In this document: positions 1 to 64,000 of the stretch, in pieces
Position numbering within the stretch: position 1 is the first letter of the stretch
Layout of the letters: the number at the start of each line of letters is the position of its first letter
NCBI GenBank assembly: GCA_022823145.1
Contig: JAJDXS010000031.1
Span: 106,381-170,380 of the forward strand
Direction: 5' to 3'
Length of the DNA: 64,000 nucleotides
Source of the DNA: Gemmatimonadota bacterium
GTDB taxonomy: Bacteria > Gemmatimonadota > Gemmatimonadetes > Longimicrobiales > Gaopeijiaceae
Translations under genes and position numbers: made by a program
Notes under the pieces: generated by a model
Told to the model about the DNA's origin: nothing
Seen by the model: only the letters and a program-made list of their open reading frames with translations
The model's database searches: none

Positions 1-133
1 GTGCGATGACTTCTGCGCCGGGCTCCTGCGCCGTGACGGGAATGGCGGGTCCGGTGAGTGTGGCGAGCAGCAGCGGGAGGGTCGGTGGCGGTGCCCGCAG
101 GGGCAGCGGCCAGGTGGCCTTCAGGGTGCGCAA
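1..133 (-). CDS. Exported protein, N-terminal part only
   Basis: Only the first 44 codons lie in the window; the rest is beyond base 1. The frame opens with TTG at 133, and a strong GGAGGG ribosome site (138-144) sits about five bases before it. The encoded start is a classic signal peptide: a basic n-region (LRTLKATWPLPLRAPP), a Leu-rich core (TLPLLLATLTG), then IPVTAQEPG with a likely signal peptidase I cut after TAQ. The product is therefore expected in the periplasm or outer membrane. Nothing in this piece identifies the family. It reads away from the phosphodiesterase gene to its right; bases 134-254 hold no gene that I can see. Confidence 0.6.
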   Translation of the reverse strand, partial: MRTLKATWPLPLRAPPPTLPLLLATLTGPAIPVTAQEPGAEVIA

Positions 134-254
134 CGGTCCCTCCTTCCACGGAAGGGTGGGGTGAGAAGGATGACCGTTAGGATACGGCTCGCGCTGTTTT
201 GCGGACAAGGCGGATTTGGGCGCTGGGGCCGGGGGATGGTCCGGGACCCCGCAG

Positions 255-1205
255 CTACCCAGGTCTGCCCAGCGGTCTCCCGTCCAGCCCCCAGGCCGGG
301 TCGATCTCGAAGCCGAGGTGTTCGAGCGCGGTGGCGGCGATGTCGACAATGTACGCGGGCCCCGGGGGCGGCCAGTCGCGGGTGGTGGCGCCTGCGCCGC
401 CGGCCCCCAGTCCGCTCGCCAGGATGAAGATCGTCATCTCTTCGGGCGTGTCCCCGCCGTGGCCGCCGTCCTCGCGCCGGCCGTGGTCCGTGCTGATGAG
501 CACCAGCCACTCCTCGTTCGCGAAGCCGGGCCGGGCGCGCACCGCGTCGATCAGCATGCCGACGTGCTCGTCGGAGAGCGCGATCGCGTCCCGGTACTCG
601 ACGCCGATCGAGCCGTGCCGGTGGCTGGTCTCGTCGGGATTGCCGAGGTAGACGAACATGGCGTCGGGGTCGGCTTCGCCCAGGTGACGCACGGCGCTGG
701 CGGTGACCATGCCGTCGGCCTCGGCCCAGCCGTGATCGTAGCCGTCGAAGATGGCGCGCTCGTCGACGGTCGCCGGGACCACGGGGCCGCCTTCGGGGAG
801 CTCCGCGAGCGGAAGCCAGTCCAGTGCGGCAAAGGTGGAGAGCTCGGGGCGCTCCCGTTCCACGCGGGTGAGGAAGCCGGGCCAGGTGGCGTAGTCGCGG
901 CCGGCGAAGGTGTTGTCCGTGACGCCGTGCTTCTCGGGCCAGACACCGGTCAGCATCGAGGACCACGAGGGGCCGCTGACGGAGGGGGTGGTGGTGCGGG
1001 CCTCCGCCGTGTACCAGCCGCTTGCCGCCAGCGCGTCCATGTTGGGTGTGGCGACCTCGGCGAGTACGTCCGGGCGCACGCCGTCGATGCCGATCAGGAG
1101 AACCTTGGGGCTGGGCTGCGCACCCGAATCCAGGCAGGCGATCCATGCGGCGCAGGCGAGTGCCGCGACGACGACCGCGACCGCCCGGCCTGCCGCACCC
1201 CTCAT
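255..1205 (-). CDS. Exported alkaline phosphatase superfamily phosphodiesterase
   Basis: A 316-residue member of the type I phosphodiesterase / nucleotide pyrophosphatase branch of the alkaline phosphatase superfamily, expected to cleave phosphate esters outside the cytoplasm. Residues 1-25 form a signal sequence. KVLLIGIDGVRPD carries the first metal-binding Asp; the nucleophile region is TTPSVSGPSWSSMLTG, followed by PEKHGV; VLISTDHGRR and GGHGGD carry further metal ligands (Asp, His). The nucleophile position seems to be Ser where Thr is common, which still supports the phosphoenzyme mechanism. The chosen ATG at 1205 overlaps the stop of the upstream AHSA1 gene as ATGA, so translation is coupled. 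An upstream extension of the frame exists but only runs antisense-like through the neighbour. It is the last gene of the ArsR operon. Substrate unknown. Confidence 0.85.
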   Translation of the reverse strand: MRGAAGRAVAVVVAALACAAWIACLDSGAQPSPKVLLIGIDGVRPDVLAEVATPNMDALAASGWYTAEARTTTPSVSGPSWSSMLTGVWPEKHGVTDNTFAGRDYATWPGFLTRVERERPELSTFAALDWLPLAELPEGGPVVPATVDERAIFDGYDHGWAEADGMVTASAVRHLGEADPDAMFVYLGNPDETSHRHGSIGVEYRDAIALSDEHVGMLIDAVRARPGFANEEWLVLISTDHGRREDGGHGGDTPEEMTIFILASGLGAGGAGATTRDWPPPGPAYIVDIAATALEHLGFEIDPAWGLDGRPLGRPG

Positions 1206-1651
1206 CGGCCGCCCACCTGGTCGCCCAGCGTGCCCAGCCTGTCCAGGCACATGGTCCATCCCTGCTCGTGACCGTCCCGGTCGTCGCCGGTCGGGAAACC
1301 CGTGTGGGTCAGCCGGATCTCGGTCCCGTCCTCGACCGGCACGAAGTCGACCGCTACGACCGTCTCCGCCTTCATCGGGTGCGGCTGTTCCCACGCCCAG
1401 GTGTAGACCAGCCGGTGCGGCGGATCGATCTCCCGGTAGGTGCCGTGGGCGACGAACGGGCCGCCCTCGACATCCATCCGAATCGTGTAGCGCCCGCCTA
1501 CGCGCAGATCGATCTCCACGTCTACCCTCGCGGTGGGGTCCGGGCAGGTCCAGAGCTTCATCTGCTCGCTGGTCGTCCATGCCTCGAAGACCCTCTCGGG
1601 ACTCGCGGCCAGGGTGCGGACCATGCGCAGTGCCTTTGTCATCGCGGCCAT
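1202..1651 (-). CDS. SRPBCC / AHSA1-like (START-fold) protein
   Basis: A 149-residue protein of the AHSA1 / SRPBCC superfamily, which forms a small hydrophobic-ligand-binding helix-grip fold. Family hallmarks are RTLAASPERVFEAWT at the N-terminus, the strand pair VGGRYTIRM, the FVAHGTYREIDPPHRLVYTW core, and a C-terminal helix beginning HEQGWTMCLDRL. Such proteins are very often encoded directly behind a small ArsR-type repressor, as here: the ArsR stop lies only a few bases upstream, and an alternative GTG at 1660 would even overlap it. ATG 1651 was chosen; ATG 1642 is also possible. The stop overlaps the next start (ATGA). Ligand and role are unknown in this family branch. Confidence 0.85.
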   Translation of the reverse strand: MAAMTKALRMVRTLAASPERVFEAWTTSEQMKLWTCPDPTARVDVEIDLRVGGRYTIRMDVEGGPFVAHGTYREIDPPHRLVYTWAWEQPHPMKAETVVAVDFVPVEDGTEIRLTHTGFPTGDDRDGHEQGWTMCLDRLGTLGDQVGGR

Positions 1652-1656
1652 CGGGG

Positions 1657-2001
1657 TCACTCCGCGTCCTTGAAGTAGCGCGCCAGCGCGTCCAGCTGCG
1701 CCGACCAGTACCGCTGGTGGGTCTCGATCCAGTCCTTCGCTTCGTCGAACGCGGCCGGTTCGAACCGGCACTGCCGTGCGCGCCCGTCCTTCCTGCGCGT
1801 GATCAACCCCGCCTCCTCCAGCACCCTGACGTGCCTGGACACCGCAACCAGCGACATGTCGAAGGGCTCGGCCAGCGCGGTCACCGACGCCACTTCGCCC
1901 CTTGAGAGGCGGCCGAGGATGGCCCGGCGGGCCGGATGGGCAAGGGCGGCGAAGGTGCGGTCGAGGGCTTCGTCGAGAGTGTCTTCGTGCAAGGCGACCA
2001 T
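1657..2001 (-). CDS. ArsR-family winged-helix repressor
   Basis: A 114-residue winged-helix transcription regulator of the ArsR/SmtB type. The sequence LDRTFAALAHPARRAILGRLS begins the fold; VTALAEPFDMSLVAVSRHVRVLEEAGLI is the helix-turn-helix with its recognition helix; the wing is TRRKDGRARQCRFEP. No CxC metal site is visible, so it is more like the metal-independent ArsR proteins that pair with AHSA1 genes. It is the first gene of a three-gene operon (ArsR, AHSA1, phosphodiesterase). A perfect dyad 42-61 bases upstream of its start is the likely operator and implies autoregulation. Confidence 0.9.
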   Translation of the reverse strand: MVALHEDTLDEALDRTFAALAHPARRAILGRLSRGEVASVTALAEPFDMSLVAVSRHVRVLEEAGLITRRKDGRARQCRFEPAAFDEAKDWIETHQRYWSAQLDALARYFKDAE

Positions 2002-2042
2002 GGCGGCGTCCAGTAGCGGGTAAGACCGGGTAAGGCGTCGAT

Positions 2043-2062
2043 ACTAAACATAATTGTTTAGT
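2043..2062. promoter_or_regulatory. Perfect dyad operator upstream of arsR
   Basis: ACTAAACA (2043-2050), spacer TAAT, TGTTTAGT (2055-2062): 8-base arms that pair perfectly. The site lies 42 bases before the ArsR start codon and about 100 bases before the divergent TonB receptor gene. AT-rich dyads of this size are typical ArsR targets. It is the only AT-rich patch in this intergenic stretch, so it probably also overlaps the operon promoter. Binding by this ArsR is inferred from position. Confidence 0.7.
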
Positions 2063-2162
2063 GTCGTGGTGGCCACGCTGCTCCGCGTCCAACCCGGCGG
2101 ACCTCCTAACAATCGGAAACCGGACACTGTCCCACCGACGGACCTCAGACCGGAGAGTGCCG

Positions 2163-4640
2163 ATGCACCCAAGTAGCCGTCCCAACCGACCATTCCTTCG
2201 TCTTTCCGTTTTCTTCCTGTTCGCCTCGCAGATCGTCCCCCTGTCCGCGCTTCGGGCCCAGGACACCCGTACCATCCAGGGCGTCGTCCGCGATTCCGTC
2301 AACGGCGAGGCCATCGTGCACGCCGCCATCGCGATCGCCGGTACCGAGCGCCAGGTCAACACGAACGCCGACGGCTTCTTCGCCGTCGTGGGCGCCCCCC
2401 TCGAGACCTTCAGCCTCCGCATCGTCCACATCGGCTACACGCCCACCGAAGTGATCGTGGACGCCGGCTTCGGCGGACGGCTCAGCATCGAGATCCCTCC
2501 GCTGCCCATGGAGCTGGAGGGAGTCGAGTTCGTAGCTGACGAGTACCGCCTGGTGAAGGCCACGGACGGCGTCAGCCGCGTCTCGGCTTCGCCTGCGGAG
2601 ATGGCCGTGCTCCCATCCGTCGGGGAGGTCGACGTGTTCCGGTCGCTACAGCTCCTGCCCGGGATCAGCGGCACCCGGGAGTCCTCTTCCGGGCTCTACG
2701 TCCGGGGCGGCACCCCCGACCAGAACCTCGTGCTGCTCGACGGTATCACCGTATACCACGTCGACCATTTCTTTGGCTTCTTCAGTGCCTTCAACGCCGA
2801 GGCGATCAAGGACATCCAGGTCTTCAAGGGTGCATTCCCCGCCCAGTACGGCGGGCGCGTTTCCAGCGTCGTCGACATGACCGGAAAGACCGGCGACCCC
2901 GAACAGATGCACTACGGCGGCGGGCTCAACCTGCTGAGCGCCAGCGGCACCTTCCAGACGCCGATCGGTTCCAGCGCCAACCTGCTGGTGACCGGGCGCC
3001 GCTCCTATACCGATGTCGTCCGCACCGGCCTGTACAGCAGCATCTTCGACGTCTTCAACATCGGCACCGGCCCGCAGGCGCCCGCAGGCGGGGGACCCGG
3101 AGGGGGACGCGGATTCGGCGGCCCCGGCGGGCTGTTCGGTTCCGCGAACCAGGATGTCGCGACGCCGGATTTCCACTTCTACGACTTCAACGCGAAGCTG
3201 ACCTGGCTGCCGGGAGACCGGGACGTCGTCGCGCTCAGCCTCTACGGAGGACGCGACTACCTGGACAAGTCGCAGGAGCGGTCCCTGTCGTTCACGCCCA
3301 GGGGCACGGCCGGCACGCGCAACTTCACTACCGCCGTCGGCGATCTGACCGATTGGGGGAACCGGGGCCTGTCGGGGCGCTGGGGCCGGCAGTGGGAGAG
3401 CGGGCTGACCAGCAACGTGCTCGCCGCCTACTCCGAGTACACGTCGGACTATGGACGCAACACCCAGGTCACGATCCTGGATCCCGAGACCTCCCAGACC
3501 GACCTCACCCGCGACCTACGCTCCAGCGAGGACAACTTCCTCACCGACCTGAACCTGCGCGCCGACAACGCGTGGCGGCTCTCGCCGAATCACAGCCTCG
3601 ACTTCGGCGCCTGGCTCAGCGCGACCGGCGCCGAGTACCGCTACGTGAGGAACGACAGCACCACGATCCTGGACCAGTCGCAGTCGTCGACGCGGCTGGC
3701 GGCCTACGCACAGGACACCTGGGACGTCACGGACCGCTTCTCCGTCATGGCGGGAGGGCGCGTCTCCTACGACCAGGCCACCGCGAGGAGTTACCTGGAG
3801 CCCCGCGCGTCGGCGCGCCTGGCCCTGACCGACCGGATCACGCTCAAGGCGGCGGCCGGGCGGTACCACCAGTTCGTGAACCGGGTCGTCAACGAGAACG
3901 TCACCGAGGGCTCGCGCGACTTCTGGCTGCTGGCCGATGGCGATCTGGTCGACGTGACCGCTTCGGACCACCTGGTTGCGGGCGTGTCGTACGAGACCGA
4001 CGGCTACCTCTTCGATGTGGAGGTGTACCGCAAGGAGACCACGGGGCTGTCGGAGTTCTCGCTGAGATTCCGTCGCAACGACATCGACCCGCTCAACCTC
4101 TTCTACGCGGGGACGGGGACGGCGCAGGGCGCGGAGTTCCTGGCCCAGAAGAAGTTCGGCGCCTTCACCGGCTGGCTGTCCTACACGCTGGCCGAGGCGC
4201 GCAACACGTTCCCGGAGTTGAACGACGGACATTCGTTCCCGGCTCTTCACGACCAGCTTCACGAACTCAAGGCCGTCGGAACGATGTCGCTCGGGCGCTG
4301 GGACCTGGCGTCCACCTGGACGTACGGATCGGGCACCCCCTACACGGCCCCGCAGGCCGAATACAGCGTCGAACTGCTGGACGGAAACGCCTTCAGCTAC
4401 ATCAACGTGAGCGCGAAGAACGGCCTGCGGCTGCCGGCCTATCACCGGCTGGATCTGAGCGCGCGCTACGGGTTCTCGCTCGGCGACTACGGTGGCGACG
4501 TGGGCCTGTCGGTGTTCAACGCCTACGACCGCGCCAACGTCTGGTACCGCCAGTTCGAACTGGACGCGACGCCGGCGATCGTCACCGATGTCAACTATGT
4601 CGGACGGGTCCTCAATCTCTCCGTCCGCTTCAATCGATAG
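2163..4640 (+). CDS. TonB-dependent outer-membrane receptor
   Basis: An 825-residue outer-membrane receptor that would use the TonB/ExbBD proton-motive machinery to import a bound ligand. Residues 1-32 are a signal peptide ending SALRAQ. A carboxypeptidase-regulatory-like beta-sandwich follows (IQGVVRDSVNGEAIVHAAIAI to about residue 115). The plug domain is clear: LYVRGGTPDQNLVLLDGI, then IKDIQVFKGAFPAQYGGRVS. The rest is a 22-strand-type barrel ending NLSVRFNR with a terminal aromatic/basic signature. A Gly-rich loop (GGGPGGGRGFGGPGG) near residue 310 is probably an extracellular insert. GGAGAG lies before ATG 2163; an upstream in-frame extension crosses the ArsR operator and is not used. 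The DUF4249 lipoprotein gene follows 19 bases later and is the likely partner. Ligand unknown. Confidence 0.93.
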   Translation: MHPSSRPNRPFLRLSVFFLFASQIVPLSALRAQDTRTIQGVVRDSVNGEAIVHAAIAIAGTERQVNTNADGFFAVVGAPLETFSLRIVHIGYTPTEVIVDAGFGGRLSIEIPPLPMELEGVEFVADEYRLVKATDGVSRVSASPAEMAVLPSVGEVDVFRSLQLLPGISGTRESSSGLYVRGGTPDQNLVLLDGITVYHVDHFFGFFSAFNAEAIKDIQVFKGAFPAQYGGRVSSVVDMTGKTGDPEQMHYGGGLNLLSASGTFQTPIGSSANLLVTGRRSYTDVVRTGLYSSIFDVFNIGTGPQAPAGGGPGGGRGFGGPGGLFGSANQDVATPDFHFYDFNAKLTWLPGDRDVVALSLYGGRDYLDKSQERSLSFTPRGTAGTRNFTTAVGDLTDWGNRGLSGRWGRQWESGLTSNVLAAYSEYTSDYGRNTQVTILDPETSQTDLTRDLRSSEDNFLTDLNLRADNAWRLSPNHSLDFGAWLSATGAEYRYVRNDSTTILDQSQSSTRLAAYAQDTWDVTDRFSVMAGGRVSYDQATARSYLEPRASARLALTDRITLKAAAGRYHQFVNRVVNENVTEGSRDFWLLADGDLVDVTASDHLVAGVSYETDGYLFDVEVYRKETTGLSEFSLRFRRNDIDPLNLFYAGTGTAQGAEFLAQKKFGAFTGWLSYTLAEARNTFPELNDGHSFPALHDQLHELKAVGTMSLGRWDLASTWTYGSGTPYTAPQAEYSVELLDGNAFSYINVSAKNGLRLPAYHRLDLSARYGFSLGDYGGDVGLSVFNAYDRANVWYRQFELDATPAIVTDVNYVGRVLNLSVRFNR

Positions 4641-4659
4641 AGATGCAGGGAGGAAGAAC

Positions 4660-5553
4660 ATGAAGACAGTGAGATCTCCAACGAGCGCCAGGCTCGCGAA
4701 CATAGGCCTCCGTCTCGGCGTCTGGCCCAGGCATGACCGGGTGATCGCCATCCTCGTCGCGTTGGGCAGCATTTCAGCGTGTTCCGACACAACCGGCCCG
4801 GAAGAGGACGCCCGGCAGGTGGTTGTGGAGGCGTTCCTGTTTGCGGGCGAGCCGGTGGACGACATCCGGTTGACCGAGACCGTGCCCCTGGGGGAGGATC
4901 CAGCGCTCGCGCCGACGGTGGACGATGCCATCGTGACGCTCGTGCGCGGCGGTGATCGGTGGGTCCTTTCGCGCCTGGAAGAGCCCGGCGCCTACGGCTA
5001 CCCGGGCGACGATCTGCGGGTACGCGAAGGCGACCTCTTCCGCATCGAGGTCGAGGCGTTCGGCCGCACCGCGACAGGCGAGACAGTTGTTCCCGCGCCC
5101 CCCGACGGCGTGGAACTCGACAAGGACAGGCTGGATGTCCCGGAACTCGGGCCAGGCAACTTCCAGCCGGGCGCGCTGCAGTCCCTGCAGATCACCGTCA
5201 CCTGGGAGAATCCGGAAGCCAGCCTTCACTTTGTCGACGTGGAGGGACTGGATCCCGAGGCCGAGCCGATCCTGCCCGGTTTCATCGGTGAACGGGCCGG
5301 CAGGTTCCGTATACGAAGCGCCCCGACCGAAGAGGGTTTCCACACGATCAACCTCCCCCAGCTGGAGTACCTGGGTCCCCATCGGGCGATCGTCTACCGG
5401 GTCAACAAGGAGTATGCCGACCTTTACGACAATCGGGTGCAGGACTCGCGAGACCTGAACGAGCCGCCCAGCAACATCCGCGGCGGGCTGGGCGTATTCA
5501 GCGCCTTCAATTCGGCGGCAGGCGAGTTCGTGCTGGTGCGGGCCGAGGGTTAG
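4660..5553 (+). CDS. DUF4249-type lipoprotein, receptor partner
   Basis: A 297-residue protein resembling the DUF4249 lipoproteins that sit beside TonB receptors in Bacteroidota and Gemmatimonadota. A long basic N-terminus (residues 1-27) leads into VIAILVALGSISAC, giving a lipobox with Cys41. Then comes a beta-rich exported domain (VVVEAFLFAGEPVDDIRLTET, EGDLFRIEVEAFGRTATGETVVP). AGGGAGG (4648-4654) sets the ATG at 4660. It follows the receptor by 19 bases and is surely co-transcribed. A surface or periplasmic lipoprotein that hands ligand to the receptor is a reasonable guess, but the biochemical role is not established. Its TAG stop abuts the TAA stop of the convergent beta-propeller gene with no spacer. 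Confidence 0.75.
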   Translation: MKTVRSPTSARLANIGLRLGVWPRHDRVIAILVALGSISACSDTTGPEEDARQVVVEAFLFAGEPVDDIRLTETVPLGEDPALAPTVDDAIVTLVRGGDRWVLSRLEEPGAYGYPGDDLRVREGDLFRIEVEAFGRTATGETVVPAPPDGVELDKDRLDVPELGPGNFQPGALQSLQITVTWENPEASLHFVDVEGLDPEAEPILPGFIGERAGRFRIRSAPTEEGFHTINLPQLEYLGPHRAIVYRVNKEYADLYDNRVQDSRDLNEPPSNIRGGLGVFSAFNSAAGEFVLVRAEG

Positions 5554-6807
5554 TTACTCACCGCCCGCCTCGATCCGGAAGCGAACCACCCGCTGAATGC
5601 CCAACTGGTCTCTCGTCAACGCCCAGACGTGGTCCCCGTCGAATATCGGGTCGGGGAAGGCCGAAAACCCGTCCGGCGGCACCACGACCCCCAGGTAGGT
5701 CCCGTCGGGCTCGAACACGTCGTAGCGTGTGGGCTCTTCCCAGATCACGGGCGACGAATCGGGATCCTCCGGGTCATGATCCACGTTCTCGACCGGGTGT
5801 CCCTCGGTCTGCAGGCGCACCCAGATCCGTCCGTCGCGGCCGGCCAGCAGCTCCTGGTAGAAGGGCTTGTGGTCCGGGATCGGCGGGCCGTTCCAGGTCC
5901 AGTCGGGGATCCTGACCCGCCGCATCCGGCGCACTATGCGTTCCCGGTGGTAGGCACGCTCGTCGTCGTGTACTGGAGGCGGATCGGCGCTGCGTTCGAT
6001 TCTGAGCACGCCGTCGTCCCGCTCGACGTCGATCCGGTACTCGCCAGAAAGCCCGGTGACGAGATGCCCGCTGGGGTGCACCGTCCACAGGAGGACGGGG
6101 CTGAAGGGCACGACCAGGGTCGTCGTCCCCTGCCGCTCGGCTGTCACAACGGGAGGCTCGTACGCGCGCGAGGGCTCGGAGAGAGTGTCGACCTGAACTC
6201 CGTCGGGCCCGAACACGACGAAGTGCGTGACCAAGCCTTCCTGTGACGGGTCGACGGTATGCACAAGCGTGCGGCCGCTTGCATCGGTGTACAGCGAGGC
6301 CGCTGAATACAGACCGCGGGAGTTGTACGCCCACTGTTCCGTCTCTCCATCGCCGGGCCCGAAGACCTCGAGCCGCATGTTGCCGGGGGCGCGCACCACA
6401 AGCCTTCCGTCCGGCAGAAGGGCGATGGCTTCGGCGCGGCTGAACTCACCCGGTCCTTCCCCCCGCCTGCCCAGCGTCTTCACGTACACGCCCGCCGAGT
6501 CGAAGACGCGGACGTGCTGGGCCTGCCCGTCGAGCGCGTAGACGTTGCGGTTATCGTCGACGGCGATCGACCGGATGCTGCCGAGGAGGTATTCGTCGGG
6601 CCCGTCCAGCTCGCCGATCGAAACTTCCGGCACGAGACTGGCCTCGCCGTCCCAGACGCTGCCCGACAGGGTCCGCACCACGGTCGTGTCGCCGATGGTC
6701 TCGACTACGGTCTGCGGTACGGCGCCGGAAGGGTCCTTATCGGCTCCGCAGGCCGTGAGGATGCAGGTGACTGCTGCGCCGGCCATCCACCGCAAATCGG
6801 CCCTCAT
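5554..6807 (-). CDS. 6-bladed beta-propeller lipoprotein
   Basis: A 417-residue exported lipoprotein (lipobox ILTAC, Cys20). Repeats of the NHL/6-bladed propeller type are visible: GSIRSIAVDDNRNVYALDGQ, HVRVFDSAGVYVKTLGRRGEGPGEF, AIALLPDGRLVVRAPGNMRLEVFGP. The signature GRRGEGPGEF is shared with the two other propeller lipoproteins in this window (43646 and 51472). The C-terminus carries YDVFEPDGTYLGVVVPP and VWALTRDQLGIQRVVRF, as in those paralogues. GGAGG lies eight bases before ATG 6807. One of the AT-rich 28-bp elements lies 63-90 bases upstream. The family is greatly expanded in Gemmatimonadota; ligand and role are unknown. Confidence 0.85.
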   Translation of the reverse strand: MRADLRWMAGAAVTCILTACGADKDPSGAVPQTVVETIGDTTVVRTLSGSVWDGEASLVPEVSIGELDGPDEYLLGSIRSIAVDDNRNVYALDGQAQHVRVFDSAGVYVKTLGRRGEGPGEFSRAEAIALLPDGRLVVRAPGNMRLEVFGPGDGETEQWAYNSRGLYSAASLYTDASGRTLVHTVDPSQEGLVTHFVVFGPDGVQVDTLSEPSRAYEPPVVTAERQGTTTLVVPFSPVLLWTVHPSGHLVTGLSGEYRIDVERDDGVLRIERSADPPPVHDDERAYHRERIVRRMRRVRIPDWTWNGPPIPDHKPFYQELLAGRDGRIWVRLQTEGHPVENVDHDPEDPDSSPVIWEEPTRYDVFEPDGTYLGVVVPPDGFSAFPDPIFDGDHVWALTRDQLGIQRVVRFRIEAGGE

Positions 6808-6869
6808 GGTTCAATCCTCCGTGAGACCATCCCTGCTCTGGCCCTCCTGCCCCAGCGGAGTAAGCCAGA

Positions 6870-6897
6870 GATTACATAATGACAACTACGCTTGACA
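6870..6897. repeat. AT-rich 28-bp element, copy 4
   Basis: Begins GATTACATAATG and ends CGCTTGACA. It matches the copy at 30089 at 21 of 28 positions and the copy at 48505 at 18 of 28, counted by hand. It sits in the intergenic space upstream of the minus-strand beta-propeller gene. TTGACA at 6892-6897 resembles a -35 box for the plus strand, but I found no convincing -10 box 16-18 bases further on. The rest of the gap (6898-7060) holds no gene. Confidence 0.55.
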
Positions 6898-7060
6898 GTG
6901 TGCTCCATTACCGCCTATCCCCGGACCCGTGTCCCCGGGTCCCAGGGTTCCGCGTCTAGCGGATGTGGGAGACGACTTGTCAGAAGTACAATGAGGCACA
7001 GACGAGGCGCGAATCTGCATCCCCGGAGCAGCATCCCCCAACGCACGGCAGGAGAGCATC

Positions 7061-7675
7061 ATGGATCACAACGACTATGGCGGCCTTCATGACGATCTGA
7101 AGCTCACCAGCGCCGCAATGAAGCGCCGCGATGCGCTGAAGTTTGCCGCGGGAGGGATGGGTGCACTGTACCTGTTCGGGTGCGCGGACGGGCTTGTCGG
7201 GAACGACGGTGTCGCCGGAGCCTGCGAGGCAATCCCCGAAGAGACGGCGGGCCGCGCGGTGTATGTTTGGCACTGTGACGCCGCCGGTCGCTACTCGCTT
7301 TACAACAGCGGCGCCACCGATCAGAACTACCTGCGGGGCGTTCAGGAGAGCGACGCCAGCGGCGAGCTGTCGTTTGTGACCATCTTCCCTGGCTGCTACC
7401 AGGGCCGCTGGCCGCACATCCACTTCGAGGTGTTCCCCAGCCTTGAGGCTGCAACCGACGAGCAAAAAAGAATCGCGACCTCCCAGCTCGCGTTTCCAGA
7501 GGCCGCTTGCGACGAGACGTACGCGACGGAGGGCTATGAGGACAGTGCTCGCGCAATGCAGGGGGTCTCCTTGGAGCGGGACACCGTGTTCCGGGACGGC
7601 GTGGCCCGGCAGATGGCCGCGATGACCGGGGATGTGAGGTCGGGGTTCGCTGCGAGGCTGACGGTGGCGGTGTAA
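7061..7675 (+). CDS. Intradiol dioxygenase-like protein, internally shortened
   Basis: A 204-residue TAT-exported protein (KRRDALKFAAGG) whose C-terminal two thirds is clearly the catalytic core of the intradiol ring-cleavage dioxygenase family. VYVWHCDAAGRYSLY and IFPGCYQGRWPHIHFEV contain the two Tyr and two His iron ligands. In the family, the N-terminal motif CEAIPEETAG is followed by PYP and some 50-60 residues of beta strands before the AVYVWHCD strand. Here PEETAG runs straight into RAVYVWHCD, so an in-frame internal deletion is likely. The C-terminus looks complete (MTGDVRSGFAARLTVAV). AGGAG precedes ATG 7061. Whether it still folds and binds iron is doubtful. No aromatic degradation genes lie nearby. 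Confidence 0.75.
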   Translation: MDHNDYGGLHDDLKLTSAAMKRRDALKFAAGGMGALYLFGCADGLVGNDGVAGACEAIPEETAGRAVYVWHCDAAGRYSLYNSGATDQNYLRGVQESDASGELSFVTIFPGCYQGRWPHIHFEVFPSLEAATDEQKRIATSQLAFPEAACDETYATEGYEDSARAMQGVSLERDTVFRDGVARQMAAMTGDVRSGFAARLTVAV

Positions 7676-7707
7676 GGGGCCAGGTGTAGCGGCCGCGAAT
7701 GTTCCCC

Positions 7708-7744
7708 GACCATATCACCATATGCGATATATGGTGATATGGTC
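7708..7744. repeat. Perfect inverted repeat, 16-base arms
   Basis: GACCATATCACCATAT (7708-7723), loop GCGAT, ATATGGTGATATGGTC (7729-7744). All 16 positions pair. It lies in the 171-base gap between the convergent ends of the dioxygenase and SNF2 genes. It could act as a bidirectional terminator hairpin, but the stem is AT-rich and no T-run follows on either side. An operator or a leftover of a lost mobile unit are alternatives. I see nothing else in the gap. Confidence 0.8.
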
Positions 7745-7846
7745 TGACAGCGATTCCGAACATCGACGATTCGGTCATGCGGAGGCCACTGGCGAAGCAA
7801 GGGAAGTCTCGCCGAAGATTCGGCGGCGATCAGAGGTGTCGGCGGG

Positions 7847-10800
7847 CTAACTCACCCCTTGCAACAACTCCAGCAGTTCCTCCGCGCTCAGCCGCGCGGG
7901 TGAGTCCGCCCCCTCCAGCAACCGGTCCGCGAGTTCCCGCTTGTGGCGGTGGAGCTCCACGATCTGCTCCTCGATGGTCCCCTTTGTGACGAGCCGGTAG
8001 ATGGTGACAGGGCGAGTCTGGCCGATCCGGTGGGCGCGGTCGGAGGCTTGGTCCTCCGCGGCCGGGTTCCACCACGGATCCATGTGAATGACGTAGTCCG
8101 CCGCGGTCAGGTTGAGTCCCACGCCACCGGCTTTCAGCGAGATCAGGAAGGCGTCGCCCTCGCCCGCCTGGAATGCTGCGATGCGTTCGGCCCGCACCTT
8201 TGCGGGGGTGGAGCCATCGAGGTACTGGTAGGGGACTCCGGCCTCGGTGAGGTGCTCCTCGATGAGCTTGAGGTGGCGCACGAACTGCGAGAAGACGAGG
8301 ACCTTGTGCCGACCCTGGCGCAACTCGTCGAGGGTGGTCGCAAACGTCTTCATTTTGGAGCTGGCCGGTCCCTCTGGATGTACCAGACGCGGATTGCAGC
8401 ACGCCAGGCGCAGCCTCGTCAGGTGGGCCAGTACCTGCAGGCGGCGCTGGCCGGCCTGGGACCCGGTGCTTGCCGGCCCGCTCTCCCCCGCCAGGGCCTC
8501 CAGGTCTTCCATCGCCCGCAGCCGCAAAGCCTCGTACAGGGCGGCCTCGTCGGGCGACATCTCGACGTGCAGGGTGACCTCGGTGCGCGGAGGCAGATCG
8601 TCGAGCACGTCGGCCTTGATCCGCCGCAGAACGAAGGGGGAGACCAGGCGGCGAAGGCGCGTCCGCGCGGCGGGGTCGCCGTCGCGTCCGATCGGCAGGG
8701 CGAAGTTCTCGCGGAAACTCTTCCGAGATCCCAGCATCCCCGGATTGAGGAAGCTGAAGAGGGAAAACAGATCGACCACGTTGTTCTGGATGGGCGTGCC
8801 GGTGGTGACCACCCGGAACTCCGCCTTGAGCTTGCGGGCGGCGCGGGCGCGCTTGGTGGCCGGGTTCCTGATGGCCTGCGCTTCATCGAGGACGACGGTG
8901 TCCCAGTCGATCGCGGCCAGCGCCTCGGCATCGATGCGCAGCAGGCCGTACGTGGTGATCACGACATCGAATGGGGCGAGGTCTTCGAGGCGGGCCGCGC
9001 GCGAGGCGGCGGGGCCGGTGTACGATCGCGTGTTCAGCGTCGGCGCGAAGCGGCGGGCTTCGTCGAGCCAGTTGGCGACGACCGATGTGGGGGCCACAAT
9101 CAGCGCCGGGCCGTTCGCCGCGCGGTCGAGCAGGAGCGCAAGGGTCTGCACGGTCTTCCCCAGACCCATGTCATCGGCGAGACAGGCCCCAGCTCCCATG
9201 CGGCTGAGCCGCGCAAGCCAGGCGAACCCTTCCTCCTGGTAGGGCCGCAGCTCGGCTTGCAGCGTACCGGGCAGGCGGGGCACGAAGGACCGGGCCTCGC
9301 TGAACTTGCGGAGTTGGTTGTGCCAATTCTCGTCGGCGGTGAGCCGGGTAGCGTCGAAGAAATCCCGGAGCGCGACCGCGGCCAGGCCGTGGAGGCGAAC
9401 CCGCTTCTTTCCGCTGAACGCGGACACGCTGCGCAGATCGGCCAGTTGGCGGCGGAACGACGCAGTGAGCGCGACGAAAGCGCCCTCTCCGAGCGGTACG
9501 AACCGTGACGACGGATTCCGGTCGATCAGTTCGAAGAGGGTGCGCAGATCGAGGGCGTGGTCCGCATCGATATCGAGCGTGCCCGAGGCGCTGAACCAGT
9601 CCGCCGCCGCCTTGACCGAAAGCTGCAGCGACGATGTATCCGCCCGCGCCAGAACCCGTAAGGGCTGACCCCTGGGCCATAGACAGCGGGCATTCGCCGC
9701 CTCGAGCTGGTCGACCAGCTCCAGGCAGTCGCCCGGATCGGGAAGGGTCAGCGACGCGTCCGGTCCGAGCGTCGACATCACGGGGCAGGCGATGACCAGC
9801 TCCAGCGCCGCATGCACCTCGGCGTCGAGGTCGCGCCGTGCCTGCACTGCTCCCCCGTTTACCGTAGCGAAAGCCGTGGTCCCGCCTGCGCCGGGTTGGA
9901 AAAACGTGCCCGAATCCGGCACAGGTTGGACCAGCAGGGTCACAACCAGCCCCGGACCGCTCGGTTCCAGCCGAACCCAGGGTCCGGGATCGGCTTCGAT
10001 CCGGCTCGCAACGCCGGCGGCATCTCCGATGATACCCTGCACCCGAATCTCTTCGGCGAGTGCCGAGACCGCATCGACGAGGCGGTCCCTCGCCTCGGCG
10101 GGCAACTGGATCCCCCGTTCCGGTATTGCCGAACAGAGCGTCTTGTGGCCGGCGGCAAAGTGGGTCACCTCGAGGCGCACATCGCTCGTGAACTGAACAT
10201 GGTGACTGTGAGGAGCGGCAACGTCGGCGTGCGGCGCGACCTGCACCTGGAGCACTCCGTCCTCTTCCTCCAGCAGCAGTTCCGGGTCGCGCTGCACCAC
10301 CTCGACCGGGTCGCCCGCTTCGTTGAAGACATAGGGGTGGCCCGCCAGCGCGAACACCCCCGAGATGGGAAGCTCGTACTCGGGCCGGCCTCTCCAGCGG
10401 TAGTTGTGTTGAACGATCTCTCCCGCGGCAGCCCGGTCCTGGTCGATGAGGAAGTCCATCTTCACGGCTTGTGCCTGCAGCCTCTTCAGCGCGACCACGC
10501 GGCCCTTGCTCCACTTTCCGTTCTTGTATCCACGCTGCTCCCTGGGCGACGCCGTGACGTCTCCGTAGTCGTCGATCGCCAGAATCCATGCCAGGCGCCG
10601 TAGCGGAGCGCCCGCGGCCTTCTTGCGTTTCCGTCCCTTCTTCCGCGTCTCGTGAGCGACCTGTTCGATCCCCTGGAGGATGTACTCCCAATCCGGCACG
10701 GGAGTGACGAGCGAGGCAAGCGAGGCCGTGCCCATCTCCTCGTGCATCGCTGCGGCGAACTCCGCAGCCGTGGTTGCGTCATCCCTGGCGGGAAGCCCGA

Positions 10801-12043
10801 GCATCTTCCACAGTTCGATGTCCTCACGCCCGCAGGCGCGCCACCACCGCGCGCACACCCCCAGGCACTCGGTCCCCATCCACCTGTATCCGTTGCCGGC
10901 CGCCTTGGCTCCGAAGTGAAGCAGGGTGGCGAAGTCATTGCTATCCGCGGGCTCGGGAAACTCGCCGGTCCAACAAGCCGCCAGTCCTTCGAAGAGGAGG
11001 CCGATGCTCGCCTCCCGGGCATGGTGGTGCCGGACCATGCCGCCTCCGCCACGGACATGGTCGGCCAGGTCGACCACTTCGAGCACGAGACGATCGGCTT
11101 CAACCTGCCGCGCGACCTGAAACAGGTGCTTCAGCTTGGCCGCGTGGGCCGGCGAATGGTCCCTGACCAGCGAAAGCAGCGACAGCGTGAAGGCGCCGCA
11201 CAGGGGAAAGACGTTGCGCTTGCGGGTTCCCGCCTTCTCGCACGCGATGGCCTCGTCGATGTACCTGATGGCTTCCGCGTCATCGCCCCGGAGCGTGGCC
11301 ACGAGAGCACGCGTGGACGCCAGTCCGGTGCGCGCGGGCTTGCTCTCGCGCAGGTCTTCCGGGAGCTCGGAGAACACCGCCAGGGCGTCGTCGAAGGCGC
11401 CCTGCATGACGTGGACCAGCGCCGCGCCGGCCGCGTGAACCGCCCGGTCGGCGCGGCTGGCGGCGTAGGCTTTCAGAATCGGTCCGGGCCGCTCGGCCGT
11501 CCGGACGACCTCGGCGAAGCAGCCGGTGAACGCCGCGTCGGTGTACCGTTCCGGCAGCCTGGACAGGACGCCCTCGACCCCCGGACACGTCAGCCAGCGC
11601 CATTCGTCCGCGTCGATGTCATCCAGCTCGCGGTCGATCCGGGCGAACCGCCGCGCCACGGTATGGTTGCGCAGTGCCATCGCCCTGTCCTGTGCGTCGG
11701 CGGTCCAGCTTACCGGGTAATGGTGGCGGAAGGCCTTCTCGATCCTGACGAGGCGGCGTTGCCGGTAGGCTTCCAGCGTCAACCAGGGCGCCCACTGTCC
11801 GGCCGCGATCAGCTTTCCGCGGACCCGGGACTCGTATGCGATGCCCGCCGCGACCACGGCCTCGCACGCAGCCCTGTGATTCTTGAGGCCGATCGCCCGG
11901 CGTCCGTGCTTGAACTTCGCCCGGCCCAGCACGTGAGCCACCTGTGACGGTGTGAGGGTGTGCGGAAACACGACCCCGAACGTCATGGCGACGAGGCGCT
12001 CGACCGGTTTCAGAGAGCGGTAGGGCTCGAAGAAGTCATACAT
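7847..12043 (-). CDS. Large SNF2-family helicase-like ATPase
   Basis: A 1398-residue protein. The C-terminal third is a complete SNF2/RapA-type ATPase: ELRPYQEEGFAWLARL, Walker A DDMGLGKT near residue 955, VVLDEAQAIRNP as the DExx box, TTGTPIQNN, then the second RecA lobe with VLVFSQFVRHLK, LISLKAGGVGLNLTAADYVIHMDPWWNPA and QASDRAHRIGQ. Such enzymes translocate on duplex DNA and remodel bound proteins. The first 900 residues show no family I can name beyond helical and beta segments (YDFFEPYRSLKPVERLVAMTFG at the start; KKGRKRKKAAG, a basic patch near residue 460). It is single-gene, divergent from a RHH/RelE pair. Roles in transcription recycling or phage defence are both possible; neighbours do not settle it. 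Confidence 0.9.
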   Translation of the reverse strand: MYDFFEPYRSLKPVERLVAMTFGVVFPHTLTPSQVAHVLGRAKFKHGRRAIGLKNHRAACEAVVAAGIAYESRVRGKLIAAGQWAPWLTLEAYRQRRLVRIEKAFRHHYPVSWTADAQDRAMALRNHTVARRFARIDRELDDIDADEWRWLTCPGVEGVLSRLPERYTDAAFTGCFAEVVRTAERPGPILKAYAASRADRAVHAAGAALVHVMQGAFDDALAVFSELPEDLRESKPARTGLASTRALVATLRGDDAEAIRYIDEAIACEKAGTRKRNVFPLCGAFTLSLLSLVRDHSPAHAAKLKHLFQVARQVEADRLVLEVVDLADHVRGGGGMVRHHHAREASIGLLFEGLAACWTGEFPEPADSNDFATLLHFGAKAAGNGYRWMGTECLGVCARWWRACGREDIELWKMLGLPARDDATTAAEFAAAMHEEMGTASLASLVTPVPDWEYILQGIEQVAHETRKKGRKRKKAAGAPLRRLAWILAIDDYGDVTASPREQRGYKNGKWSKGRVVALKRLQAQAVKMDFLIDQDRAAAGEIVQHNYRWRGRPEYELPISGVFALAGHPYVFNEAGDPVEVVQRDPELLLEEEDGVLQVQVAPHADVAAPHSHHVQFTSDVRLEVTHFAAGHKTLCSAIPERGIQLPAEARDRLVDAVSALAEEIRVQGIIGDAAGVASRIEADPGPWVRLEPSGPGLVVTLLVQPVPDSGTFFQPGAGGTTAFATVNGGAVQARRDLDAEVHAALELVIACPVMSTLGPDASLTLPDPGDCLELVDQLEAANARCLWPRGQPLRVLARADTSSLQLSVKAAADWFSASGTLDIDADHALDLRTLFELIDRNPSSRFVPLGEGAFVALTASFRRQLADLRSVSAFSGKKRVRLHGLAAVALRDFFDATRLTADENWHNQLRKFSEARSFVPRLPGTLQAELRPYQEEGFAWLARLSRMGAGACLADDMGLGKTVQTLALLLDRAANGPALIVAPTSVVANWLDEARRFAPTLNTRSYTGPAASRAARLEDLAPFDVVITTYGLLRIDAEALAAIDWDTVVLDEAQAIRNPATKRARAARKLKAEFRVVTTGTPIQNNVVDLFSLFSFLNPGMLGSRKSFRENFALPIGRDGDPAARTRLRRLVSPFVLRRIKADVLDDLPPRTEVTLHVEMSPDEAALYEALRLRAMEDLEALAGESGPASTGSQAGQRRLQVLAHLTRLRLACCNPRLVHPEGPASSKMKTFATTLDELRQGRHKVLVFSQFVRHLKLIEEHLTEAGVPYQYLDGSTPAKVRAERIAAFQAGEGDAFLISLKAGGVGLNLTAADYVIHMDPWWNPAAEDQASDRAHRIGQTRPVTIYRLVTKGTIEEQIVELHRHKRELADRLLEGADSPARLSAEELLELLQGVS

Positions 12044-12115
12044 TGGGGGGAACGCTGATTCCGTGAGTGAGACGCGTCAAGGCTGGTATTGGAAGCCCGG
12101 AAACATGCCACTTCA

Positions 12116-12143
12116 TTGCCTCGGTGTATAGCAAATGCTAGGA
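12116..12143 (+). promoter_or_regulatory. Candidate promoter and operator of the RHH/RelE pair
   Basis: TTGCCT (12116-12121), a 16-base spacer and TAGGAT (12138-12143) resemble a sigma-70 promoter. The small dyad TAGCA-AA-TGCTA (12128-12139) overlaps the spacer and the -10 box, where a ribbon-helix-helix antitoxin would be expected to bind for autoregulation. The antitoxin ATG follows 37 bases later. Both boxes are weak matches, so this is an inference from position. Confidence 0.4.
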
Positions 12144-12180
12144 TTGGGCCCACCGATACCACCAAACCGAGGAAGACGAG

Positions 12181-12405
12181 ATGGGCAAGGTGCAGATCAA
12201 CGTCAGGGTGGACGAAGCCCTGAAGGGGGCGGTCGTCGAGTTCTGCAGATCCCGGGGATTGGTCGTGGGCCACTTTGTCCAGGAGGCTCTGCTGGATCGA
12301 CTCGAGGAGCTTGAGGACATCGACGATCTCAAGCGAATTCGACACGAGCCCACTCGGCCGTTGGCCGATGTGATCCGGGAGCTCCAGCTCGATGGGACAC
12401 TATGA
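12181..12405 (+). CDS. Ribbon-helix-helix antitoxin
   Basis: A 74-residue protein starting GKVQINVRVDEALKGAVVEFCRSRGL, the strand-helix-helix pattern of RHH DNA-binding antitoxins (CopG/RelB/ParD-like). VVGHFVQEALLDRLEEL is the second helix. The acidic C-terminal tail (RLEELEDIDDLKRI, VIRELQLDGTL) would wrap the toxin. The RelE gene overlaps its last 14 bases, the usual arrangement for a coupled antitoxin-toxin operon. A small dyad lies in the promoter region, consistent with autorepression. Confidence 0.8.
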   Translation: MGKVQINVRVDEALKGAVVEFCRSRGLVVGHFVQEALLDRLEELEDIDDLKRIRHEPTRPLADVIRELQLDGTL

Positions 12406-12661
12406 GATCGAGGTCTCCCGCACGGCGGAAAAGCAGTTGCGCAAGCTCCCTCGGGACGATCAGGAGCGCGTCGTCCGCAGGATGCTGCTCCTGGCAGAAG
12501 ACCCGATTCCGCGGGGGTCAAGAAAGCTGACGGGATACGACGATGTCTACCGCGTTCGCGTGGGGCGATACCGGATCCTCTACAGCGTCTCCCGACACCG
12601 CCTTGTGATCGTCATTCTCAAGATCGGGTACCGGAGGGACGCCTACCGGCGGCATCGCTGA
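12392..12661 (+). CDS. RelE/ParE-superfamily toxin
   Basis: An 89-residue basic protein with the full RelE fold signature: YEIEVSRTAEKQLRKLPRDDQERVVRRM, then GSRKLTGYDDVYRVRVGRYRILYSV and a C-terminal strand VIVILKIGYRRDAYRR. Lys/Arg residues on the central strands, together with the RYRILY and GYRRDAYRR segments, match RelE-type mRNA interferases that cut mRNA in the ribosomal A site. Translation is coupled to the antitoxin by a 14-base overlap. An intact, probably active pair. Confidence 0.85.
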   Translation: MGHYEIEVSRTAEKQLRKLPRDDQERVVRRMLLLAEDPIPRGSRKLTGYDDVYRVRVGRYRILYSVSRHRLVIVILKIGYRRDAYRRHR

Positions 12662-12757
12662 CTAGACACCAGTCGGGACATGCGTGCGGCTCACCGCCGC
12701 TGTCGGCCCCGGAAGTACGGGCATGTTTGCCACCTCCAACCTTCCAGGGCCCCCGGC

Positions 12758-14116
12758 TCACGGGCGCGGCAGTGAAGCGCCGCGGCTCGCGAATTCGTCT
12801 ATCACCGCCTCCAGATCCCGCGTCGCGATGAACTCCTGCCGACGGCCGCGCCGTGTGGCCGCCAGAAGTCCGGCCGCGGCCAGCTTGACCAGATCGGCCC
12901 TGGCCGTGTTGGCCGTGACGCCGTGAACAGTGCCGTGGGACTTGACGGTGTAACGGAATCCGGGGTGTAGCAGGGCATGGCCCAGCAGCCTGATCTGCCG
13001 GTGGTTCAGCCCCGGCGTGTGATGCAGCCGGTCCTCCATTGCCCGGAAGTCCGACATCTGGCTCTCGACATATGACGCCAGCGCGTCGATGCTGCGGATG
13101 ATCACACCGATGTGGTAGTCCACGAAGTAGGTGAGATCTCCGTCATCGGTCTCCGTGTGCAGGTAGGCGCGCGCGTACTTGACCGGAGCGTTGTGCAGGA
13201 TTTCGGACACGGCCAGGCATCGGGCGAGGGAATAGCCCTGTCGGACCATCGACCAGTAGAACAGCGCGCGCGCCACGCGTCCGTTCCCGTTCGCGAACGG
13301 ATGGTCGTATCCGATCATGAAATGAAGGAGTATCGCGCGGATCACCGGATGGACCCAATCGCCGGGTGTCCGATCGTTGGCGAACGCCACGAGCCGGTCC
13401 AGGCGGGCGGGCAGCTCCTCGGCGTGAGGCGGGACATGAGCGGTCTCGTCCGAATGAAGCAGTGTGACCACGATGTCGTCCGGCCCGCTCCTGAACCGTC
13501 CGGCAGTTCCGGAGCCCCGCGTGCCATCCATGACGATTCTATGGAGTTCGAATACGTCGGCCGCGCGGAGGTCCCGTCTGGCCATTTCGCCGACCCGTTC
13601 CATCGCGTGATAGTTGTTGAAGATCATGCGCTCGCCATGAGTCCTCGGCTGTCGGCCCCTGCGGATCATCTCCGTGGCCACCCGCCGGGTCGTCGATGCT
13701 CCCTCCAGCTGGCTTGAACGGATTGCTTCCTCCGCGATCGAATGCGCCAGGAGGTGTTTCCTGCCGTGCCCCTCCACCAGGTCTCGCACCTGGGACTGCG
13801 GGCCGGACATTCCCAGCTTCCGGTCGATTTCGTGGAGACCCCGCCGAACTGGTGCGGCGTGGACCAGCGAAAAGGGGTATCCCTCCCTGCTGCTGAAGGG
13901 CATGATCTCCCGCGCGGAGAGACGGGCCATTCGCGTGCCCAGCCACCATTCGTCGTGGGACAGACCCTCCGGAGGATCCCTGTGGCGGATGTTGTCCCAG
14001 TGGAGGTATCGGCCGGCGACCAGCATCGTGGTCCCGCGGATGATCCGGTTGAGGCGTTGCGGGGGTGTGCAGCCGAGTAGAGACAGGACGTCAGGTGGCG
14101 TTGCGGGGATCTTCAT
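12758..14116 (-). CDS. Fic-domain protein with N-terminal inhibitory helix and C-terminal winged helix
   Basis: A 452-residue Fic protein, expected to transfer AMP (or a related group) to a target hydroxyl. The inhibitory motif SSQLEG (residues 134-139) matches (S/T)xxxE(G/N), so this is a self-inhibited class II Fic. The active-site loop is HPFANGNGRVAR (from residue 272); the position usually Asp/Glu, which binds Mg, is Asn. The C-terminal region (LNHRQIRLLGHALL to GLLAATRRGRRQEF) is a winged-helix DNA-binding domain. AGGAG sits eight bases before ATG 14116; a TTG 18 bases upstream is less likely. A perfect dyad lies just upstream, so the winged helix probably autoregulates the gene. No separate antitoxin gene is needed or seen. 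Confidence 0.88.
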   Translation of the reverse strand: MKIPATPPDVLSLLGCTPPQRLNRIIRGTTMLVAGRYLHWDNIRHRDPPEGLSHDEWWLGTRMARLSAREIMPFSSREGYPFSLVHAAPVRRGLHEIDRKLGMSGPQSQVRDLVEGHGRKHLLAHSIAEEAIRSSQLEGASTTRRVATEMIRRGRQPRTHGERMIFNNYHAMERVGEMARRDLRAADVFELHRIVMDGTRGSGTAGRFRSGPDDIVVTLLHSDETAHVPPHAEELPARLDRLVAFANDRTPGDWVHPVIRAILLHFMIGYDHPFANGNGRVARALFYWSMVRQGYSLARCLAVSEILHNAPVKYARAYLHTETDDGDLTYFVDYHIGVIIRSIDALASYVESQMSDFRAMEDRLHHTPGLNHRQIRLLGHALLHPGFRYTVKSHGTVHGVTANTARADLVKLAAAGLLAATRRGRRQEFIATRDLEAVIDEFASRGASLPRP

Positions 14117-14137
14117 TCCGGGTCTCTCCTGCAATAA

Positions 14138-14162
14138 CTATCAATTTGCTAGTAATTGATAG
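14138..14162. promoter_or_regulatory. Perfect dyad operator upstream of the Fic gene
   Basis: CTATCAATT (14138-14146), spacer TGCTAGT, AATTGATAG (14154-14162). It lies 22 bases before the Fic start codon and is the only AT-rich patch in the gap to the divergent lipoprotein gene at 14268. Position and symmetry suggest a repressor site, most simply for the Fic protein's own winged helix. Confidence 0.65.
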
Positions 14163-14267
14163 ATCAAAGGGATGAGCCGGTCAACTAACCCGGGGGAACC
14201 TCGAAACAATCGCGCACGGTCCGTGTACCGCATCATACCTGAGTCTCATCGACAGGAGGCGACGATC

Positions 14268-15263
14268 ATGAACACCCATAGACGTGACGCAATCATCTCA
14301 CTTGCTCTGCTCGCGGTCGGCACCGCGTCGTGTGACACCCTGCCCTTCGCGCCCGAAGTGGCCATGGTCACCACCGCTGCAACAGCCGACGCCGACCCGA
14401 ATGCCTACCCGACAGTCACCGTCGGCAGCAGCGATCCCCACCGATTCCAGTTCGAAATCGCTCTGGTGGACCAGGGCGCACGCGAACTGCGCTCCCGTAT
14501 TCTTGCCCAGGCGGAGCGCTGGGCCAGAATCGTGGATGGCAGCGACCTGGAGGACATCGATTGGGAACCGGGCACAGTCAGTTGCGGCGGCCTCGAGCAC
14601 GATTATCAGCGGGACGTGCTGGACGATGTCATGGTGATGGTCTCCGTAAAGGACTTCAAAGGTGGCGGCGGACTGAAGACCGCGATCTGCGGATACCGCG
14701 AGTCCTCCAGTTTGCCCATGATCGGGGCCGTTGTGCTTGACGTGGACGGGCTTCCCCAGGGACAAGTGGACGATTTTTTCCTCCACGCGTTCGGGCACAT
14801 GCTGGGATTCGGCTTCTCCTGGCGGTACCGGGATCTTCTGCGCAACCCGTCGTCGGAAGACGTGGGCGCCGATACGCACTTTCCGGGAGTCGGGGCGATC
14901 GCAGCTTTCGTAGCCGCGGGGGGCGCCCATTACCCAGGCCCCAAGGTACCGGTCGAGAACGAAACGACCTGGGGTTCGGTGAACATCCACTGGAGGGAGT
15001 CGGTGTTCGGTGAAGAGCTGATGACCTCGGGGCTGAGAGACGGGGTCGCGGATTACTTGAGCGCCATCACGATTCAATCCCTGGCGGACATCGGCTACAC
15101 GGTCGACGTGGAGGAGGCCGACGGCTACACCCTGCCGGGCGCCAGCGCGGTCGGGAGCTCGATCGCGGCTGCGTCCGCCATCCATATCCGCGAAGAGGTG
15201 GTGACCGGCCCGGCCGTCTTCTACGACCGGCAGGGGAGCGCGGTGAGGGTGGTGCGAGACTGA
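14268..15263 (+). CDS. Leishmanolysin-like exported protein lacking the catalytic Glu
   Basis: A 331-residue lipoprotein or secreted protein (hydrophobic LALLAVGTASC). It resembles the bacterial leishmanolysin-like (M8-type) metallopeptidases. The zinc motif, normally HExxHxxGFG, reads HAFGHMLGFG: both His ligands remain but the catalytic Glu is Ala. The third ligand region NIHWRESVFGEELMT is intact. The protein should still bind zinc but not hydrolyse peptides, unless a distant residue substitutes. AGGAGG (14254-14259) defines ATG 14268; an in-frame extension upstream lacks support. It converges with the BNR giant, with 11 bases between stops. A binding or decoy role is possible; a decaying gene is equally possible. 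Confidence 0.75.
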   Translation: MNTHRRDAIISLALLAVGTASCDTLPFAPEVAMVTTAATADADPNAYPTVTVGSSDPHRFQFEIALVDQGARELRSRILAQAERWARIVDGSDLEDIDWEPGTVSCGGLEHDYQRDVLDDVMVMVSVKDFKGGGGLKTAICGYRESSSLPMIGAVVLDVDGLPQGQVDDFFLHAFGHMLGFGFSWRYRDLLRNPSSEDVGADTHFPGVGAIAAFVAAGGAHYPGPKVPVENETTWGSVNIHWRESVFGEELMTSGLRDGVADYLSAITIQSLADIGYTVDVEEADGYTLPGASAVGSSIAAASAIHIREEVVTGPAVFYDRQGSAVRVVRD

Positions 15264-15274
15264 GTCGTCCCGCC

Positions 15275-18200
15275 TCAGCCCGGCGGCACCCTCCTCCCCG
15301 GCGTCCACGGCGCGCCGGCGGCTTCCATGTCGGCCTCCAGTTCGGCTAGCGCCTGGTCCACAAGCGCCCGCAGGGCCATGGACACGCGCATGAACCCTCC
15401 CTGTGCGATCTCGAAGCTCTCCCGCTGGGTCGCGGTGGGTGGCTGGCGCGTACCCCAGTGCCCGCCGGCGACCTGCCCGAGCCGTCCAAGGATCGACGGC
15501 GAACTCGGCTCGTTGAGGGCGCCGCAGACGGGATCGCCCTGGAGCCGCACCGCGATGCCGGCGAGCCGCTGTTCGATGCCCTCCAGGCGCGTGTAGAGGT
15601 CGTCGCCGCCGGCGGGCGTCTCGTCCAGCGCGGCGCGCATGTGACGGAGGCGGTCGCGCACGGTCCCGATCTCGGCGGCGGCGCCCCGGGCGCGGCGCAG
15701 AAGGTCCGCGGTCTCTTCCGCGAAGGCCATCGCCGCCGTGAAGTCCGTCGCCGCGCCGATGTTGGGCACGGGCTTCACGGTGAATGGCTGCGGCGCGCCG
15801 ATCCGTTCGACCCCGTCCTCCGTGATCAGCGCCATCTCGACAGTGTAGTCACCCGGCGGGGCCAGGGGGCCGCGCGGGGCGCCCGCCCACGGGGGCGTGA
15901 ACCCGGGGGCGCGCAAGTCGACGGGGTCGGGGGCGGGGCGGCGGAGGTCCCACGTGACGCGGTGGAGGCCCTCGGTCGCTGGGCCCATGACGCGCCGCAC
16001 GGCGTCGCCTGCGGCGTCCCGTACGACCATTGCCGCGCGCGGGCCGCTCTCCAGCGCCTCGGCCCGGAGCGCATCGTAGCCGGGGAATGCGATGTCCTCG
16101 CCGCGCTCGGCGGCCGCGCTCTCCGTATCGCGCCGCTCGGCGCGCGCCGTCTCGGGCGGGTCGGCGAGCCAGTAGGTGAAGGTGGCGCCGAAGTCCGGAT
16201 TGGGCGAGACGAACGAGGTCGTGCCCAGGGTCGGCTGGCCCGGTGCCTGCAATGGGGCGTTGGGGACGTACCACCACGCGTCCCGCACGGGGAACAGGAC
16301 CGCTCCCGCGGCAAGCGCACCGCCGGCCATGTCTCTCAGGGGCGCGTAGTCGTCCAGGACGTAGAAGCCGCGGCCGAAGGTTGCTCCCACCAGATCATCG
16401 TCGCGGCGCTGGATCTCCAGGTCGCGGAACGAGATCGTGGGTGCGCCCGTGCCCAGCAGGATCCAGTTGGCGCCGCCGTTCGGCGTGAAATAGATGCCGT
16501 TCTCGGCGCCGAGGAATAGCAGATCGGGACGCACGTGATCCTGCTCGACCGACCAGATGATGACGCCGCCGGGCAGGTCGCCGGCGATCGAGCGCCAGCT
16601 GCGCCCGGCGTCGTTCGTCTCGAAGAGATAGGGGGTGTAGTCGCCCTCCTTGTGGTTGTCGGGCGCAACAAAAAACGTTGCGCGGTCGTGTTGGGACGCC
16701 TTGACGTCGTTCATGAAAGCGCGCTCGGAGAGGCCGGGAAGGGGAGCGGCCTGGCGCCAGTTCGCGCCCCCGTCCTCGGTCACCTGGACGAGCCCGTCGT
16801 CGGTGCCGGCGATGATGACGCCCTCGTCGAGCGGCGACTCGGAAATGGCCGAAATCGTTGAGTACCAAGACATTGCGGTGTTGCCCCAGAGCGCGTTTAC
16901 GCTGCGGACACGTCCGGCCACCGGCAGCTCGTAGCGGTTGTCGTCGCGGGTCAGGTCACCGCTCACGGCTGCCCACGAACTGCCCCGGTCGTCGCTCCGC
17001 CACACGCGCTGCGAGGCGTAGTAGATCCGGCCTTCCGCGTGGGGGCTCGCAACAACGGGGCTGTCCCAGTTCCAGCGCTCGGGCGGGTCGCCGGGGGCCG
17101 GAAGGGGACGGATGCCGATCAGCTCATGGTTGCTCAGGTTCACCCGCTGCAAGTTGCCTTGCTGGGACTGGATATAGGCAATGGCTGGATCGGTCGGGTC
17201 GAAAGCCAGCGCATACCCGTCGGCGCCCAGCGGAGCGTACCAGTCGCGGTTGCGCACGCCCTCCATGTTCATCGTGCGCGCGGGCCCGTAGAGCGTGCCC
17301 AGGTCCTGCGCGCCGCCGAGGATGTTGTAGAAGGGCGCGGAGTTGTCGAGCGCGAGCTTGTAGAACTGCGAGATCGGCATGTTGGGGAAGTGCCGCCAGG
17401 TGATGCCGTCGTCGAAGGTCTCGTAGAGGCCCGCGTCGGTGCCGGCGAGCAGGTGGCGGCCGTTGGCGGGATCGATCCACAGCGCGTGGTTGTCGCTGTG
17501 CTTCTCGCGGCCGGTGCCCAGCTCGGTGAAAGTGGCGCCGCCGTCGCGGGTGACGTGGATGAAGACGTCCATCTGGTAGACGAGGTCGGGATCGTGCGGC
17601 GAGGCCTCGATCTCCTGGTAGTAGTGCGGGCCGGTGCCGCCCGAGATGTAGGAATTGCGGCGCTCCCAGCTCTCGCCGCGATCCGTCGAGCGGTAGAAGC
17701 CGCGGTCGTCGGGCCCGCCCTCGATGGTGGCGTAGACGATGTTGCGGTCGGCGCCCGACACGTCGATGCCGATCTTGCCCATGTCGCCATTGGGTAGCCC
17801 GGCGGTTATGCGCCGCCATGTGCGGCCGCCGTCGGTCGACTTGTGGATGCCCGAGCCCGGCCCGCCCGCCAGCAGCGACCAGACGGTGCGGCGACGCTCG
17901 TAGGTGGCGGCGTACATGATGTCCGGGTCGACGGGGTCGAACTCGACGTCGGTCACACCGGTGTTTTCGTCGACGGTCAGCACCGCATCCCAGGTCTCAC
18001 CCCCGTCCTCGGTGCGGTAAAGGCCGCGCTCGCCGCCTGCCGACCAGAGCGGACCCTCGGCCGCCACGAACACGGTGTTGCCGTCGCGCGGATCGACCAG
18101 GATCCTGCCGATGTGTTCGGAGGCGGCGAGGCCCGCGTGCTCCCAGGTGCGCCCGCCGTCGCGGCTCCTGTAGACGCCGTCGCCCCAGGCCACGTGCCGT

Positions 18201-18610
18201 CCGCTGACGTTTTCGCCAGTACCGGCCCAGACAATGTCCGGATCGGACGGATCGATCGCCACGGCCCCGATGGAATACGACGGCTGATCGTCGAAAACCG
18301 GCGTCCAGGTGACGCCCGAATTCGTGGTCTTCCAGACGCCGCCGGACCCGACCGCGATGTACCAGGTCGTGGGGTCGCCGGGGTGCACCGCGATGTCCGC
18401 GATCCGCCCGCCCATCAGCGCGGGACCGATGCCGCGGAGCGCGAGGCCTTGCGAGGCCTGGCTGATGAGGGCGGGGTCGGCTTGCGCGGCCTGGGCGGTC
18501 GCGTGGTGCGGGAAGGCAAGCGTCGCGGCGAGCGCGGTAGCGCGGGAGAAAGCCGCGATCGTCGTGCGGGCGAGGTGGTCGGACATGGGTCGGGTCATGG
18601 TGCGGGTCAT
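15275..18610 (-). CDS. Exported BNR/VPS10-like beta-propeller giant
   Basis: A protein of about 1111 residues with a signal peptide (TALAATLAFPHHATAQA). At least ten Asp-box motifs of the SxDxGxTW type are visible (SRDGGRTW, TEDGGETW, STDGGRTW, STDRGESW, SDDRGSSW, TEDGGANW, TNDAGRSW), which build sortilin/VPS10-like or sialidase-like propellers. A beta-sandwich and a helical C-terminal region (TAAMAFAEETADLLRRARG) follow. It is the same architecture as the protein at 23862 and begins with the same RGIGPALMGGRIADI-type motif. No glycosidase catalytic set can be identified, so enzymatic function is unproven. Start uncertain: ATG 18610, 18598 or 18586 all keep the signal peptide, and none has a clear ribosome site. 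Confidence 0.85.
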   Translation of the reverse strand: MTRTMTRPMSDHLARTTIAAFSRATALAATLAFPHHATAQAAQADPALISQASQGLALRGIGPALMGGRIADIAVHPGDPTTWYIAVGSGGVWKTTNSGVTWTPVFDDQPSYSIGAVAIDPSDPDIVWAGTGENVSGRHVAWGDGVYRSRDGGRTWEHAGLAASEHIGRILVDPRDGNTVFVAAEGPLWSAGGERGLYRTEDGGETWDAVLTVDENTGVTDVEFDPVDPDIMYAATYERRRTVWSLLAGGPGSGIHKSTDGGRTWRRITAGLPNGDMGKIGIDVSGADRNIVYATIEGGPDDRGFYRSTDRGESWERRNSYISGGTGPHYYQEIEASPHDPDLVYQMDVFIHVTRDGGATFTELGTGREKHSDNHALWIDPANGRHLLAGTDAGLYETFDDGITWRHFPNMPISQFYKLALDNSAPFYNILGGAQDLGTLYGPARTMNMEGVRNRDWYAPLGADGYALAFDPTDPAIAYIQSQQGNLQRVNLSNHELIGIRPLPAPGDPPERWNWDSPVVASPHAEGRIYYASQRVWRSDDRGSSWAAVSGDLTRDDNRYELPVAGRVRSVNALWGNTAMSWYSTISAISESPLDEGVIIAGTDDGLVQVTEDGGANWRQAAPLPGLSERAFMNDVKASQHDRATFFVAPDNHKEGDYTPYLFETNDAGRSWRSIAGDLPGGVIIWSVEQDHVRPDLLFLGAENGIYFTPNGGANWILLGTGAPTISFRDLEIQRRDDDLVGATFGRGFYVLDDYAPLRDMAGGALAAGAVLFPVRDAWWYVPNAPLQAPGQPTLGTTSFVSPNPDFGATFTYWLADPPETARAERRDTESAAAERGEDIAFPGYDALRAEALESGPRAAMVVRDAAGDAVRRVMGPATEGLHRVTWDLRRPAPDPVDLRAPGFTPPWAGAPRGPLAPPGDYTVEMALITEDGVERIGAPQPFTVKPVPNIGAATDFTAAMAFAEETADLLRRARGAAAEIGTVRDRLRHMRAALDETPAGGDDLYTRLEGIEQRLAGIAVRLQGDPVCGALNEPSSPSILGRLGQVAGGHWGTRQPPTATQRESFEIAQGGFMRVSMALRALVDQALAELEADMEAAGAPWTPGRRVPPG

Positions 18611-18772
18611 CGGCGCGGCTTCGTGGCAGGGTGAGGCGCGGCGGTCGGGCGGGGGTGCCGCGTGGGGTGGAAATGGACCGCGCAGGGGTGGTGGCCGCAA
18701 GGAGGGGCGCTGGTTCGCGTGGTGAGCGCTTGCTGAACTACGGCTCACACCGGCACTCGCTTAGAATGAAGG

Positions 18773-19294
18773 ATGAGTGCAAAGCGGATCATCATCATCG
18801 CCGGCCCCAACGGCGCTGGAAAAACGACCTTCGCTCGCGAGTACCTGCCGAAGGAAGGCGACTGTCCAACGTTCATCAACGCCGACCTGATTGCGGAGGG
18901 CCTGTCGCCGTTTCGCCCTGATGTCGCAGCCATTCGCTCCGGGCGGGTGATGCTATCCGAGATCAAGCGTCACGTCGCCGCCGGGCGCAGCTTTGCCTTC
19001 GAGACGACGCTCTCTGGCCAGGCATACGTCGCGAGAATCAGGAGGTGGCGTGCCGAAGGGTATCGCGTCACCCTAATGTTCCTGGCACTCCCAACACCGG
19101 AAGAGGCGATTGAGCGTGTCAGACTGCGGGTGTCACAGGGCGGGCACGATGTTCATGAAGATGTGATTCGACGGCGGTTCGCATCGGGATGGCATAACTT
19201 CCGAGACGTCTACCGCCACGAAGTCGACGAGTGGTTCTGGTACGACAACAGCAACTCCGTACCCGTCCTGATCGAGCAAGGAACCAGGCGCTGA
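18773..19294 (+). CDS. Zeta-toxin-like P-loop kinase
   Basis: A 173-residue P-loop NTPase of the zeta-toxin / AAA_33 type. Walker A is AGPNGAGKTT (residues 10-19). NADLIAEGLSPF contains the Asp-containing segment typical of zeta kinases, FAFETTLSG is the substrate-binding strand, and VSQGGHDVHEDVIRRRFASG is the lid with basic residues. Plasmid zeta toxins phosphorylate UDP-N-acetylglucosamine and poison wall synthesis; chromosomal relatives of this size are less well studied. The next gene starts three bases after its stop and may be the antitoxin. Leader bases 18611-18772 show no other gene. Confidence 0.8.
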   Translation: MSAKRIIIIAGPNGAGKTTFAREYLPKEGDCPTFINADLIAEGLSPFRPDVAAIRSGRVMLSEIKRHVAAGRSFAFETTLSGQAYVARIRRWRAEGYRVTLMFLALPTPEEAIERVRLRVSQGGHDVHEDVIRRRFASGWHNFRDVYRHEVDEWFWYDNSNSVPVLIEQGTRR

Positions 19295-19297
19295 CCG

Positions 19298-19501
19298 ATG
19301 CCCGACGATACAAGGAAGCAGGACAAGGCCACGACCGATCCCGCTGGCGTGATGGCTGCGCTGCTCCGCGCGGCCAGGCGAGCCCACGAGATCGCTCGCG
19401 CGCACGGCACCAAGGTCGTCGTTCACGTGGACGGAAAGACGGTGGAGATTGAGCCCAATCCGGAGATGTTCGACGACCTGGACCCGGTTGACGGCCGTTG
19501 A
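19298..19501 (+). CDS. Small protein, putative partner of the zeta-like kinase
   Basis: A 67-residue protein. The middle segment MAALLRAARRAHEIARAHGTKVVVHVDGKTVEIEP predicts a helix followed by a beta hairpin. Small proteins with an ARRAHEIARxxGTxVVxxxDGKxVEI-like pattern recur directly behind chromosomal zeta-like genes, as I recall. The three-base spacing means co-translation. An antitoxin role is inferred from context only; the order (kinase first) is the reverse of epsilon-zeta. The following 112 bases (19502-19613) hold nothing I can identify. Confidence 0.6.
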   Translation: MPDDTRKQDKATTDPAGVMAALLRAARRAHEIARAHGTKVVVHVDGKTVEIEPNPEMFDDLDPVDGR

Positions 19502-19613
19502 ACTAACGGAGCAACCACGGACGTCCGCATCTGTCCGATCTGCAGAACTGGGAGCGGCTGTGGACGGCCCGGGCGGATTGCCGCACGGACCGGCGTCATT
19601 CTAGGTTGCGCCC

Positions 19614-20900
19614 ATGACCGACGCCAGCAACGAGCCCACCGCCGAAGCCACGTCCGCGGCCAACGCCGACAGTGCCCTGTGCGAGAACTGCGGACGTCCG
19701 CGCGAGGAGCGCTTCTGCTCGCAGTGCGGCCAGAACGACCGCACCTACTCGCGGTCCCTCTTTCCCGTCCTGGGCGAGCTCGTGCGCGAGTCCTTCGAGT
19801 TCGACGGCCGCCTTGCGCAGACTCTCAAGCTCCTGCTCTTCAAGCCTGGCAGCCTGTCGACCGAGTTCGCCCGCAACCGGCGCGCACGCTACATGACGCC
19901 GGTCCGGCTCTACCTCTTCACCAGTGTAGTCTTCTTCCTCACGATGTCGCTGGCGATGTCGCGGGTTCCCAACCCGCTGGAGGAGGAGACGGGGCAGGAT
20001 TTGCCTCCAAGCCTCGCCGAAATCCCTGGCAATGTGATGGATTCCCTGCGGGCCGCGGTCGATTCCCTGGAGGCCGTGGTGCCCGGTTTGCAGCTGCAGC
20101 TCGACGGCGAGGACGTTCCGGTGTCGATGGAAATCAGCGAGTCCGGGATCGCAGCGCTCAAGGCGAACCTGCCGCCTTCCCAGCACGGCAAGCTGGACGA
20201 TCTGCTCAAGCGCGATTCGGCGAGGGCCACGCAAATCACGCTCGCCATCCTGGCGCCGTTCTTCGATTCCGAAGCTCGGGCGTCGTCGACCGACGGACGG
20301 CAAGGGGATCCTGGGCCGGACGAAGATGCAGGGCCGGGCGAGGACGCAGCGCCGGAGGGGGACACAGCGCCGGAGGAGGACGAAGCGCCGGAGGAGGACA
20401 CGGCGCCGGTGGCGAGCGACCCGCCCGCCAGCGCTGCAGTCGTGCTGCCGACATCCCAGGGCTTCCTGGCGAGGATGTTCCTGAACAGTTTCGTCGACCT
20501 GATGCACGACCCCGACGCGTTCACCGAACGCATCATCGGCAACCTGTCGATTGCCATGTTCTTCCTGCTGCCCGTCTATGCGCTGATGCTCGCGGTGCTC
20601 TACTGGCGCAAGAAGCGGTACTACATCGAGCACCTCGTCTTCGGCATGCATGTCCACTCGTTCATGTTCATGATCGTCACCCTGATGCTGATCGCGTCGA
20701 TCACGCCCATGGGTGCGGCCGGGCAGGGGTGGACCCAGGGCATCCTCGGACTGGTGGTCGTGGCCTATCCGATCATTGCCCTGCGCCGCTTCTACGGGAA
20801 CGGCTGGTTCGTCACGCTCGTCAAGGCGTTCGTGCTGGGTATCCTGTACTTCACGATCGTGAGCCCCCTGACTACGATCGTCCTCTTCCTGACCGCCTGA
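19614..20900 (+). CDS. DUF3667 membrane protein with zinc ribbon
   Basis: A 428-residue inner-membrane protein of the DUF3667 type. A zinc ribbon comes first (CENCGRPREERFCSQCGQ, two CxxC pairs, residues 23-40), then the conserved LAQTLKLLLFKPGSLSTEFARNRRARYMTPVRLYLFTSVVFFLTMSL with the first membrane segment. A large polar loop contains a six-residue acidic repeat (residues about 234-265). Four C-terminal membrane helices follow (IAMFFLLPVYALMLAVLYW, HSFMFMIVTLMLIASI, ILGLVVVAYPIIAL, AFVLGILYFTIVSPLTTIVLFL). Function unknown. The amidase gene starts two bases after its stop, so the two are co-transcribed. Confidence 0.85.
   Translation: MTDASNEPTAEATSAANADSALCENCGRPREERFCSQCGQNDRTYSRSLFPVLGELVRESFEFDGRLAQTLKLLLFKPGSLSTEFARNRRARYMTPVRLYLFTSVVFFLTMSLAMSRVPNPLEEETGQDLPPSLAEIPGNVMDSLRAAVDSLEAVVPGLQLQLDGEDVPVSMEISESGIAALKANLPPSQHGKLDDLLKRDSARATQITLAILAPFFDSEARASSTDGRQGDPGPDEDAGPGEDAAPEGDTAPEEDEAPEEDTAPVASDPPASAAVVLPTSQGFLARMFLNSFVDLMHDPDAFTERIIGNLSIAMFFLLPVYALMLAVLYWRKKRYYIEHLVFGMHVHSFMFMIVTLMLIASITPMGAAGQGWTQGILGLVVVAYPIIALRRFYGNGWFVTLVKAFVLGILYFTIVSPLTTIVLFLTA
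20313..20402 (+). repeat. Five 18-bp tandem repeats coding an acidic hexapeptide
   Basis: Units start at 20313, 20331, 20349, 20367 and 20385; a partial sixth unit follows at 20403. The unit is close to GCGCCGGAGGAGGACACG. It encodes PDEDAG, PGEDAA, PEGDTA, PEEDEA and PEEDTA inside the soluble loop of the DUF3667 protein. The period is a multiple of three, so copy-number changes would keep the frame; length polymorphism between strains is expected. Confidence 0.85.
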
Positions 20901-20902
20901 CC

Positions 20903-22774
20903 ATGCTCCCCCGCCTCGCTCTCGTCGCCCTTCTCTGGCTGCCCTCAGCGTGCGGACCCCCGGGGTCCGCCACCGACACTGACTTCGAGGTCGCCGAGGC
21001 GTCAATTCCCGCGTTGCAGGACGCGATGGCCGCGGGCCGGGTCACCTCGGTGCAGCTGGTCGACCTCTACCTGGCGCGGATCGAGGCCTACGACCGCGCC
21101 GGTCCGGCCCTCAACACCATCATCCGCCTCAATCCGCTCGCGCGGGATCAGGCCGCGGCGCTGGACATGGAGCGCTCGGCGGGCACGGTGCGGGGCCCGC
21201 TCCATGGCATCCCGGTCCTCATGAAGGACAACTACGACATGGACTGGATGCCCACGACGGGGTCGAGTCTGGCGCTTGCCGCGCTCCAGCCGGCCGACAA
21301 CGCGTTTCAGCTGGAACGTCTTCTCGATGCGGGCGCCGTGATCGTGGGCAAGACGAACCTGCACGAACTCGCCGCCGGGATCACGACGATCAGCTCGCTG
21401 GGCGGGCAGACCCGCAACCCGTACGACCCGGCACGCAATCCCGGCGGGAGCTCGGGCGGGACCGGCGCGGCGGTGGCTGCCAGCTTCGCCGCCGTGGCCT
21501 GGGGCAGCGACACCTGCGGTTCGATCCGGATCCCCGCTTCCGTGCACAACCTGTTCGGGCTGAGGCCGACCAAGGGGCTGTCCAGCATCGACGGGATTCT
21601 GCCACTGTCGCATTCGCAGGATACGGGCGGGCCGCTGGCGCGCACGGTGACCGATCTGGCCATTGCGCTGGACGCCACGGTGGGACCGGATCCGGCCGAT
21701 CCGGCTACCGCGATCCTCGAAGGCGCGCCGACGCCGAACTTCCAGGCAGCGCTCGACCCGGCCGCCCTGGACGGTGCGCGGATCGGCGTGCTGGAGACAT
21801 GGGTGCCGGAGCAGGGAAGCGCGGGCAGTGTGACGCGGGTGATTCGCGACGCCCTCGCCGAGATGGAGGCCCTCGGCGCAACGATCCTGGACGTCGAAAT
21901 CCCCGACATGGACGACCTGCTCTCCAACACGGGGCTGATTGACTTCGAGTTCAAGTTCGACCTGATGGACTACCTTGCCGGCGTACCCGACGCGCCCGTC
22001 TCGTCGCTGGAAGAGATCCTCGAGGCCGGCCTCCATCACGAGGCGCTGGACGGCAACTTCCGCCGCCGCAACGAGCGCGCCGCCCGCGACTCTCCCGAGC
22101 TCGACGAAACCCTGGAACGGCGGCGCGCTCTAACGGCGGCGGTCGTCGACCTCCTCACCCGGCACGATCTCGACGCGCTCGCCTACCCGACCATGCGGCA
22201 GGAGGTCGCCCTCATCGGCGCGGCACCCACCGGCGCAACCTGCTTCCTGAGCGCGCACACGGGGCTGCCCGCGCTCACCATCCCGGCCGGCTTCACCGAG
22301 CGCGGCCTCCCTGTCGGCCTGGAACTGCTGGGCCGCTCGCTCGACGACGCCCGCCTGGTCGCGTTCGCGTTCGCCTACGAGGCCGCGCATCCCAAGCGGC
22401 GCGCTCCGCTGCGCACCCCGCCCCTGGTCAACGGCGCCGCGCCGTCCCCGGTGCAGCTCGCCACCGATCGACCCAGCGGCGACGGTTTCGACGCCGTCAT
22501 GGCCGTGGACCTCCCGACAGGCACGCTGTCCTACCGCGTCACCATCTCCGCCGCCGCCGCCGACATCTACGGCACCGTTCTTCGCCGCACCTCCGGTGAC
22601 GACGGCCCTGTCGTAGTCCTGCGCCTCGGGGGCCCCGGCGAAGCGGAGCCGAACGGCACGGCGGACCTGCCCACCCGACTCCTGCACGACCTCATGAACG
22701 GCGATCTCGAGCTCCTCGTCCACACCAGCCGCGGCTTCGATCACCGCGGCCTCACCCCGCGGACCCGACCCTGA
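20903..22774 (+). CDS. Exported amidase-signature enzyme fused to a CHRD-like domain
   Basis: A 623-residue lipoprotein (LWLPSAC). Residues about 30-510 are an amidase-signature hydrolase with the Ser-cisSer-Lys triad: VLMKDNYD (Lys), PGGSSGGTGAAVA (cis-Ser) and WGSDTCGSIRIPAS (nucleophile Ser; the usual Gly before it is Cys). These enzymes hydrolyse amide bonds. Residues about 520-620 (GFDAVMAVDLPTGTLSYRVTI to GDLELLVHT) look like a CHRD beta-sandwich, so the protein seems to be a two-domain fusion. It follows DUF3667 by two bases. A paralogous amidase without this tail is at 37038. Substrate unknown. Confidence 0.85.
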   Translation: MLPRLALVALLWLPSACGPPGSATDTDFEVAEASIPALQDAMAAGRVTSVQLVDLYLARIEAYDRAGPALNTIIRLNPLARDQAAALDMERSAGTVRGPLHGIPVLMKDNYDMDWMPTTGSSLALAALQPADNAFQLERLLDAGAVIVGKTNLHELAAGITTISSLGGQTRNPYDPARNPGGSSGGTGAAVAASFAAVAWGSDTCGSIRIPASVHNLFGLRPTKGLSSIDGILPLSHSQDTGGPLARTVTDLAIALDATVGPDPADPATAILEGAPTPNFQAALDPAALDGARIGVLETWVPEQGSAGSVTRVIRDALAEMEALGATILDVEIPDMDDLLSNTGLIDFEFKFDLMDYLAGVPDAPVSSLEEILEAGLHHEALDGNFRRRNERAARDSPELDETLERRRALTAAVVDLLTRHDLDALAYPTMRQEVALIGAAPTGATCFLSAHTGLPALTIPAGFTERGLPVGLELLGRSLDDARLVAFAFAYEAAHPKRRAPLRTPPLVNGAAPSPVQLATDRPSGDGFDAVMAVDLPTGTLSYRVTISAAAADIYGTVLRRTSGDDGPVVVLRLGGPGEAEPNGTADLPTRLLHDLMNGDLELLVHTSRGFDHRGLTPRTRP

Positions 22775-22810
22775 CCCGTCACGCTCCCGGGAAGACCCTG
22801 ACCGCTACTC

Positions 22811-23770
22811 TCACTGGTCCTCCCGAAGGAAGCCCCTGAAGGCGCTCGGAAGAGACTTCGGACTCGAAAAGCCCCCGCCGGTCTCGATATCGACGGCGAT
22901 CGAGCCGATCAGGTTGCGAATCGCCTTCTCCGCCCGGCGCTCCGCGTAGCGATACACCCGGCGCCAGCCCAGCATCGCCAGCCCCCCGACCGCCGCCGCA
23001 CCGGGAAGGACGCCCGCCAACGCCGCACCGGCTGCGAGGCCCCCGATACCGAGCGCGGTGCCTGCGGCTGTGCCCGCGAGGCCACCAACGACGCCGCCCA
23101 ACGATGCGAGCACCCCCGAAATGCCGCCCCCGACCCACATGCTGAGTTTCTGGCTGCGGACCAGGCTGGCCTGCACAGTCAACTCCGTCGCGGGGGGATC
23201 GCTGTCCAGGCGGCGGAGGCTGAAGAGCAGTTGCTTCAGGTCCGCCCAGGCCATCTCGTACGCGAACGACTGATCGGTCGTGGCAGTGGTATACGAGAAG
23301 GCTGGAACGTTGAACGCCAGCACGCCTCCGTCGAGGGGATCGGCTCCGTAATGATCGGTAAGGCTCAGGCGAAACGGACTTCCGGGGAGGATCCGTTGCA
23401 TGGCGGCGTAGACCTCCTCCGCCGGTGCGCGGATTACCCGGGAAACCTCCAGCGTAAGGGGCGGGTGGCCCAGGAAACGCGCTGCCATCGCCGATGGCCG
23501 GGCCCGAGTACCTTCGGCCAGGCCCCGGCTGCGTGATTCCGCCATCGCGTGATCAACGAACTCGGGCGAAATCCCGGCTTCCTCGGCGGCTGCCCGCACG
23601 TCTGCCAGTCGGTACCCTTCGACCTCCCCCGTATCGGCAGCCTGCCCCCGCGGAGCCAGTTGTCTGGAACGCTCTTCGAGGCGACGGGCGGCTTCGGCCT
23701 GCAGCTCGGCCGCACGCCGCCAGAGTGCGCGTGCCTTCTCCTCGGAGATGCGGGTTTCGTCCTGACTCAT
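22811..23770 (-). CDS. Membrane-associated protein of unknown function
   Basis: A 319-residue protein I do not recognise. Residues 5-40 are an amphipathic coiled-coil-like helix rich in Ala, Glu and Arg (ARALWRRAAELQAEAARRLEERSR). YRLADVRAAAEEAGISPEFVDHAM resembles a small helical domain. The central part (LEVSRVIRAPAEEVYAAMQRILPGSPF) has the look of a START/SRPBCC-type strand-helix start. Residues about 215-280 are a long Gly/Ala-rich hydrophobic stretch, probably two membrane helices, followed by WRRVYRYAERRAEKAIRNLI. ATG 23770 lies 91 bases from the divergent BNR gene at 23862. Confidence 0.7.
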   Translation of the reverse strand: MSQDETRISEEKARALWRRAAELQAEAARRLEERSRQLAPRGQAADTGEVEGYRLADVRAAAEEAGISPEFVDHAMAESRSRGLAEGTRARPSAMAARFLGHPPLTLEVSRVIRAPAEEVYAAMQRILPGSPFRLSLTDHYGADPLDGGVLAFNVPAFSYTTATTDQSFAYEMAWADLKQLLFSLRRLDSDPPATELTVQASLVRSQKLSMWVGGGISGVLASLGGVVGGLAGTAAGTALGIGGLAAGAALAGVLPGAAAVGGLAMLGWRRVYRYAERRAEKAIRNLIGSIAVDIETGGGFSSPKSLPSAFRGFLREDQ

Positions 23771-23861
23771 GGGATCCAAGTTGCCCCGACGGCCCGTAGC
23801 GCGCCACGTTTGCATCCCGAGCCCCACGGTTGACACGCCGCCCCAGCCGGAGAAGCCACCA

Positions 23862-26800
23862 ATGCAGCGCTACACGACGACCACCCTGGTCCTGTCCCTG
23901 ACCTGCGCCGCCGCAGTGCATTTCGCCCCAACCGCTCCGACCCCCGCGGCCGCCCAGACCCCGGACCGCGTCGCCGCCGGCCTGACCTGGCGCTACATCG
24001 GCCCCGCCATCGCGGGCGGCCGCATCAGCGATGTCGAGATCGTTCCCGGCACCCAGTCGCACATCTATGTCGGCGCCGCTTCGGGGGGCGTCTGGGAGAG
24101 CGTGAACCACGGCACCACCTGGACGCCGATCTTCGACGATCAGCCCAATCTGTCCGTTGGAGACATTGCGCTGGCCCCGTCCGATCCGCTGGAAGTCTGG
24201 GTCGGCACCGGCGAGGCCAACAACCGGAACAGTTCGCCGTGGGGGCAGGGCATCTACCACTCGTCGGACGGTGGCAAGACGTGGCGGCTCACGGGCCTCG
24301 AGGATACGCGGCACGTGGGACGCATCGTGGTTCACCCCACGGATCCGGACCGCGTCTGGGTGGCCGCGGTGGGCCATCTCTTCGGGCCGAACGAGGAGCG
24401 CGGCGTCTTCCGCACGACCGACCGAGGCGCCACCTGGCAGAAACTCCTTTACATAAACGAACACACCGGCGCGACCGATCTCGCCATGGACCCGTCGGAT
24501 CCGGCCATTCTCTACGCGGCGATGTACCAGCGCCAGCGGCGGGCGCACGGGTTCATCGGGGGCGGTCCCGGGAGCGGCATTTACAAGAGCACGGACGGGG
24601 GCCATACCTGGCGGGAATTGACCGAGGGTTTGCCGGAGGGCGACATGGGCCGTATCGGCCTCGCGGTGTCTCGCCGCAATCCGCAGCTGGTCATGGCGGT
24701 GGTCGAAGCTGAAGACGGCGGAATCTTCAAGTCGATCGATCGCGGTGAAACGTGGACGCGGGTCAACGAGCTCAATCAGCGCCCCATGTACTACAGTCAG
24801 CTCAGGATCGATCCCAACGACGACGACACCGTGTACCTGGTCGCGGGCTCGCTGCACCGCACCACCGACGGCGGCGAGACCTTCGCCACGGTGGCGCAGG
24901 AGGTCGTGTACAACACCGGCGTGCACGTCGACCACCACGACCTGTGGATCGACCCCGAGAACTCGGCGCACATGATCCTGGGCAACGACGGCGGCCTCTA
25001 TTCGACCTGGGACCGGGGCGACAACTGGACCTTCATCTCCAACATCCCCATTCAGCAGTTCTACGACATCGACCTCGACATGGCGGATCCGTACAACGTC
25101 TACGGCGGCCTGCAGGACAACAACTCCTACCGGGGACCGAGCCGGAACACGCGCTACCACGGGATCCTGAACCGCGACTGGCAGGTCGTGGACTACGGCG
25201 ACGGGATGTACGCCGAGACGGATCCGTCGGACACCGGCATCGCCTACATCACGTCGCAGAACGCGGGGATCATGCGCGTGGACATGGCGACCGGCGACCG
25301 CAAGGCGCTCAAGCCCTTCCCGCGCGATACCACCGAGGAGTACAGCTTCGACTGGAAGTCGCCGATCCTCGTGTCGCCGCACAACACCAACCGCGTCTAC
25401 CTGGGCGGCAACCGCCTCTTCCTCTCGGACGACCGGGGCGACAGCTGGCGCGCGACGGAGGAGCTGACGCGGGGACTCCACCCGGACAGCCTGCCGATCA
25501 TGGGAATGATGCCCGACTCGACGACGCTGTCGAAGCACGACGGCGTGTCGGGGTACGGCGAAATCACGGCGGTGTCGGAGTCGCCTGTGGCGGCGGGCGT
25601 GCTCTGGGTGGGGGCGGACGATGGTACGGTTCAGGTGAGCCGCGACGATGGCGAAACGTGGACGAACGTCACCGCGAACCTGCAGGCCGCGGCGGGTGCG
25701 CCGCCCTTCCCCTACTACGTGAGCTGGGTGGAGGCGTCGCATTTCGAGGCGGAGCGGGCCTACGTCAGCCTCGACGGGCACTGGGACGACGACTACGCGC
25801 CGTACATCTTCGTGACCGAGGACATGGGGGCGACGTGGCGGTCACTCACCCGCAGCCTGGCGAGCGCGACGGTCAATGTGGTGCGTGAATTCCACGCCAA
25901 CCCGAACGTGCTGATCGTGGGCGCGGAGGACGGCGCCTTCGCTTCGATCGACAGGGGCGCGACGTGGGGCCACCTCGGATCGGGGATGCCGGCCGTGCCC
26001 GTCGATGACATCGAGATCCACCCGCGCGACAACGACGTGGTGGCCGGGACGCACGGCCGCGGCATCTATATCCTGGACGACATCGGCCTGATCACGCCGT
26101 TGCTGTACGTCGAGGGCGAAGAGGTGACCTTCGAAATGACGGAGATCGACGAGCCGATCTTCGCGCCGCCTCGCCCGGCGACGATGTTCCTCTACCGCAA
26201 CGATGTCCCGTCCCAGGGGCAGGGAATGTTCCGGGCCGCCAATCCCGCCTACGGCGCCTGGTTCGACTACTGGCTCCCCGATGCGGTCGAGGAGGGCGTG
26301 CGCTTCGCGATCCACGACGCGTCCGGCGCGGTCGTGCGAACGCTCGACGGTCCCGGCGCAACCGGCCTGAACCGCGTGACCTGGGACCTGCGCCACGACC
26401 CCATCCCCCACGACACCACCCGCTACCACGTGCCGAACCTGGACTCGGGACCGGACGGGCCGTTCGTGCTGCCGGGCCGGTTCACGGTGGTTCTCACGGT
26501 GGGCGACGAGCGCCGCCAGCAGGACCTCACCGTGCGGCCCGACGAGCGGCTGCGCGTCTCGGAGGCCGACCGCCTCGCACGCTACGAATTCACGCTGGAA
26601 CTGCACGACTTGAAACGGCTGGCGTACGAGGAAGGCGTCGCCGCCTACGATCTGGAGCGCGAGGCGAGTGAGGCGGTTGAGGCGCTGGAAGGTGCCGACG
26701 ACGTGGACGAGGATGTCCTGGAGCGGGCGAAGGAACTTGCGGCCGAGATCGAGGAAGTGGCCGACGAATGGCGCGACATCAACAACAACATCCGCAACTG

Positions 26801-26981
26801 GTGGACCGGTCTGCTCGGCAACTTCGACGGCGGCCCGTCGACCACGGGCTCGCTCACGGGCCCGTCGGACGACCAGCGGCGCAGGCTGGTCCGACTCACC
26901 GACGAGGCGCGGGTGGCCGGCGAACGCCTCGATGAGGTGGAAGGCGACGTAATCGCGGAATTGCGAGGGCTGTCACCGTGA
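23862..26981 (+). CDS. Exported BNR/VPS10-like beta-propeller giant, second copy
   Basis: A 1039-residue protein with signal peptide (TLVLSLTCAAAVHFAPTAPTPAAAQ). Asp-box repeats are abundant (SSDGGKTW, TTDRGATW, STDGGHTW, SIDRGETW, SDDRGDSW, SRDDGETW, TEDMGATW, SIDRGATW). After the propellers come HGRGIYILDDIGLITPLL, a beta-sandwich (GVRFAIHDASGAVVRTLDGPGATGLNRVTWDLRHD), and a helical acidic C-terminus near residues 890-960. It is the same fold order as the 15275 protein but diverged throughout, so an old duplication. GGAGAA precedes ATG 23862. Suggested roles for relatives include binding or degrading extracellular polymers; nothing in the sequence proves catalysis. Confidence 0.87.
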   Translation: MQRYTTTTLVLSLTCAAAVHFAPTAPTPAAAQTPDRVAAGLTWRYIGPAIAGGRISDVEIVPGTQSHIYVGAASGGVWESVNHGTTWTPIFDDQPNLSVGDIALAPSDPLEVWVGTGEANNRNSSPWGQGIYHSSDGGKTWRLTGLEDTRHVGRIVVHPTDPDRVWVAAVGHLFGPNEERGVFRTTDRGATWQKLLYINEHTGATDLAMDPSDPAILYAAMYQRQRRAHGFIGGGPGSGIYKSTDGGHTWRELTEGLPEGDMGRIGLAVSRRNPQLVMAVVEAEDGGIFKSIDRGETWTRVNELNQRPMYYSQLRIDPNDDDTVYLVAGSLHRTTDGGETFATVAQEVVYNTGVHVDHHDLWIDPENSAHMILGNDGGLYSTWDRGDNWTFISNIPIQQFYDIDLDMADPYNVYGGLQDNNSYRGPSRNTRYHGILNRDWQVVDYGDGMYAETDPSDTGIAYITSQNAGIMRVDMATGDRKALKPFPRDTTEEYSFDWKSPILVSPHNTNRVYLGGNRLFLSDDRGDSWRATEELTRGLHPDSLPIMGMMPDSTTLSKHDGVSGYGEITAVSESPVAAGVLWVGADDGTVQVSRDDGETWTNVTANLQAAAGAPPFPYYVSWVEASHFEAERAYVSLDGHWDDDYAPYIFVTEDMGATWRSLTRSLASATVNVVREFHANPNVLIVGAEDGAFASIDRGATWGHLGSGMPAVPVDDIEIHPRDNDVVAGTHGRGIYILDDIGLITPLLYVEGEEVTFEMTEIDEPIFAPPRPATMFLYRNDVPSQGQGMFRAANPAYGAWFDYWLPDAVEEGVRFAIHDASGAVVRTLDGPGATGLNRVTWDLRHDPIPHDTTRYHVPNLDSGPDGPFVLPGRFTVVLTVGDERRQQDLTVRPDERLRVSEADRLARYEFTLELHDLKRLAYEEGVAAYDLEREASEAVEALEGADDVDEDVLERAKELAAEIEEVADEWRDINNNIRNWWTGLLGNFDGGPSTTGSLTGPSDDQRRRLVRLTDEARVAGERLDEVEGDVIAELRGLSP

Positions 26982-27131
26982 CACTTCCGTTACAATAGCG
27001 TCCCTCAATCCGCTATCTGGGCCGGAGACATTCCGTGAATCGTACGGGCGGGTGATGCCTGTCCGTGAGTGCAACGGTGAACCGGGGACTGTCCCGCGGT
27101 GCTTCCGCCACAACCATCCAACGTGATTCCG

Positions 27132-27623
27132 ATGCTGGCCAATCTGCGCCAGTTGACCCCCTGCAGTCCCGTGGAGATGGCCAGCGCCCTTCGCCGGTTG
27201 CACCAGGCCGGGATTCGGCGCGGTTTCGTTCTCGTGGCGCCCACCGCCCATGCACGGAACGGAGACCCCGGTCGCGAGCTGCATTGGTGGTCGGAACTCT
27301 GCGATCTGATCCGGTTGCAAACCGGGCTGGGCATCGTGCTGGTGGAAGCCGCCCATGCGGGGCTGGAACCGGCGCGCGTGCTGCACGGCGCGCGCCTGCA
27401 GAAGCGGATCGCGGTCCTGGACGACCTCACCCGTGCGGAGCGATCCGCGCTGCTCGAGATCTCCCGGGGCGTTTGCACCGGAGACCGGGGCCTGCTGATC
27501 GAGGCCCGCGTCCTCCAAACGCCCAACTACGAGCCCTGGGAAGCCCACATGGCAATCCTGGGCGAAGCGGTGGGCGACCTGTTTGCAGGCGTGGCCCTGG
27601 GAGGACTCCCGGCCAGCGCCTAA
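27132..27623 (+). CDS. Hypothetical protein, 163 residues
   Basis: No family recognised. The frame reads like a real soluble alpha/beta protein: MASALRRLHQAGIRRGFVLVAPTAHA, then LGIVLVEAAHAGLEPARVLHG, LQKRIAVLDDLTRAERSALLEIS and a final amphipathic helix AHMAILGEAVGDLFAGVALGG. Start chosen at ATG 27132; GTG 27123 is also open and there is no clear ribosome site. It stands alone between the BNR gene and the convergent RidA gene. Frames on the opposite strand are also open here, so confidence is moderate. The gap after it (27624-27776) shows no gene and no clear terminator. Confidence 0.5.
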   Translation: MLANLRQLTPCSPVEMASALRRLHQAGIRRGFVLVAPTAHARNGDPGRELHWWSELCDLIRLQTGLGIVLVEAAHAGLEPARVLHGARLQKRIAVLDDLTRAERSALLEISRGVCTGDRGLLIEARVLQTPNYEPWEAHMAILGEAVGDLFAGVALGGLPASA

Positions 27624-27776
27624 CCTCGGCCCAAGCACAAGGACGAGCGGCCCGTGCTGTACATGCGGCACCCGTGCGGCTCTTAGTTCAACTTATTATC
27701 CAACCTGAACCACGAGCGTGACGGGTCGCGCGGGGTCAGTACACACCCTGTGCAATCGGTAGTGAGCCTGACTATC

Positions 27777-28346
27777 TCACCTCGCCCGTGCGATGCACTC
27801 GATCTCCACCCGGGCGCCGAGGGCCAGCCCGCTTGCGGCCATGGCGGACCTGGCGGGTGGCTCGATGCCCTCGAAGAAGGTGAGGTAGACCTCGTTCATG
27901 GCTGCGAAGTCGGCGATATCGGCGAGGAAGACGGTGCACTTCACCAGATCTTCGAACCCGAGCCCGGCCGCTTCGAGGACCTGCCCGATGTTATCCATGG
28001 TCGCCCGGGTCTCGGGGCCGATCCCTCCCTCGACGAGGCGCAGTTCGCCACCTGGCACGGTGCCGATCGCGCCGGAGAGGAAGACGAGATCGCCGACGCG
28101 GACTGCCGGCGTGAAGACGGGAAGCCGCGCGACGCCCTCTGGCGTGATGTGTTCGATGCGTGTGGGTTCGGCCATTTCGGTGCCTTCTTGCTGTGCGTCC
28201 TCACCGGGCGCGGGGGAAGACTCGCACGCGACGATGGTGGCCAGCGCGGCCATGGTGACGATCCCGCAGGCGCGCCTGGGTGGGGTCGCCGCCGGTCCGT
28301 CACCGGGGTGGGGGCCGCGGGCCAGCCAGTGGAGTCTAACGCTCAT
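27777..28346 (-). CDS. Exported RidA-family lipoprotein
   Basis: A 189-residue protein. Residues about 60-189 are a RidA/YjgF domain (VGDLVFLSGAIGTVPGG, VLEAAGLGFEDLVKCTVFLADI, PPARSAMAASGLALGARVEIECIA with the substrate-binding Arg). Cytoplasmic RidA deaminates reactive enamines and imines. Here a basic n-region, PPRRACGIVTMAALATIVAC, precedes it and ends in a lipobox, so this copy appears to be exported and lipidated, which is unusual. ATG 28346 lies inside the last codons of the amidohydrolase gene, an 11-base overlap that couples translation. A short internal start at 28253 would leave too little signal sequence. The pairing suggests both act on the same extracytoplasmic compounds. Confidence 0.8.
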   Translation of the reverse strand: MSVRLHWLARGPHPGDGPAATPPRRACGIVTMAALATIVACESSPAPGEDAQQEGTEMAEPTRIEHITPEGVARLPVFTPAVRVGDLVFLSGAIGTVPGGELRLVEGGIGPETRATMDNIGQVLEAAGLGFEDLVKCTVFLADIADFAAMNEVYLTFFEGIEPPARSAMAASGLALGARVEIECIARAR

Positions 28347-30060
28347 ACCGAATCACTCCACCCACGATGGTCACGTCCACGCGTGCATCCGCCAGCTCAG
28401 CGTCCGGCACGCTGAGGATGTCGCGGTCGAGTACGACCACGTCGCCGAGCTTGCCGACCTCGAGGGAGCCCTTGTAGTCCTCCTCGAATGCGGCGATGGC
28501 GTTGTTGATCGTGTAGCTGCGCAGCGCCTCGACGCGGGTCATGTTCTGTTCCGGATAGTAGATCGACCCGTCGGCGGTCTGGCGCGTGACCGAGGCGCGG
28601 AAGCTGGCGAGGGGGTCGATGTCCTCGACGGGGACATCGGTGCCGTTGTTGATGAGCACGCCGGCGTCGAGGAAGGACCGCCACAGGTAGGTTCGCTCCC
28701 TGGCGCGGGTGTCGCCGAGGCGGAGGGGCACCCACGGGAAATCCGACGTGGCGTGCACACCCTGCATGGAGGCGAGGACGCCGATCTCCGCGAAGCGGGC
28801 GATGTCGTCGGGGTGGACGTGTTGCGCGTGTTCGATGCGCCAGCGGAAGTCGTTTCCGGCGCCGGCCGAGTCGAAGACGGACTCGTAGATGTCGAGCACC
28901 TCGCGGTTGGCTCGGTCGCCGATCGCGTGGGTGTTGACCTGGAAGCCGTGCTTGACGGCGACGTGGGCCGTGCCGGTGATGTCCTCGACGGTCTCGAGAA
29001 CGAGGCCGGCCGAAGTGGGCATGTCCTCGTATGGCTCCAGAAGCCAAGCGCCGTGCGAACCCAGCGCGCCGTCGATCTGACGCTTGATGGAGCGTACGGT
29101 GAGGTAGTCGTCGCCCTCGGACGGCATGTAGTAGTCCGCCAGACGCGCGTCCATCTCCTCGTTGGACTGGCGGCGGACCATGATGTACAGGCGGACGGGG
29201 AGCGCGCCCTCGGCCTCCAATTCCTTGAGGCGGTCGATGGTGCCGAACCCGCTGCCAGCGTCCTGGAACGAGGTCACGCCGTTGGAGAGCGCCTCCTCGG
29301 CGGCCAGCATCACCTCGCGCCGGAACTGGGCTTCGATCTCTTCCGCCGTGCGGCCCAGCTGCGAATCGGAGAAGGCCGCGGATACCGGTCCCTGCGCCGT
29401 CTCACGCAGGAGGCCGGTCAGTTCGCCGTTCTCGTCGCGGACCAGCTCACCCCCCGGTGGCGGCTCGGAGTTCCGGTCGTAGCCGCCAAGGGCGAGCGCG
29501 GCGGCGTTCGCGAAGCCGGCGTGGCCGGACGCATGACCGAGGAGCACCGGGTTGTCCGGGCTCACGGCCGAAAGGGAAGCATGGGTCGGGTTGCCCTCGA
29601 CCACCGGATCCGGCGGCCGGTCCCACTTCTCCTGGTGCCAGCCGCGGCCGCGGATCCACTCCCCGGGCTCGGCCTCGGCCGCCGCGTCGGCGACCATCTG
29701 CACGATCTCGTCCCAGTTGGCGACGTTGTTGAGATCGAGGATGGTCTTGCTGTTGCCGAGACTCATGTAGTGGCCGTGCCCCTCGATGAAGCCGGGCATG
29801 GCGAAGCGGCCGTCCAGTTCGATCACCTCGGTGTCGGCGCCGATATAGCCCTCGACATCCTCGTCGCTGCCCACCGCGACGATCCACCCGTCGTCGATCG
29901 CGACTGCTTCGGCCATTGTGTTGCCCGCGTCGACGGTGGCCACGACTCCGCCGTGGAGCACCAGGTCGGCTGGGACGGGTGCGTCATCGGAACCCGGTGT
30001 GTCGGCGCAGGCGGCCACGAGGAGGGCGGCAAACGCGAGCGTCGAAAACGCACGGACCAC
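28336..30060 (-). CDS. Exported amidohydrolase (YtcJ/amidohydrolase-3 type)
   Basis: A 574-residue lipoprotein (AFAALLVAAC, Cys18). The metal-dependent amidohydrolase barrel is evident: FAMPGFIEGHGHY (HxH), LLGHASGHAGFANAAAL, GVTSFQDAG, VNTHAIGDRANREVLDIYE, RIEHAQHVHPDDI and a C-terminal GKLGDVVVLDRDI composite domain. Enzymes of this branch hydrolyse amide or cyclic amide bonds, and relatives are often misannotated for substrate. I prefer GTG 30060, which has GAGG eight bases upstream and puts the signal peptide at the N-terminus. ATG 30096 is in frame but falls inside the AT-rich 28-bp element. It overlaps the RidA gene downstream. Confidence 0.85.
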   Translation of the reverse strand: MVRAFSTLAFAALLVAACADTPGSDDAPVPADLVLHGGVVATVDAGNTMAEAVAIDDGWIVAVGSDEDVEGYIGADTEVIELDGRFAMPGFIEGHGHYMSLGNSKTILDLNNVANWDEIVQMVADAAAEAEPGEWIRGRGWHQEKWDRPPDPVVEGNPTHASLSAVSPDNPVLLGHASGHAGFANAAALALGGYDRNSEPPPGGELVRDENGELTGLLRETAQGPVSAAFSDSQLGRTAEEIEAQFRREVMLAAEEALSNGVTSFQDAGSGFGTIDRLKELEAEGALPVRLYIMVRRQSNEEMDARLADYYMPSEGDDYLTVRSIKRQIDGALGSHGAWLLEPYEDMPTSAGLVLETVEDITGTAHVAVKHGFQVNTHAIGDRANREVLDIYESVFDSAGAGNDFRWRIEHAQHVHPDDIARFAEIGVLASMQGVHATSDFPWVPLRLGDTRARERTYLWRSFLDAGVLINNGTDVPVEDIDPLASFRASVTRQTADGSIYYPEQNMTRVEALRSYTINNAIAAFEEDYKGSLEVGKLGDVVVLDRDILSVPDAELADARVDVTIVGGVIRYER

Positions 30061-30088
30061 GGCGCAAGCCTCAGAAATATATACTTTA

Positions 30089-30116
30089 GATGACATAATG
30101 TAATGTTCGCTTTACA
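30089..30116. repeat. AT-rich 28-bp element, copy 3
   Basis: Begins GATGACATAATGTAATG and ends TTCGCTTTACA. It matches the copy at 48505 at 22 of 28 positions and the one at 6870 at 21 of 28. It ends 29 bases before the preferred GTG of the minus-strand amidohydrolase, and so lies where its promoter or operator should be. The end of the TAT epimerase gene is 11 bases to the right. Confidence 0.7.
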
Positions 30117-30126
30117 TGAGTGCGGA

Positions 30127-31305
30127 TCACTGGCCCCGCTGGTAGGCGCGCCACATCGCCAGCACCTCGGCCTCGCGCTCCGCGCTGATCCCTGCCCGCA
30201 GCTCCGCCTGCCGTTCCGGCGGCCGCGAGAAGTGGAACTCCAGCGTCGCTGCGGTCGTGTCCGCGAGCGACCTGAACGTCAGCCCTTTCTCCACTTCCGG
30301 CGTCAGATCGAAGCGTGCGAAGCCCTCGGCGCCGTCGCGGGCCGGGCGCCACACGGGCATCTCGCCGTAGGGGCGCAGACCCGCGTCGATCGCGAAGTCG
30401 GTGTCCACCCAGGTGAAGGTCGTCTCCGCGGTGGTTACCGCGCGGATCCCGTACAGCAGCTCCGCCATCGGACGCGGCGTGCGCGGCCCGACCACGTTGT
30501 AGGTGCCGGACTCGCGCGCCTCGGCCAGACGCACCAGCCAGTCGCCGAAGTCGCGCACGTCGATGATCTGCACCGGGTCGGTGCCGTCGCCGGGCGCCAG
30601 TACCTCGCCGCCCCGATGGATCCGGACGGGCCAGTAGGTGAAGCGGTCGGTCGGGTCGCCGGGGCCGATGATCAGCCCGGGCCGCAGGACGATGGTGCGG
30701 TCCTCGCCGAAGGCGTCCCGGGCGATCTGCTCGGAGAGCGCCTTGCCGAGCCCGTAGGGCAGCCGCTCGGCGCCCGGTTCCACACCGGCCGACTCGTAGG
30801 TCCACACCGGCGCATCGATCGACATGGGGATCCGGCTGGTGTCGGCGTACACGGACCGGGTGGACACGAAGATGTACCGCTCGCACGTGTCCTTGAGGAG
30901 GTTGGCGCTCGCCTCGACCCAGTGCGGGGCGTTGGTGGCCGAGTTGTCCACCACCACATCCCAGCTTCGGCCTTCCAGCGCGGTGAGGTCGCTTTCGCGG
31001 TCGCCGACGAGCTTCTCGACCTCGGGGAAGAGTTGCGCGTTCGTGCGGCCGCGGTTGAAGAGGGTGACCTCGTGGCCGCGCGACAGTGCGTACTCGACCT
31101 GGTGGGGGCCGATGAAGCCGGTCCCGCCGAGGATCAGGATCTGCAGCGGGCTGACGGCCTGGGACTCCCCGCCATCCTCGGAGCCCGTCGCCGGCCCGTC
31201 GCCCTCAACCGCACACCCCGTTAGCGCAAGGGGTCCGACACCTGCCGCGAGCGCGCCTCCCGCGGCCGCCGTCGTCTTCAGAAAGTCACGCCGATTCGTC
31301 CTCAT
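30127..31305 (-). CDS. TAT-exported NAD-dependent epimerase/dehydratase-like protein
   Basis: A 392-residue short-chain dehydrogenase of the extended epimerase type. The TAT signal TNRRDFLKTTAAAGG ends near LTGCAVEG, so it may be lipidated. The Rossmann motif is LILGGTGFIGPHQVEYALSRGHEV. The catalytic Tyr/Lys pair is probably Y-G-L-G-K in RLPYGLGKALSEQIA. The segment LRPGLIIGPGDPTDRFTYWPVRI is shared almost word for word with the paralogue at 35620. A folded export route fits a cofactor-binding enzyme. GGAAGG precedes ATG 31305. It is the last gene of the minus-strand block that includes the ABC exporter. Substrate unknown; probably a sugar or nucleotide-sugar-like compound. Confidence 0.85.
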   Translation of the reverse strand: MRTNRRDFLKTTAAAGGALAAGVGPLALTGCAVEGDGPATGSEDGGESQAVSPLQILILGGTGFIGPHQVEYALSRGHEVTLFNRGRTNAQLFPEVEKLVGDRESDLTALEGRSWDVVVDNSATNAPHWVEASANLLKDTCERYIFVSTRSVYADTSRIPMSIDAPVWTYESAGVEPGAERLPYGLGKALSEQIARDAFGEDRTIVLRPGLIIGPGDPTDRFTYWPVRIHRGGEVLAPGDGTDPVQIIDVRDFGDWLVRLAEARESGTYNVVGPRTPRPMAELLYGIRAVTTAETTFTWVDTDFAIDAGLRPYGEMPVWRPARDGAEGFARFDLTPEVEKGLTFRSLADTTAATLEFHFSRPPERQAELRAGISAEREAEVLAMWRAYQRGQ

Positions 31306-31346
31306 TCTCGCCTTCCCTGCTTCCGGAGTTGTGTCGGCGGGTGCGG

Positions 31347-32150
31347 CTACAGATCCCGCCTGCGCATGTTCAAGTAGGCCAGCCCCAGGAAGAGTACCAC
31401 GTAGGCCATCGCCGCGACCAGCGGGACCCACAAATCCGGGTACACCAGCAAGTCCTGGCCGTTCTCGGCCCGCGCGGCGTTGGTGCGTGCCAGCACCTCG
31501 GGGTAGTACAGAGCCGAGTTCGTGATCGTCTGGAAGAGCTGGGCGGGCAGGAAGTCGAAGAAGCGCTCGAGCGCTCTCAACCGGATCAGGAGCAGTTGCG
31601 TGACGATCTGCTCGCAGATGAAATAGAGGAAGAGCAGACCCAGCCCGGCACCGGCGGCCCGAACCAGCGCCGAGATCATCAGCCCCGCCGTGCCCCACAA
31701 CAGCAGCGCGACGACGAACCCCAGCATGTAGTTGACGTCCATCGGCTCGACGAAGGCGCCGCCGCCCGGGTTCGGGAGCAGCGGCAGAGTGCCGATCACG
31801 ACGGAAGTGACGAAGAAGAGTGCAACCAGCCCGGCCAGCAGCAGGACCTTCGCCCAGTAGAACTGCTCCTTGCTCAGCCCGTCGATGACGTTCTGCCGAG
31901 CGGTCCGCCACCGGAACTCGGGCGCGAACAGCAGGATCATCAGGGCCGCCAGGAAGACGGGCCCGAGGTTGATCGCCGGCTCGATGATGCCTCGCCACGC
32001 ATCGGGGAAGCCGGCCCGCTCGGAGCCGCCGCCCGGCGCGAAGTTCGCGATGGTATTGAAGGCGGTGAACACGCCCATGGTCACCCAGAAAGCGGGGCGT
32101 TTCACGGCCTTCAGCACCTCGATCCGGGCCAGGACGCCGGGCAGCCTCAC
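31347..32150 (-). CDS. ABC-2 type exporter permease
   Basis: A 267-residue inner-membrane protein of the ABC-2 permease family. Six hydrophobic segments are visible, including VFLAALMILLFAPEF, VLLLAGLVALFFVTSVVIG, YMLGFVVALLLWGTAGLMISALV, LGLLFLYFICEQIV and LVAAMAYVVLFLGLAYLNMRRRDL. Its start overlaps the end of the ATPase C-terminal frame by four bases. Together the two genes make a drug, lipid or polysaccharide type exporter, or a copper-maturation-like system given the upstream copper monooxygenase-like gene; the last point is inference. Confidence 0.85.
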   Translation of the reverse strand: MRLPGVLARIEVLKAVKRPAFWVTMGVFTAFNTIANFAPGGGSERAGFPDAWRGIIEPAINLGPVFLAALMILLFAPEFRWRTARQNVIDGLSKEQFYWAKVLLLAGLVALFFVTSVVIGTLPLLPNPGGGAFVEPMDVNYMLGFVVALLLWGTAGLMISALVRAAGAGLGLLFLYFICEQIVTQLLLIRLRALERFFDFLPAQLFQTITNSALYYPEVLARTNAARAENGQDLLVYPDLWVPLVAAMAYVVLFLGLAYLNMRRRDL

Positions 32151-32404
32151 GAGGCGAACTCCATCAGAGACGCCTGGCCCACACCTTCGTCCTCGCCGGT
32201 CAGGTCCATGAACGCGTCCTCGAGGCTCCGCTGCCGCCGCGCCAGGTGCGAGACGTAAATCCCCTGGCCCGCGAGATACCGGTTGAGGGCCGCGAGGTCG
32301 TCCGACGCCAGCGCGACCAACAGCCCCTCGTCGGACGCGCGCACGGACGTCGCCTCCGGGAAGGCCTCCAGGGCCGCGAAGAGCGCCTCGTCATCTTTCC
32401 GCAC
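32147..32404 (-). CDS. ABC ATPase C-terminal domain, displaced frame
   Basis: An 85-codon frame (DEALFAALEAFPEATSVRASDEGLLVAL to RRQRSLEDAFMDLTGEDEG). This is the usual C-terminal tail of ABC-2 exporter ATPases, which ends in LEDxFxxLTG. It is in the +1 frame relative to the ATPase body and overlaps it by 14 bases, opening with GTG at 32404. It is probably not an independent protein: either the body and tail are joined by +1 frameshifting at AGA-TGA-C, or the gene carries an indel. The tail couples to the permease start (4-base overlap). Confidence 0.7.
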   Translation of the reverse strand: MRKDDEALFAALEAFPEATSVRASDEGLLVALASDDLAALNRYLAGQGIYVSHLARRQRSLEDAFMDLTGEDEGVGQASLMEFAS

Positions 32405-33083
32405 GCACGACCGCGCTCACCTCGCCGCCGACGATCTCCGCCACCGTCCCCGTGCCGACGACCCGACCCTTCCTCACAATCGAAACATGCGTGCACGTGC
32501 GCTCCACCTCCCACAGGAGATGGCTCGACAGGAAGATCGTCTTGCCGCGGTCCGCCAGCAGCCGGATGATGTCGCGGACCTCCTTCATCCCCTTCGGGTC
32601 CAGCCCGTTGGCCGGCTCGTCGAGCACGATCAGCTCGGGGTCGTTCAGCATCGTGGCCGCCAGCGCAAGCCGCTGCTTCATGCCCAGCGAATAGGTCCGG
32701 AAGCGGTGCTTGCCGCGCCCGCGCAGCCCGACGATCTCCAGACATTCCTCGATCCGGGCCTTGCCGATCCCCTTGATCGCCGCAGCGATCCGCAGATTGT
32801 CACGGCCGCTGAGGTAGGGGTAGAAGTTCGGCGTCTCCAGTGTGGCTCCGACCCTCGCGCGCGCGGCCAGGAGATCCCGCGGGGCGCCTGCGCCGAAGAG
32901 TCGAAAACTCCCCGCTGTGGGCTTGATGATGCCCATCAGCATCCCGATCGTCGTGGTCTTGCCGCTCCCGTTCGGGCCCAGGAAGCCGAAGACCTGACCC
33001 TGCTCGACCGTGAGCGAGACGCGGTCGACCGCCAGCACGGCCGGAAAGCGCTTGGTCAGCTCGGCGGTTTCGATGACAGTCAT
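32391..33083 (-). CDS. ABC exporter ATP-binding protein, body
   Basis: Complete nucleotide-binding domain: Walker A GPNGSGKTTT, the Q-loop region ARARVGATLETPNFYPYLSG, signature TYSLGMKQRLALAATM, Walker B ELIVLDEPANGLDP and the H-loop FLSSHLLWEVER. It drives the ABC-2 permease encoded next. The frame stops at TGA (32391-32393) right after AVVRAER, where homologues continue into a C-terminal tail; that tail is found in the +1 frame immediately downstream (see the 32147 entry). Start at ATG 33083; a TTG 15 bases upstream is possible. About 40 bases separate it from the upstream gene, so it belongs to the same operon. Confidence 0.85.
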   Translation of the reverse strand: MTVIETAELTKRFPAVLAVDRVSLTVEQGQVFGFLGPNGSGKTTTIGMLMGIIKPTAGSFRLFGAGAPRDLLAARARVGATLETPNFYPYLSGRDNLRIAAAIKGIGKARIEECLEIVGLRGRGKHRFRTYSLGMKQRLALAATMLNDPELIVLDEPANGLDPKGMKEVRDIIRLLADRGKTIFLSSHLLWEVERTCTHVSIVRKGRVVGTGTVAEIVGGEVSAVVRAER

Positions 33084-33122
33084 GTCAGTGCGCGGCAACC
33101 GGGTCGGGAGGCGCCCGCCCGG

Positions 33123-34016
33123 TCAGGGCGTGACCGTGACCCGCACGTAGGCGTTCGTCCAGCAGCACTGGTCACCACCCGTGCTGTCGTTGGCATCCCA
33201 GTTGTCGACGCGCGCGCGCAGCACGTATTCGCCGGGCTCGCTGAACACGACGGTCGCGGTGGCCTCTCCGGTGCCGCCTTCGACCGTCACACGCCTGGGG
33301 TCGACGGTGATGGCCCCGGGGGGGCCCTGGTGCTTGAACCAGCTCAGTCCGACGTCGACGACCTCGTTCACCATGTCGTCGGGTGCGCGGACGGATACCT
33401 CCTCGGTCCACAGCGTCAGCGTGAGCGGTTCGCCCACGGTGGCGGTGCGCGGCTCCCCCCACACGCCCTGGATGTGCTGGCCCGGCGGCCCGTCGGCGGT
33501 GAAGCGCACGACCGGCGGCACCGATCCCATGGCCCGCGGCCCGTAATCCAGTTGCAGCGCCGGGATCCCCACGCGCCCCGGGGTGGCGTTCGTGTGTCCG
33601 TTCGCCGTGATCGTCCACACCACCGCCTGCACCCCGTCCTCGTACGACGCCGGCACGGTGACGTGGAAGACGCCCCGGTCCCGGCGCGGACGCACCGGGA
33701 AGTGGGTGGGCTGCATGCCGTCGAACTCGGCCGGCTCGATGAAGTTGTCGGGACCGACCGGGATGTCGAGGACCTGCTCGCTGTTCAGGTTGAAGAACCC
33801 GAACGAGAGCATGAAGGTGCCGTCGTCGTTGCGGTACCAGCCCTCGAAGAAGGGGGCGACTTCATCCCCTTTGGGGAGGATGGGGGCGAGAGGCAGGCGC
33901 TGTCGCTCCTGGGCGTGCAGGGACGTGCCCGCCGCTGCACACACGACGAGCAGGAGTTGCGCCGCCAGCAGGATGCCTGCCGCGGCCGGAATCCGCGCCA
34001 CAGGTCGGCTGCGCAT
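33123..34016 (-). CDS. Exported beta-rich protein coupled to the cytochrome/copper gene
   Basis: A 297-residue secreted protein (signal peptide ending AGTSLHAQ). The body appears all beta: EVAPFFEGWYRNDDGTFMLSFGFFNLN, PVRPRRDRGVFHVTVP, AVVWTITANGHTNATPG, and a C-terminal Ig-like or PKD-like unit (VTVEGGTGEATATVVFSEPGEYVLRARVDNWDANDS). GDQCCWTNAYVRVTV near the end has a vicinal Cys pair. ATG 34016 overlaps the stop of the upstream gene as TGATG. I know no function; constant pairing with the cytochrome-like gene would suggest a shared complex. Confidence 0.75.
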   Translation of the reverse strand: MRSRPVARIPAAAGILLAAQLLLVVCAAAGTSLHAQERQRLPLAPILPKGDEVAPFFEGWYRNDDGTFMLSFGFFNLNSEQVLDIPVGPDNFIEPAEFDGMQPTHFPVRPRRDRGVFHVTVPASYEDGVQAVVWTITANGHTNATPGRVGIPALQLDYGPRAMGSVPPVVRFTADGPPGQHIQGVWGEPRTATVGEPLTLTLWTEEVSVRAPDDMVNEVVDVGLSWFKHQGPPGAITVDPRRVTVEGGTGEATATVVFSEPGEYVLRARVDNWDANDSTGGDQCCWTNAYVRVTVTP

Positions 34017-35407
34017 CAGCGGCGGTTGGTCCCGTCGTTGCCGTTGCCGCTGCTGTTGTCTTCGCTGTCGGTCGCGAGCCTGGCCTCGCGCTCCTCGACC
34101 AACCTCTGGTAGCCGTCCTCGGTCAGGTGGGTGACGGCGATCCACGCGTGCGACATCTCGTCCGTCGTGCGCGCGCCACGCGCGTACCAGATCTCCGGGT
34201 CCGGCGTGAGTTCGTTCTCGGCCGTGTTGTCGTACCACCCGGTCAACACGACGACCGTCCCCGTGGGCAGGAGCGGCGCCACATCGTCTTCGTAGATGTA
34301 GCTGTGGTGCCAGCGCGCGTCGAAATCCGTGACCATGCTGATCAACTCGACATCGCCGTCGGGATACACGGCCTGTATGGACATCGCGTGCAGGTGGACG
34401 TGGCCGTGCGGCTGGTAGCTGTCGATGCGCACCGGGTGGTCCCACCGGTGAAAGCCCTGGGTCATCGCGGTCCCGCCGGGCGCCAGCGCGATGTCGCCCC
34501 GAAGCGGGTAGAGGCGCAGATCCTGGCGGAACTCCGGCTCATAGCCATCCTCGTGAAACCAGATTCCGAGTTCGACCTGATCGCCGGGCACGTCGTATCC
34601 CATCGGGTAGTAGTGGGCGTCCCACTCGATCATGTCGCTCGCCTTGAGGAGCCGCGCGGCGTCGCCCGGCAGGATCTCGCCGACCTTGCCCATGGCGTAC
34701 TCGGACAGGGTCTGGATGCGCCGGTACCGGCCCTCTTCGTTAAGCCGCAGAAGATGAGGGTTCGCGTGATGGACGACCTGGCGGCCTGCCGGGAAGGAGG
34801 GACGCGTCTCGAACGCCATCGCCCACTTGTCCTCGTCGAGCCCCAGCGGCACGCGCGGCCGCCACCAGGTGTCGCCGCCCTCGGCAGGCACGTCGAACGG
34901 CTTCGACTTGATCACGTGGTCCGGCGGGCCAAGGATGTCCTCCAACTGCCACTTCTGCTCGTTCGGCCACTCGATCGGTGGCGGCAGGTCGGCGGGGTCC
35001 CCCTCAGGCGCTCCGGCGTCCACCCACGCCACGACGGTCTCGATCTCCTCTTCGCTCAGCCGCCAGTCGTCCTTGATCTCCTGGATCCCGACCCCGGTGT
35101 CCAGGTGGTACGGAGGCATGAGGCGCTTCGATACCAGATCACGCGCACGCGATGCATAGCGGCGCACCTCCTGGTATGTCATGAGCGACATCGGACCCAC
35201 CGACGCCGGCCGGTGGCAGATCTCGCAGTTGGCCTGGAGGATGGGGGCGACGTCCTTTGAGAACGTCACCTCGTTCTCGTGTGCACCGCCGTTGGCTGCG
35301 GATTGCTGCGCGGTGAGGGGAGGGGCGGTCACGGTCGCCGCGATGGCCAGGGCCAGGACGGCCAGGTGGGTTGGCATGTGGTCCGGGCGGACATGCAGGC
35401 TGCGCAT
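34016..35407 (-). CDS. Cytochrome c with copper type II monooxygenase-like domain
   Basis: A 463-residue exported protein. After a signal peptide (LALAIAATVTAPPLTAQQ) comes a c-type heme domain with CEICH (residues 61-65) and a probable Met ligand in KRLMPPYH (Met97). The C-terminal two thirds resembles copper type II ascorbate-dependent monooxygenases: VVHHANPHLL, AHYYPMGYDVPGDQVELGIWF (HYxP-G pattern) and HGHVHLHAMS give the expected His clusters and Met. A heme domain fused to such a module would deliver electrons in the periplasm. AAGGAGG fixes ATG 35407. It is first in the minus-strand block and divergent from the TAT epimerase at 35620. Substrate unknown. Confidence 0.8.
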   Translation of the reverse strand: MRSLHVRPDHMPTHLAVLALAIAATVTAPPLTAQQSAANGGAHENEVTFSKDVAPILQANCEICHRPASVGPMSLMTYQEVRRYASRARDLVSKRLMPPYHLDTGVGIQEIKDDWRLSEEEIETVVAWVDAGAPEGDPADLPPPIEWPNEQKWQLEDILGPPDHVIKSKPFDVPAEGGDTWWRPRVPLGLDEDKWAMAFETRPSFPAGRQVVHHANPHLLRLNEEGRYRRIQTLSEYAMGKVGEILPGDAARLLKASDMIEWDAHYYPMGYDVPGDQVELGIWFHEDGYEPEFRQDLRLYPLRGDIALAPGGTAMTQGFHRWDHPVRIDSYQPHGHVHLHAMSIQAVYPDGDVELISMVTDFDARWHHSYIYEDDVAPLLPTGTVVVLTGWYDNTAENELTPDPEIWYARGARTTDEMSHAWIAVTHLTEDGYQRLVEEREARLATDSEDNSSGNGNDGTNRR

Positions 35408-35619
35408 GGGCAGGTCCTCCTTCAAGAGCGATCGCGCGGAGCCGCACCCGTTTCCCGCGGCGGGCGCGATGCGGCCCCGGTGTCCCTATAACAATGCGCG
35501 CGCATCGGATGGCCAGGCAAGTCGGGGGCATGGGCCTGCGGGCCGGAGGAGTTGCGCGGCATCGACCCACCAGCCGAATATGATGGCCGCGGCCATGGTT
35601 CCCCAGGAGGTAATCCGAG

Positions 35620-36801
35620 ATGAAGACGAAAGATTCGACACGACCAGCCCCCAGCCGGCGTGACTTTGTCCTGACCGCCGGAGTTGCGGGCGCCGGGCTC
35701 GCCATGGGTGCCGTCACGGCTCCCCGAGCTGCCGCGGCCCTGCCCGGGTCCGTCCCTGCGCCGACCGTCCGGACCCAGGCGCCGAAGCGGTTTCTCATCC
35801 TTGGCGGGACCGGGTTCATCGGGCCGCACACGGTCCGGTACGCGGTGGAGCGCGGGCACGAGGTGACGACTTTCACGCGGGGCCGCGCGGACGCGGACCT
35901 GCCCGACGGCGTCGAGCGCCTGGTCGGGGACCGCAACGGTGATCACTCCGCGCTGGAGGGGCGGAGCTGGGACGTCGTCTTCGACAACAACTGCCAGAAC
36001 TATCGCTGGGCGCAGCTCAGCACCGAGCTCCTTAAGGACGCGGCCGAGCACTACATCTTCGTCTCGTCGATCTCGGCCTACGCGATCCAGGGCATGGACT
36101 TCTCGAAGAGCGGCACCGTGCTGTGGGAACCCGCCGTCCCCGAGGACTACCCGCGCTTCGAGCCGCCGGAGGGGTGGCAGGACGGCGACGACGCCCACTA
36201 CGGCCTGATGAAGCGGCTCAGCGAGGACATCGCGCACGCGGCCTTCCCGGGACGCACCACCGTGATCCGTCCCGGGCTGATTGTCGGTCCCACCGACCCC
36301 ACCGACCGGTTCACGTACTGGCCGGTGCGGATCGAGCAGGGCGGTGAGGTGCTCGCGCCCGGCAACCCCGACCACTCGAACCAGATCATCGACCAGCGCG
36401 ATCTCACCGAGTGGACGGTGCGCGTCGCCGAGCAGGGGATCATGGGCGACTTCAACGCCACCGGTCCCGCGAGCCGGCTCTCGATGGCGGAGACGCTGTA
36501 CGGGATCCGCGCAGTGACGAACCGGCCCGTGCAGTTCACGTGGGTGCCGTCGGACTTCCTCGAGGCAAACGACACGATGGCCTGGCGCGACCTGCCCGCG
36601 TGGGTCCCGGGCGACGAACTCCAGTATGTCGATGTGAGCAGGGCGGTGGCTGCGGGGCTCACCTTTCGGTCGTTGGCGGTCACGACGAAGGACACCCTCG
36701 ACTGGCACAGGACCCGCCCGGCGTCACGCTGGGAGCAGCGCCGCTTCGGGATGAGCCGCGAGAAGGAGCGGGCGGTGCTGGCGGCGTGGCACGCCTCCTG
36801 A
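35620..36801 (+). CDS. TAT-exported NAD-dependent epimerase/dehydratase-like protein, second copy
   Basis: A 393-residue paralogue of the 30127 protein. TAT signal PSRRDFVLTAGVAGAG; Rossmann motif FLILGGTGFIGPHTVRYAVERGHEV; catalytic region HYGLMKRLSEDIA (Tyr, Lys); the same RPGLIVGPTDPTDRFTYWPVRI block. It differs from the first copy by an extra loop (GMDFSKSGTVLWEPAVPEDYP) and no Cys after the signal, so it is probably soluble in the periplasm. AGGAGG lies before ATG 35620. The two copies stand at the two edges of the cytochrome/ABC block in opposite directions. Confidence 0.87.
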   Translation: MKTKDSTRPAPSRRDFVLTAGVAGAGLAMGAVTAPRAAAALPGSVPAPTVRTQAPKRFLILGGTGFIGPHTVRYAVERGHEVTTFTRGRADADLPDGVERLVGDRNGDHSALEGRSWDVVFDNNCQNYRWAQLSTELLKDAAEHYIFVSSISAYAIQGMDFSKSGTVLWEPAVPEDYPRFEPPEGWQDGDDAHYGLMKRLSEDIAHAAFPGRTTVIRPGLIVGPTDPTDRFTYWPVRIEQGGEVLAPGNPDHSNQIIDQRDLTEWTVRVAEQGIMGDFNATGPASRLSMAETLYGIRAVTNRPVQFTWVPSDFLEANDTMAWRDLPAWVPGDELQYVDVSRAVAAGLTFRSLAVTTKDTLDWHRTRPASRWEQRRFGMSREKERAVLAAWHAS

Positions 36802-36806
36802 CGCAC

Positions 36807-36992
36807 CTATGGAGCGAATGATGCGATCACGCTGGGCACGTCGACCCGACCCGTCTCCAGGGCATGCCAAAGGTCGAACAGATCGCGGCCCTTTTTCCGC
36901 TGGTAGAGCGCCCTGAGTCTGGTTCCGAGAAGCTCGTCGAGCGTGTACGTGCTCACCTCTGCGGACCCGCCGAACCAGCGGCTATCGACCGG
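36807..36992 (-). pseudogene. Remnant of an AbiEii/AbiGii-type toxin gene (C-terminal end)
   Basis: The minus strand has an open stretch of 61 codons ending TAG (36807-36809). It reads VDSRWFGGSAEVSTYTLDEL, then LGTRLRALYQRKKGRDLFDLWHAL. This is the conserved C-terminal part of the nucleotidyltransferase toxins of the AbiEii family (KLRALYQRxKGRDLFDLW). A TAG at 36993-36995 closes the frame upstream, and there is no start codon, no nucleotidyltransferase domain and no AbiEi antitoxin. It is therefore a leftover of a lost type IV toxin-antitoxin or abortive-infection module, wedged between the epimerase stop and the amidase start. Confidence 0.8.
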
Positions 36993-37037
36993 CTAGGATT
37001 GGGGGTCAGAAGACCGTCTCGGGAACGAAGTCATGCC

Positions 37038-38789
37038 ATGTCAAGAAAACATTACAAACTGTCGTGTTGGCATTACTATTCGCGTTCGGCGAAGCGCTGG
37101 TGGAGCCTCACCGCCGTCCTGGCGTTCGCCTCGTGCTCAGTCCCCGCTACCGAGATCGGACCGTTTCCGGTTGTGGAAGCCTCGATCCCCGAACTGCAGG
37201 CCGCGATGGAGCGCGGGGAACTCACGTCGCGCCGGCTCGTCACCGCCTACCTGGTGCGGATCGCGCTCTACGAGGAGAGGCTGAACGCCGCGATCTCCAT
37301 CAACGAGAGCGCGCTGGCGGAAGCCGACGCGCTCGACGCGGAACGCGCGCGGGGCAACGTCCGGGGCCCTCTTCACGGCATCCCGGTCGCGCTCAAGGAC
37401 AACATCCACACGACCCACCTGCCCACCACGGCCGGAGCGCTGGCCTTCGACGGCTACGTGCCGCCGTACGAGGCCACGCTGACGGCGAACCTGCGCGAGG
37501 CGGGCGCGATCATCATCGCCAAGGCCGGGCTCACCGAGTTCGCGAACTGGATGGCGGGCCCGCCCAATCCCATGCCCGGGAACTACAACGCGCTGACCGG
37601 CTTTGCCTACAACCCGTACGATCCGCGCCGCGACCCTCGCCCGGCCACCTTCGACGGACGTCCCGCGCTCAGCACCGGCGGGTCGAGCTCCGGCGTCGGA
37701 ACCGCGGCCAGCTTCTGGGCCGCGAACGTCGGGACCGACACCGGCGGCTCCGTGATCAGCCCGTCGAACGCCAACATGCTGGTGGGGATTCGCCCGACGC
37801 TGGGACGGATCAGCCGATGGGGAATCGCACCGGTCACCCTCGACCACGACATGGCCGGCCCGATGGCACGCACCGTGGGCGACGCCGCCATCCTGCTCGG
37901 CGGGATGGAGAGCGCGGCGCCCGACCCGAACGACCCCGCGACCGATATCTGCGAGCCGCCGCCCGGGCGCGACTACCGGGCCTTCCTGAATCCGGACGGG
38001 CTGCGCGGGGCCCGCATCGGCATTCCGCGGGCGTTCTACTTCGACCCGATCCGGCTCGACGGCGAGGACCGGGAGCGCGGCGGGCTCAACGAGGCTCAGC
38101 GCGCGCTCATGGAGGAAGCGATCGCGGTGCTGGAGGCCGAGGGCGCGGTGGTGGTCGACCCGGCCGACGTGCCCAGCTACGCGACGACCGACCCGGACTC
38201 GAACTTCGCCGCGTGGGGGTTCTGCGCGGGGGGCCACCAGGGGAAGGGCGCCGACGGGGACTGCTCGGTGAACTTCAAGTACGGAGCGAAGCGGGACTTC
38301 AACGCGTGGCTGGCCACACTGGGGCCGGACGCGCCGGTCGCCACGCTCACCGGGCTGCGCGAGTGGAACGCCGCACACGGGCGTGCGGGCGCCATCAGGT
38401 ACGGTCAGGCCCGCTTCGACATTTCCGACGAGATGGATGTCGAGGCCGACCGCGCGCGCAACGAGGCCGACATGGCCAGGGACGAGCTGTTGAGCCGGAC
38501 GCGCGGGATCGACGCGGTTCTCGCGGAGCACGACCTCGACGCGATCCTGACGCCCGGCAGCCGGGGCGCGGGGCTCGCCGCCCGCTCCGGCACGCCGATC
38601 ATCGTCGTCCCCTTCGGCTTCGTGCCGAACGAACCCGCGCAGCCGTTCCCGGAGGGGTTCGACGCCCGCCCCGCACCCTTCGGCGTGGGCTTTACGGGAG
38701 CCAATTGCAGCGAACCCCGGCTGATCGAACTGGCCTACGCCTTCGAGCAGACGACGCAGCGACGGGTGGCGCCGCCGGGGGTGCCGTGA
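37038..38789 (+). CDS. Exported amidase-signature enzyme
   Basis: A 583-residue amidase-signature hydrolase. The catalytic set is clear: VALKDNIHT (Lys), STGGSSSGVGTAASF (cis-Ser) and VGTDTGGSVISPSNAN (nucleophile Ser). The signal region WWSLTAVLAFASC gives a lipobox. A loop with EDRERGGLNEAQRALMEEAI and a Cys-bearing FCAGGHQGKGADGDCSVNFKYG is specific to this branch. The only plausible start, ATG 37038, makes an odd n-region (HYKLSCWHY), because the AT-rich 28-bp element at 37050 is translated as part of it. It is paralogous to the 20903 enzyme, without the CHRD tail. An AbiEii remnant lies just upstream on the other strand. Confidence 0.85.
   Translation: MSRKHYKLSCWHYYSRSAKRWWSLTAVLAFASCSVPATEIGPFPVVEASIPELQAAMERGELTSRRLVTAYLVRIALYEERLNAAISINESALAEADALDAERARGNVRGPLHGIPVALKDNIHTTHLPTTAGALAFDGYVPPYEATLTANLREAGAIIIAKAGLTEFANWMAGPPNPMPGNYNALTGFAYNPYDPRRDPRPATFDGRPALSTGGSSSGVGTAASFWAANVGTDTGGSVISPSNANMLVGIRPTLGRISRWGIAPVTLDHDMAGPMARTVGDAAILLGGMESAAPDPNDPATDICEPPPGRDYRAFLNPDGLRGARIGIPRAFYFDPIRLDGEDRERGGLNEAQRALMEEAIAVLEAEGAVVVDPADVPSYATTDPDSNFAAWGFCAGGHQGKGADGDCSVNFKYGAKRDFNAWLATLGPDAPVATLTGLREWNAAHGRAGAIRYGQARFDISDEMDVEADRARNEADMARDELLSRTRGIDAVLAEHDLDAILTPGSRGAGLAARSGTPIIVVPFGFVPNEPAQPFPEGFDARPAPFGVGFTGANCSEPRLIELAYAFEQTTQRRVAPPGVP
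37050..37077. repeat. AT-rich 28-bp element, copy 2
   Basis: Begins CATTACAAACTGTCGTG and ends TTGGCATTACT. It matches the copy at 48505 at 23 of 28 positions. It overlaps codons 5-14 of the amidase gene, adding the unusual residues HYKLSCWHY before the signal peptide core. The AbiEii remnant ends 58 bases to the left. Confidence 0.7.
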
Positions 38790-38845
38790 CGCAGGCCGCG
38801 CGGCCCGCGCGGAGCCTCATCCCCCACACCTGCTGAAGCCGCGCG

Positions 38846-40264
38846 CTACCGCCGCCACACGCCCACACCGTCCTCGTAGCGGATGTCCGTCCCGTACGGC
38901 CGTGACAGCTCGGCAAGGTGCTCGATGATCTTGCGGCCCAGCTCCTGGGGCGCGATGCGGGGGGTGCCCCGGCGGCCCCGCGGCGCCTTCCAGCTCAGCT
39001 CGATCGGGTGGAAGACGATCTCGACCACCTCGCCGCCCTCGAAGGTTGCAACCGGGACCACGCTCTCGTACCACTCGGCGCCGGTGGGGAAGCCCGTGGT
39101 GGGATTGCCGTCCTCGTCGACACGGAAACGGGTGTCGTAGATCTCCGACGCGAGGCGGTCGAGCGGGATGCCGTAGCGGTCGCGCTGGTCCGACGGCATG
39201 GGATCGATCGTCTCGTTCTGGAAGATGAAGTTGGCGAGCGAGTAGAAGATGGGGCGCCCCTTGTAGATCTCGACCGCGCGCAGCTGGTGCGGCCCGTGGA
39301 TGATGAACGTGTTGGCGCCCTCGTCGATCACCTGCCGCGCGAACTCCTCCATCCACGGCGGCGGCACCTGCGACGCGTTGCCCGGCTCGTGCGAGTGGCT
39401 GTTGACGACCACGTAGTCGGCCTGATCGGTGGCGTTGCGCACCTCGTGCAGGACCCGCTCGCGGTCCACGTCGTTCAGCGACACGATGCTGCGGTCCTGG
39501 TCGCCCGGGTACACCGTCGAGCCGAAGACGCGCACCGGCCCGTCGTCGTCATCCGGCACGTCCCCGCCCTGCCTGCGCGCCACATCCCGCAGCGCGGCCA
39601 TCGTCTCCGGCGACCCCTCGTGGCGTGTGCTCAGGCGCAACGGGTTCAGCCCCGGCCGCCCCTGTACGGTGGGCCCCGCCTTCCCTGCCCGCGACATCGG
39701 CGTAAAGGTGGACGCCATCCCGATCAGTGCGATCCGCCCCTTCGGCGTCTCCAGGTACCCCGGACGGCTGGCCCACCCCAGGTTCTCGCCGGTCCCCGAA
39801 TGCACCAGCCCCCACTCGTCCAGCAGCCGGTTGGTCAGCCGCATGCCCTCGACGCCGTAGTCGGTGGTGTGGTTGTTGGCGTTGTTGAAGAGATCGAAGC
39901 CCATGTCGACCAGGTCCCGCAGCGTCTCGGGCGAACCGACCTCGTAGTTGCCGCCGTTCTCCGCCGCCGGCCAGCCGGTGAACTCCTGCAGCCGGAACAC
40001 CGACTGCTCCAGGTTCATGAACGCCGCGTCGACCCCGCGAATGATGTTGGCGAGGTCGTGGAACCCCGGGTCCCCCGGATGATCGAACGGCGCCGTCCGC
40101 CGGTTCATGATCACGTCGCCCACCGCAGCGAGGGTCCAGCGGGTGTTGGAGTGTATGGGCGAACTCGACTGCGCGGTCGCGGGGGGCTGCACCGGCGGGG
40201 CGAGCATGGCTGCGGCGAGGAGGAGAAGGGTCGGGGCGGCGAAGCGGGACGGGCGGCGGCGCAT
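38846..40264 (-). CDS. CapA-family metallophosphatase-like exported protein
   Basis: A 472-residue protein with a signal peptide ending PPATAQ. It belongs to the CapA / poly-gamma-glutamate synthesis protein family, a calcineurin-like metallophosphoesterase fold. Motifs: WTLAAVGDVIMNR (metal Asp), LFNNANNHTTDYGVEGM (NHxxDxG), VVNSHSHEPGN, FIIHGPHQLRAVEIYKGRPIFYSLANFIFQ. In polyglutamate systems CapA works with CapB/C, absent here, so a different polymer or an unrelated hydrolase role is likely. AAGGAGG fixes ATG 40264. It converges with the amidase 57 bases away. Confidence 0.88.
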   Translation of the reverse strand: MRRRPSRFAAPTLLLLAAAMLAPPVQPPATAQSSSPIHSNTRWTLAAVGDVIMNRRTAPFDHPGDPGFHDLANIIRGVDAAFMNLEQSVFRLQEFTGWPAAENGGNYEVGSPETLRDLVDMGFDLFNNANNHTTDYGVEGMRLTNRLLDEWGLVHSGTGENLGWASRPGYLETPKGRIALIGMASTFTPMSRAGKAGPTVQGRPGLNPLRLSTRHEGSPETMAALRDVARRQGGDVPDDDDGPVRVFGSTVYPGDQDRSIVSLNDVDRERVLHEVRNATDQADYVVVNSHSHEPGNASQVPPPWMEEFARQVIDEGANTFIIHGPHQLRAVEIYKGRPIFYSLANFIFQNETIDPMPSDQRDRYGIPLDRLASEIYDTRFRVDEDGNPTTGFPTGAEWYESVVPVATFEGGEVVEIVFHPIELSWKAPRGRRGTPRIAPQELGRKIIEHLAELSRPYGTDIRYEDGVGVWRR

Positions 40265-40354
40265 GGGATCCTCCTTGGGGGCGGGACGCTTGGCGAAGAT
40301 AGTGGTTCGCGCACGCGCGGCGGGCAACGTGGCGCGGTGTCCGTTTCGCGGCGG

Positions 40355-41521
40355 CTATCCCTTCGCGATCAGCCGCTCCATGAGCGCTGGCAGCGGGATG
40401 GCCGTGATCCCGTCCCCGAGTGGATAGGTGTCGGTGCCCGGGTACACGATGAACTTCCTCGCTGCGGCGACGTCGGCGGTGGCAATGCGGAATCCTCTGG
40501 GCACTTTCGGCGCCGAGGAGCGCTTCACCTCTACCGCCCACGGCTCCTGTCCGGGGAGGAGCAGCAACAGGTCGATTTCGGCTCCGGACCGGGTTCTGTA
40601 GAAGAAGGCGTCCGTGCCCACGGGAGCGGCGCCGACCAGGTTCTCCACGACGAGGCCTTCCCAGCTGGCGCCCGCGACGGGGTGTCCGAGAAGGTCTTCC
40701 AGGGATCGGATGTTGAGGAGAGCGTGGACGACACCGCTGTCCCGCACCAGGATCCTGGGTGACTTGATGAGGCGCTTGCCCACGTTGACGTGGTAGGGCT
40801 GGAGGCGACGCAGCAGCATCATGTCGACGAGGGTATCGGTGTAGCGGTTCACGGAGGGCACGGAGACTCCGAGGCTTCGTGCCAACTCGGCCGCGTTGAA
40901 CACCGAGCCCTGGAGGTGGCACAGCATCGTCCAGAACCTTCGGAGCGTCTCGACGGGAGTCCTGAGTCCGGTCTGGGGGAGGTCCCGCTCGAGGTAGGTG
41001 CGAGTGAAGCTCGTGCGCCAGCGGAGACTCAGTTGGTCACTGGCGGCGGTGAAGCTCTCCGGGAAGCCGCCACGCAGCCACAACCTGTCAAGGTCGGGAC
41101 CGGCTTCCAGCGCATCGAACGGGGGCAGCTCGCGATAGGCTACACGCCCGGCGAGCGACTCGGCGGACTGCCGAAGCAGCGCCCCGGACGCCGATCCCAG
41201 CAGCAGGAAATGGGCGCTGTTGCGGCCCTCGCGGCGCCGCGCGTCGATCTGCCCGCGCAGTGCCCGGAAGAGGCCGGGCATCCGCTGTACCTCGTCCAGA
41301 ATGACCAGCCGGTCCCGGTGGAGGTTGAGATAGGTGCTGGTGTCCTCCAGCCGAGCGAGGTCCGCGGAATCTTCAAGGTCCAGGTAGAGGGAGCGCGGAA
41401 CCGAGTCGGCGATTTCGCGCGCGAGCGTGGTCTTTCCCACCTGCCGGGGCCCAAGGAGGACGACCGAAGGGAATGCGGCGAGATCGCGCCGGATGAGTGC
41501 CACGTGACGTCGCTTGATCAT
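40355..41521 (-). CDS. AAA ATPase with DUF4143 domain
   Basis: A 388-residue ATPase. The N-terminal AAA domain has Walker A GPRQVGKT (residues 24-31) and Walker B RLVILDEVQ (71-79), then LRRLWRGGFPES-like LWLRGGFPESF. The C-terminal half (VPSVNRYTDTLVDMMLLRRLQPYHVN, GASWEGLVVENLV, FFYRTRSGAEIDLLLLLPG, WAVEVKRS) is the DUF4143 part, with a PD-(D/E)xK-like EIDxxL...EVK nuclease pattern. A winged helix lies between (FNAAELARSLGVSVP). Function in this large family is unresolved. A dyad operator runs right up to the start codon at 41521, so it is probably autoregulated and may be leaderless or very short-leadered. Confidence 0.87.
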   Translation of the reverse strand: MIKRRHVALIRRDLAAFPSVVLLGPRQVGKTTLAREIADSVPRSLYLDLEDSADLARLEDTSTYLNLHRDRLVILDEVQRMPGLFRALRGQIDARRREGRNSAHFLLLGSASGALLRQSAESLAGRVAYRELPPFDALEAGPDLDRLWLRGGFPESFTAASDQLSLRWRTSFTRTYLERDLPQTGLRTPVETLRRFWTMLCHLQGSVFNAAELARSLGVSVPSVNRYTDTLVDMMLLRRLQPYHVNVGKRLIKSPRILVRDSGVVHALLNIRSLEDLLGHPVAGASWEGLVVENLVGAAPVGTDAFFYRTRSGAEIDLLLLLPGQEPWAVEVKRSSAPKVPRGFRIATADVAAARKFIVYPGTDTYPLGDGITAIPLPALMERLIAKG

Positions 41522-41522
41522 A

Positions 41523-41558
41523 CTTGCTAATCTCTAAGTATGATTAGCGATTAGCAAG
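41523..41558. promoter_or_regulatory. Dyad operator abutting the AAA/DUF4143 start codon
   Basis: CTTGCTAATC (41523-41532) and GATTAGCAAG (41549-41558) pair over all ten bases, with a 16-base spacer. A third GATTAGC half-site lies at 41542-41548 directly next to the second arm. The site begins two bases from the start codon of the minus-strand ATPase. Three half-sites suggest cooperative repressor binding, perhaps by the ATPase's own winged helix. Confidence 0.7.
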
Positions 41559-41698
41559 GACAAATCGGTATGACCAACTGTAAGCCGCGCGACGCACCCC
41601 TCACCCGCGGATCGCTCCGAACGGCTGAGCGAGGCAACCGCACGCCCCCCGGCCGGACTCACCTAAAATGGCCCTGCTAGCGGAATCGGACGCTCAGG

Positions 41699-41729
41699 GG
41701 TCCCATTATGGGACCGCGGTGCACATAAT
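41699..41729 (+). promoter_or_regulatory. Palindrome and -10-like box upstream of the FlgO-TPR gene
   Basis: GGTCCCAT-T-ATGGGACC (41699-41715) is a perfect 17-base palindrome. CATAAT (41724-41729) matches five of six bases of the TATAAT box and lies 36 bases before ATG 41766. The palindrome would then cover the -35 region, as a repressor or activator site would. The rest of the gap (41559-41698) shows nothing I can name. Confidence 0.5.
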
Positions 41730-41765
41730 GCGTGGTGGGATGGTAATGCCGGACGGGATCGATCG

Positions 41766-43649
41766 ATGAAGCGCAAGCAGGGACTGGTGGCGTTCTGGCG
41801 GGAACTCAGACGGCGGCACGTCGTGCGCGCCGGCGGGGTGTACGTGGCGTCGGGCTTCGTTGTGCTGCAGTTGGGCGAGATCGTGCTGCCGGCCTTCAAC
41901 GCACCGGACTGGGTGTTGCAGTCGCTCGTGGTGCTCGTGTTTCTCGGGCTGCCGGTCGTGCTGGCCTTCGCCTGGGTCTATGACCTGACCCCGGAGGGGT
42001 TGGCGAAGACGCGCGAACAGCAGGGCGGTGCGAAAGTGACGATCGCGCCACGGCTGGCACTGTTGGCGGCGACCTCGATCTCGGTCGCGCTCGGCGCGCT
42101 CTGGTTCCTGCGGAGCGGGGCAACGGAAGACGGTGGCGACGCAGCCGACGCGGTCGAAGCCGCGCTTCCAGCCGCCGCACGCACGGCCAGCCTGGATCCG
42201 GATGCACCCATAACGGCGATCGCGGTCCTTCCCCTGGCGGACTTCGCCCAGCGGGACGACCTCTTCGCCCGTCAGCTACACGAGGAGATCATCACGCAAC
42301 TCAGCCTCCTCTCGAGCCTCCGGGTCGTGTCGCGCACCTCGGTCGAGCGCTACACCGATTCGAACATGCTGTTGCCCGACATCGCCGCGGAGCTGGGCGT
42401 GCAGGCCGTCGTAACGGGCTCCGTCGCCATGACGTCCGAGAGCGACAGCGTGCGGATCTCGGTGCAGCTTTTGCACGCCGCGACCGACACGCACATGCTC
42501 TCGCGCAGCTTCCAGCGCGAGTTGAAGGACATCCTGCGGCTTCAGACCGAGGTGGCGGTCGAGATCGCCGAGTCGGTGCAGGGGGAGCTGGGCGACGAGT
42601 TGAGCGCCGAGGTGGAAATGGTCGCGGAGGTGGATCCGGAAGCGTACCGCGCCTTCCTGCAGGGGCAGCAGGAATTGGAGCGGGGGACGCCGGAGGCGCT
42701 GGAAGCTGCCCTGGGGCACTTCGACAGGTCGGCCGAGCTCGATCCCGGGTACGCGCAGCCGTTGGCCTGGAGAGCGGGAACGCACCTGATGCTGGCCACG
42801 GACGGCGATTCGGTGCCGGAGGATGTCCTGGCGCAGGTGCGGGGCGACCTCGAGAGGGCGGGGCTGCTCGGCGGCGCCGAAGACGAGGTGGCGGCGACGA
42901 TGGTGATCCTTCGCGACCGGATCGGTGCAGACGTGTCCGGGATCGGGGCGGGAATCGACGACGCGTTTGCACAGGCCGGCGCGCTCGCCGGCTTCGTAAC
43001 CGATTCGCTCCGGCGGCGCCAGTTGCTCGAATCGACGCGATTCGGGCGCCAGTTCGGGCGCGGGTCTCCGCTTGCCGTCGCGATGGGGTTCCTGGAGACG
43101 GGCCGGTTCGACAGCGCCGCCGTGGCGTTCGAGGAGATACTGGACTCGGATCCGAGGATGGTCCCGGCATGGGTCGGCCTGGAGGAGGCTCATCTCCGTC
43201 AGGGGCACTACGAAGGCGCCATCGAGGTCCGGGAGCAACGGATTTTCGCCACCCAGGGAGAGGTGCCGGAGGCGAGGGCCGCAGTGGAGCACCTGCACGC
43301 GACCTTCGAGGAGGACGATCCGGCCAGCTACTGGCGCTGGCGACAGGAAAACAACGCGCAGCGGGAGGCACGCGGCGAACATGTGCCCGAAACCGAGAAG
43401 GCGATGATCGCGGTCGGCCTCGGCCAGCATGACGACGCGTTGCGGCATCTCGAAGTCGCGGTCCAGAACCGCGATCCGGCCCTGGTCACGCTGAGGAGCA
43501 ACGCCGTGTGGGATCCGCTGCGCAGCGACCCGCGCTTCCAGGATGTGGTGCGGGGCGTGCGCGAAGTCTGGCGCAACAGGGGCAGGCCGCCGCGGCCCGG
43601 TGCGGGGACGCCGGACGGCGCGCGGCCACGCACGCCAGGGATCCCGTGA
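41766..43649 (+). CDS. Membrane protein with FlgO/TolB-like and TPR regions
   Basis: A 627-residue protein. Three N-terminal membrane segments (GGVYVASGFVVLQLGEIVLPAF, SLVVLVFLGLPVVLAFAWVYDL, LALLAATSISVALGALWFL) precede a FlgO/TolB-N-like domain (AIAVLPLADFAQRDDLFARQLHEEIITQLS to DILRLQTEVAVEIAESVQGEL). TPR-like helices follow (ALGHFDRSAELDPGYAQPLAWRAG; FDSAAVAFEEILDSDPRMVPAWVGLEEAHLRQGHYEGAI). The same back end is common behind Ser/Thr kinase or cyclase domains; here no effector domain is present. ATG 41766. The beta-propeller gene overlaps its stop (GTGA), so they form an operon. Confidence 0.82.
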   Translation: MKRKQGLVAFWRELRRRHVVRAGGVYVASGFVVLQLGEIVLPAFNAPDWVLQSLVVLVFLGLPVVLAFAWVYDLTPEGLAKTREQQGGAKVTIAPRLALLAATSISVALGALWFLRSGATEDGGDAADAVEAALPAAARTASLDPDAPITAIAVLPLADFAQRDDLFARQLHEEIITQLSLLSSLRVVSRTSVERYTDSNMLLPDIAAELGVQAVVTGSVAMTSESDSVRISVQLLHAATDTHMLSRSFQRELKDILRLQTEVAVEIAESVQGELGDELSAEVEMVAEVDPEAYRAFLQGQQELERGTPEALEAALGHFDRSAELDPGYAQPLAWRAGTHLMLATDGDSVPEDVLAQVRGDLERAGLLGGAEDEVAATMVILRDRIGADVSGIGAGIDDAFAQAGALAGFVTDSLRRRQLLESTRFGRQFGRGSPLAVAMGFLETGRFDSAAVAFEEILDSDPRMVPAWVGLEEAHLRQGHYEGAIEVREQRIFATQGEVPEARAAVEHLHATFEEDDPASYWRWRQENNAQREARGEHVPETEKAMIAVGLGQHDDALRHLEVAVQNRDPALVTLRSNAVWDPLRSDPRFQDVVRGVREVWRNRGRPPRPGAGTPDGARPRTPGIP

Positions 43650-44830
43650 GGCGCATGCTCCTCGGGCTGGCCGCTGCATCCATGGCCGGTTGCGAGGCTG
43701 GCAGCGCTCCCGCGAGCATGGCGCGCGACAGCCTCGGGGTTACCATCGTCGAGTCGACCGCGCCGGGCTGGGCGGAAGGCGACGAGTGGCGGATCGTGGA
43801 GGAACCGGTCGTGGACCTGGCCGAGTCCGGCTCGGGGGACATGCATTTGTTCTTTCGGGTGGGGGATGTGCTGCGGACCGGTGCGGGCGATCTGGCGGTT
43901 GCGGACCGGGGGTCGCAGCAGATCCGGATCTACGATGCGGGGGGGCGTTTCGTGCGCGCTTTCGGGGGCACAGGCGAAGGCCCGGGCGAGTTTCGCAGCC
44001 TGTGGTCGGTGGTGCTGACTCACGAGGGCACGCTCCTTGGGGTGGACTACAGGGCGGGCGGCGCGGGCGCGGAGTTCGACACCGACTCGGGGCTGGTCAG
44101 CACATTCAGGTTCCGCGGCGAAGCGAACCCGGTTCATCACCCTGTGCCCTCCGACATCGTCTGGGGACTGGATGCCGGGTACACGGTGCAGGACGATGAC
44201 CTGGAAGGGGGCCTGCAGCGCCACCCCGCCACCATCGTTCGGATGTCCGCGGATCGGACGTCCGTGCATCCGGTCGCGACGGTTCCCGGATGGGAGCACG
44301 TCGTCGTGCCCGAAGGCGACGCCATTCCGCTGATGCCTCGAGTGACCCAGGTGGTGCCGACCGGCCAGGGCGAAGTCGTGGTTGGGATCGCGGATGGGCT
44401 GGAATACTCTGTCCTCGATGGTGAGACCGGAGATGTCCGAATGATTGCCAGGCTCCCCGGGATCTCACTCGCCGTCACGGGCGAGGAGGTCGACCGCGAG
44501 CGGCAGGCCCGGCTCGGCCCCGACCCGCGTCAGTTCACCCGCGACCTTCTGGATCGCCTGCCCGTTCCCACCGAGAAGCCCGCCTACGAAAGCATGCTGC
44601 TGGATGCCGAGGGCAACGTCTGGGCGGGCGAGTTCCTCGGCCTCGCACGGCGCGACGAGGCTCGGGACTGGTACGTGTGGGACGCGTCCGGAGTGTGGCT
44701 CGGAGTGGTCGAGACGCCGGCGCGGTTCCAGCTGATGAGGGTGGGTTCGGATGAAGTGTTCGGTGTGCGCCGCGACATGAACGATGTCGAGCATCCGCAG
44801 GTGCTGCGGCTGGTGAAGCCCCGGAGCTGA
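43646..44830 (+). CDS. 6-bladed beta-propeller lipoprotein, second copy
   Basis: A 394-residue lipoprotein (LGLAAASMAGC, Cys16). Propeller repeats: DVLRTGAGDLAVADRGSQQIRIYDAGGRFVRAFGGTGEGPGEF, with the GxxGEGPGEF signature shared with the 5554 and 51472 proteins; TQVVPTGQGEVVVGIADG; WYVWDASGVWLGVVETP near the C-terminus. GTG 43646 overlaps the stop of the upstream FlgO-TPR gene by four bases; an internal ATG nine bases later would shorten the n-region. The gap after it (44831-44945) shows no gene. Confidence 0.85.
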   Translation: MRRMLLGLAAASMAGCEAGSAPASMARDSLGVTIVESTAPGWAEGDEWRIVEEPVVDLAESGSGDMHLFFRVGDVLRTGAGDLAVADRGSQQIRIYDAGGRFVRAFGGTGEGPGEFRSLWSVVLTHEGTLLGVDYRAGGAGAEFDTDSGLVSTFRFRGEANPVHHPVPSDIVWGLDAGYTVQDDDLEGGLQRHPATIVRMSADRTSVHPVATVPGWEHVVVPEGDAIPLMPRVTQVVPTGQGEVVVGIADGLEYSVLDGETGDVRMIARLPGISLAVTGEEVDRERQARLGPDPRQFTRDLLDRLPVPTEKPAYESMLLDAEGNVWAGEFLGLARRDEARDWYVWDASGVWLGVVETPARFQLMRVGSDEVFGVRRDMNDVEHPQVLRLVKPRS

Positions 44831-44945
44831 CCGGAGGCCCGGATGGGCCGTGGCAGGACGGGACCCTGGAGGGGTACGGGCGGTGCGCTCAGAGGCCTGG
44901 TGCGTGTGCACCGGCATGGCATTCAGCGCCACGGTCCGAGATCAT

Positions 44946-46112
44946 TCACGCTTCCTCGACTCGGGCACCGGGTGACGGCTCAACGGCGAACACGACCCTG
45001 CCGACCGGCGGCCCCCTTAGTCGCGGCTGGTAGAAGCGCGCCACGAGGGCTTCCATGACCGGCCCGACGGTGGTGTCGTCGCACAGCGCGACGGCGCAGC
45101 CACCGAAGCCGGCACCGGTCAGGCGCGCTCCCGCGGCCCCCGCGTCGAGCGCCACCTCGACGATCGCGTCCAACTTCCCCGTGCTCACCTCGTAGTCGTC
45201 CCGGAGACTCTCGTGCGACTGCACCATGAGGTGGCCGAATCGACGCACATCCCCGTCGCCCACGGCCACCTCGGCCTGCGCCACCCGGCGCCCCTCCGTC
45301 ACGACGTGCCGGAACCGGCGAAACAGCACAGGGGCGAGAGTGCGGCGTGCCCGGCGCAACACGCGGTCGAGATCGTCCGCTGCCATGAGGTCGCGGTAGG
45401 CGGGCATCCCGTCGGTCGACCGGTCCGCCAACCCCGCCAGCGCCTCGCGACACTGCCGCGCCCGCTCGTTGTACGCCTCGCGCGCCCCACCCGACTTCTC
45501 GGCCCGCACCAGCGACGACGCCACCACCCACCGCCATCCCTCCGGCACGGCCACCGGCGTCACCCGCAGCGGCTCGAAGTCGATGCGGAGCGCGTGCCCG
45601 GCCACGCCGTGAAGGCACGCGGCCTGGTCCATGCCGCCCCCTTCCAGCCCGACGAACCGCTCGGCGCGCGCCATCAGGGCGGCGAGTTCGAGGCGGGGAA
45701 GGGTCGCGCCATTCGCCTTCAGCAGCGCCAGCGCCGACGCGACCACCAGCGCCGACGAGGACGACAGCCCCGACGCGATCGGGACGTCGCCCGTCACCGT
45801 TCCCACGATCCCGCGGCGCAACTCCACCCCGTGCTCCAGCAGACCCCGCGCCGCCGCGCGCACGTAGTTCGACCAGTGTCCCTGGCTCGCAGCCTCGATG
45901 GGACGTTTCAGCTGAAACGCGAAGGGGTCGAAACGCGCCAGGGGGCTGTCCAGCCGCACCACCGGGTCGTCCGCGATGGTGAAGTCGATGCGGACGTCAC
46001 GGTCGATGGCGATGGGGAAGACCGGGAGGCCGTTGTAGTCGGTGTGTTCGCCGATCAGGTTGACGCGGCCGGGGGCGATGGCGAGCCAGCGGGTGCGGGC
46101 AGAGCCGGGCAA
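44946..46112 (-). CDS. galK: Galactokinase-type GHMP kinase
   Basis: A 388-residue sugar kinase, expected to phosphorylate galactose (or a close hexose) at C1 in the Leloir pathway. The three GHMP motifs are present: APGRVNLIGEHTDYNGLPVFPIAID (galactokinase signature), GDVPIASGLSSSSALVVASALAL (ATP loop) and GARLTGAGFGGCAVAL. EGGGMDQAACLHG holds the catalytic Asp region. It starts at TTG 46112, about ten bases after GGGAGGG. It is the last gene of the nucleotidyltransferase, symporter, kinase operon, which fits uptake, phosphorylation and nucleotide activation of one sugar. The exact sugar is inferred from the family only. Confidence 0.85.
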   Translation of the reverse strand: MPGSARTRWLAIAPGRVNLIGEHTDYNGLPVFPIAIDRDVRIDFTIADDPVVRLDSPLARFDPFAFQLKRPIEAASQGHWSNYVRAAARGLLEHGVELRRGIVGTVTGDVPIASGLSSSSALVVASALALLKANGATLPRLELAALMARAERFVGLEGGGMDQAACLHGVAGHALRIDFEPLRVTPVAVPEGWRWVVASSLVRAEKSGGAREAYNERARQCREALAGLADRSTDGMPAYRDLMAADDLDRVLRRARRTLAPVLFRRFRHVVTEGRRVAQAEVAVGDGDVRRFGHLMVQSHESLRDDYEVSTGKLDAIVEVALDAGAAGARLTGAGFGGCAVALCDDTTVGPVMEALVARFYQPRLRGPPVGRVVFAVEPSPGARVEEA

Positions 46113-46223
46113 CTCAGGTGGCCCTCCCGCAGGCGAACCGCGGACTTACGGAGGCCGTCCAGGTGAATCGGCCCCGCCGCGCCGACCCGGGCCGCCCTCC
46201 TGCCCCACCTCCAACCCCACCGC

Positions 46224-47996
46224 TCAATCCGCGAAGCCCAGTTTCGGCAGCAAGCGGAACAGCCACACCCCCGCCCCCGCCGAGATCGCCAGCGCGACCA
46301 CCGCCGCCACGCCCTGCCCATACAGCAGATAGCCCGTCCCGAAGAGGGCCGCGTAGACCAGTACGCACCCCAGGAACCACGCCAGGAATGCCGCGGTGAC
46401 CGACTCGGCGTCGCGCGAGCCTTCGCCCACGTCGACGACGCGCTGCCAGCCCTTGCCCATCGGACGGATCCTGTCGTAGAAGCGCTGGAGCGTGTCCAGG
46501 TCGGCGGGCGGGGTGACGAGGGTGACGGCCAGCCAGCCGACCGTCGTGACCGCAACGCCGATTACGAGCTGCTCCCACGCCGGCATGGGCGCGAAGCCGA
46601 GCGCGGTGTGGACGAACGCGAAATGGATGGCGACAAGGAACGAGATCGTCATGCCGGCCAGCTCGCTCCACACGTTGACGCGGTACCAGAACCAGCGCAG
46701 CAGGAAGATGAGGCCCGTGCCGGCGCCGATCTGGAGGAGGATCTGGAACCCCTGGCCCGCGGTGTCGAGCTGCAGGGCGATGAAGGCGCCGAGGAACATG
46801 AGGCCCACCGTCGAGAGGCGCCCCACCGCCACCAGCCGCCGCTGGCTGGCGTCCGGGTTGACGAAGCGGCGGTAGAAGTCGCTCACCACGTAGGACGAGC
46901 CCCAGTTGAGCTGTGTGCTGATCGTCGACATGTACGCGGCCGCGAGCGACGCGACCACGAGTCCCAGCAGCCCGGCGGGAAGGAACACCAGCATGGCCGG
47001 ATAGGCCAGGTCGTTGCCTACCAGCGAGGGGTCGAGGTCGGGGAAGCGCGCCTGGATGTCCGAGAGTTCCGGGTAGACCAGCATCGAGCAGAGCGCCACG
47101 ATGATCCACGGCCAGGGACGGAGGCCGTAGTGCGCGATGTTGAACCAGAGCGTGGCCTTCATCGACTCCTTCTCGCTCTTCGCCGCCAGCATGCGCTGTG
47201 CCACGTAGCCTCCGCCGCCCGGCTCGGACCCGGGGTACCACGCGCTCCACCACTGCACCGCTATGGGGATGATGAAGATGCCCGCCGCGACGCTCCAGTC
47301 GGAGAAATCCGGGAAGAAGTTCATCGCGGAGCGCAGTTCGGGGTGCGAGACGAGGCCCGCGAGCCCGCCGACTTCGGGCTGCTGGAGCGCGAACACGGCG
47401 GCCGCGATCGACCCGATCATGGCGACCACGAACAGGATGAGGTCGGTCACGACGACGCCCCAGAGCCCCGAGGTGGCCGAGTAGATCATGGTGACCGAGC
47501 CCGCGATCAGGACGGTGGTGAGCGGGTCGAGTCCGAGGAGCACACCGCCGATCTTGGTGGCGGCGAGCGTTACCGTGGCGATGATCATCACGTTGTAGAA
47601 GACGCCCAGGTAGATCGCGCGGAACCCCCGCAGGAACGCCGCCGGACGCCCCGAGTAGCGCAGCTCGTAGAACTCGATGTCGGTCAGCGCGCCGGACCTT
47701 CGCCAGAGCCGGGCGTAGAAGAAGACCGTGCACATCCCGGTGATCAGGAAGGCCCACCACGACCAGTTCTGCGCGACCCCGGCGCCGCGCACGAAGTCGG
47801 CGATCAGGTTGGGCGTGTCGGTCGAGAAGGTGGTCGCGACCATCGACGTGCCGAGCAGCCACCAGGGCAGCTTCCGACCCGACAGGAAGAACTCGTCCGC
47901 CCCCGAACCCGCGCGCCGCGCGAAGCGGAGGCCGATTGCGAGTGCGGTGAGCCCGTAGAGGGCGATGACGATCCAGTCGAGTGTGGAGAGTTGCAT
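46224..47996 (-). CDS. Sodium:solute symporter (SSS family)
   Basis: A 590-residue membrane protein with about 13-14 helices. SSS signatures: FFLSGRKLPWWLLGTSMVATTFSTDTPNLIADFVRG, SATSGLWGVVVTDLILFVV, and LGLVVASLAAAYMSTISTQLNWGSSYVVSDFYRRFV (the conserved sodium-site helix). It would import a sugar with Na+. ATG 47996 lies five bases after the nucleotidyltransferase stop. There is no separate ribosome site, so translation is coupled. Galactokinase follows downstream, after a gap of 111 bases (46113-46223) that holds no gene. Confidence 0.9.
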   Translation of the reverse strand: MQLSTLDWIVIALYGLTALAIGLRFARRAGSGADEFFLSGRKLPWWLLGTSMVATTFSTDTPNLIADFVRGAGVAQNWSWWAFLITGMCTVFFYARLWRRSGALTDIEFYELRYSGRPAAFLRGFRAIYLGVFYNVMIIATVTLAATKIGGVLLGLDPLTTVLIAGSVTMIYSATSGLWGVVVTDLILFVVAMIGSIAAAVFALQQPEVGGLAGLVSHPELRSAMNFFPDFSDWSVAAGIFIIPIAVQWWSAWYPGSEPGGGGYVAQRMLAAKSEKESMKATLWFNIAHYGLRPWPWIIVALCSMLVYPELSDIQARFPDLDPSLVGNDLAYPAMLVFLPAGLLGLVVASLAAAYMSTISTQLNWGSSYVVSDFYRRFVNPDASQRRLVAVGRLSTVGLMFLGAFIALQLDTAGQGFQILLQIGAGTGLIFLLRWFWYRVNVWSELAGMTISFLVAIHFAFVHTALGFAPMPAWEQLVIGVAVTTVGWLAVTLVTPPADLDTLQRFYDRIRPMGKGWQRVVDVGEGSRDAESVTAAFLAWFLGCVLVYAALFGTGYLLYGQGVAAVVALAISAGAGVWLFRLLPKLGFAD

Positions 47997-48001
47997 GGGC
48001 G

Positions 48002-49000
48002 TCAATCGTGGCGTGAAGGGGTTGGCGGAGCGTCCCAAAGGCGCATGGGATAGACCCCCGAGTCTACCAGCCCCTGCAGCGATTGGGCCACTCCCGGCTG
48101 GTCGCCCGGGAAGGTCACGCCGAGCCACGGCTCGCGGGTGGGCAGCACGGTGCAGCGCGCACGGCCGGCCGCGATGAGGTCGTTCATCGCCTCGGACAGG
48201 TAGAACTCGCGGTCCGTCCCCGGTCCGGCCGCGAGGAACGCGGAGAACAGGTCGCGCAGGGCGGGCAGAATGTCGGGCTGGAAGCCCCAGAGGTTGGTGC
48301 AGACAGGAGCTTGCAAGGCGACGTCAACCGGCCTTCCGGCGACGTCGCGCCCCACCACGCGATCGCCCGCGCGGCGGAGGTCCAGGCCCTCGGTCAACCG
48401 CCTGAGGGCGCCCGTGTCGTCGATTTCGCATATGCCCCGGGAGACGCCTCCGCTCTCCGATAGCGTGACCTCAAGGGGATAGCCGACCGTGAATGTCATG
48501 TTTGCATTACATAATGTAATGTCGGCATTACTTTGCGGTGCTTCCGTGTCCTGCGTCACGGTGGCGGGCGTCGGGCGGGCCCCGCGCATCGCAGCGGCGA
48601 GCGTGGCATAGGCGCCCCGCCCGTAGAAGTCGTCGGCGTTGCAGACCGCGAACGCGCCGTCGACGTGCTCGGCTGCCGTGAGCACGGCGTGGCCGGTGCC
48701 CCAGGGGCGGGTGCGGCCGGGGGGAGGCGTGTCCACGAGGCCGGGGTGTGCCATGCGCTGACAGGCGTAGCGGATGTCGAGGCCGGCGGCTCGCGCAGGC
48801 GCCAGGTGGGAGTCGAAATCGGGTCGCAGCGCCTCCTGGATGACGAAGTGGAAGCGCGTGAATCCCGCGAGCGAGCCGTCGTAGAGCGCGTAGTCGAGCA
48901 GCGCCTCGCCACCGGGGCCGACCGGTGCAAGTTGCTTGAGGCGGCCGAACCGCGTGGAGCGGCCTGCCGCGAGGATGACCAGGGTGAGGGGTGAATTCAA
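48002..49000 (-). CDS. Sugar nucleotidyltransferase carrying an AT-rich in-frame insert
   Basis: A 332-residue NTP-transferase. VILAAGRSTRFGRLKQLAPVG is the nucleotide-binding loop; PWGTGHAVLTAAEHVDGAFAVCNADDFYG holds the metal Asp pair; VGYPLEVTLSESGGVSRGICEID continues the core. Between RGARPTPAT and TVGYPLE, where relatives pass directly from strand to strand, residues about 148-170 form an insert. It contains a tandem heptapeptide SNADITL-CNANMTF, encoded by the AT-rich element at 48505. The flanking domain halves are intact and in frame. Start is TTG 49000 without a visible ribosome site; no other start is available. First gene of the symporter/galactokinase operon. Confidence 0.82.
   Translation of the reverse strand: MNSPLTLVILAAGRSTRFGRLKQLAPVGPGGEALLDYALYDGSLAGFTRFHFVIQEALRPDFDSHLAPARAAGLDIRYACQRMAHPGLVDTPPPGRTRPWGTGHAVLTAAEHVDGAFAVCNADDFYGRGAYATLAAAMRGARPTPATVTQDTEAPQSNADITLCNANMTFTVGYPLEVTLSESGGVSRGICEIDDTGALRRLTEGLDLRRAGDRVVGRDVAGRPVDVALQAPVCTNLWGFQPDILPALRDLFSAFLAAGPGTDREFYLSEAMNDLIAAGRARCTVLPTREPWLGVTFPGDQPGVAQSLQGLVDSGVYPMRLWDAPPTPSRHD
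48505..48532. repeat. AT-rich 28-bp element, copy 1, inside a gene
   Basis: Three CATTAC/GTAATG hexamers alternate in direction: CATTAC 48505-48510, GTAATG 48516-48521, CATTAC 48526-48531. The first two form the perfect 17-base palindrome at 48505-48521. On the coding (minus) strand a 19-base unit GTAATGCNNACATNACATT occurs twice with a 21-base period, giving the heptapeptide tandem in the nucleotidyltransferase. The region is strikingly AT-rich against its GC-rich gene. ACCGTGA (48486-48492) and TCACGGT (48556-48562) flank it as a 7-base inverted repeat. Confidence 0.75.
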
Positions 49001-49069
49001 TATCGGCTGCTATCGGTTTTGGTTTGGGTTACCGTATACGAGTTCGCCCCGAAGGAGAGGAAGTACCCG

Positions 49070-51460
49070 ATGAAAACTATCGTCCGCCTTGCCGTCGTGG
49101 CTGCAACGGGTGTGCCCACCGCCGCCACCGCCGTTCCCCAGCAGCCCCCGCCGTCCGACCCACCTAGCGCCCTCCCCTACGACCTCGCCTTCGGGATGGC
49201 GTCGTTTCTCTGGGACACGCAGTTCGCGGTTTCGGCCGACGGGCGCGCGGTGGCCTACGAGGTGCGGACCCCTCCTGCGGACACCGCGGCCAACCTGGAC
49301 GAGCGCTACCAGCCCAACGGCACGCCCAGTTCGGTGGTAGGGGCGGTCATCCGATACACGGACATGGTCACTGGGCGGACCATCGAGGTCTGCCCGGGCG
49401 GTGCCTGCTGGAGGCCGGTGTGGTCTCCGGACGGCACGTCGATCGCCTTCTTCTCCGATGCCGATGGTCCGCCGCAGCTCTGGGTTCACGACATTGAGGC
49501 CGGTGCCTCGCGCAGGCTCTCCGACGAGCCGGTCAAGCCGAAGCTCTGGCACGGGGACGAGCCCCGCTGGAGCCCGGACGGCTCGACTCTCTACGTGGGA
49601 TTCGCGCCCGAGGGGCCGTTTCGCAACCCGGCTCGCCCGGCCGAGGTGCGGCCGGAGAACCCGGCGGGGGTCGTGGTGTTGCGCAGCGGAAGCGAGGTGG
49701 CTGTGGCTCCGGAGGCGGAGGGACAGCCACCCACGCCGATGACCGACCACTACGCGCGCGAGCACCTGGTGGCCGTCAACGCGGTCGACGTCCGCAGCGG
49801 AGAGACGCGCGTGCTCGTTCCCCAGGACGCGGAGTTCCCCGCGGGCACGCTCCGCCGCTCGGCTTCCGGGAGATGGCTGGGATACCTCTCGACCTTCAGG
49901 CCGGAAAGCGACACTACCCAGTCCACCGTTTTGGACGTCGCCGTCGTGCCCGCGGCGGGGGGAGATCCCATTTCGGTTGTGAGGAGTGTTCCCCTCACGC
50001 GCTACAACTACTTCGGCGTCAGCTACGTCTGGCATCCGTCGGACGACCGGCTGATGTACCTGGACGGCAAGCGCATGCACCTTCTCGATCTGCGCTCGGG
50101 ATCGCCTGCCGCCCCCGTCCCCCTCGCCCCCGAGCTTGGCGACATCGCTCCGACCGTCTTCGCCTTCACGCGCGACGGGCAGGCCGCGGTGATGGGCGTC
50201 GATGTCATCGACGACCAGGGGTACGGCGACCCGCGTCCGCGCGGGATCGCGATCGTCCCGTTGGACGGGGGTCCACGGAGCACCTTCGCCCTCGACGACG
50301 AGCGCTGGACCTGGGACCAGCTCCTCAAGGCCGATGAGCGGACGGCGTGGCAGCCGGATGGTGCGTCCATTTCGGCTCTGGTCACCGAGCGCGCGACCGG
50401 CGACAAGGCAGTCCTCCGCTTCGATCCGGCCGCGGACGGCGCGCGGGTGCTGTGGAAGGCCCGGGCGAGGCTGGTCAACCTCACCTCCGGCGGCAGCCAC
50501 GACTTCATCGTGGGCGAGTACGAGGACATGCGGACGCCCGCCAACATCTTCCGCTTCGACGCGGATTTTTCGGCGCGCGAGCGCGTCTCGCACATCGATC
50601 CGCGCCTGGACGCGGTGCAGGTGGGGACCGCGGAAACTTTCGAGACCACCGTGCCGTTGCACGATGGCACGCTCGCCACCGTCAAGACGGCCGTGCTCCT
50701 TCCCCCCGGGGCCGAGAGGGGCGACCGCCTTCCCGCCATCGTCACCATGTACCCGGGCAGCGACATAACGCGCCGCGCCGCCGAGTTCGGGGGCGGGAGC
50801 GTCTTCACGGTACCGAACCTGGTCTTCACCAGCCGGGGCTACGCGGTCGTGCTCTGCGAGCTGACCCTGGGTCCGAACCGACAGGCGGGCAATCCCGTCC
50901 GGGACATGATCGACGTGCTCCTGCCCCAGGTCTACCGCGCCGCCGAACTCGGCTACGTGGACCTGAACCGCCTCGCGATCACGGGCCAGTCATACGGCGG
51001 CTACGGCACCGGCTCGATCATCACGCGCACGAACATCTTCCGCGCGGCCGTCCCCATCTCGGGCATCTTCGACCTCTTCGGCAGCTACGGGCACATCGAC
51101 GTTGACGGCGGCGGCTTCTTCCTCGCCTGGAGCGAAGGCGGGCAGGGGCGCATGGGCACCCATCCCTGGGCCGACGTGCGTCGCTATCTGGACAATTCCC
51201 CCTACTACAACGCGGACAAGATCACGACCCCCGTCCTGATCGTGCACGGCACCGCGGATATGTCCTATCACGACGCCGGCAAGCTGTTCACCGCGCTCAG
51301 ACGGATGGACAAGCCCGCCCAGCTGGCATCCTACCTGGACCAGGGCCACGTCATATCATCCTGGAAGAGGGAGAGCGCGATCGACGCGGCCCGGCGCATG
51401 GTGGAGTTCTACCGGCGTCACCTGGGGGATCCGGCAAGAGCCCCGCAACACTCCCCGTAG
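49070..51460 (+). CDS. Exported S9-family (prolyl oligopeptidase-like) peptidase
   Basis: A 796-residue serine peptidase. A signal peptide (residues 1-23) is followed by a WD40/propeller-type domain with WSPDG motifs (VWSPDGTSIAFFSDADG, PRWSPDGSTLYVGF, AWQPDGASISALV). The C-terminal alpha/beta-hydrolase holds the triad: Ser641 in GQSYGGYG, Asp730 in VHGTADMSYHDAG, His760 in DQGHVISSW. Such enzymes cleave short peptides, here in the periplasm. AAGGAGAGG fixes ATG 49070. It converges with the beta-propeller lipoprotein, with 11 bases between stops. It may supply peptides for the exported amidases and M28 peptidase, by inference. Confidence 0.9.
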   Translation: MKTIVRLAVVAATGVPTAATAVPQQPPPSDPPSALPYDLAFGMASFLWDTQFAVSADGRAVAYEVRTPPADTAANLDERYQPNGTPSSVVGAVIRYTDMVTGRTIEVCPGGACWRPVWSPDGTSIAFFSDADGPPQLWVHDIEAGASRRLSDEPVKPKLWHGDEPRWSPDGSTLYVGFAPEGPFRNPARPAEVRPENPAGVVVLRSGSEVAVAPEAEGQPPTPMTDHYAREHLVAVNAVDVRSGETRVLVPQDAEFPAGTLRRSASGRWLGYLSTFRPESDTTQSTVLDVAVVPAAGGDPISVVRSVPLTRYNYFGVSYVWHPSDDRLMYLDGKRMHLLDLRSGSPAAPVPLAPELGDIAPTVFAFTRDGQAAVMGVDVIDDQGYGDPRPRGIAIVPLDGGPRSTFALDDERWTWDQLLKADERTAWQPDGASISALVTERATGDKAVLRFDPAADGARVLWKARARLVNLTSGGSHDFIVGEYEDMRTPANIFRFDADFSARERVSHIDPRLDAVQVGTAETFETTVPLHDGTLATVKTAVLLPPGAERGDRLPAIVTMYPGSDITRRAAEFGGGSVFTVPNLVFTSRGYAVVLCELTLGPNRQAGNPVRDMIDVLLPQVYRAAELGYVDLNRLAITGQSYGGYGTGSIITRTNIFRAAVPISGIFDLFGSYGHIDVDGGGFFLAWSEGGQGRMGTHPWADVRRYLDNSPYYNADKITTPVLIVHGTADMSYHDAGKLFTALRRMDKPAQLASYLDQGHVISSWKRESAIDAARRMVEFYRRHLGDPARAPQHSP

Positions 51461-51471
51461 CTGCTACAGGA

Positions 51472-52701
51472 TCACATCGGCGTCCGCGACAGCGGCCAGA
51501 TCTGCACATGCTCCACCTGCAGGTCGTCGTACGCCCAGCCGAGCAGGTAGTCGTCGCCGATTTCAAAGAGGCGGAGGCCCGGCGGGGTCTCGACCAGTCC
51601 CCGCAGCTGTCCGTCGGGATCGAACACGGCCCAGACGGGACCCTCCGCATCAGGGGCCCAGTACTCACGCACCCAGAGATAGCCGGCACGGTCGGACATG
51701 ATTGCGGCAAAGGCGGGGTAGGTCTCCACCAGCGGCATATCCCTGACCTCGTTCAGGGCCCGCGTGCGTTCTTCGTCCGGCATGTTGGCGTAGCGACGGG
51801 CGTGGTACGCGTCCAGGTCGGCCCTGGAGGGTCCATCGAGCTCCCCTTCCCGGCGCACGATTCTGACCAGCGTTCCGTCCGCCCTGAACGCCTTGATCTC
51901 GTATCGCTCGGAGTCACCCACCGCGACCAGGTCCCCCCACAACGCCCCCATCGTGCTGCGGCCGTACGGGTGAGGCCTGCCACCCTGGATGCTGCCGTCG
52001 GAATCGAAGATGGCCCACCATTCCACTCCGGGATGCTCACCGAGTGACGCCTGCTGCGTTCCGTCGGCGGCCAGAATCCCCCACTCGTCTCCGATACGCA
52101 CCAGGCCCGAGGAGCCGGTCGCGTCCCCCCGCAGTCCCGAGCTGGACTTCGCGAAGATCTGCCCGCCCGGCATGAGATCGACGATGTCCATCAACGGTGG
52201 GCTGAGGCGCACATCCCGGCCGTGGTTGCCGTCCGCGTCGAAGAGCGACAACCGGCCTCCCCACGGATTGAGAGCACCGATCGAATCACCGGGCCAGTGC
52301 GCGACTGCGGTCGGACTGTAGCTCGTGAACTCTCCCGGGCCCTCACCCCGGCCACCCCATGTGGCCGCGTGCGAGCCGTCCGGGTTGAAGACGCGAATCT
52401 CGTTGCTGCCCGAGTTGGCGATTGCAATCCTGCCGTCGGGCAGCCGCGTGGCGTCCGTGACCCGGAACAGCTGGTCGGCCTCGCCGCTGTCGATGGCGCC
52501 GATCGAAAGGGATGGCTGTGTGCCGATCTGCCAGGCGAGGCGGGTGTCCGGGGGCGGAGGTTCGGTGTCGACGATGGCGACTCCGGCGCTGTCCCGAGCG
52601 GTGGAGTGGAGACCTCCGTCGGATCTGTCCGGGCCGGTTTCACAGGAGATGCAGAGCACCGTCAGCACCGGAAGCAAGGCCCGTGGGGCAGCGTTGGTCA
52701 T
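51472..52701 (-). CDS. 6-bladed beta-propeller lipoprotein, third copy
   Basis: A 409-residue lipoprotein (LTVLCISC, Cys20). Repeats: VTDATRLPDGRIAIANSGSNEIRVFNPDGSHAATWGGRGEGPGEF with the shared GEGPGEF signature; GDLVAVGDSERYEIKAFRADGTLVRIVRR; WAVFDPDGQLRGLVETPPGLRLFEIGDDYLLGWAYDDLQVEHV. AAGGAGG fixes ATG 52701. It closely parallels the 5554 and 43646 proteins in length and order of motifs. Single-gene unit; function unknown. Confidence 0.85.
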   Translation of the reverse strand: MTNAAPRALLPVLTVLCISCETGPDRSDGGLHSTARDSAGVAIVDTEPPPPDTRLAWQIGTQPSLSIGAIDSGEADQLFRVTDATRLPDGRIAIANSGSNEIRVFNPDGSHAATWGGRGEGPGEFTSYSPTAVAHWPGDSIGALNPWGGRLSLFDADGNHGRDVRLSPPLMDIVDLMPGGQIFAKSSSGLRGDATGSSGLVRIGDEWGILAADGTQQASLGEHPGVEWWAIFDSDGSIQGGRPHPYGRSTMGALWGDLVAVGDSERYEIKAFRADGTLVRIVRREGELDGPSRADLDAYHARRYANMPDEERTRALNEVRDMPLVETYPAFAAIMSDRAGYLWVREYWAPDAEGPVWAVFDPDGQLRGLVETPPGLRLFEIGDDYLLGWAYDDLQVEHVQIWPLSRTPM

Positions 52702-52797
52702 CAGGGGTCCTCCTTCATTCCTTGCGGGTCAGGCCTGCCGGGGGCCGTACCCCGTTAAGGTGGACACAATCGCTGTGCCAATCGGTTGCAGAGGCAA

Positions 52798-54708
52798 TCA
52801 GCCGATCGATGGCCCTGCCGATTTCGCATTGGGCGCCAAATCGGCTTCCTGCCCCAGCCCCACCATCTCCAGCAGCGTCAGCGCGTTCGTCGACGTTGCG
52901 ATGCCCGGTCGCAGTCGATAGTCGAACGCCAGACCCTCGGTGCCGTCGTCTACCGATTCGGTGAAGTGCACCGGGACTGCGCGGGTCGTAAGGTCGTCGG
53001 CCTCGGCCAGGGAGAGGTCGTGTGTGGTCACCACGCCGATCGCGTCCGTTTCGAGCAGATGGCGCAGTACCGTGCGCGCTGCGATTCTGCGCTCCGCGCT
53101 GTTGGTGCCCTGCAGGATCTCGTCGAGCAGGTAAAGGGTTCGGGGCGCCACGGTGCCGGGCGATCGAGCCGCTTCCACCACCATCTTCAGCCGCTGCAGC
53201 CCCGCCATGAAGTACGACATCCCTTCGGCGAGGGAATCGTCGACGCGCATGCTGGTGACGACGCGCAACGGGGGCATCCGCAGCCGTGCGGCACATACCG
53301 GAGCGCCGGCCTGGGCAAGCACCGCGTTGAGCCCGAGCGCCCGCAGCAAGGTCGATTTGCCCGACATGTTCGAGCCCGTGACGAGAAGGAACGAGCCTGC
53401 GGGCCCGACCTCGACGTCGTTGCGCACGCAGATGTCGGGTGCAATGAGGGGGTGACCGAGCGCACGGGCCTTGACGGTGTGGGCATCGGGATCCAGCGCC
53501 GGCATCGTCCAGTCGGGGTGATCGGCCGCCAGGGCGGCGAGCGCAGCCAGCGCCTCGGTTTCGCCGGCGGCGTGGAGCCAGTCCCTCACACGGTGGCCGG
53601 ACCGCTTCTGCCAGCGCTCGAGGGCGACCAGCACATGAACGTCCCAGTGCAGCAAGAGCGCGAGAGGAATGTGGAACAGGGGCGACCTCCTGACGTCCGC
53701 CATGTCGAGGAGGCGTCGAAGGGCGTTGATCTCTTCGTGCGCGACCCGCGGGCCAGCGCCGAGCCGGTGTCGGATGGCAACCGCATGGCGCGACCCGAGG
53801 GATGCGTTGTGAATGTGACGGAGCAGCGGGCCGAACCGTCGGACACCGGATTCGCCGTCGTCCGCCTCCGCGAACGCGCTGTGCATCGCCTGCCACCTGG
53901 GCACCAGGACCAGAGCCGAGATCACGAGCGGCCAGGCCAGCGCCGGGGTGGGTACCGCACCCAGCGAGAAGAGGGTGATGGCGGCCACATTGATCGGCGC
54001 CAGCACGAGGCTGGCGATCCATGGCCATCGCTGCTCCCGAAGCCAGGCGTCGCCCTCGGCCCAGCGAAGGAAACGATCGGCCGACGCATCGGTGTCACCG
54101 GAATCGCCAGAGGCCACAAGCCGACCCTCCGCCGCCAGCCGGTCACGGAAGTCCAGCGCCCCGGCCATCTCGAGCACCGCCTCCTGGCGCAGCACGATCT
54201 CGTCCGCGTCAGCGCCCCCGAGCATCCATGCCTGCAGGGTGTTCCAGCCGGGGGCGGTTCCGCATACACCAAGCAACTGCAGCAGGGAAGCGTCGCCGTA
54301 CAGGTCCAGGTCGACCGCGTAGTCGTGGTCCCCCGCGGCCGTGGCGCCGGGTATCGACGGAAGGTCGGCCCACCGCCGCTCGACCCGCGCGATCCCCTCG
54401 CGGTTGAAGTCGGCCATGAGCTCGCTGCGCCGCATCCGCCGGCGGGCGGCCCGCTGTCGCGCCACGAGGACCGCGAACACAAACGCGGCCGCGGCCAGCA
54501 GCAGCCACGCCGCCCCACCGCGCCCCGACGCGAACAGCCACCACCCGCCCGCCACGGCAGCCGCGAAAAGGGCCAGCCGCAACCTCCCGTACACACGGAC
54601 CTTGCCGAGCCGCTCGGCTGCCTCCTTGTCGAACCGCTCCGCGCGCTCCGCGTAGGTGGCTGCGGGCGACGCGCTTGCGGCGCCCTCTCGGCGACCATGA
54701 TGTTGCAT
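52798..54708 (-). CDS. Membrane-anchored MutS-like ATPase
   Basis: A 636-residue protein with the MutS ATPase core at the C-terminus: FLLVTGSNMSGKSTLLRALGLNAVLAQAGAPVCA (Walker A near residue 443), DDSLAEGMSYFMAGLQRLK, TLYLLDEILQGTNSAER (Walker B) and IGVVTTHDLSLAE. There is no mismatch-recognition domain. Instead, four hydrophobic segments are visible (LALFAAAVAGGWWLFASG, AAWLLLAAAAFVFAVLVA, WIASLVLAPINVAAITLFSLG, ALAWPLVISALVLVP). This domain order marks the MutS-like proteins whose role is not mismatch repair and remains unknown. The first residues MQHHGRREG may not be native: ATG 54708 lies only two bases from the divergent start at 54711. Confidence 0.85.
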   Translation of the reverse strand: MQHHGRREGAASASPAATYAERAERFDKEAAERLGKVRVYGRLRLALFAAAVAGGWWLFASGRGGAAWLLLAAAAFVFAVLVARQRAARRRMRRSELMADFNREGIARVERRWADLPSIPGATAAGDHDYAVDLDLYGDASLLQLLGVCGTAPGWNTLQAWMLGGADADEIVLRQEAVLEMAGALDFRDRLAAEGRLVASGDSGDTDASADRFLRWAEGDAWLREQRWPWIASLVLAPINVAAITLFSLGAVPTPALAWPLVISALVLVPRWQAMHSAFAEADDGESGVRRFGPLLRHIHNASLGSRHAVAIRHRLGAGPRVAHEEINALRRLLDMADVRRSPLFHIPLALLLHWDVHVLVALERWQKRSGHRVRDWLHAAGETEALAALAALAADHPDWTMPALDPDAHTVKARALGHPLIAPDICVRNDVEVGPAGSFLLVTGSNMSGKSTLLRALGLNAVLAQAGAPVCAARLRMPPLRVVTSMRVDDSLAEGMSYFMAGLQRLKMVVEAARSPGTVAPRTLYLLDEILQGTNSAERRIAARTVLRHLLETDAIGVVTTHDLSLAEADDLTTRAVPVHFTESVDDGTEGLAFDYRLRPGIATSTNALTLLEMVGLGQEADLAPNAKSAGPSIG

Positions 54709-54710
54709 GG

Positions 54711-56207
54711 ATGAAGCTAATCATCTCACCAGGCACTTCCCCGCTCCGCGCGGCGCGCGCCGGCACCTTGGCGGTGGCCCTCGCCACGGCCGCCCTCTCA
54801 GCGTGCGCCCCCACCGGCAACGAAGCCGCCCGGTCCGGCGGCGACCCCGCCATCCTCGCCCGCGTCGACGCCGTGTTCGCCGACTACGCCGGCCTCGACG
54901 GGCCCGGCTGCTCCCTGGGCGTGATCCGGGATGGCCGCCTCGTCCACGCCACCGGTTACGGCGCCGCCAACCTCGACCACGGCATCGCCAACAGCCCCGA
55001 GACCGTCTTCCGGGTCGGCTCGGTCTCCAAGCAGTTCACGGCCGCCGCGATCGCCCTCCTGACCATCCGCGGGGAGCTGGACCTCGATGCTCCCGTCCAG
55101 CGCTACATCGCCGAGTTCCCCGACTACCCCGACGCTCCCACCGTCAGACAACTCGTACACCACACGTCGGGAGTGCGCGACTACATCGTGCTCATGGCCC
55201 TGGCGGGGAACCGGGACGAGGACTTCTACACCAACCAGGAGGTGCTGGACGCGATCAACCGGCAGCGCGAGCTCAACTTCACGCCGGGCGCCGAGTTCCT
55301 GTACAGCAATGCCGGCTACTTCCTGCTCGGCGAGGTCGTGGCACGGGTGTCCGGCCGGAGCCTGCGGCAGTTCGCACACGACGAGTTCTTCGCCCCCCTG
55401 GGGATGACCCACACCCACTTCCACGACGACCACAACGAGATCGTGGCCGACCGCGCGACCGGCTACGCGCCCAGCGGCGACGGCTTCCGGATCAACGTGA
55501 CCACGCTCGACATGGTCGGCGACGGCGGCATCTTCACCTCGGTCGAGGAGTGGGTCGCGTGGGACCGCAATCTGACCGAGGGCACGGTCGGCGGCGACGC
55601 CTGGCTGGAGCTCATGCATACGCGCGGCGTGCTGAATTCGGGGGACACCATCCCCTATGCCTTCGGTATCGTGCATGGCGAGCACCGGGGGCTGGCCACG
55701 GTCGGACACGGTGGCTCGTGGGTGGGCTACCGGGCGGGCATGACGCGGTATCCCGAGACCGGCCATTCTTTCGTGGCCCTCTGCAACGGCGCGCAGATCG
55801 ACCCCATGGCGCTCATCGCAAGCACGGCGGAAGTCTACCTGGAGGACAGGATGACGCCCGCCGCACAAACCGCGGCGCCGGATGCACAGGCGGAGCCTCC
55901 AGAAGAGGATGACGCTCCGCAGGATCGACCCGGTCCCGACATCCCGGACCGCACGCGTTACGCCGGATCCTTCCACAGCCCCGAGTTGAACACCACCTAT
56001 CACCTGCGGGAAGAGGGCGGCGCCGGGCTCGTGCTCCACGCGGGCCGACTCGACCCGGCCCTGCTGCTCGCGGTTTCCGAAGGTGTTCTCTCCGGCCGGC
56101 GCGGCATGACCTTCCGCTTTTCGGCGCTGGAAGACGGCCGCTACCAGGCCATGATGGTCGACGCGGGCCGCGTCAAGAACCTGCGGTTCAGCCGGGTGGA
56201 GGGGTAG
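54711..56207 (+). CDS. Class C beta-lactamase-like serine hydrolase lipoprotein
   Basis: A 498-residue exported protein (lipobox LSAC, Cys32). The beta-lactamase/penicillin-binding fold is clear: S104-V-S-K107 (SxxK nucleophile), Y198-S-N (YxN) and H333-G-G (the third motif). Family members hydrolyse esters, amides or D-amino acid peptides; true beta-lactam resistance is only one possibility. After an acidic linker (AEPPEEDDAPQDRPGP) a small C-terminal beta domain follows (RTRYAGSFHSPELNTTYHLREEGG). ATG 54711 is fixed by the signal peptide. The P450 gene begins nine bases after its stop. Confidence 0.87.
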   Translation: MKLIISPGTSPLRAARAGTLAVALATAALSACAPTGNEAARSGGDPAILARVDAVFADYAGLDGPGCSLGVIRDGRLVHATGYGAANLDHGIANSPETVFRVGSVSKQFTAAAIALLTIRGELDLDAPVQRYIAEFPDYPDAPTVRQLVHHTSGVRDYIVLMALAGNRDEDFYTNQEVLDAINRQRELNFTPGAEFLYSNAGYFLLGEVVARVSGRSLRQFAHDEFFAPLGMTHTHFHDDHNEIVADRATGYAPSGDGFRINVTTLDMVGDGGIFTSVEEWVAWDRNLTEGTVGGDAWLELMHTRGVLNSGDTIPYAFGIVHGEHRGLATVGHGGSWVGYRAGMTRYPETGHSFVALCNGAQIDPMALIASTAEVYLEDRMTPAAQTAAPDAQAEPPEEDDAPQDRPGPDIPDRTRYAGSFHSPELNTTYHLREEGGAGLVLHAGRLDPALLLAVSEGVLSGRRGMTFRFSALEDGRYQAMMVDAGRVKNLRFSRVEG

Positions 56208-56216
56208 GGCGGGCAA

Positions 56217-57446
56217 GTGCCGGCCACCGCCACCCTGACCGACGATCTCTTCGCGCCCGAAGTCATCGCGGACCCGTACACCTACTTCGGGCGCCTGCGC
56301 GAGATCGAGCCGGTCCACTGGAACGAGCGGTTCAGCCTCTGGCTCGTGACCGGGTACGACGAACTGGTGTGGATCCTGCGCCACAACGAACTGTTCTCGT
56401 CCGCGGTGATCAGGGACGCCGCGGCGCCACCGTATCCGCCGGTCGATCCGGCCGATGTGCCCCTCTTCGACGAGATTCGCGACTTCCGCGCGGACCAGCT
56501 GGTCGAGAAGGACCGGCCCGAGCATTTCGATCAGCGGAGCGTGGTTCACGGCTACTTTACGCCGAAGGCGATGGAGAAGTGGCGGCCGTTCGTGCGCGCG
56601 GCCGTGGAAGAGCTGCTGGACGACATCCAGCCGAAGCGCGCGATGGATGTGCTGACCGAACTGGCGGCACCGCTGCCGGTCCGGATCATCGCCGAGATGA
56701 TGGGCGTGCCGTACGAGGACCGCGACCGCCTGCGGGCGATGGCCGACGGGATCCTCTACATCAACCGGGGCGAGCCGTACCGCTTTCGCCCCCTGGTCGA
56801 GGCGATCCGCGGCATCGTGGACTACGCGGCGCCGCTGGTCGAAGAGCGGATCGACGGGGACGGGAGCGACTTCATCTCGGTGCTGGCGGGAGGCGAGACG
56901 CGCGGCGTGTTCACCCGGCACCAGGTGCTGGTCAACACCGGCCTGCTGCTCTTCGCGGGCCACGAGACCACCATGAACCTGATCTGCAACGGCCTGTTGT
57001 CCTTCATCCGGCATCCGGAGCAGTGGGAGCGGCTGCGGGCCGATCCCGAAGGGATGGCGCGGCTGGCAACGGAGGAGTGCCTGCGCTACGACCCGCCCGT
57101 GAAGTCCACCCAGCGGATCGTGGCCGAGGACGTGGACCTGGGGGGCCGGACCATGTGGAAGGGGCAGCGCATCCGATGGATCATGGCAGCCGCGAACCGC
57201 GATCCGACGGTGTTCTCGCGCGCCAACGAGTTCGACATCGGGCGACAGCCGAACCCGCACCTCTCCTTCGGTTCGGGGATCCACTACTGCCTGGGCGCCA
57301 CCCTGGCGCGGGTCGAGGGACAGGAGGTCTTCCGTGCCCTCGCGGAGCGGTTCGAGCGGTTCGAGCTGGCCGGGGGCCCGATCGAGTATCAGCCCAGCCT
57401 TCAGTTCAGGTCGGTCAAGTCGCTGCCCGTGAGGTGGACTGCATGA
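56217..57446 (+). CDS. Cytochrome P450
   Basis: A 409-residue soluble bacterial P450. I-helix AGHETT (residues 247-252) with the oxygen-activating acid-alcohol pair, the EECLR ExxR motif near residue 286, and the heme loop FGSGIHYCLG with ligand Cys358 are all present. It would insert one oxygen atom into a C-H bond, using electrons from the ferredoxin encoded next. GTG 56217 is the start. The stop overlaps the ferredoxin ATG (ATGA). No ferredoxin reductase is nearby, so a general cellular reductase must serve. Substrate cannot be told from the sequence. Confidence 0.93.
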   Translation: MPATATLTDDLFAPEVIADPYTYFGRLREIEPVHWNERFSLWLVTGYDELVWILRHNELFSSAVIRDAAAPPYPPVDPADVPLFDEIRDFRADQLVEKDRPEHFDQRSVVHGYFTPKAMEKWRPFVRAAVEELLDDIQPKRAMDVLTELAAPLPVRIIAEMMGVPYEDRDRLRAMADGILYINRGEPYRFRPLVEAIRGIVDYAAPLVEERIDGDGSDFISVLAGGETRGVFTRHQVLVNTGLLLFAGHETTMNLICNGLLSFIRHPEQWERLRADPEGMARLATEECLRYDPPVKSTQRIVAEDVDLGGRTMWKGQRIRWIMAAANRDPTVFSRANEFDIGRQPNPHLSFGSGIHYCLGATLARVEGQEVFRALAERFERFELAGGPIEYQPSLQFRSVKSLPVRWTA

Positions 57447-57679
57447 ACGCAAGGCCGAACGCGCGCCTTCGCATCGAGGTCGACCATCTGTGCTGTGTCG
57501 GCAACGCGATGTGCCTGGCGCTCGCCCCGGGAGTCTTCGCGCACAACGAATCCCGGCAGTCCGAGGTGATGAACCCGAAGGGCGGCAGCCGGGAAGACAT
57601 CCTCGCCGCCGCCGAAAACTGTCCCACAGGGGCGATAAGCGTCAGCGACGCCGACACCGGCGAGACCCTCTTTCCCTGA
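57443..57679 (+). CDS. 3Fe-4S ferredoxin, P450 partner
   Basis: A 78-residue ferredoxin. Cluster ligands are Cys18 and Cys24 (CVGNAMC) and Cys60 in NCPTGAI; a further Cys17 precedes the first. The pattern C-x5-C...CP with one ligand missing relative to 4Fe-4S proteins marks the single 3Fe-4S ferredoxins that feed bacterial P450s. ATG 57443 overlaps the P450 stop by four bases, giving near-equal expression of the pair. panB begins 16 bases downstream. Confidence 0.92.
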   Translation: MNARPNARLRIEVDHLCCVGNAMCLALAPGVFAHNESRQSEVMNPKGGSREDILAAAENCPTGAISVSDADTGETLFP

Positions 57680-57695
57680 TCGCGATTTCATAGCC

Positions 57696-58553
57696 ATGGC
57701 GTACTCGACCATCTCCAGCGCCGGCGCCGACCCGCCGCCGGACGGCCCCGCCCGCCCCGTCACCGTTCTCGACTTCGCACGCCGCAAGAAGGCCGGCGAG
57801 CCGATCGTGATGATCACCGGCTACGACGCGCTTTTCGCCTCGCTCGTCGACGCGGCCGGCGTGGATGCGATCCTGGTCGGCGACTCGGTGGTCTCGGTGC
57901 TGTGCGGCGAGAAGACCACCCTGTCGGCCACGGTCGACCAGATGATCTATCACGGGCGCCTGGTGTGCCGCGGGGCGGAGCGGGCGCTCGTGATCGTGGA
58001 CATGCCGTTCATGAGCTACCAGATCTCACCGCAACAGGCCGTGCGGAACGGCGGCCGCATCCTCAAGGAGACGGGTGCGGGCGCGGTGAAGCTCGAGGGC
58101 GGCGCCGACTTCGCGCCCGCCGTCGAGGCGCTGACCAGGGCCGGCATCCCCGTCATGGGCCACCTGGGTTTCACGCCCCAGTCGGTACACGCACTGGGCG
58201 GCCACCGGGTTCAGGGCCGCGCCAAGGGAGCGCTGGAGAAGCTCATCCGCGATGCCAGAGCGCTGGAGAGCGCGGGCGCATTCTCGGTCGTCCTGGAGCT
58301 GATGCCGGAGCGCATCGCCGAGAAGGTCACGCACGTCCTTTCCATCCCGACGATCGGCATCGGTGCGGGCTCGCACTGCAGCGGGCAGGTGCTGGTGCTG
58401 CACGACATGCTCGGGATGAACGAGTCGTTCGAACCGCGCTTCCTGAAGCGGTACGCCGAACTGGGTGCCGAGGTGCGCTCGGCGGTGTCGCGTTATGCGG
58501 AAGAGGTGCGCACGGGCGTGTACCCCGGGCCGGAGCACGTGCACAAGAGCTGA
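57696..58553 (+). CDS. panB: Ketopantoate hydroxymethyltransferase
   Basis: A 285-residue enzyme of pantothenate (coenzyme A) synthesis: it adds a hydroxymethyl group from 5,10-methylene-THF to 3-methyl-2-oxobutanoate. Diagnostic motifs: MITGYDALFASLVDAAGVDAILVGDSV, GHLGFTPQSVHALGGHRVQGR, FSVVLELMPERIAEKVT (catalytic Glu) and IGIGAGSHCSGQVLVLHDMLGM. Length is normal. It follows the ferredoxin by 16 bases and may share its transcript, an unusual neighbour for a housekeeping gene. panC and panD are not in the window. The convergent leucine dehydrogenase makes branched-chain keto acids, one step from the PanB substrate. Confidence 0.95.
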   Translation: MAYSTISSAGADPPPDGPARPVTVLDFARRKKAGEPIVMITGYDALFASLVDAAGVDAILVGDSVVSVLCGEKTTLSATVDQMIYHGRLVCRGAERALVIVDMPFMSYQISPQQAVRNGGRILKETGAGAVKLEGGADFAPAVEALTRAGIPVMGHLGFTPQSVHALGGHRVQGRAKGALEKLIRDARALESAGAFSVVLELMPERIAEKVTHVLSIPTIGIGAGSHCSGQVLVLHDMLGMNESFEPRFLKRYAELGAEVRSAVSRYAEEVRTGVYPGPEHVHKS

Positions 58554-58580
58554 CGAGGTCGCCGCGCCGGGTTCTCCCGG

Positions 58581-59630
58581 CTATCTGGCTCCCGCGATCC
58601 GTTCCTCGGCGATCCAATCGGCCGCCGCCGCCGTGCTGACGCCCAGCTCCTCCGCCATCCCTATCACGTGCAGCGTCTGCTCGTAGATGTTCGAGACCTT
58701 GGCGTAGACCGTGAAGTCCTCGGTCGCCTTGCCCAGCACCTCTTCCTGGCAGCGAATCAGACCACCCGAGTTCACCAGGAAATCGGGTCCGTAGATGATC
58801 CCGCGCTCGGTCAGGGCGTCGCCGTGGCGGGGCTCGGCGAGGATGTTGTTGGCCCCGCCTGCGACTGCGGGACAACGGAGCCTCGGGATCGTGTCGTCGT
58901 TGATCACGGCGCCGATGGAGTTGGGTGAGAAGACGTCGCACTCGACGTCGTAGATCGCATCCGGCGCGACGACATCGGCGTTGAATTCGCGGGCGGCCTT
59001 GCCCAGCACGGCGTCGGCGATGTCGGTCACGGTGAGGCGGGCACCCGCCTCGTGACAGAAGCGCGCCAGCGCGTAGCCGACATTGCCGAGGCCCTGGACG
59101 GCGATGTGCCTGCCGCCGAAGGAGTCGTTGCCGGTCGTGGCCTTCAGCACGGCGCGGATGCCACACGACACGCCGTACGCGGTAGTCCGCGACGGATCAC
59201 CCGCGCCGCCGGCAGACTCGTTCACACAGGCGACGTGCGTGGTGGCGCCGCGGATCACCGCCATGTCATGCGAGTTGGTCCCGATATCCTGTCCCGCGAT
59301 GTACTCGCCGCCCATCTCGTCGATGAACTCGCCCAGCGCCCGCAGCATGGCCGGGTTTTTCTGGGTCCTGGCGTCGGCGATCACGACCGACTTGCCGCCG
59401 CCCAGGTTCACGCCGGCGATCGCGGCCTTGTAGGTCATGCCGCGCGAGAGGCGCAACACGTCGTCCAGCGCCTGTTCTTCGGTGGGATAGGGCAGCATGC
59501 GCACGCCGCCCAGCGCGGGGCCCAGCGTCGTGTCGTGTATTGAAATGATGGCCCGGAGGCCCGAGTCGTTGTCGTTGCAGAAGACCACCTTTTCGTGGTC
59601 GTATTCGCCAAGTTGCTGGAACACCTGCAT
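58581..59630 (-). CDS. Leucine/branched-chain amino acid dehydrogenase
   Basis: A 349-residue Glu/Leu/Phe/Val dehydrogenase, interconverting a branched-chain amino acid and its keto acid with NAD. GMTYKAAIAGVNLGGGKSV carries the catalytic lysines at residues 68 and 80, the same positions as in known leucine dehydrogenases. IAVQGLGNVGYALARFCHEAG is the Rossmann loop; GIIYGPDFLVNSGGLIRCQEE is the conserved C-terminal part. Start at ATG 59630 gives the typical length; an upstream extension through 59945 looks non-coding. Valine versus leucine preference cannot be decided. The gap to 59864 contains no gene. Confidence 0.9.
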   Translation of the reverse strand: MQVFQQLGEYDHEKVVFCNDNDSGLRAIISIHDTTLGPALGGVRMLPYPTEEQALDDVLRLSRGMTYKAAIAGVNLGGGKSVVIADARTQKNPAMLRALGEFIDEMGGEYIAGQDIGTNSHDMAVIRGATTHVACVNESAGGAGDPSRTTAYGVSCGIRAVLKATTGNDSFGGRHIAVQGLGNVGYALARFCHEAGARLTVTDIADAVLGKAAREFNADVVAPDAIYDVECDVFSPNSIGAVINDDTIPRLRCPAVAGGANNILAEPRHGDALTERGIIYGPDFLVNSGGLIRCQEEVLGKATEDFTVYAKVSNIYEQTLHVIGMAEELGVSTAAAADWIAEERIAGAR

Positions 59631-59864
59631 AGGCTCGCGGAACTCCTGTGTCTGGTCCGGTTGTGGGGGTTGGAGCGCACTCGAATCGCCGGGGCGGAGT
59701 GCGGAGGGCCTGAGAATCAGCACCGTTAAGCTAAGCCCATTGCGGGATTCCCGCCGGACTGCTTGCGGTTGCCCCGGCCGCGGTCTACGGTACCGCTGAG
59801 CAACAGCCCATCCGCGCCGGGGCGGCCCAGAAACGCAGCCCGGGCTCAGCCGTGGAGGAATCCA

Positions 59865-61196
59865 ATGTTCAGGCGTCGCCCCGCAGCCAGACTCCCCGCC
59901 AGCCCGGCCCCTCGCGACTTCCGGTGCTCCCGCGGGTTCATCCACGGACTGCTCGCCGCGGCACTCGGCGCCGGGTTCGTCGTGTCATCCGTCCAGGCGC
60001 AGGAGCAGGAGGAGACGCCGGACCCGATAGCCGAACTTGTGGCCCGGCTCACCCTCGACGAATACAAGACCACGCTGAAGGGACTCACGCAGTTCGGGGA
60101 CCGCCGCCAGGGGACACAGCGCAACCGCGACGCAGTGGACTGGATCGAGGCCTGGCTGCAGGAAGCGGGCTGCACGAACACCGAGCGCGTGCACTATGAG
60201 TACGCGCCGGTGCGGTTCGCCGACCCGCCGCGCAGCGCACCCAATCCGGCCCAGGCCGCCGCCCGCCGTGCCCGCCAGGAGAGCGACGACCTGACCACGC
60301 CGACGGGAGGCCTCGTGGGACGCCGCGGACCCGGCTCCGGCGGCAGCACCATCTTCGGCTACCGGGGCCGCACCGGCGTCAACCGCGGCCTTATGGCGCA
60401 GCCCGATGAGCGGATCCGCGAACTAAACCGCGAAGAGCCGGTCGACGGCGAGCGCTCCCAGGTCTACTGCACCAAGGTTGGCACCACGCACCCCGACGAG
60501 ATGTACATCCTCGGCGCGCACATGGACGGCCACGGTGTGAACGAGGCGGTGGACGACGACGGATCCGGCACGGCGCTGGTCATGGAACTCGCCCGCATCT
60601 TCAGCTCACCGGACGTGCAGACCGAGCGCTCGATCCGCTTCGCGCTCTGGAACAACGAGGAAACGGGGCTGAACGGCGCGCGGGCGTACGTCGAGCAGCG
60701 CCAGGAGCTGCAGGGCGTCGAGGATCCGCCGGGCTCCGGCCAGTATCCCGAGCCGCGCTGGCTGGGGATGATCCAGCACGACATGATGCTCTGGGACCAC
60801 GGGGCGCCGGGACCCGACGGGCGGGTCAGCCGCAATCAGCGGCCGGAGGCCGACGTCAACATCGAATTCCAGTGGAACTCGGACTTGGTCCAGGAGTCGA
60901 TGAACCTGGCGTTCCACTTCAAGTTCGCAAACGCGCGCTATGCTACCGACTACCCGGCCACGGTGGGCCCGCACATGACCAACACCGATTCAACGCCCTT
61001 CATGAACATCGTCGCGGCGATCAGCCTGCGGGAGAACGAGCGCGGCGCGCAGGTCGGGGCCGGGTGGAATCCGAACTGGCACCAGCCGACCGACGTGTGG
61101 ACCACGTACACGGATGACGACTTCCGTCTCGGGCTGAACGCGGCGCAGACGACGCTGGCCGCGATCGCGCAGCTGACGGGGGCGGCGGTGCGCTAG
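59865..61196 (+). CDS. Exported M28-family zinc aminopeptidase
   Basis: A 443-residue metallopeptidase with a signal sequence ending VVSSVQAQ. The M28 two-zinc site is visible: ILGAHMDGHG (His), AVDDDGSGTALVMELARIF (bridging Asp), WNNEETGLNGARAYV (catalytic Glu pair) and NWHQPTDVWTTY (last His). It would release N-terminal amino acids from peptides in the periplasm. GGAGGAA fixes ATG 59865. Its TAG stop overlaps the convergent TPR gene's stop in the palindrome CTAG. Confidence 0.9.
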   Translation: MFRRRPAARLPASPAPRDFRCSRGFIHGLLAAALGAGFVVSSVQAQEQEETPDPIAELVARLTLDEYKTTLKGLTQFGDRRQGTQRNRDAVDWIEAWLQEAGCTNTERVHYEYAPVRFADPPRSAPNPAQAAARRARQESDDLTTPTGGLVGRRGPGSGGSTIFGYRGRTGVNRGLMAQPDERIRELNREEPVDGERSQVYCTKVGTTHPDEMYILGAHMDGHGVNEAVDDDGSGTALVMELARIFSSPDVQTERSIRFALWNNEETGLNGARAYVEQRQELQGVEDPPGSGQYPEPRWLGMIQHDMMLWDHGAPGPDGRVSRNQRPEADVNIEFQWNSDLVQESMNLAFHFKFANARYATDYPATVGPHMTNTDSTPFMNIVAAISLRENERGAQVGAGWNPNWHQPTDVWTTYTDDDFRLGLNAAQTTLAAIAQLTGAAVR

Positions 61197-61771
61197 CGCC
61201 GCGCGATTTCGGCCTCCGCCGCGATGTAGCCGAAGCCCGCCCAGCCGGCACCTTCCAGGATACGGCGGAACATCTCCTCGGCCTGGTCCGCGCGCCCGTT
61301 GTAGAGGTGCCACGCCGCGACGCCGTAGGCGATGGCCACGCCGGAGGGGTCCTCGCTTTCCGGATCCCACAGCTCGTCGGCTTCGATCTCTCCCTTGTAC
61401 ATCAGGAGGAGGCGGTGGTAGGGAATGTTCTCGATTACGTCCATATCGGCCGTGATGCGCTCAAGGACTGCGGCAGCTTCGTCGTCGCGGCCCAGCCGGC
61501 GCAGGGCCATGTACCACCAGTGGGAGATCGCCACGAGCTGGTCGGGGTTCGTAGTCACCGCGAAGTAGTCCTCGTATGACTGCAGCGCGGTCTCGAAGTC
61601 GCCCTTCAGGTATTGGGCGAGGGCCAGGTGGTAGTGGATGTTCGACTGCAGCGTGCTCGTCGGAATCCCGCGCTCGTTCGGCTGACCGTCCGGCTCCACC
61701 TCGTCCGGTTCACCTGCCACGAGCCCGGCGGCGTGGGACAGGTCCTCGATCGCCCAGTCGAACTCGCGCAC
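61193..61771 (-). pseudogene. TPR protein, 5'-truncated by an integrated element
   Basis: The 192-codon frame REFDWAIEDLSHAAGL to GFGYIAAEAEIARR keeps the C-terminal TPR region of a family that, as I recall, has a signal peptide and another 150-200 residues before this point (STLQSNIHYHLALAQYLKGDFETALQSYEDYF; SHWWYMALRRLGRDDEAAAVLERI). It starts abruptly at GTG 61771, with no ribosome site and no signal peptide. The frame stays open upstream for at least 33 codons, to the end of the integrase gene at 61872. It is probably the stump of a gene split by the integrase-bearing element to its right. Confidence 0.65.
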
Positions 61772-61871
61772 GCTGATCCAACGTCCGATTTCGATTTCGG
61801 ATCTGTTGCGATCATTGAACTTACGGGGTTTGCAGGTCTGATTCCCGCCCTTCGGTTCCCGCCGAACGGGA
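61772..61871. other. Candidate attachment-site region of the integrated element
   Basis: This 100-base stretch joins the truncated TPR frame to the integrase stop codon, the usual place for an attL/attR core. It contains a short direct repeat GAAATC-GAAATC on the minus strand (about 61793-61804). No tRNA gene end is recognisable. The exact core cannot be placed without the other junction, which lies outside the window. Confidence 0.4.
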
Positions 61872-63035
61872 TCAGGTCCGCACTCGGCGGCGGTTTGCGA
61901 GCGCGGTTCTGAGCTGTCCCTCGTCGGCTCTCTGATAACACTGGAGAACGGTCTTGGCCGTCTTCCAGCCGCCCAGCTCGCAGAGCACCTTCAGCGGCTG
62001 GTCCATGAGATCGGAGGCGAACTTGCGCCTCAGCGAGTGCCAGCCGCGCCCGCGCTTGGGCTCCAGTCCCGCGAGCCGTTCAGCCCTGTCCCACCAACCT
62101 CGGGCCATCCACGAGCCCACGCTCGACGAGGGATCCTTCGGCGAGGGCAGGACCGGCGCGTCGCCCGTCGCCGGGTTCCGCCGCCGCGCCTCGTCCAAGG
62201 CGGCGACCGCCTCTGAGGTCACGGGCGTGGTGTGCTCGTATCCGGTCTTCTCGTGCTCGCTGCGCCACCGGATAGTTTCGCCTTCGAGGTCGATGTCGTC
62301 CCACCGGAGCTTGCGGACGGCTCCGATGCGGTGTCCCGTTTCGTGCGCGAGCACGAGCGCGACCCGGAACCGCCAGTTCACCTTGCGGGACACTCCGAGA
62401 AGCGCCTGATACTCCTCCTCGGTGAGAACGATCCGGGTAGGGTTCTTCTCCATGGGCGTCCTCAAGCCCCTGAGCGGGTTCGACTCGATCAGCAGGCGGC
62501 CCCGCTCGTCCCTCGACCTGGAGGCCCAGTTGAAGACCGCGATCAGGAACCTCAGGTCGTATTCGACCATCCGGTCCGACACGGGCTTTCCGCTCGGTCC
62601 GACCCTTCCGGCCCGGCGCGCCCGGATGAACCGATCCCAGTCCCTCTGGGAGAGCGTTGCCGGGTCGCGGTTCCTTCCGAGGAACCCGAGGAACATCTTC
62701 ATCGCGGTCCGGTCATGCTGCCGCGAGTGCCGGGTCTTGGTCGGGGTTACCTCTTCACCGTAGATGTCAAAGAGCGTCTCCAGGGTGAGCGGCCCGGTAT
62801 CGGCCTCCTGCATGCCGTTCGGCTCCGGCTTCGCGAACCCGGCGGCGGCCTCGTCGGCCTGCCGCTTCGCGCGCCTCCAGTCGCGGTGTTTGAGCGACCG
62901 GGTGAGCCTGCGCCCGTTTTCTCGCCACTCTATCTGGTAGAGGCCGGTCTTCGGGTCCGGAAACACCCTCACCCGGTTGCGGCCCCATTCTCCGGCGCTG
63001 TACGAGCGCCGGTCACGTTTCGTGCGTGCCATCAT
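61872..63035 (-). CDS. Tyrosine recombinase / integrase
   Basis: A 387-residue phage-type integrase. The N-terminal part has a basic AP2-like beta region (VRVFPDPKTGLYQIEWRENGRRLTRSLKHRDWRRAKRQA) and a SAM-like core-binding domain (LETLFDIYGEEV to FNWASR). The catalytic set is Arg236 (TGHRIGAVRKLRW), Lys263, His333-x-x-Arg336 (GWHSLRRKFA), Trp357 and Tyr367 (LQCYQRAD). It integrates and excises the element by site-specific recombination. Its 5' end overlaps the next gene (ATGA), and its stop faces the truncated TPR gene. Confidence 0.92.
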   Translation of the reverse strand: MMARTKRDRRSYSAGEWGRNRVRVFPDPKTGLYQIEWRENGRRLTRSLKHRDWRRAKRQADEAAAGFAKPEPNGMQEADTGPLTLETLFDIYGEEVTPTKTRHSRQHDRTAMKMFLGFLGRNRDPATLSQRDWDRFIRARRAGRVGPSGKPVSDRMVEYDLRFLIAVFNWASRSRDERGRLLIESNPLRGLRTPMEKNPTRIVLTEEEYQALLGVSRKVNWRFRVALVLAHETGHRIGAVRKLRWDDIDLEGETIRWRSEHEKTGYEHTTPVTSEAVAALDEARRRNPATGDAPVLPSPKDPSSSVGSWMARGWWDRAERLAGLEPKRGRGWHSLRRKFASDLMDQPLKVLCELGGWKTAKTVLQCYQRADEGQLRTALANRRRVRT

Positions 63036-63442
63036 TCCATTCCTCTCTGGATGATGGACTGCACGATCTGCCTGTTGGAAAGCTCGCGGCGCGGGGCGTC
63101 CCGCGCCAGTGGCGGGGCGGCTGGCGGCGTCGCCTTCCGGGGCAGGTCCCTGCGGGCGATCCTGGGGGCGTTGGGCCGCCCGGCGTTGGGGATCTTGCCG
63201 TCGCGGACGAGGCGGCCCAGATGTTCCCTTGAGTAGCCGCTCTCACGGGCGGCCTCGACGAGCGACAGGGTGGTTTCGTCGCGCTCGCGGATCGTGGTTT
63301 CAAGGTCTTCGGCGCAAAGGTCCAGCACGAGAGCCGCGGTCTCGCTCCCGTATCGCCGGAGCGACTTGGCCTTCCCGCGCCAGTCGGCGGGCAGGCCCTC
63401 GACGGATGCGGGCTTGGTCTTCCGTCTGGACTTCCGGGTCAT
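63032..63442 (-). CDS. Small helix-turn-helix-like protein of the integrated element
   Basis: A 136-residue basic protein encoded directly before the integrase. Middle segment TLSLVEAARESGYSREHLGRLVRDGKIPNAGRPNAPRIARRDLPRK has the MerR/excisionase-like pattern (helix-turn-helix followed by GKIPNAGRxxxxRIxRxDLP). This suggests a DNA-binding factor that recognises element DNA, perhaps a recombination directionality factor or a target-site protein. ATG 63442 overlaps the upstream stop (ATGA), and its own stop overlaps the integrase start, so three genes are translated in series. Confidence 0.72.
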   Translation of the reverse strand: MTRKSRRKTKPASVEGLPADWRGKAKSLRRYGSETAALVLDLCAEDLETTIRERDETTLSLVEAARESGYSREHLGRLVRDGKIPNAGRPNAPRIARRDLPRKATPPAAPPLARDAPRRELSNRQIVQSIIQRGME

Positions 63443-63753
63443 TTCCAGTCTCCTTCGTCGTCCTGCCGCAGCGAGTCCGCGAGGCCGACATCCCCTTCGC
63501 CGCGCCGAACCGACCGTTCCGCGAGATCCACGCGGCGGCCGAGGTCGGCTAGTCCCGTGGTGCGGGCGATGGCGTAGATCGCGGCCGCGACGGTGGTGAG
63601 GACAAGCGCGATGTGGAGCGCGAGCGCGAGTCCGTGCTCGGCGAGGATCGCGGGCCAGTGGGGCGCGAGGTAATCGAGGCGAGCACCGCCGATGAGGAAC
63701 GCCGAACCCGCGAGTGCGGAGGTGAGTCCGGCGCTGATCTTCCAAGGCTGCAT
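63439..63753 (-). CDS. Small membrane protein of the integrated element
   Basis: A 104-residue protein with two hydrophobic segments (ISAGLTSALAGSAFLIGGA; LALALHIALVLTTVAAAIYAIA) and a charged C-terminal tail (DLGRRVDLAERSVRRGEGDVG). Size and layout resemble small phage or integrative-element membrane proteins, possibly holin-like, but no family is recognised. GGAAGAA lies before ATG 63753. Overlaps the next gene by four bases. Confidence 0.65.
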   Translation of the reverse strand: MQPWKISAGLTSALAGSAFLIGGARLDYLAPHWPAILAEHGLALALHIALVLTTVAAAIYAIARTTGLADLGRRVDLAERSVRRGEGDVGLADSLRQDDEGDWK

Positions 63754-63772
63754 CGTGGTTCTTCCTTCCGGG

Positions 63773-64000
63773 TCAGAGTTCGACGGACGCGGGATTGCGG
63801 TCTGCGGGACCCTTGAGCCAGGAGCCGCCATCGTCCCCGAGCCCGAGGCCGCGCAGCAGCCCCGCCGCGGCGGGTCCGTCGGCGTGGAGCCGGAACCCGG
63901 CGGCGGCCTTGGCCCGGACGGCGGGTTCGCGATAGTTGCCGGAGACGGCCTCGATGTTGACGCGCCCGGTTCGCCCTTCGGCGTCCTCGTACTCGATCTG
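63773..64000 (-). CDS. C-terminal end of an unidentified protein of the integrated element
   Basis: The last 75 codons of a gene that enters from beyond base 64000. The visible part reads EYEDAEGRTGRVNIEAVSGN, then YREPAVRAKAAAGFRLHADG, and ends WLKGPADRNPASVEL before TGA (63773-63775). No family recognised. It lies 19 bases before the small membrane protein on the same strand, so probably the same operon. Confidence 0.6.
   Translation of the reverse strand, partial: QIEYEDAEGRTGRVNIEAVSGNYREPAVRAKAAAGFRLHADGPAAAGLLRGLGLGDDGGSWLKGPADRNPASVEL

Follow-up and report, generated by a model that had tools for sequence, protein, structure and literature searches.

The ARG boxes of ArgR consist of two 18-bp palindromes with 3 bp between them and have the half-site TGAAT. 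The sites of SlmA and RefZ, regulators of division or the nucleoid, are spread over the chromosome, and Rickettsia palindromic elements (RPE), palindromic DNA of about 100-150 bp, are regarded as mobile and can lie in-frame in protein genes. REP/BIME repeats of the GTAG and CGTC superfamilies are, in the part of PMC3733652 consulted, dispersed palindromes of 20-40 bp, mostly located between co-directional or convergent genes and occasionally within genes. Noc sites are given as 16 bp in the consulted part of PMC8429893.

The repeat described here was identified in a window of 64,000 nucleotides from the genome of a Gemmatimonadota bacterium (G000). It is a 39-bp unit that resembles ARG boxes in its two 18-bp palindromes 3 bp apart and differs from them in the half-site, which is TGTMAWS rather than TGAAT. 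As for Noc, SlmA and RefZ sites, short palindromes are spread over the chromosome with no regulon, but they are paired 18-bp palindromes where Noc sites have 16 bp. The unit is like RPE in being palindromic DNA that can be in-frame in protein genes, but it is 39 bp long and mostly intergenic. With REP/BIME it shares size, symmetry, dispersal and location; unlike them it is AT-rich, carries four protein-type half-sites and no GTAG or CGTC tag at either end, and has no clear constraint on stem complementarity, and no RAYT was found in the genus. No published description of the repeat was met in the titles and abstract openings searched, which is no proof of its absence in print.

Architecture of the repeat and its copies in the window

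The unit is a dyad of two 18-bp palindromes, TGTMAWST-NN-ASWTKACA, with a gap of 3 bp between the boxes. The palindrome centres are exactly 21 bp apart, which is two helical turns, so that both palindromes lie on one face of the helix. In the scoring matrix, half-site positions 2-5 read G-T-(A/C)-A, the fifth position being G in 1% of half-sites, and the degenerate positions across copies are M, W and K.

The window (68.1% G+C) contains four copies, all of which had been located by the sequence-only reading, there described as a 28-bp element. The repeat itself was confirmed and the frame was too short, being the right-hand part of the 39-bp near-palindrome, which starts 11 bp further left. 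The pairwise identity of 18-23 of 28 positions given there held at its upper end and not at its lower end (measured, 16-23 of 28, with 16 for the pair at 6870 and 37050). When a window copy was held out and scored with a matrix from the other three, it ranked third to fifth among all positions on both strands.

The weakest window copy in the matrix scan (6859..6897, 34 bits; no strand is assigned to the copies) lies in a divergent gap between a beta-propeller gene (5554-6807, minus strand) and a dioxygenase-like gene (7061-7675, plus strand), both identified by Pfam. The copy at 30078..30116 (47.5 bits) lies 17 bp upstream of the start of an Amidohydro_3 amidohydrolase gene (28336..30060, minus strand, Pfam and gene call) and 10 bp after the stop codon of an epimerase gene (30127..31305, minus strand, Pfam PF01370 and gene call), and the same gap has a site of at least 20 bits in 12 of the 17 genus genomes read. 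The copy at 37039..37077 (52.2 bits) overlaps, or sits just upstream of, the start of an amidase gene, for which the open frame from 37038, a plausible start, gives an N terminus resembling that of a lipoprotein; G002, G015 and G006 likewise have a site at this locus. The copy at 48494..48532 (61.6 bits) is read in frame as part of a linker of variable length in an NTP-transferase-like nucleotidyltransferase gene (48002..49000, minus strand, open reading frame with Pfam PF12804 at 2.4e-08). The contexts first described (upstream of genes, at the amidase start and within a gene) were borne out, with the addition that the copy at 30078 also adjoins the epimerase stop.

Copy number, distribution and placement

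Searches of the window's genome at no more than 3 mismatches returned 30 copies with a strict pattern and 87 with a looser degenerate pattern, and the reversed controls returned 0 for both. In 525 kb of this genome, 55 sites of at least 33 bits were obtained with a matrix built from 49 of them, and five first-order Markov shuffles of the same 525 kb gave no match of at least 8 bits; the claim of a real family, for which a lack of further copies or equally good families in shuffled sequence would have counted against, was upheld on both counts. No lone 18-mer reached 18 bits in the 525 kb (one reached 16), and none reached 16 bits in 195 kb of a second genome of the genus, the closed genome G021. 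The site positions in G021 look, by eye, spread along the chromosome among the matches listed.

The symmetric pattern is present in 22 of 23 genus genomes at 15-103 copies each, G009 being the single exception, with no copy. Outside the genus, it was found in one of 372 other genomes sampled from the phylum, as a single match. The strict exact pattern, searched in 84,980 species genomes among which that of the window may not be included, occurred in six stretches in three Gemmatimonadetes MAGs. A match in a viral contig (L151) is AT-rich and apparently unrelated. Sites turn over within the genus: seven of the 44 sites in G021 adjoin a gene that is represented in the G000 stretches, two of them with the site in the same gap, and G016 had no site at the three loci checked.

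Placement was scored on gene calls from a simple in-house caller, in stretches chosen around sites, with 11 G021 copies (by eye) and L040:5001 in G000 excluded as MITE copies; five copies with one MITE arm remained. In G000, 48 of the 55 sites lie between called genes (31 co-directional, 11 convergent and 6 divergent). Divergent gaps were avoided, with 6 of 48 sites vs 47 of 147 site-free gaps (Fisher p 0.009), and, as expected of REP repeats, the co-directional and convergent gaps together held 42 of 48 sites vs 100 of 147 site-free gaps. By region counts, convergent enrichment was not significant in either genome, nor was divergent avoidance in G021 (p 0.32). Thirty-nine of the 54 non-MITE sites in G000 overlap a stop codon or follow one within 50 bp, where uniform placement of the 47 in-gap sites gave 26.4 (p 0.006 even with all seven others counted near stops); the preference was not significant in G021 (22 of 33, p 0.21).

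Proposed protein binding and the competing explanations

We give close to an even chance to the reading, drawn from sequence, that the 39-mer is a binding site of a putative genus-specific four-subunit DNA-binding protein at gene ends, where it would serve as an architectural or transcription-boundary mark. Binding of the repeat by a protein, as predicted from sequence comparison, is supported by the dyad symmetry, the two-turn spacing, the M/W/K degeneracy and the retention of half-sites while spacers change. The reading also draws on the copy number with zero control matches, the near-restriction to one genus, the lack of clear dyad covariation and of strong lone 18-mers in the stretches read, the placement near stops and away from divergent gaps in G000, and the functional mixture of the neighbours. 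Both copies of a DUF222-HNH gene are followed by a site, and the spacers are different. In 16 orthologous pairs, half-sites differed at 19 of 448 positions (4.2%), spacers at 22 of 96 (22.9%) and flanks at 80 of 320 (25%), with 13 of the 16 pairs selected for a pattern match in both copies, which biases the comparison toward conserved half-sites. Transversions made up 13 of 19 half-site changes and 20 of 29 spacer changes; as both classes are mostly transversions, nothing can be drawn from the type of change in these pairs.

It was considered unlikely, with some chance of being right, that the 39-mer is itself mobile, as a small palindromic element of the REP, RPE or MITE kind inserting at harmless places, mostly after stops and sometimes in-frame in linkers. 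Consistent with this, copy number ranges from 0 to 103 between species, whole pairs are seen and strong lone halves are not, and the REP repeats described in the consulted part of PMC3733652 are likewise found mainly between co-directional and convergent genes. In G021, both arms of a MITE of ~240 bp flank 10 of 44 fetched copies and one arm lies beside six more, and shorter MITE copies do not have the site block. The in-frame copy in the variable NTP-transferase linker is present in some species and absent in others, and in G020 it is at another spot in the linker. The proposal of a small dispersed mobile repeat, already made in the sequence-only reading, is partly supported, by the MITE arms in G021; it loses in G000, where such arms (both) occur at one of 55 copies and a single arm at none. 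Terminal inverted repeats do not surround each copy, an inverted repeat of at least 11 bp between the flanks being present at 2 of 55 copies in G000 and 0 of 44 in G021. The conserved half-sites and drifting spacers of the 16 pairs (subject to the ascertainment bias above) also argue against mobility, and near-identical spacers (at least 7 of 8 alike) are without clear excess in G000 (22 pairs vs 17.5 expected). The RAYT domain PF01797 (Y1_Tnp) gave no match in any of the 23 genus genomes and is present in 12 of 59 genomes overall, no GTAG or CGTC tag is present, and a complementary stem with compensatory changes was not apparent in the 55 sites.

It was judged improbable that the sites serve a global transcription regulator as operators for the genes downstream. 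The dyad structure is typical of repressor operators, 31 of the 48 intergenic sites are between co-directional genes and the gap upstream of the amidohydrolase keeps its site in most of the genomes read, but divergent regions are avoided and 11 sites, being convergent, have no gene downstream. Uniform placement of the 47 in-gap sites put a mean of 18.8 of them within 50 bp of a start, and the observed number, 15 of 54, is no higher. The neighbouring genes, of housekeeping and catabolic kinds, are unrelated to one another: a Pfam scan of 43 of the 48 5'-facing genes beside G000 sites identified GreA/B, LptC, a RecQ-like helicase, ApaG, alanine racemase, urocanase, a TonB-dependent receptor and others, with no coherent gene set and no enrichment at promoters of functionally related genes. 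Of the earlier proposal that one regulator controls several exported catabolic proteins through these sites, protein binding is supported and the regulon is not, the neighbours being mixed and the sites convergent in 11 cases and divergent in only 6.

That the sites act at the RNA level, as hairpin pairs at the 3' ends of mRNAs, is very improbable: two small hairpins can form from palindromes close to a stop codon, but covariation was not clear in the 55 sites, within 18-mers or across the dyad (z -1.8 to 1.8, except +2.5 at one spacer position), no Rfam family matched in the window and three loci, and the 60 nt after the stop are less stable at sites than elsewhere (-14.2 vs -21.2 kcal/mol), a difference expected from their higher A+T content.

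Candidate binders and possible role at gene ends

None of the candidate proteins (RAYT, ArgR or a ParB/Noc paralogue) fits. ArgR was considered because of the two 18-bp boxes 3 bp apart and has the wrong presence pattern, as G011 (103 sites) has no PF01316 match and G009 (no sites) has one. No Noc-like ParB paralogue has a fitting distribution: of the 23 genus genomes, G014 and G016 have two ParB_N matches each and the other 21, the site-free G009 among them, have one. No regulator gene adjoining a site was seen in Pfam scans of 43 of 48 5'-facing and 24 of 60 3'-facing neighbours, of which some were truncated to 500 aa and several lacked any Pfam match.

For the preferred reading, that of a protein-bound mark at gene ends, two dimers (or one tetramer) of a putative helix-turn-helix-type protein would bind cooperatively and, once bound, would act either as a block to read-through transcription or as an anchor and organiser of the nucleoid. 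As the site is symmetric, it would act alike in both directions, which suits convergent gaps and positions just after stops. One window copy inside a gene and another probably at a gene start speak against a boundary mark, as do the 16 of 44 G021 copies with at least one MITE arm beside them, the non-significant stop-codon preference and divergent avoidance in G021, and the turnover of sites between genomes (G000 and G021; G016).

Intrinsic-terminator-like hairpins were rare at gene ends with or without a site (1 of 42 vs 5 of 115), and the bacteria of this genus appear to have few intrinsic terminators. A more specific version, to which we give slim prospects, is a transcription insulator invented in the genus, in which a dedicated tetramer on the two-turn double palindrome after stops would halt RNA polymerase from either side as a genome-wide protein roadblock terminator.

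This DNA mark is sharply defined, restricted to one genus and present in tens of copies per genome, and it has neither a regulon nor a known transposase. G009, in which no sites were found, offers a natural contrast in the search for the protein and what it does. Should the sites prove to be roadblock terminators or nucleoid anchors, this group, known here only through metagenome-assembled genomes, would have a way of fencing genes that is specific to its lineage.

Architecture of the 39-bp unit

The four AT-rich copies described by the sequence-only reading as 28-bp elements (at 6870, 30089, 37050 and 48505) are present in the window, which has a G+C content of 68.1%. The repeat itself stood, and its 28-bp frame was replaced: with a matrix built from the four copies, each copy also scored on the opposite strand, 11 bp leftward, so the true repeat unit is a 39-bp near-palindrome, found in the window at 6859-6897, 30078-30116, 37039-37077 and 48494-48532. 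The unit has four TGTMAWS half-sites whose orientation alternates, forming two 18-bp palindromes TGTMAWST-NN-ASWTKACA spaced 21 bp centre to centre, with WWW between them. Bit scores were obtained with a matrix built from 49 copies in the window's genome (G000), in which G2, T3, A5, A16, C17 and A18 were at 94-100% and positions 4 (A/C), 15 (T/G), 6 (A/T) and 1 (A/T) were mixed. Sites in the sister species G021 have identical architecture, with halves more often of the TGTAAAC and TGTATAC types.

The unit is close to all-or-none in the stretches read, which were picked around sites. The 18-mers within G000 sites had a median of 25.8 bits (one tenth <17.3 bits), and outside the 55 sites in 525 kb of G000 there was no third palindrome and a single lone 18-mer at ≥16 bits, none reaching 18 bits; no lone 18-mer reached 16 bits in 195 kb of G021. 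The window has further AT-rich palindromes (2030-2072, 7711-7747, 14123-14177 and 41510-41566; for instance, ACTAAACATAATTGTTTAGT and ATATCACCATATGCGATATATGGTGATAT), which did not match the 39-bp motif and are perhaps operators of other regulators.

Distribution and individual loci

The search for further genome copies proposed by the sequence-only reading was run on the window's genome (4.49 Mb, 83 contigs) with ≤3 mismatches, resulting in 30 copies for a strict pattern and 87 for a looser one (reversed control, 0 for both). A symmetric pattern was found at 15-103 copies per genome in 22 of the 23 genomes of the genus, with 0 copies in G009, the sole site-free genome; in the wider family or order, 36 genomes gave 0 matches. 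The most sites (103) are in G011, the smallest genus genome examined (2.8 Mb). In a phylum-level scan of 395 genomes, a sample of a larger group, 23 had matches, namely the 22 genus members and G252, a genome of the same family outside the genus with a single match. The exact strict pattern was found in six stretches from three Gemmatimonadetes MAGs, one being bin SB0664_bin_10, among 84,980 species genomes, from which records of the window's own genome were possibly left out.

In the epimerase-amidohydrolase gap (window site 30078), a site of ≥20 bits is present in 12 of the 17 genomes read and absent in G016, G019, G001, G018 and G003; an apparent remnant, the last few bases of the site only, is left in G019, and G016 is also without the 37039 site and the first site of L055, a stretch read around sites. 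The copy reported inside a gene, 48494, lies in frame within the length-variable linker of an NTP-transferase, and among the 22 genomes in which this gene was located, 7 have a site of ≥25 bits in it (the G013 gene is cut off before the linker); in G020 the site is at a different spot of the linker. This linker (gene at window 48002-49000) is hypervariable, its length differing between most genus species compared. The overlap noted between site 37039 and the amidase start holds for a plausible start at 37038, from which the frame is intact in G002 and G015 and not intact in G006. If this start is correct, site 37039 too is coding.

Conservation and placement

Among the 55 sites (≥33 bits, 525 kb), letter pairing across the dyad was little above chance (z -1.5 to 1.8, and 2.5 at a single spacer position); this speaks against a hairpin. 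Degeneracy across copies follows an M/W/K pattern. In 16 orthologous G000/G002 pairs, changed letters were 19/448 in half-sites, 22/96 in spacers and 80/320 in flanks, 13 pairs having been found because both copies match the pattern and the other three being window sites also reached via homologous genes or DNA with the motif disregarded. Those three are all kept in G002 and G015, and two L055 sites tested without conditioning are kept where readable, one in G002 and one in G015. Transversions predominate (13/19 half-site and 20/29 spacer changes). The unit is genus-wide and paired, with constrained half-sites, and behaves as a predicted protein-binding site, which a four-subunit protein would bind.

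In G000, 48 of the 55 sites are intergenic by the gene calls, with 31 in co-directional, 11 in convergent and 6 in divergent gaps; site-free gaps ≥39 bp number 80, 20 and 47, respectively. Sites avoid divergent gaps (Fisher p 0.009), and convergent enrichment was not significant (p 0.17; both on region counts). Sites are at gene ends above expectation in this genome: 39 of 54 non-MITE sites overlap a stop codon or start ≤50 bp after one, where uniform placement in the same gaps would give 26.4 of 47 gap sites (p 0.006, counting seven other sites as near stops). Seven sites supply the neighbouring gene's stop codon themselves (gap -5). Trends in G021 have the same direction and are weaker, both near stops (22/33, p 0.21) and for divergent avoidance (p 0.32, region counts). 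A simple scan of the G000 stretches showed few intrinsic-terminator-like hairpins, at 6 of 157 gene 3' ends. The neighbouring genes have no evident common function. Speculatively, a boundary or architectural mark accounts for the placement better than the earlier proposal of operators of a single regulon. Tentatively, the best explanation is a predicted site of a four-subunit protein, acting as a boundary or architectural mark at gene ends.

Mobility and candidate binders

The unit may instead be a small mobile element, which we consider less likely. Near-identical spacers showed no clear excess in G000, and flank matches between its sites were few, one joining two DUF222-HNH genes with different site spacers. 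These two related genes, each followed by a site, are at L028:3601-4992 and L047:4645-5163 (the second called shorter). The flanks of three G000 sites (L045:5001, L057:5001 and L058:5001) share the 12-mer GTCCCATCCAGC or its neighbours, which may be left over from another repeat.

A dispersed MITE of ~165 or ~240 bp with terminal repeats CAGYCCGTGGACAAA/TTTGTCCACGGGCTG was found in G021 (L155, L158 and L189) and G000 (L040:4900-5180 and L040:8020-8220), often near stop codons, frequently bounded by CTAG on both sides, and also as tandem 171-bp copies. The longer form holds the 39-bp site between GCGAAGC repeats, and shorter copies are without the site block; around G021 sites it is ~240 bp, its terminal repeats are CAGYCCGTGGACAAA, and CTAG is often found at each end. 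Among 44 copies fetched from G021, 10 lie between both MITE arms, 6 beside one arm and 28 beside neither, compared with 1 of 55 in such a MITE in G000. The MITE can therefore carry the site, as a mobile-repeat reading would have it, yet most copies read are outside it; the arm counts in G021 slightly raise the weight of mobility and slightly lower our confidence in the protein-bound boundary mark.

As to candidates, RAYT was excluded, with matches in 0 of the 23 genus genomes. ArgR was rejected as the binder, with no match in G011 and one in site-free G009, as was an extra ParB, with one match in 21 of the 23 genus genomes including G009 and two in G014 and G016. No regulator gene adjoining a site was seen among the neighbours scanned. 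The site-free species G009 is a starting point for tracing the proposed binder.
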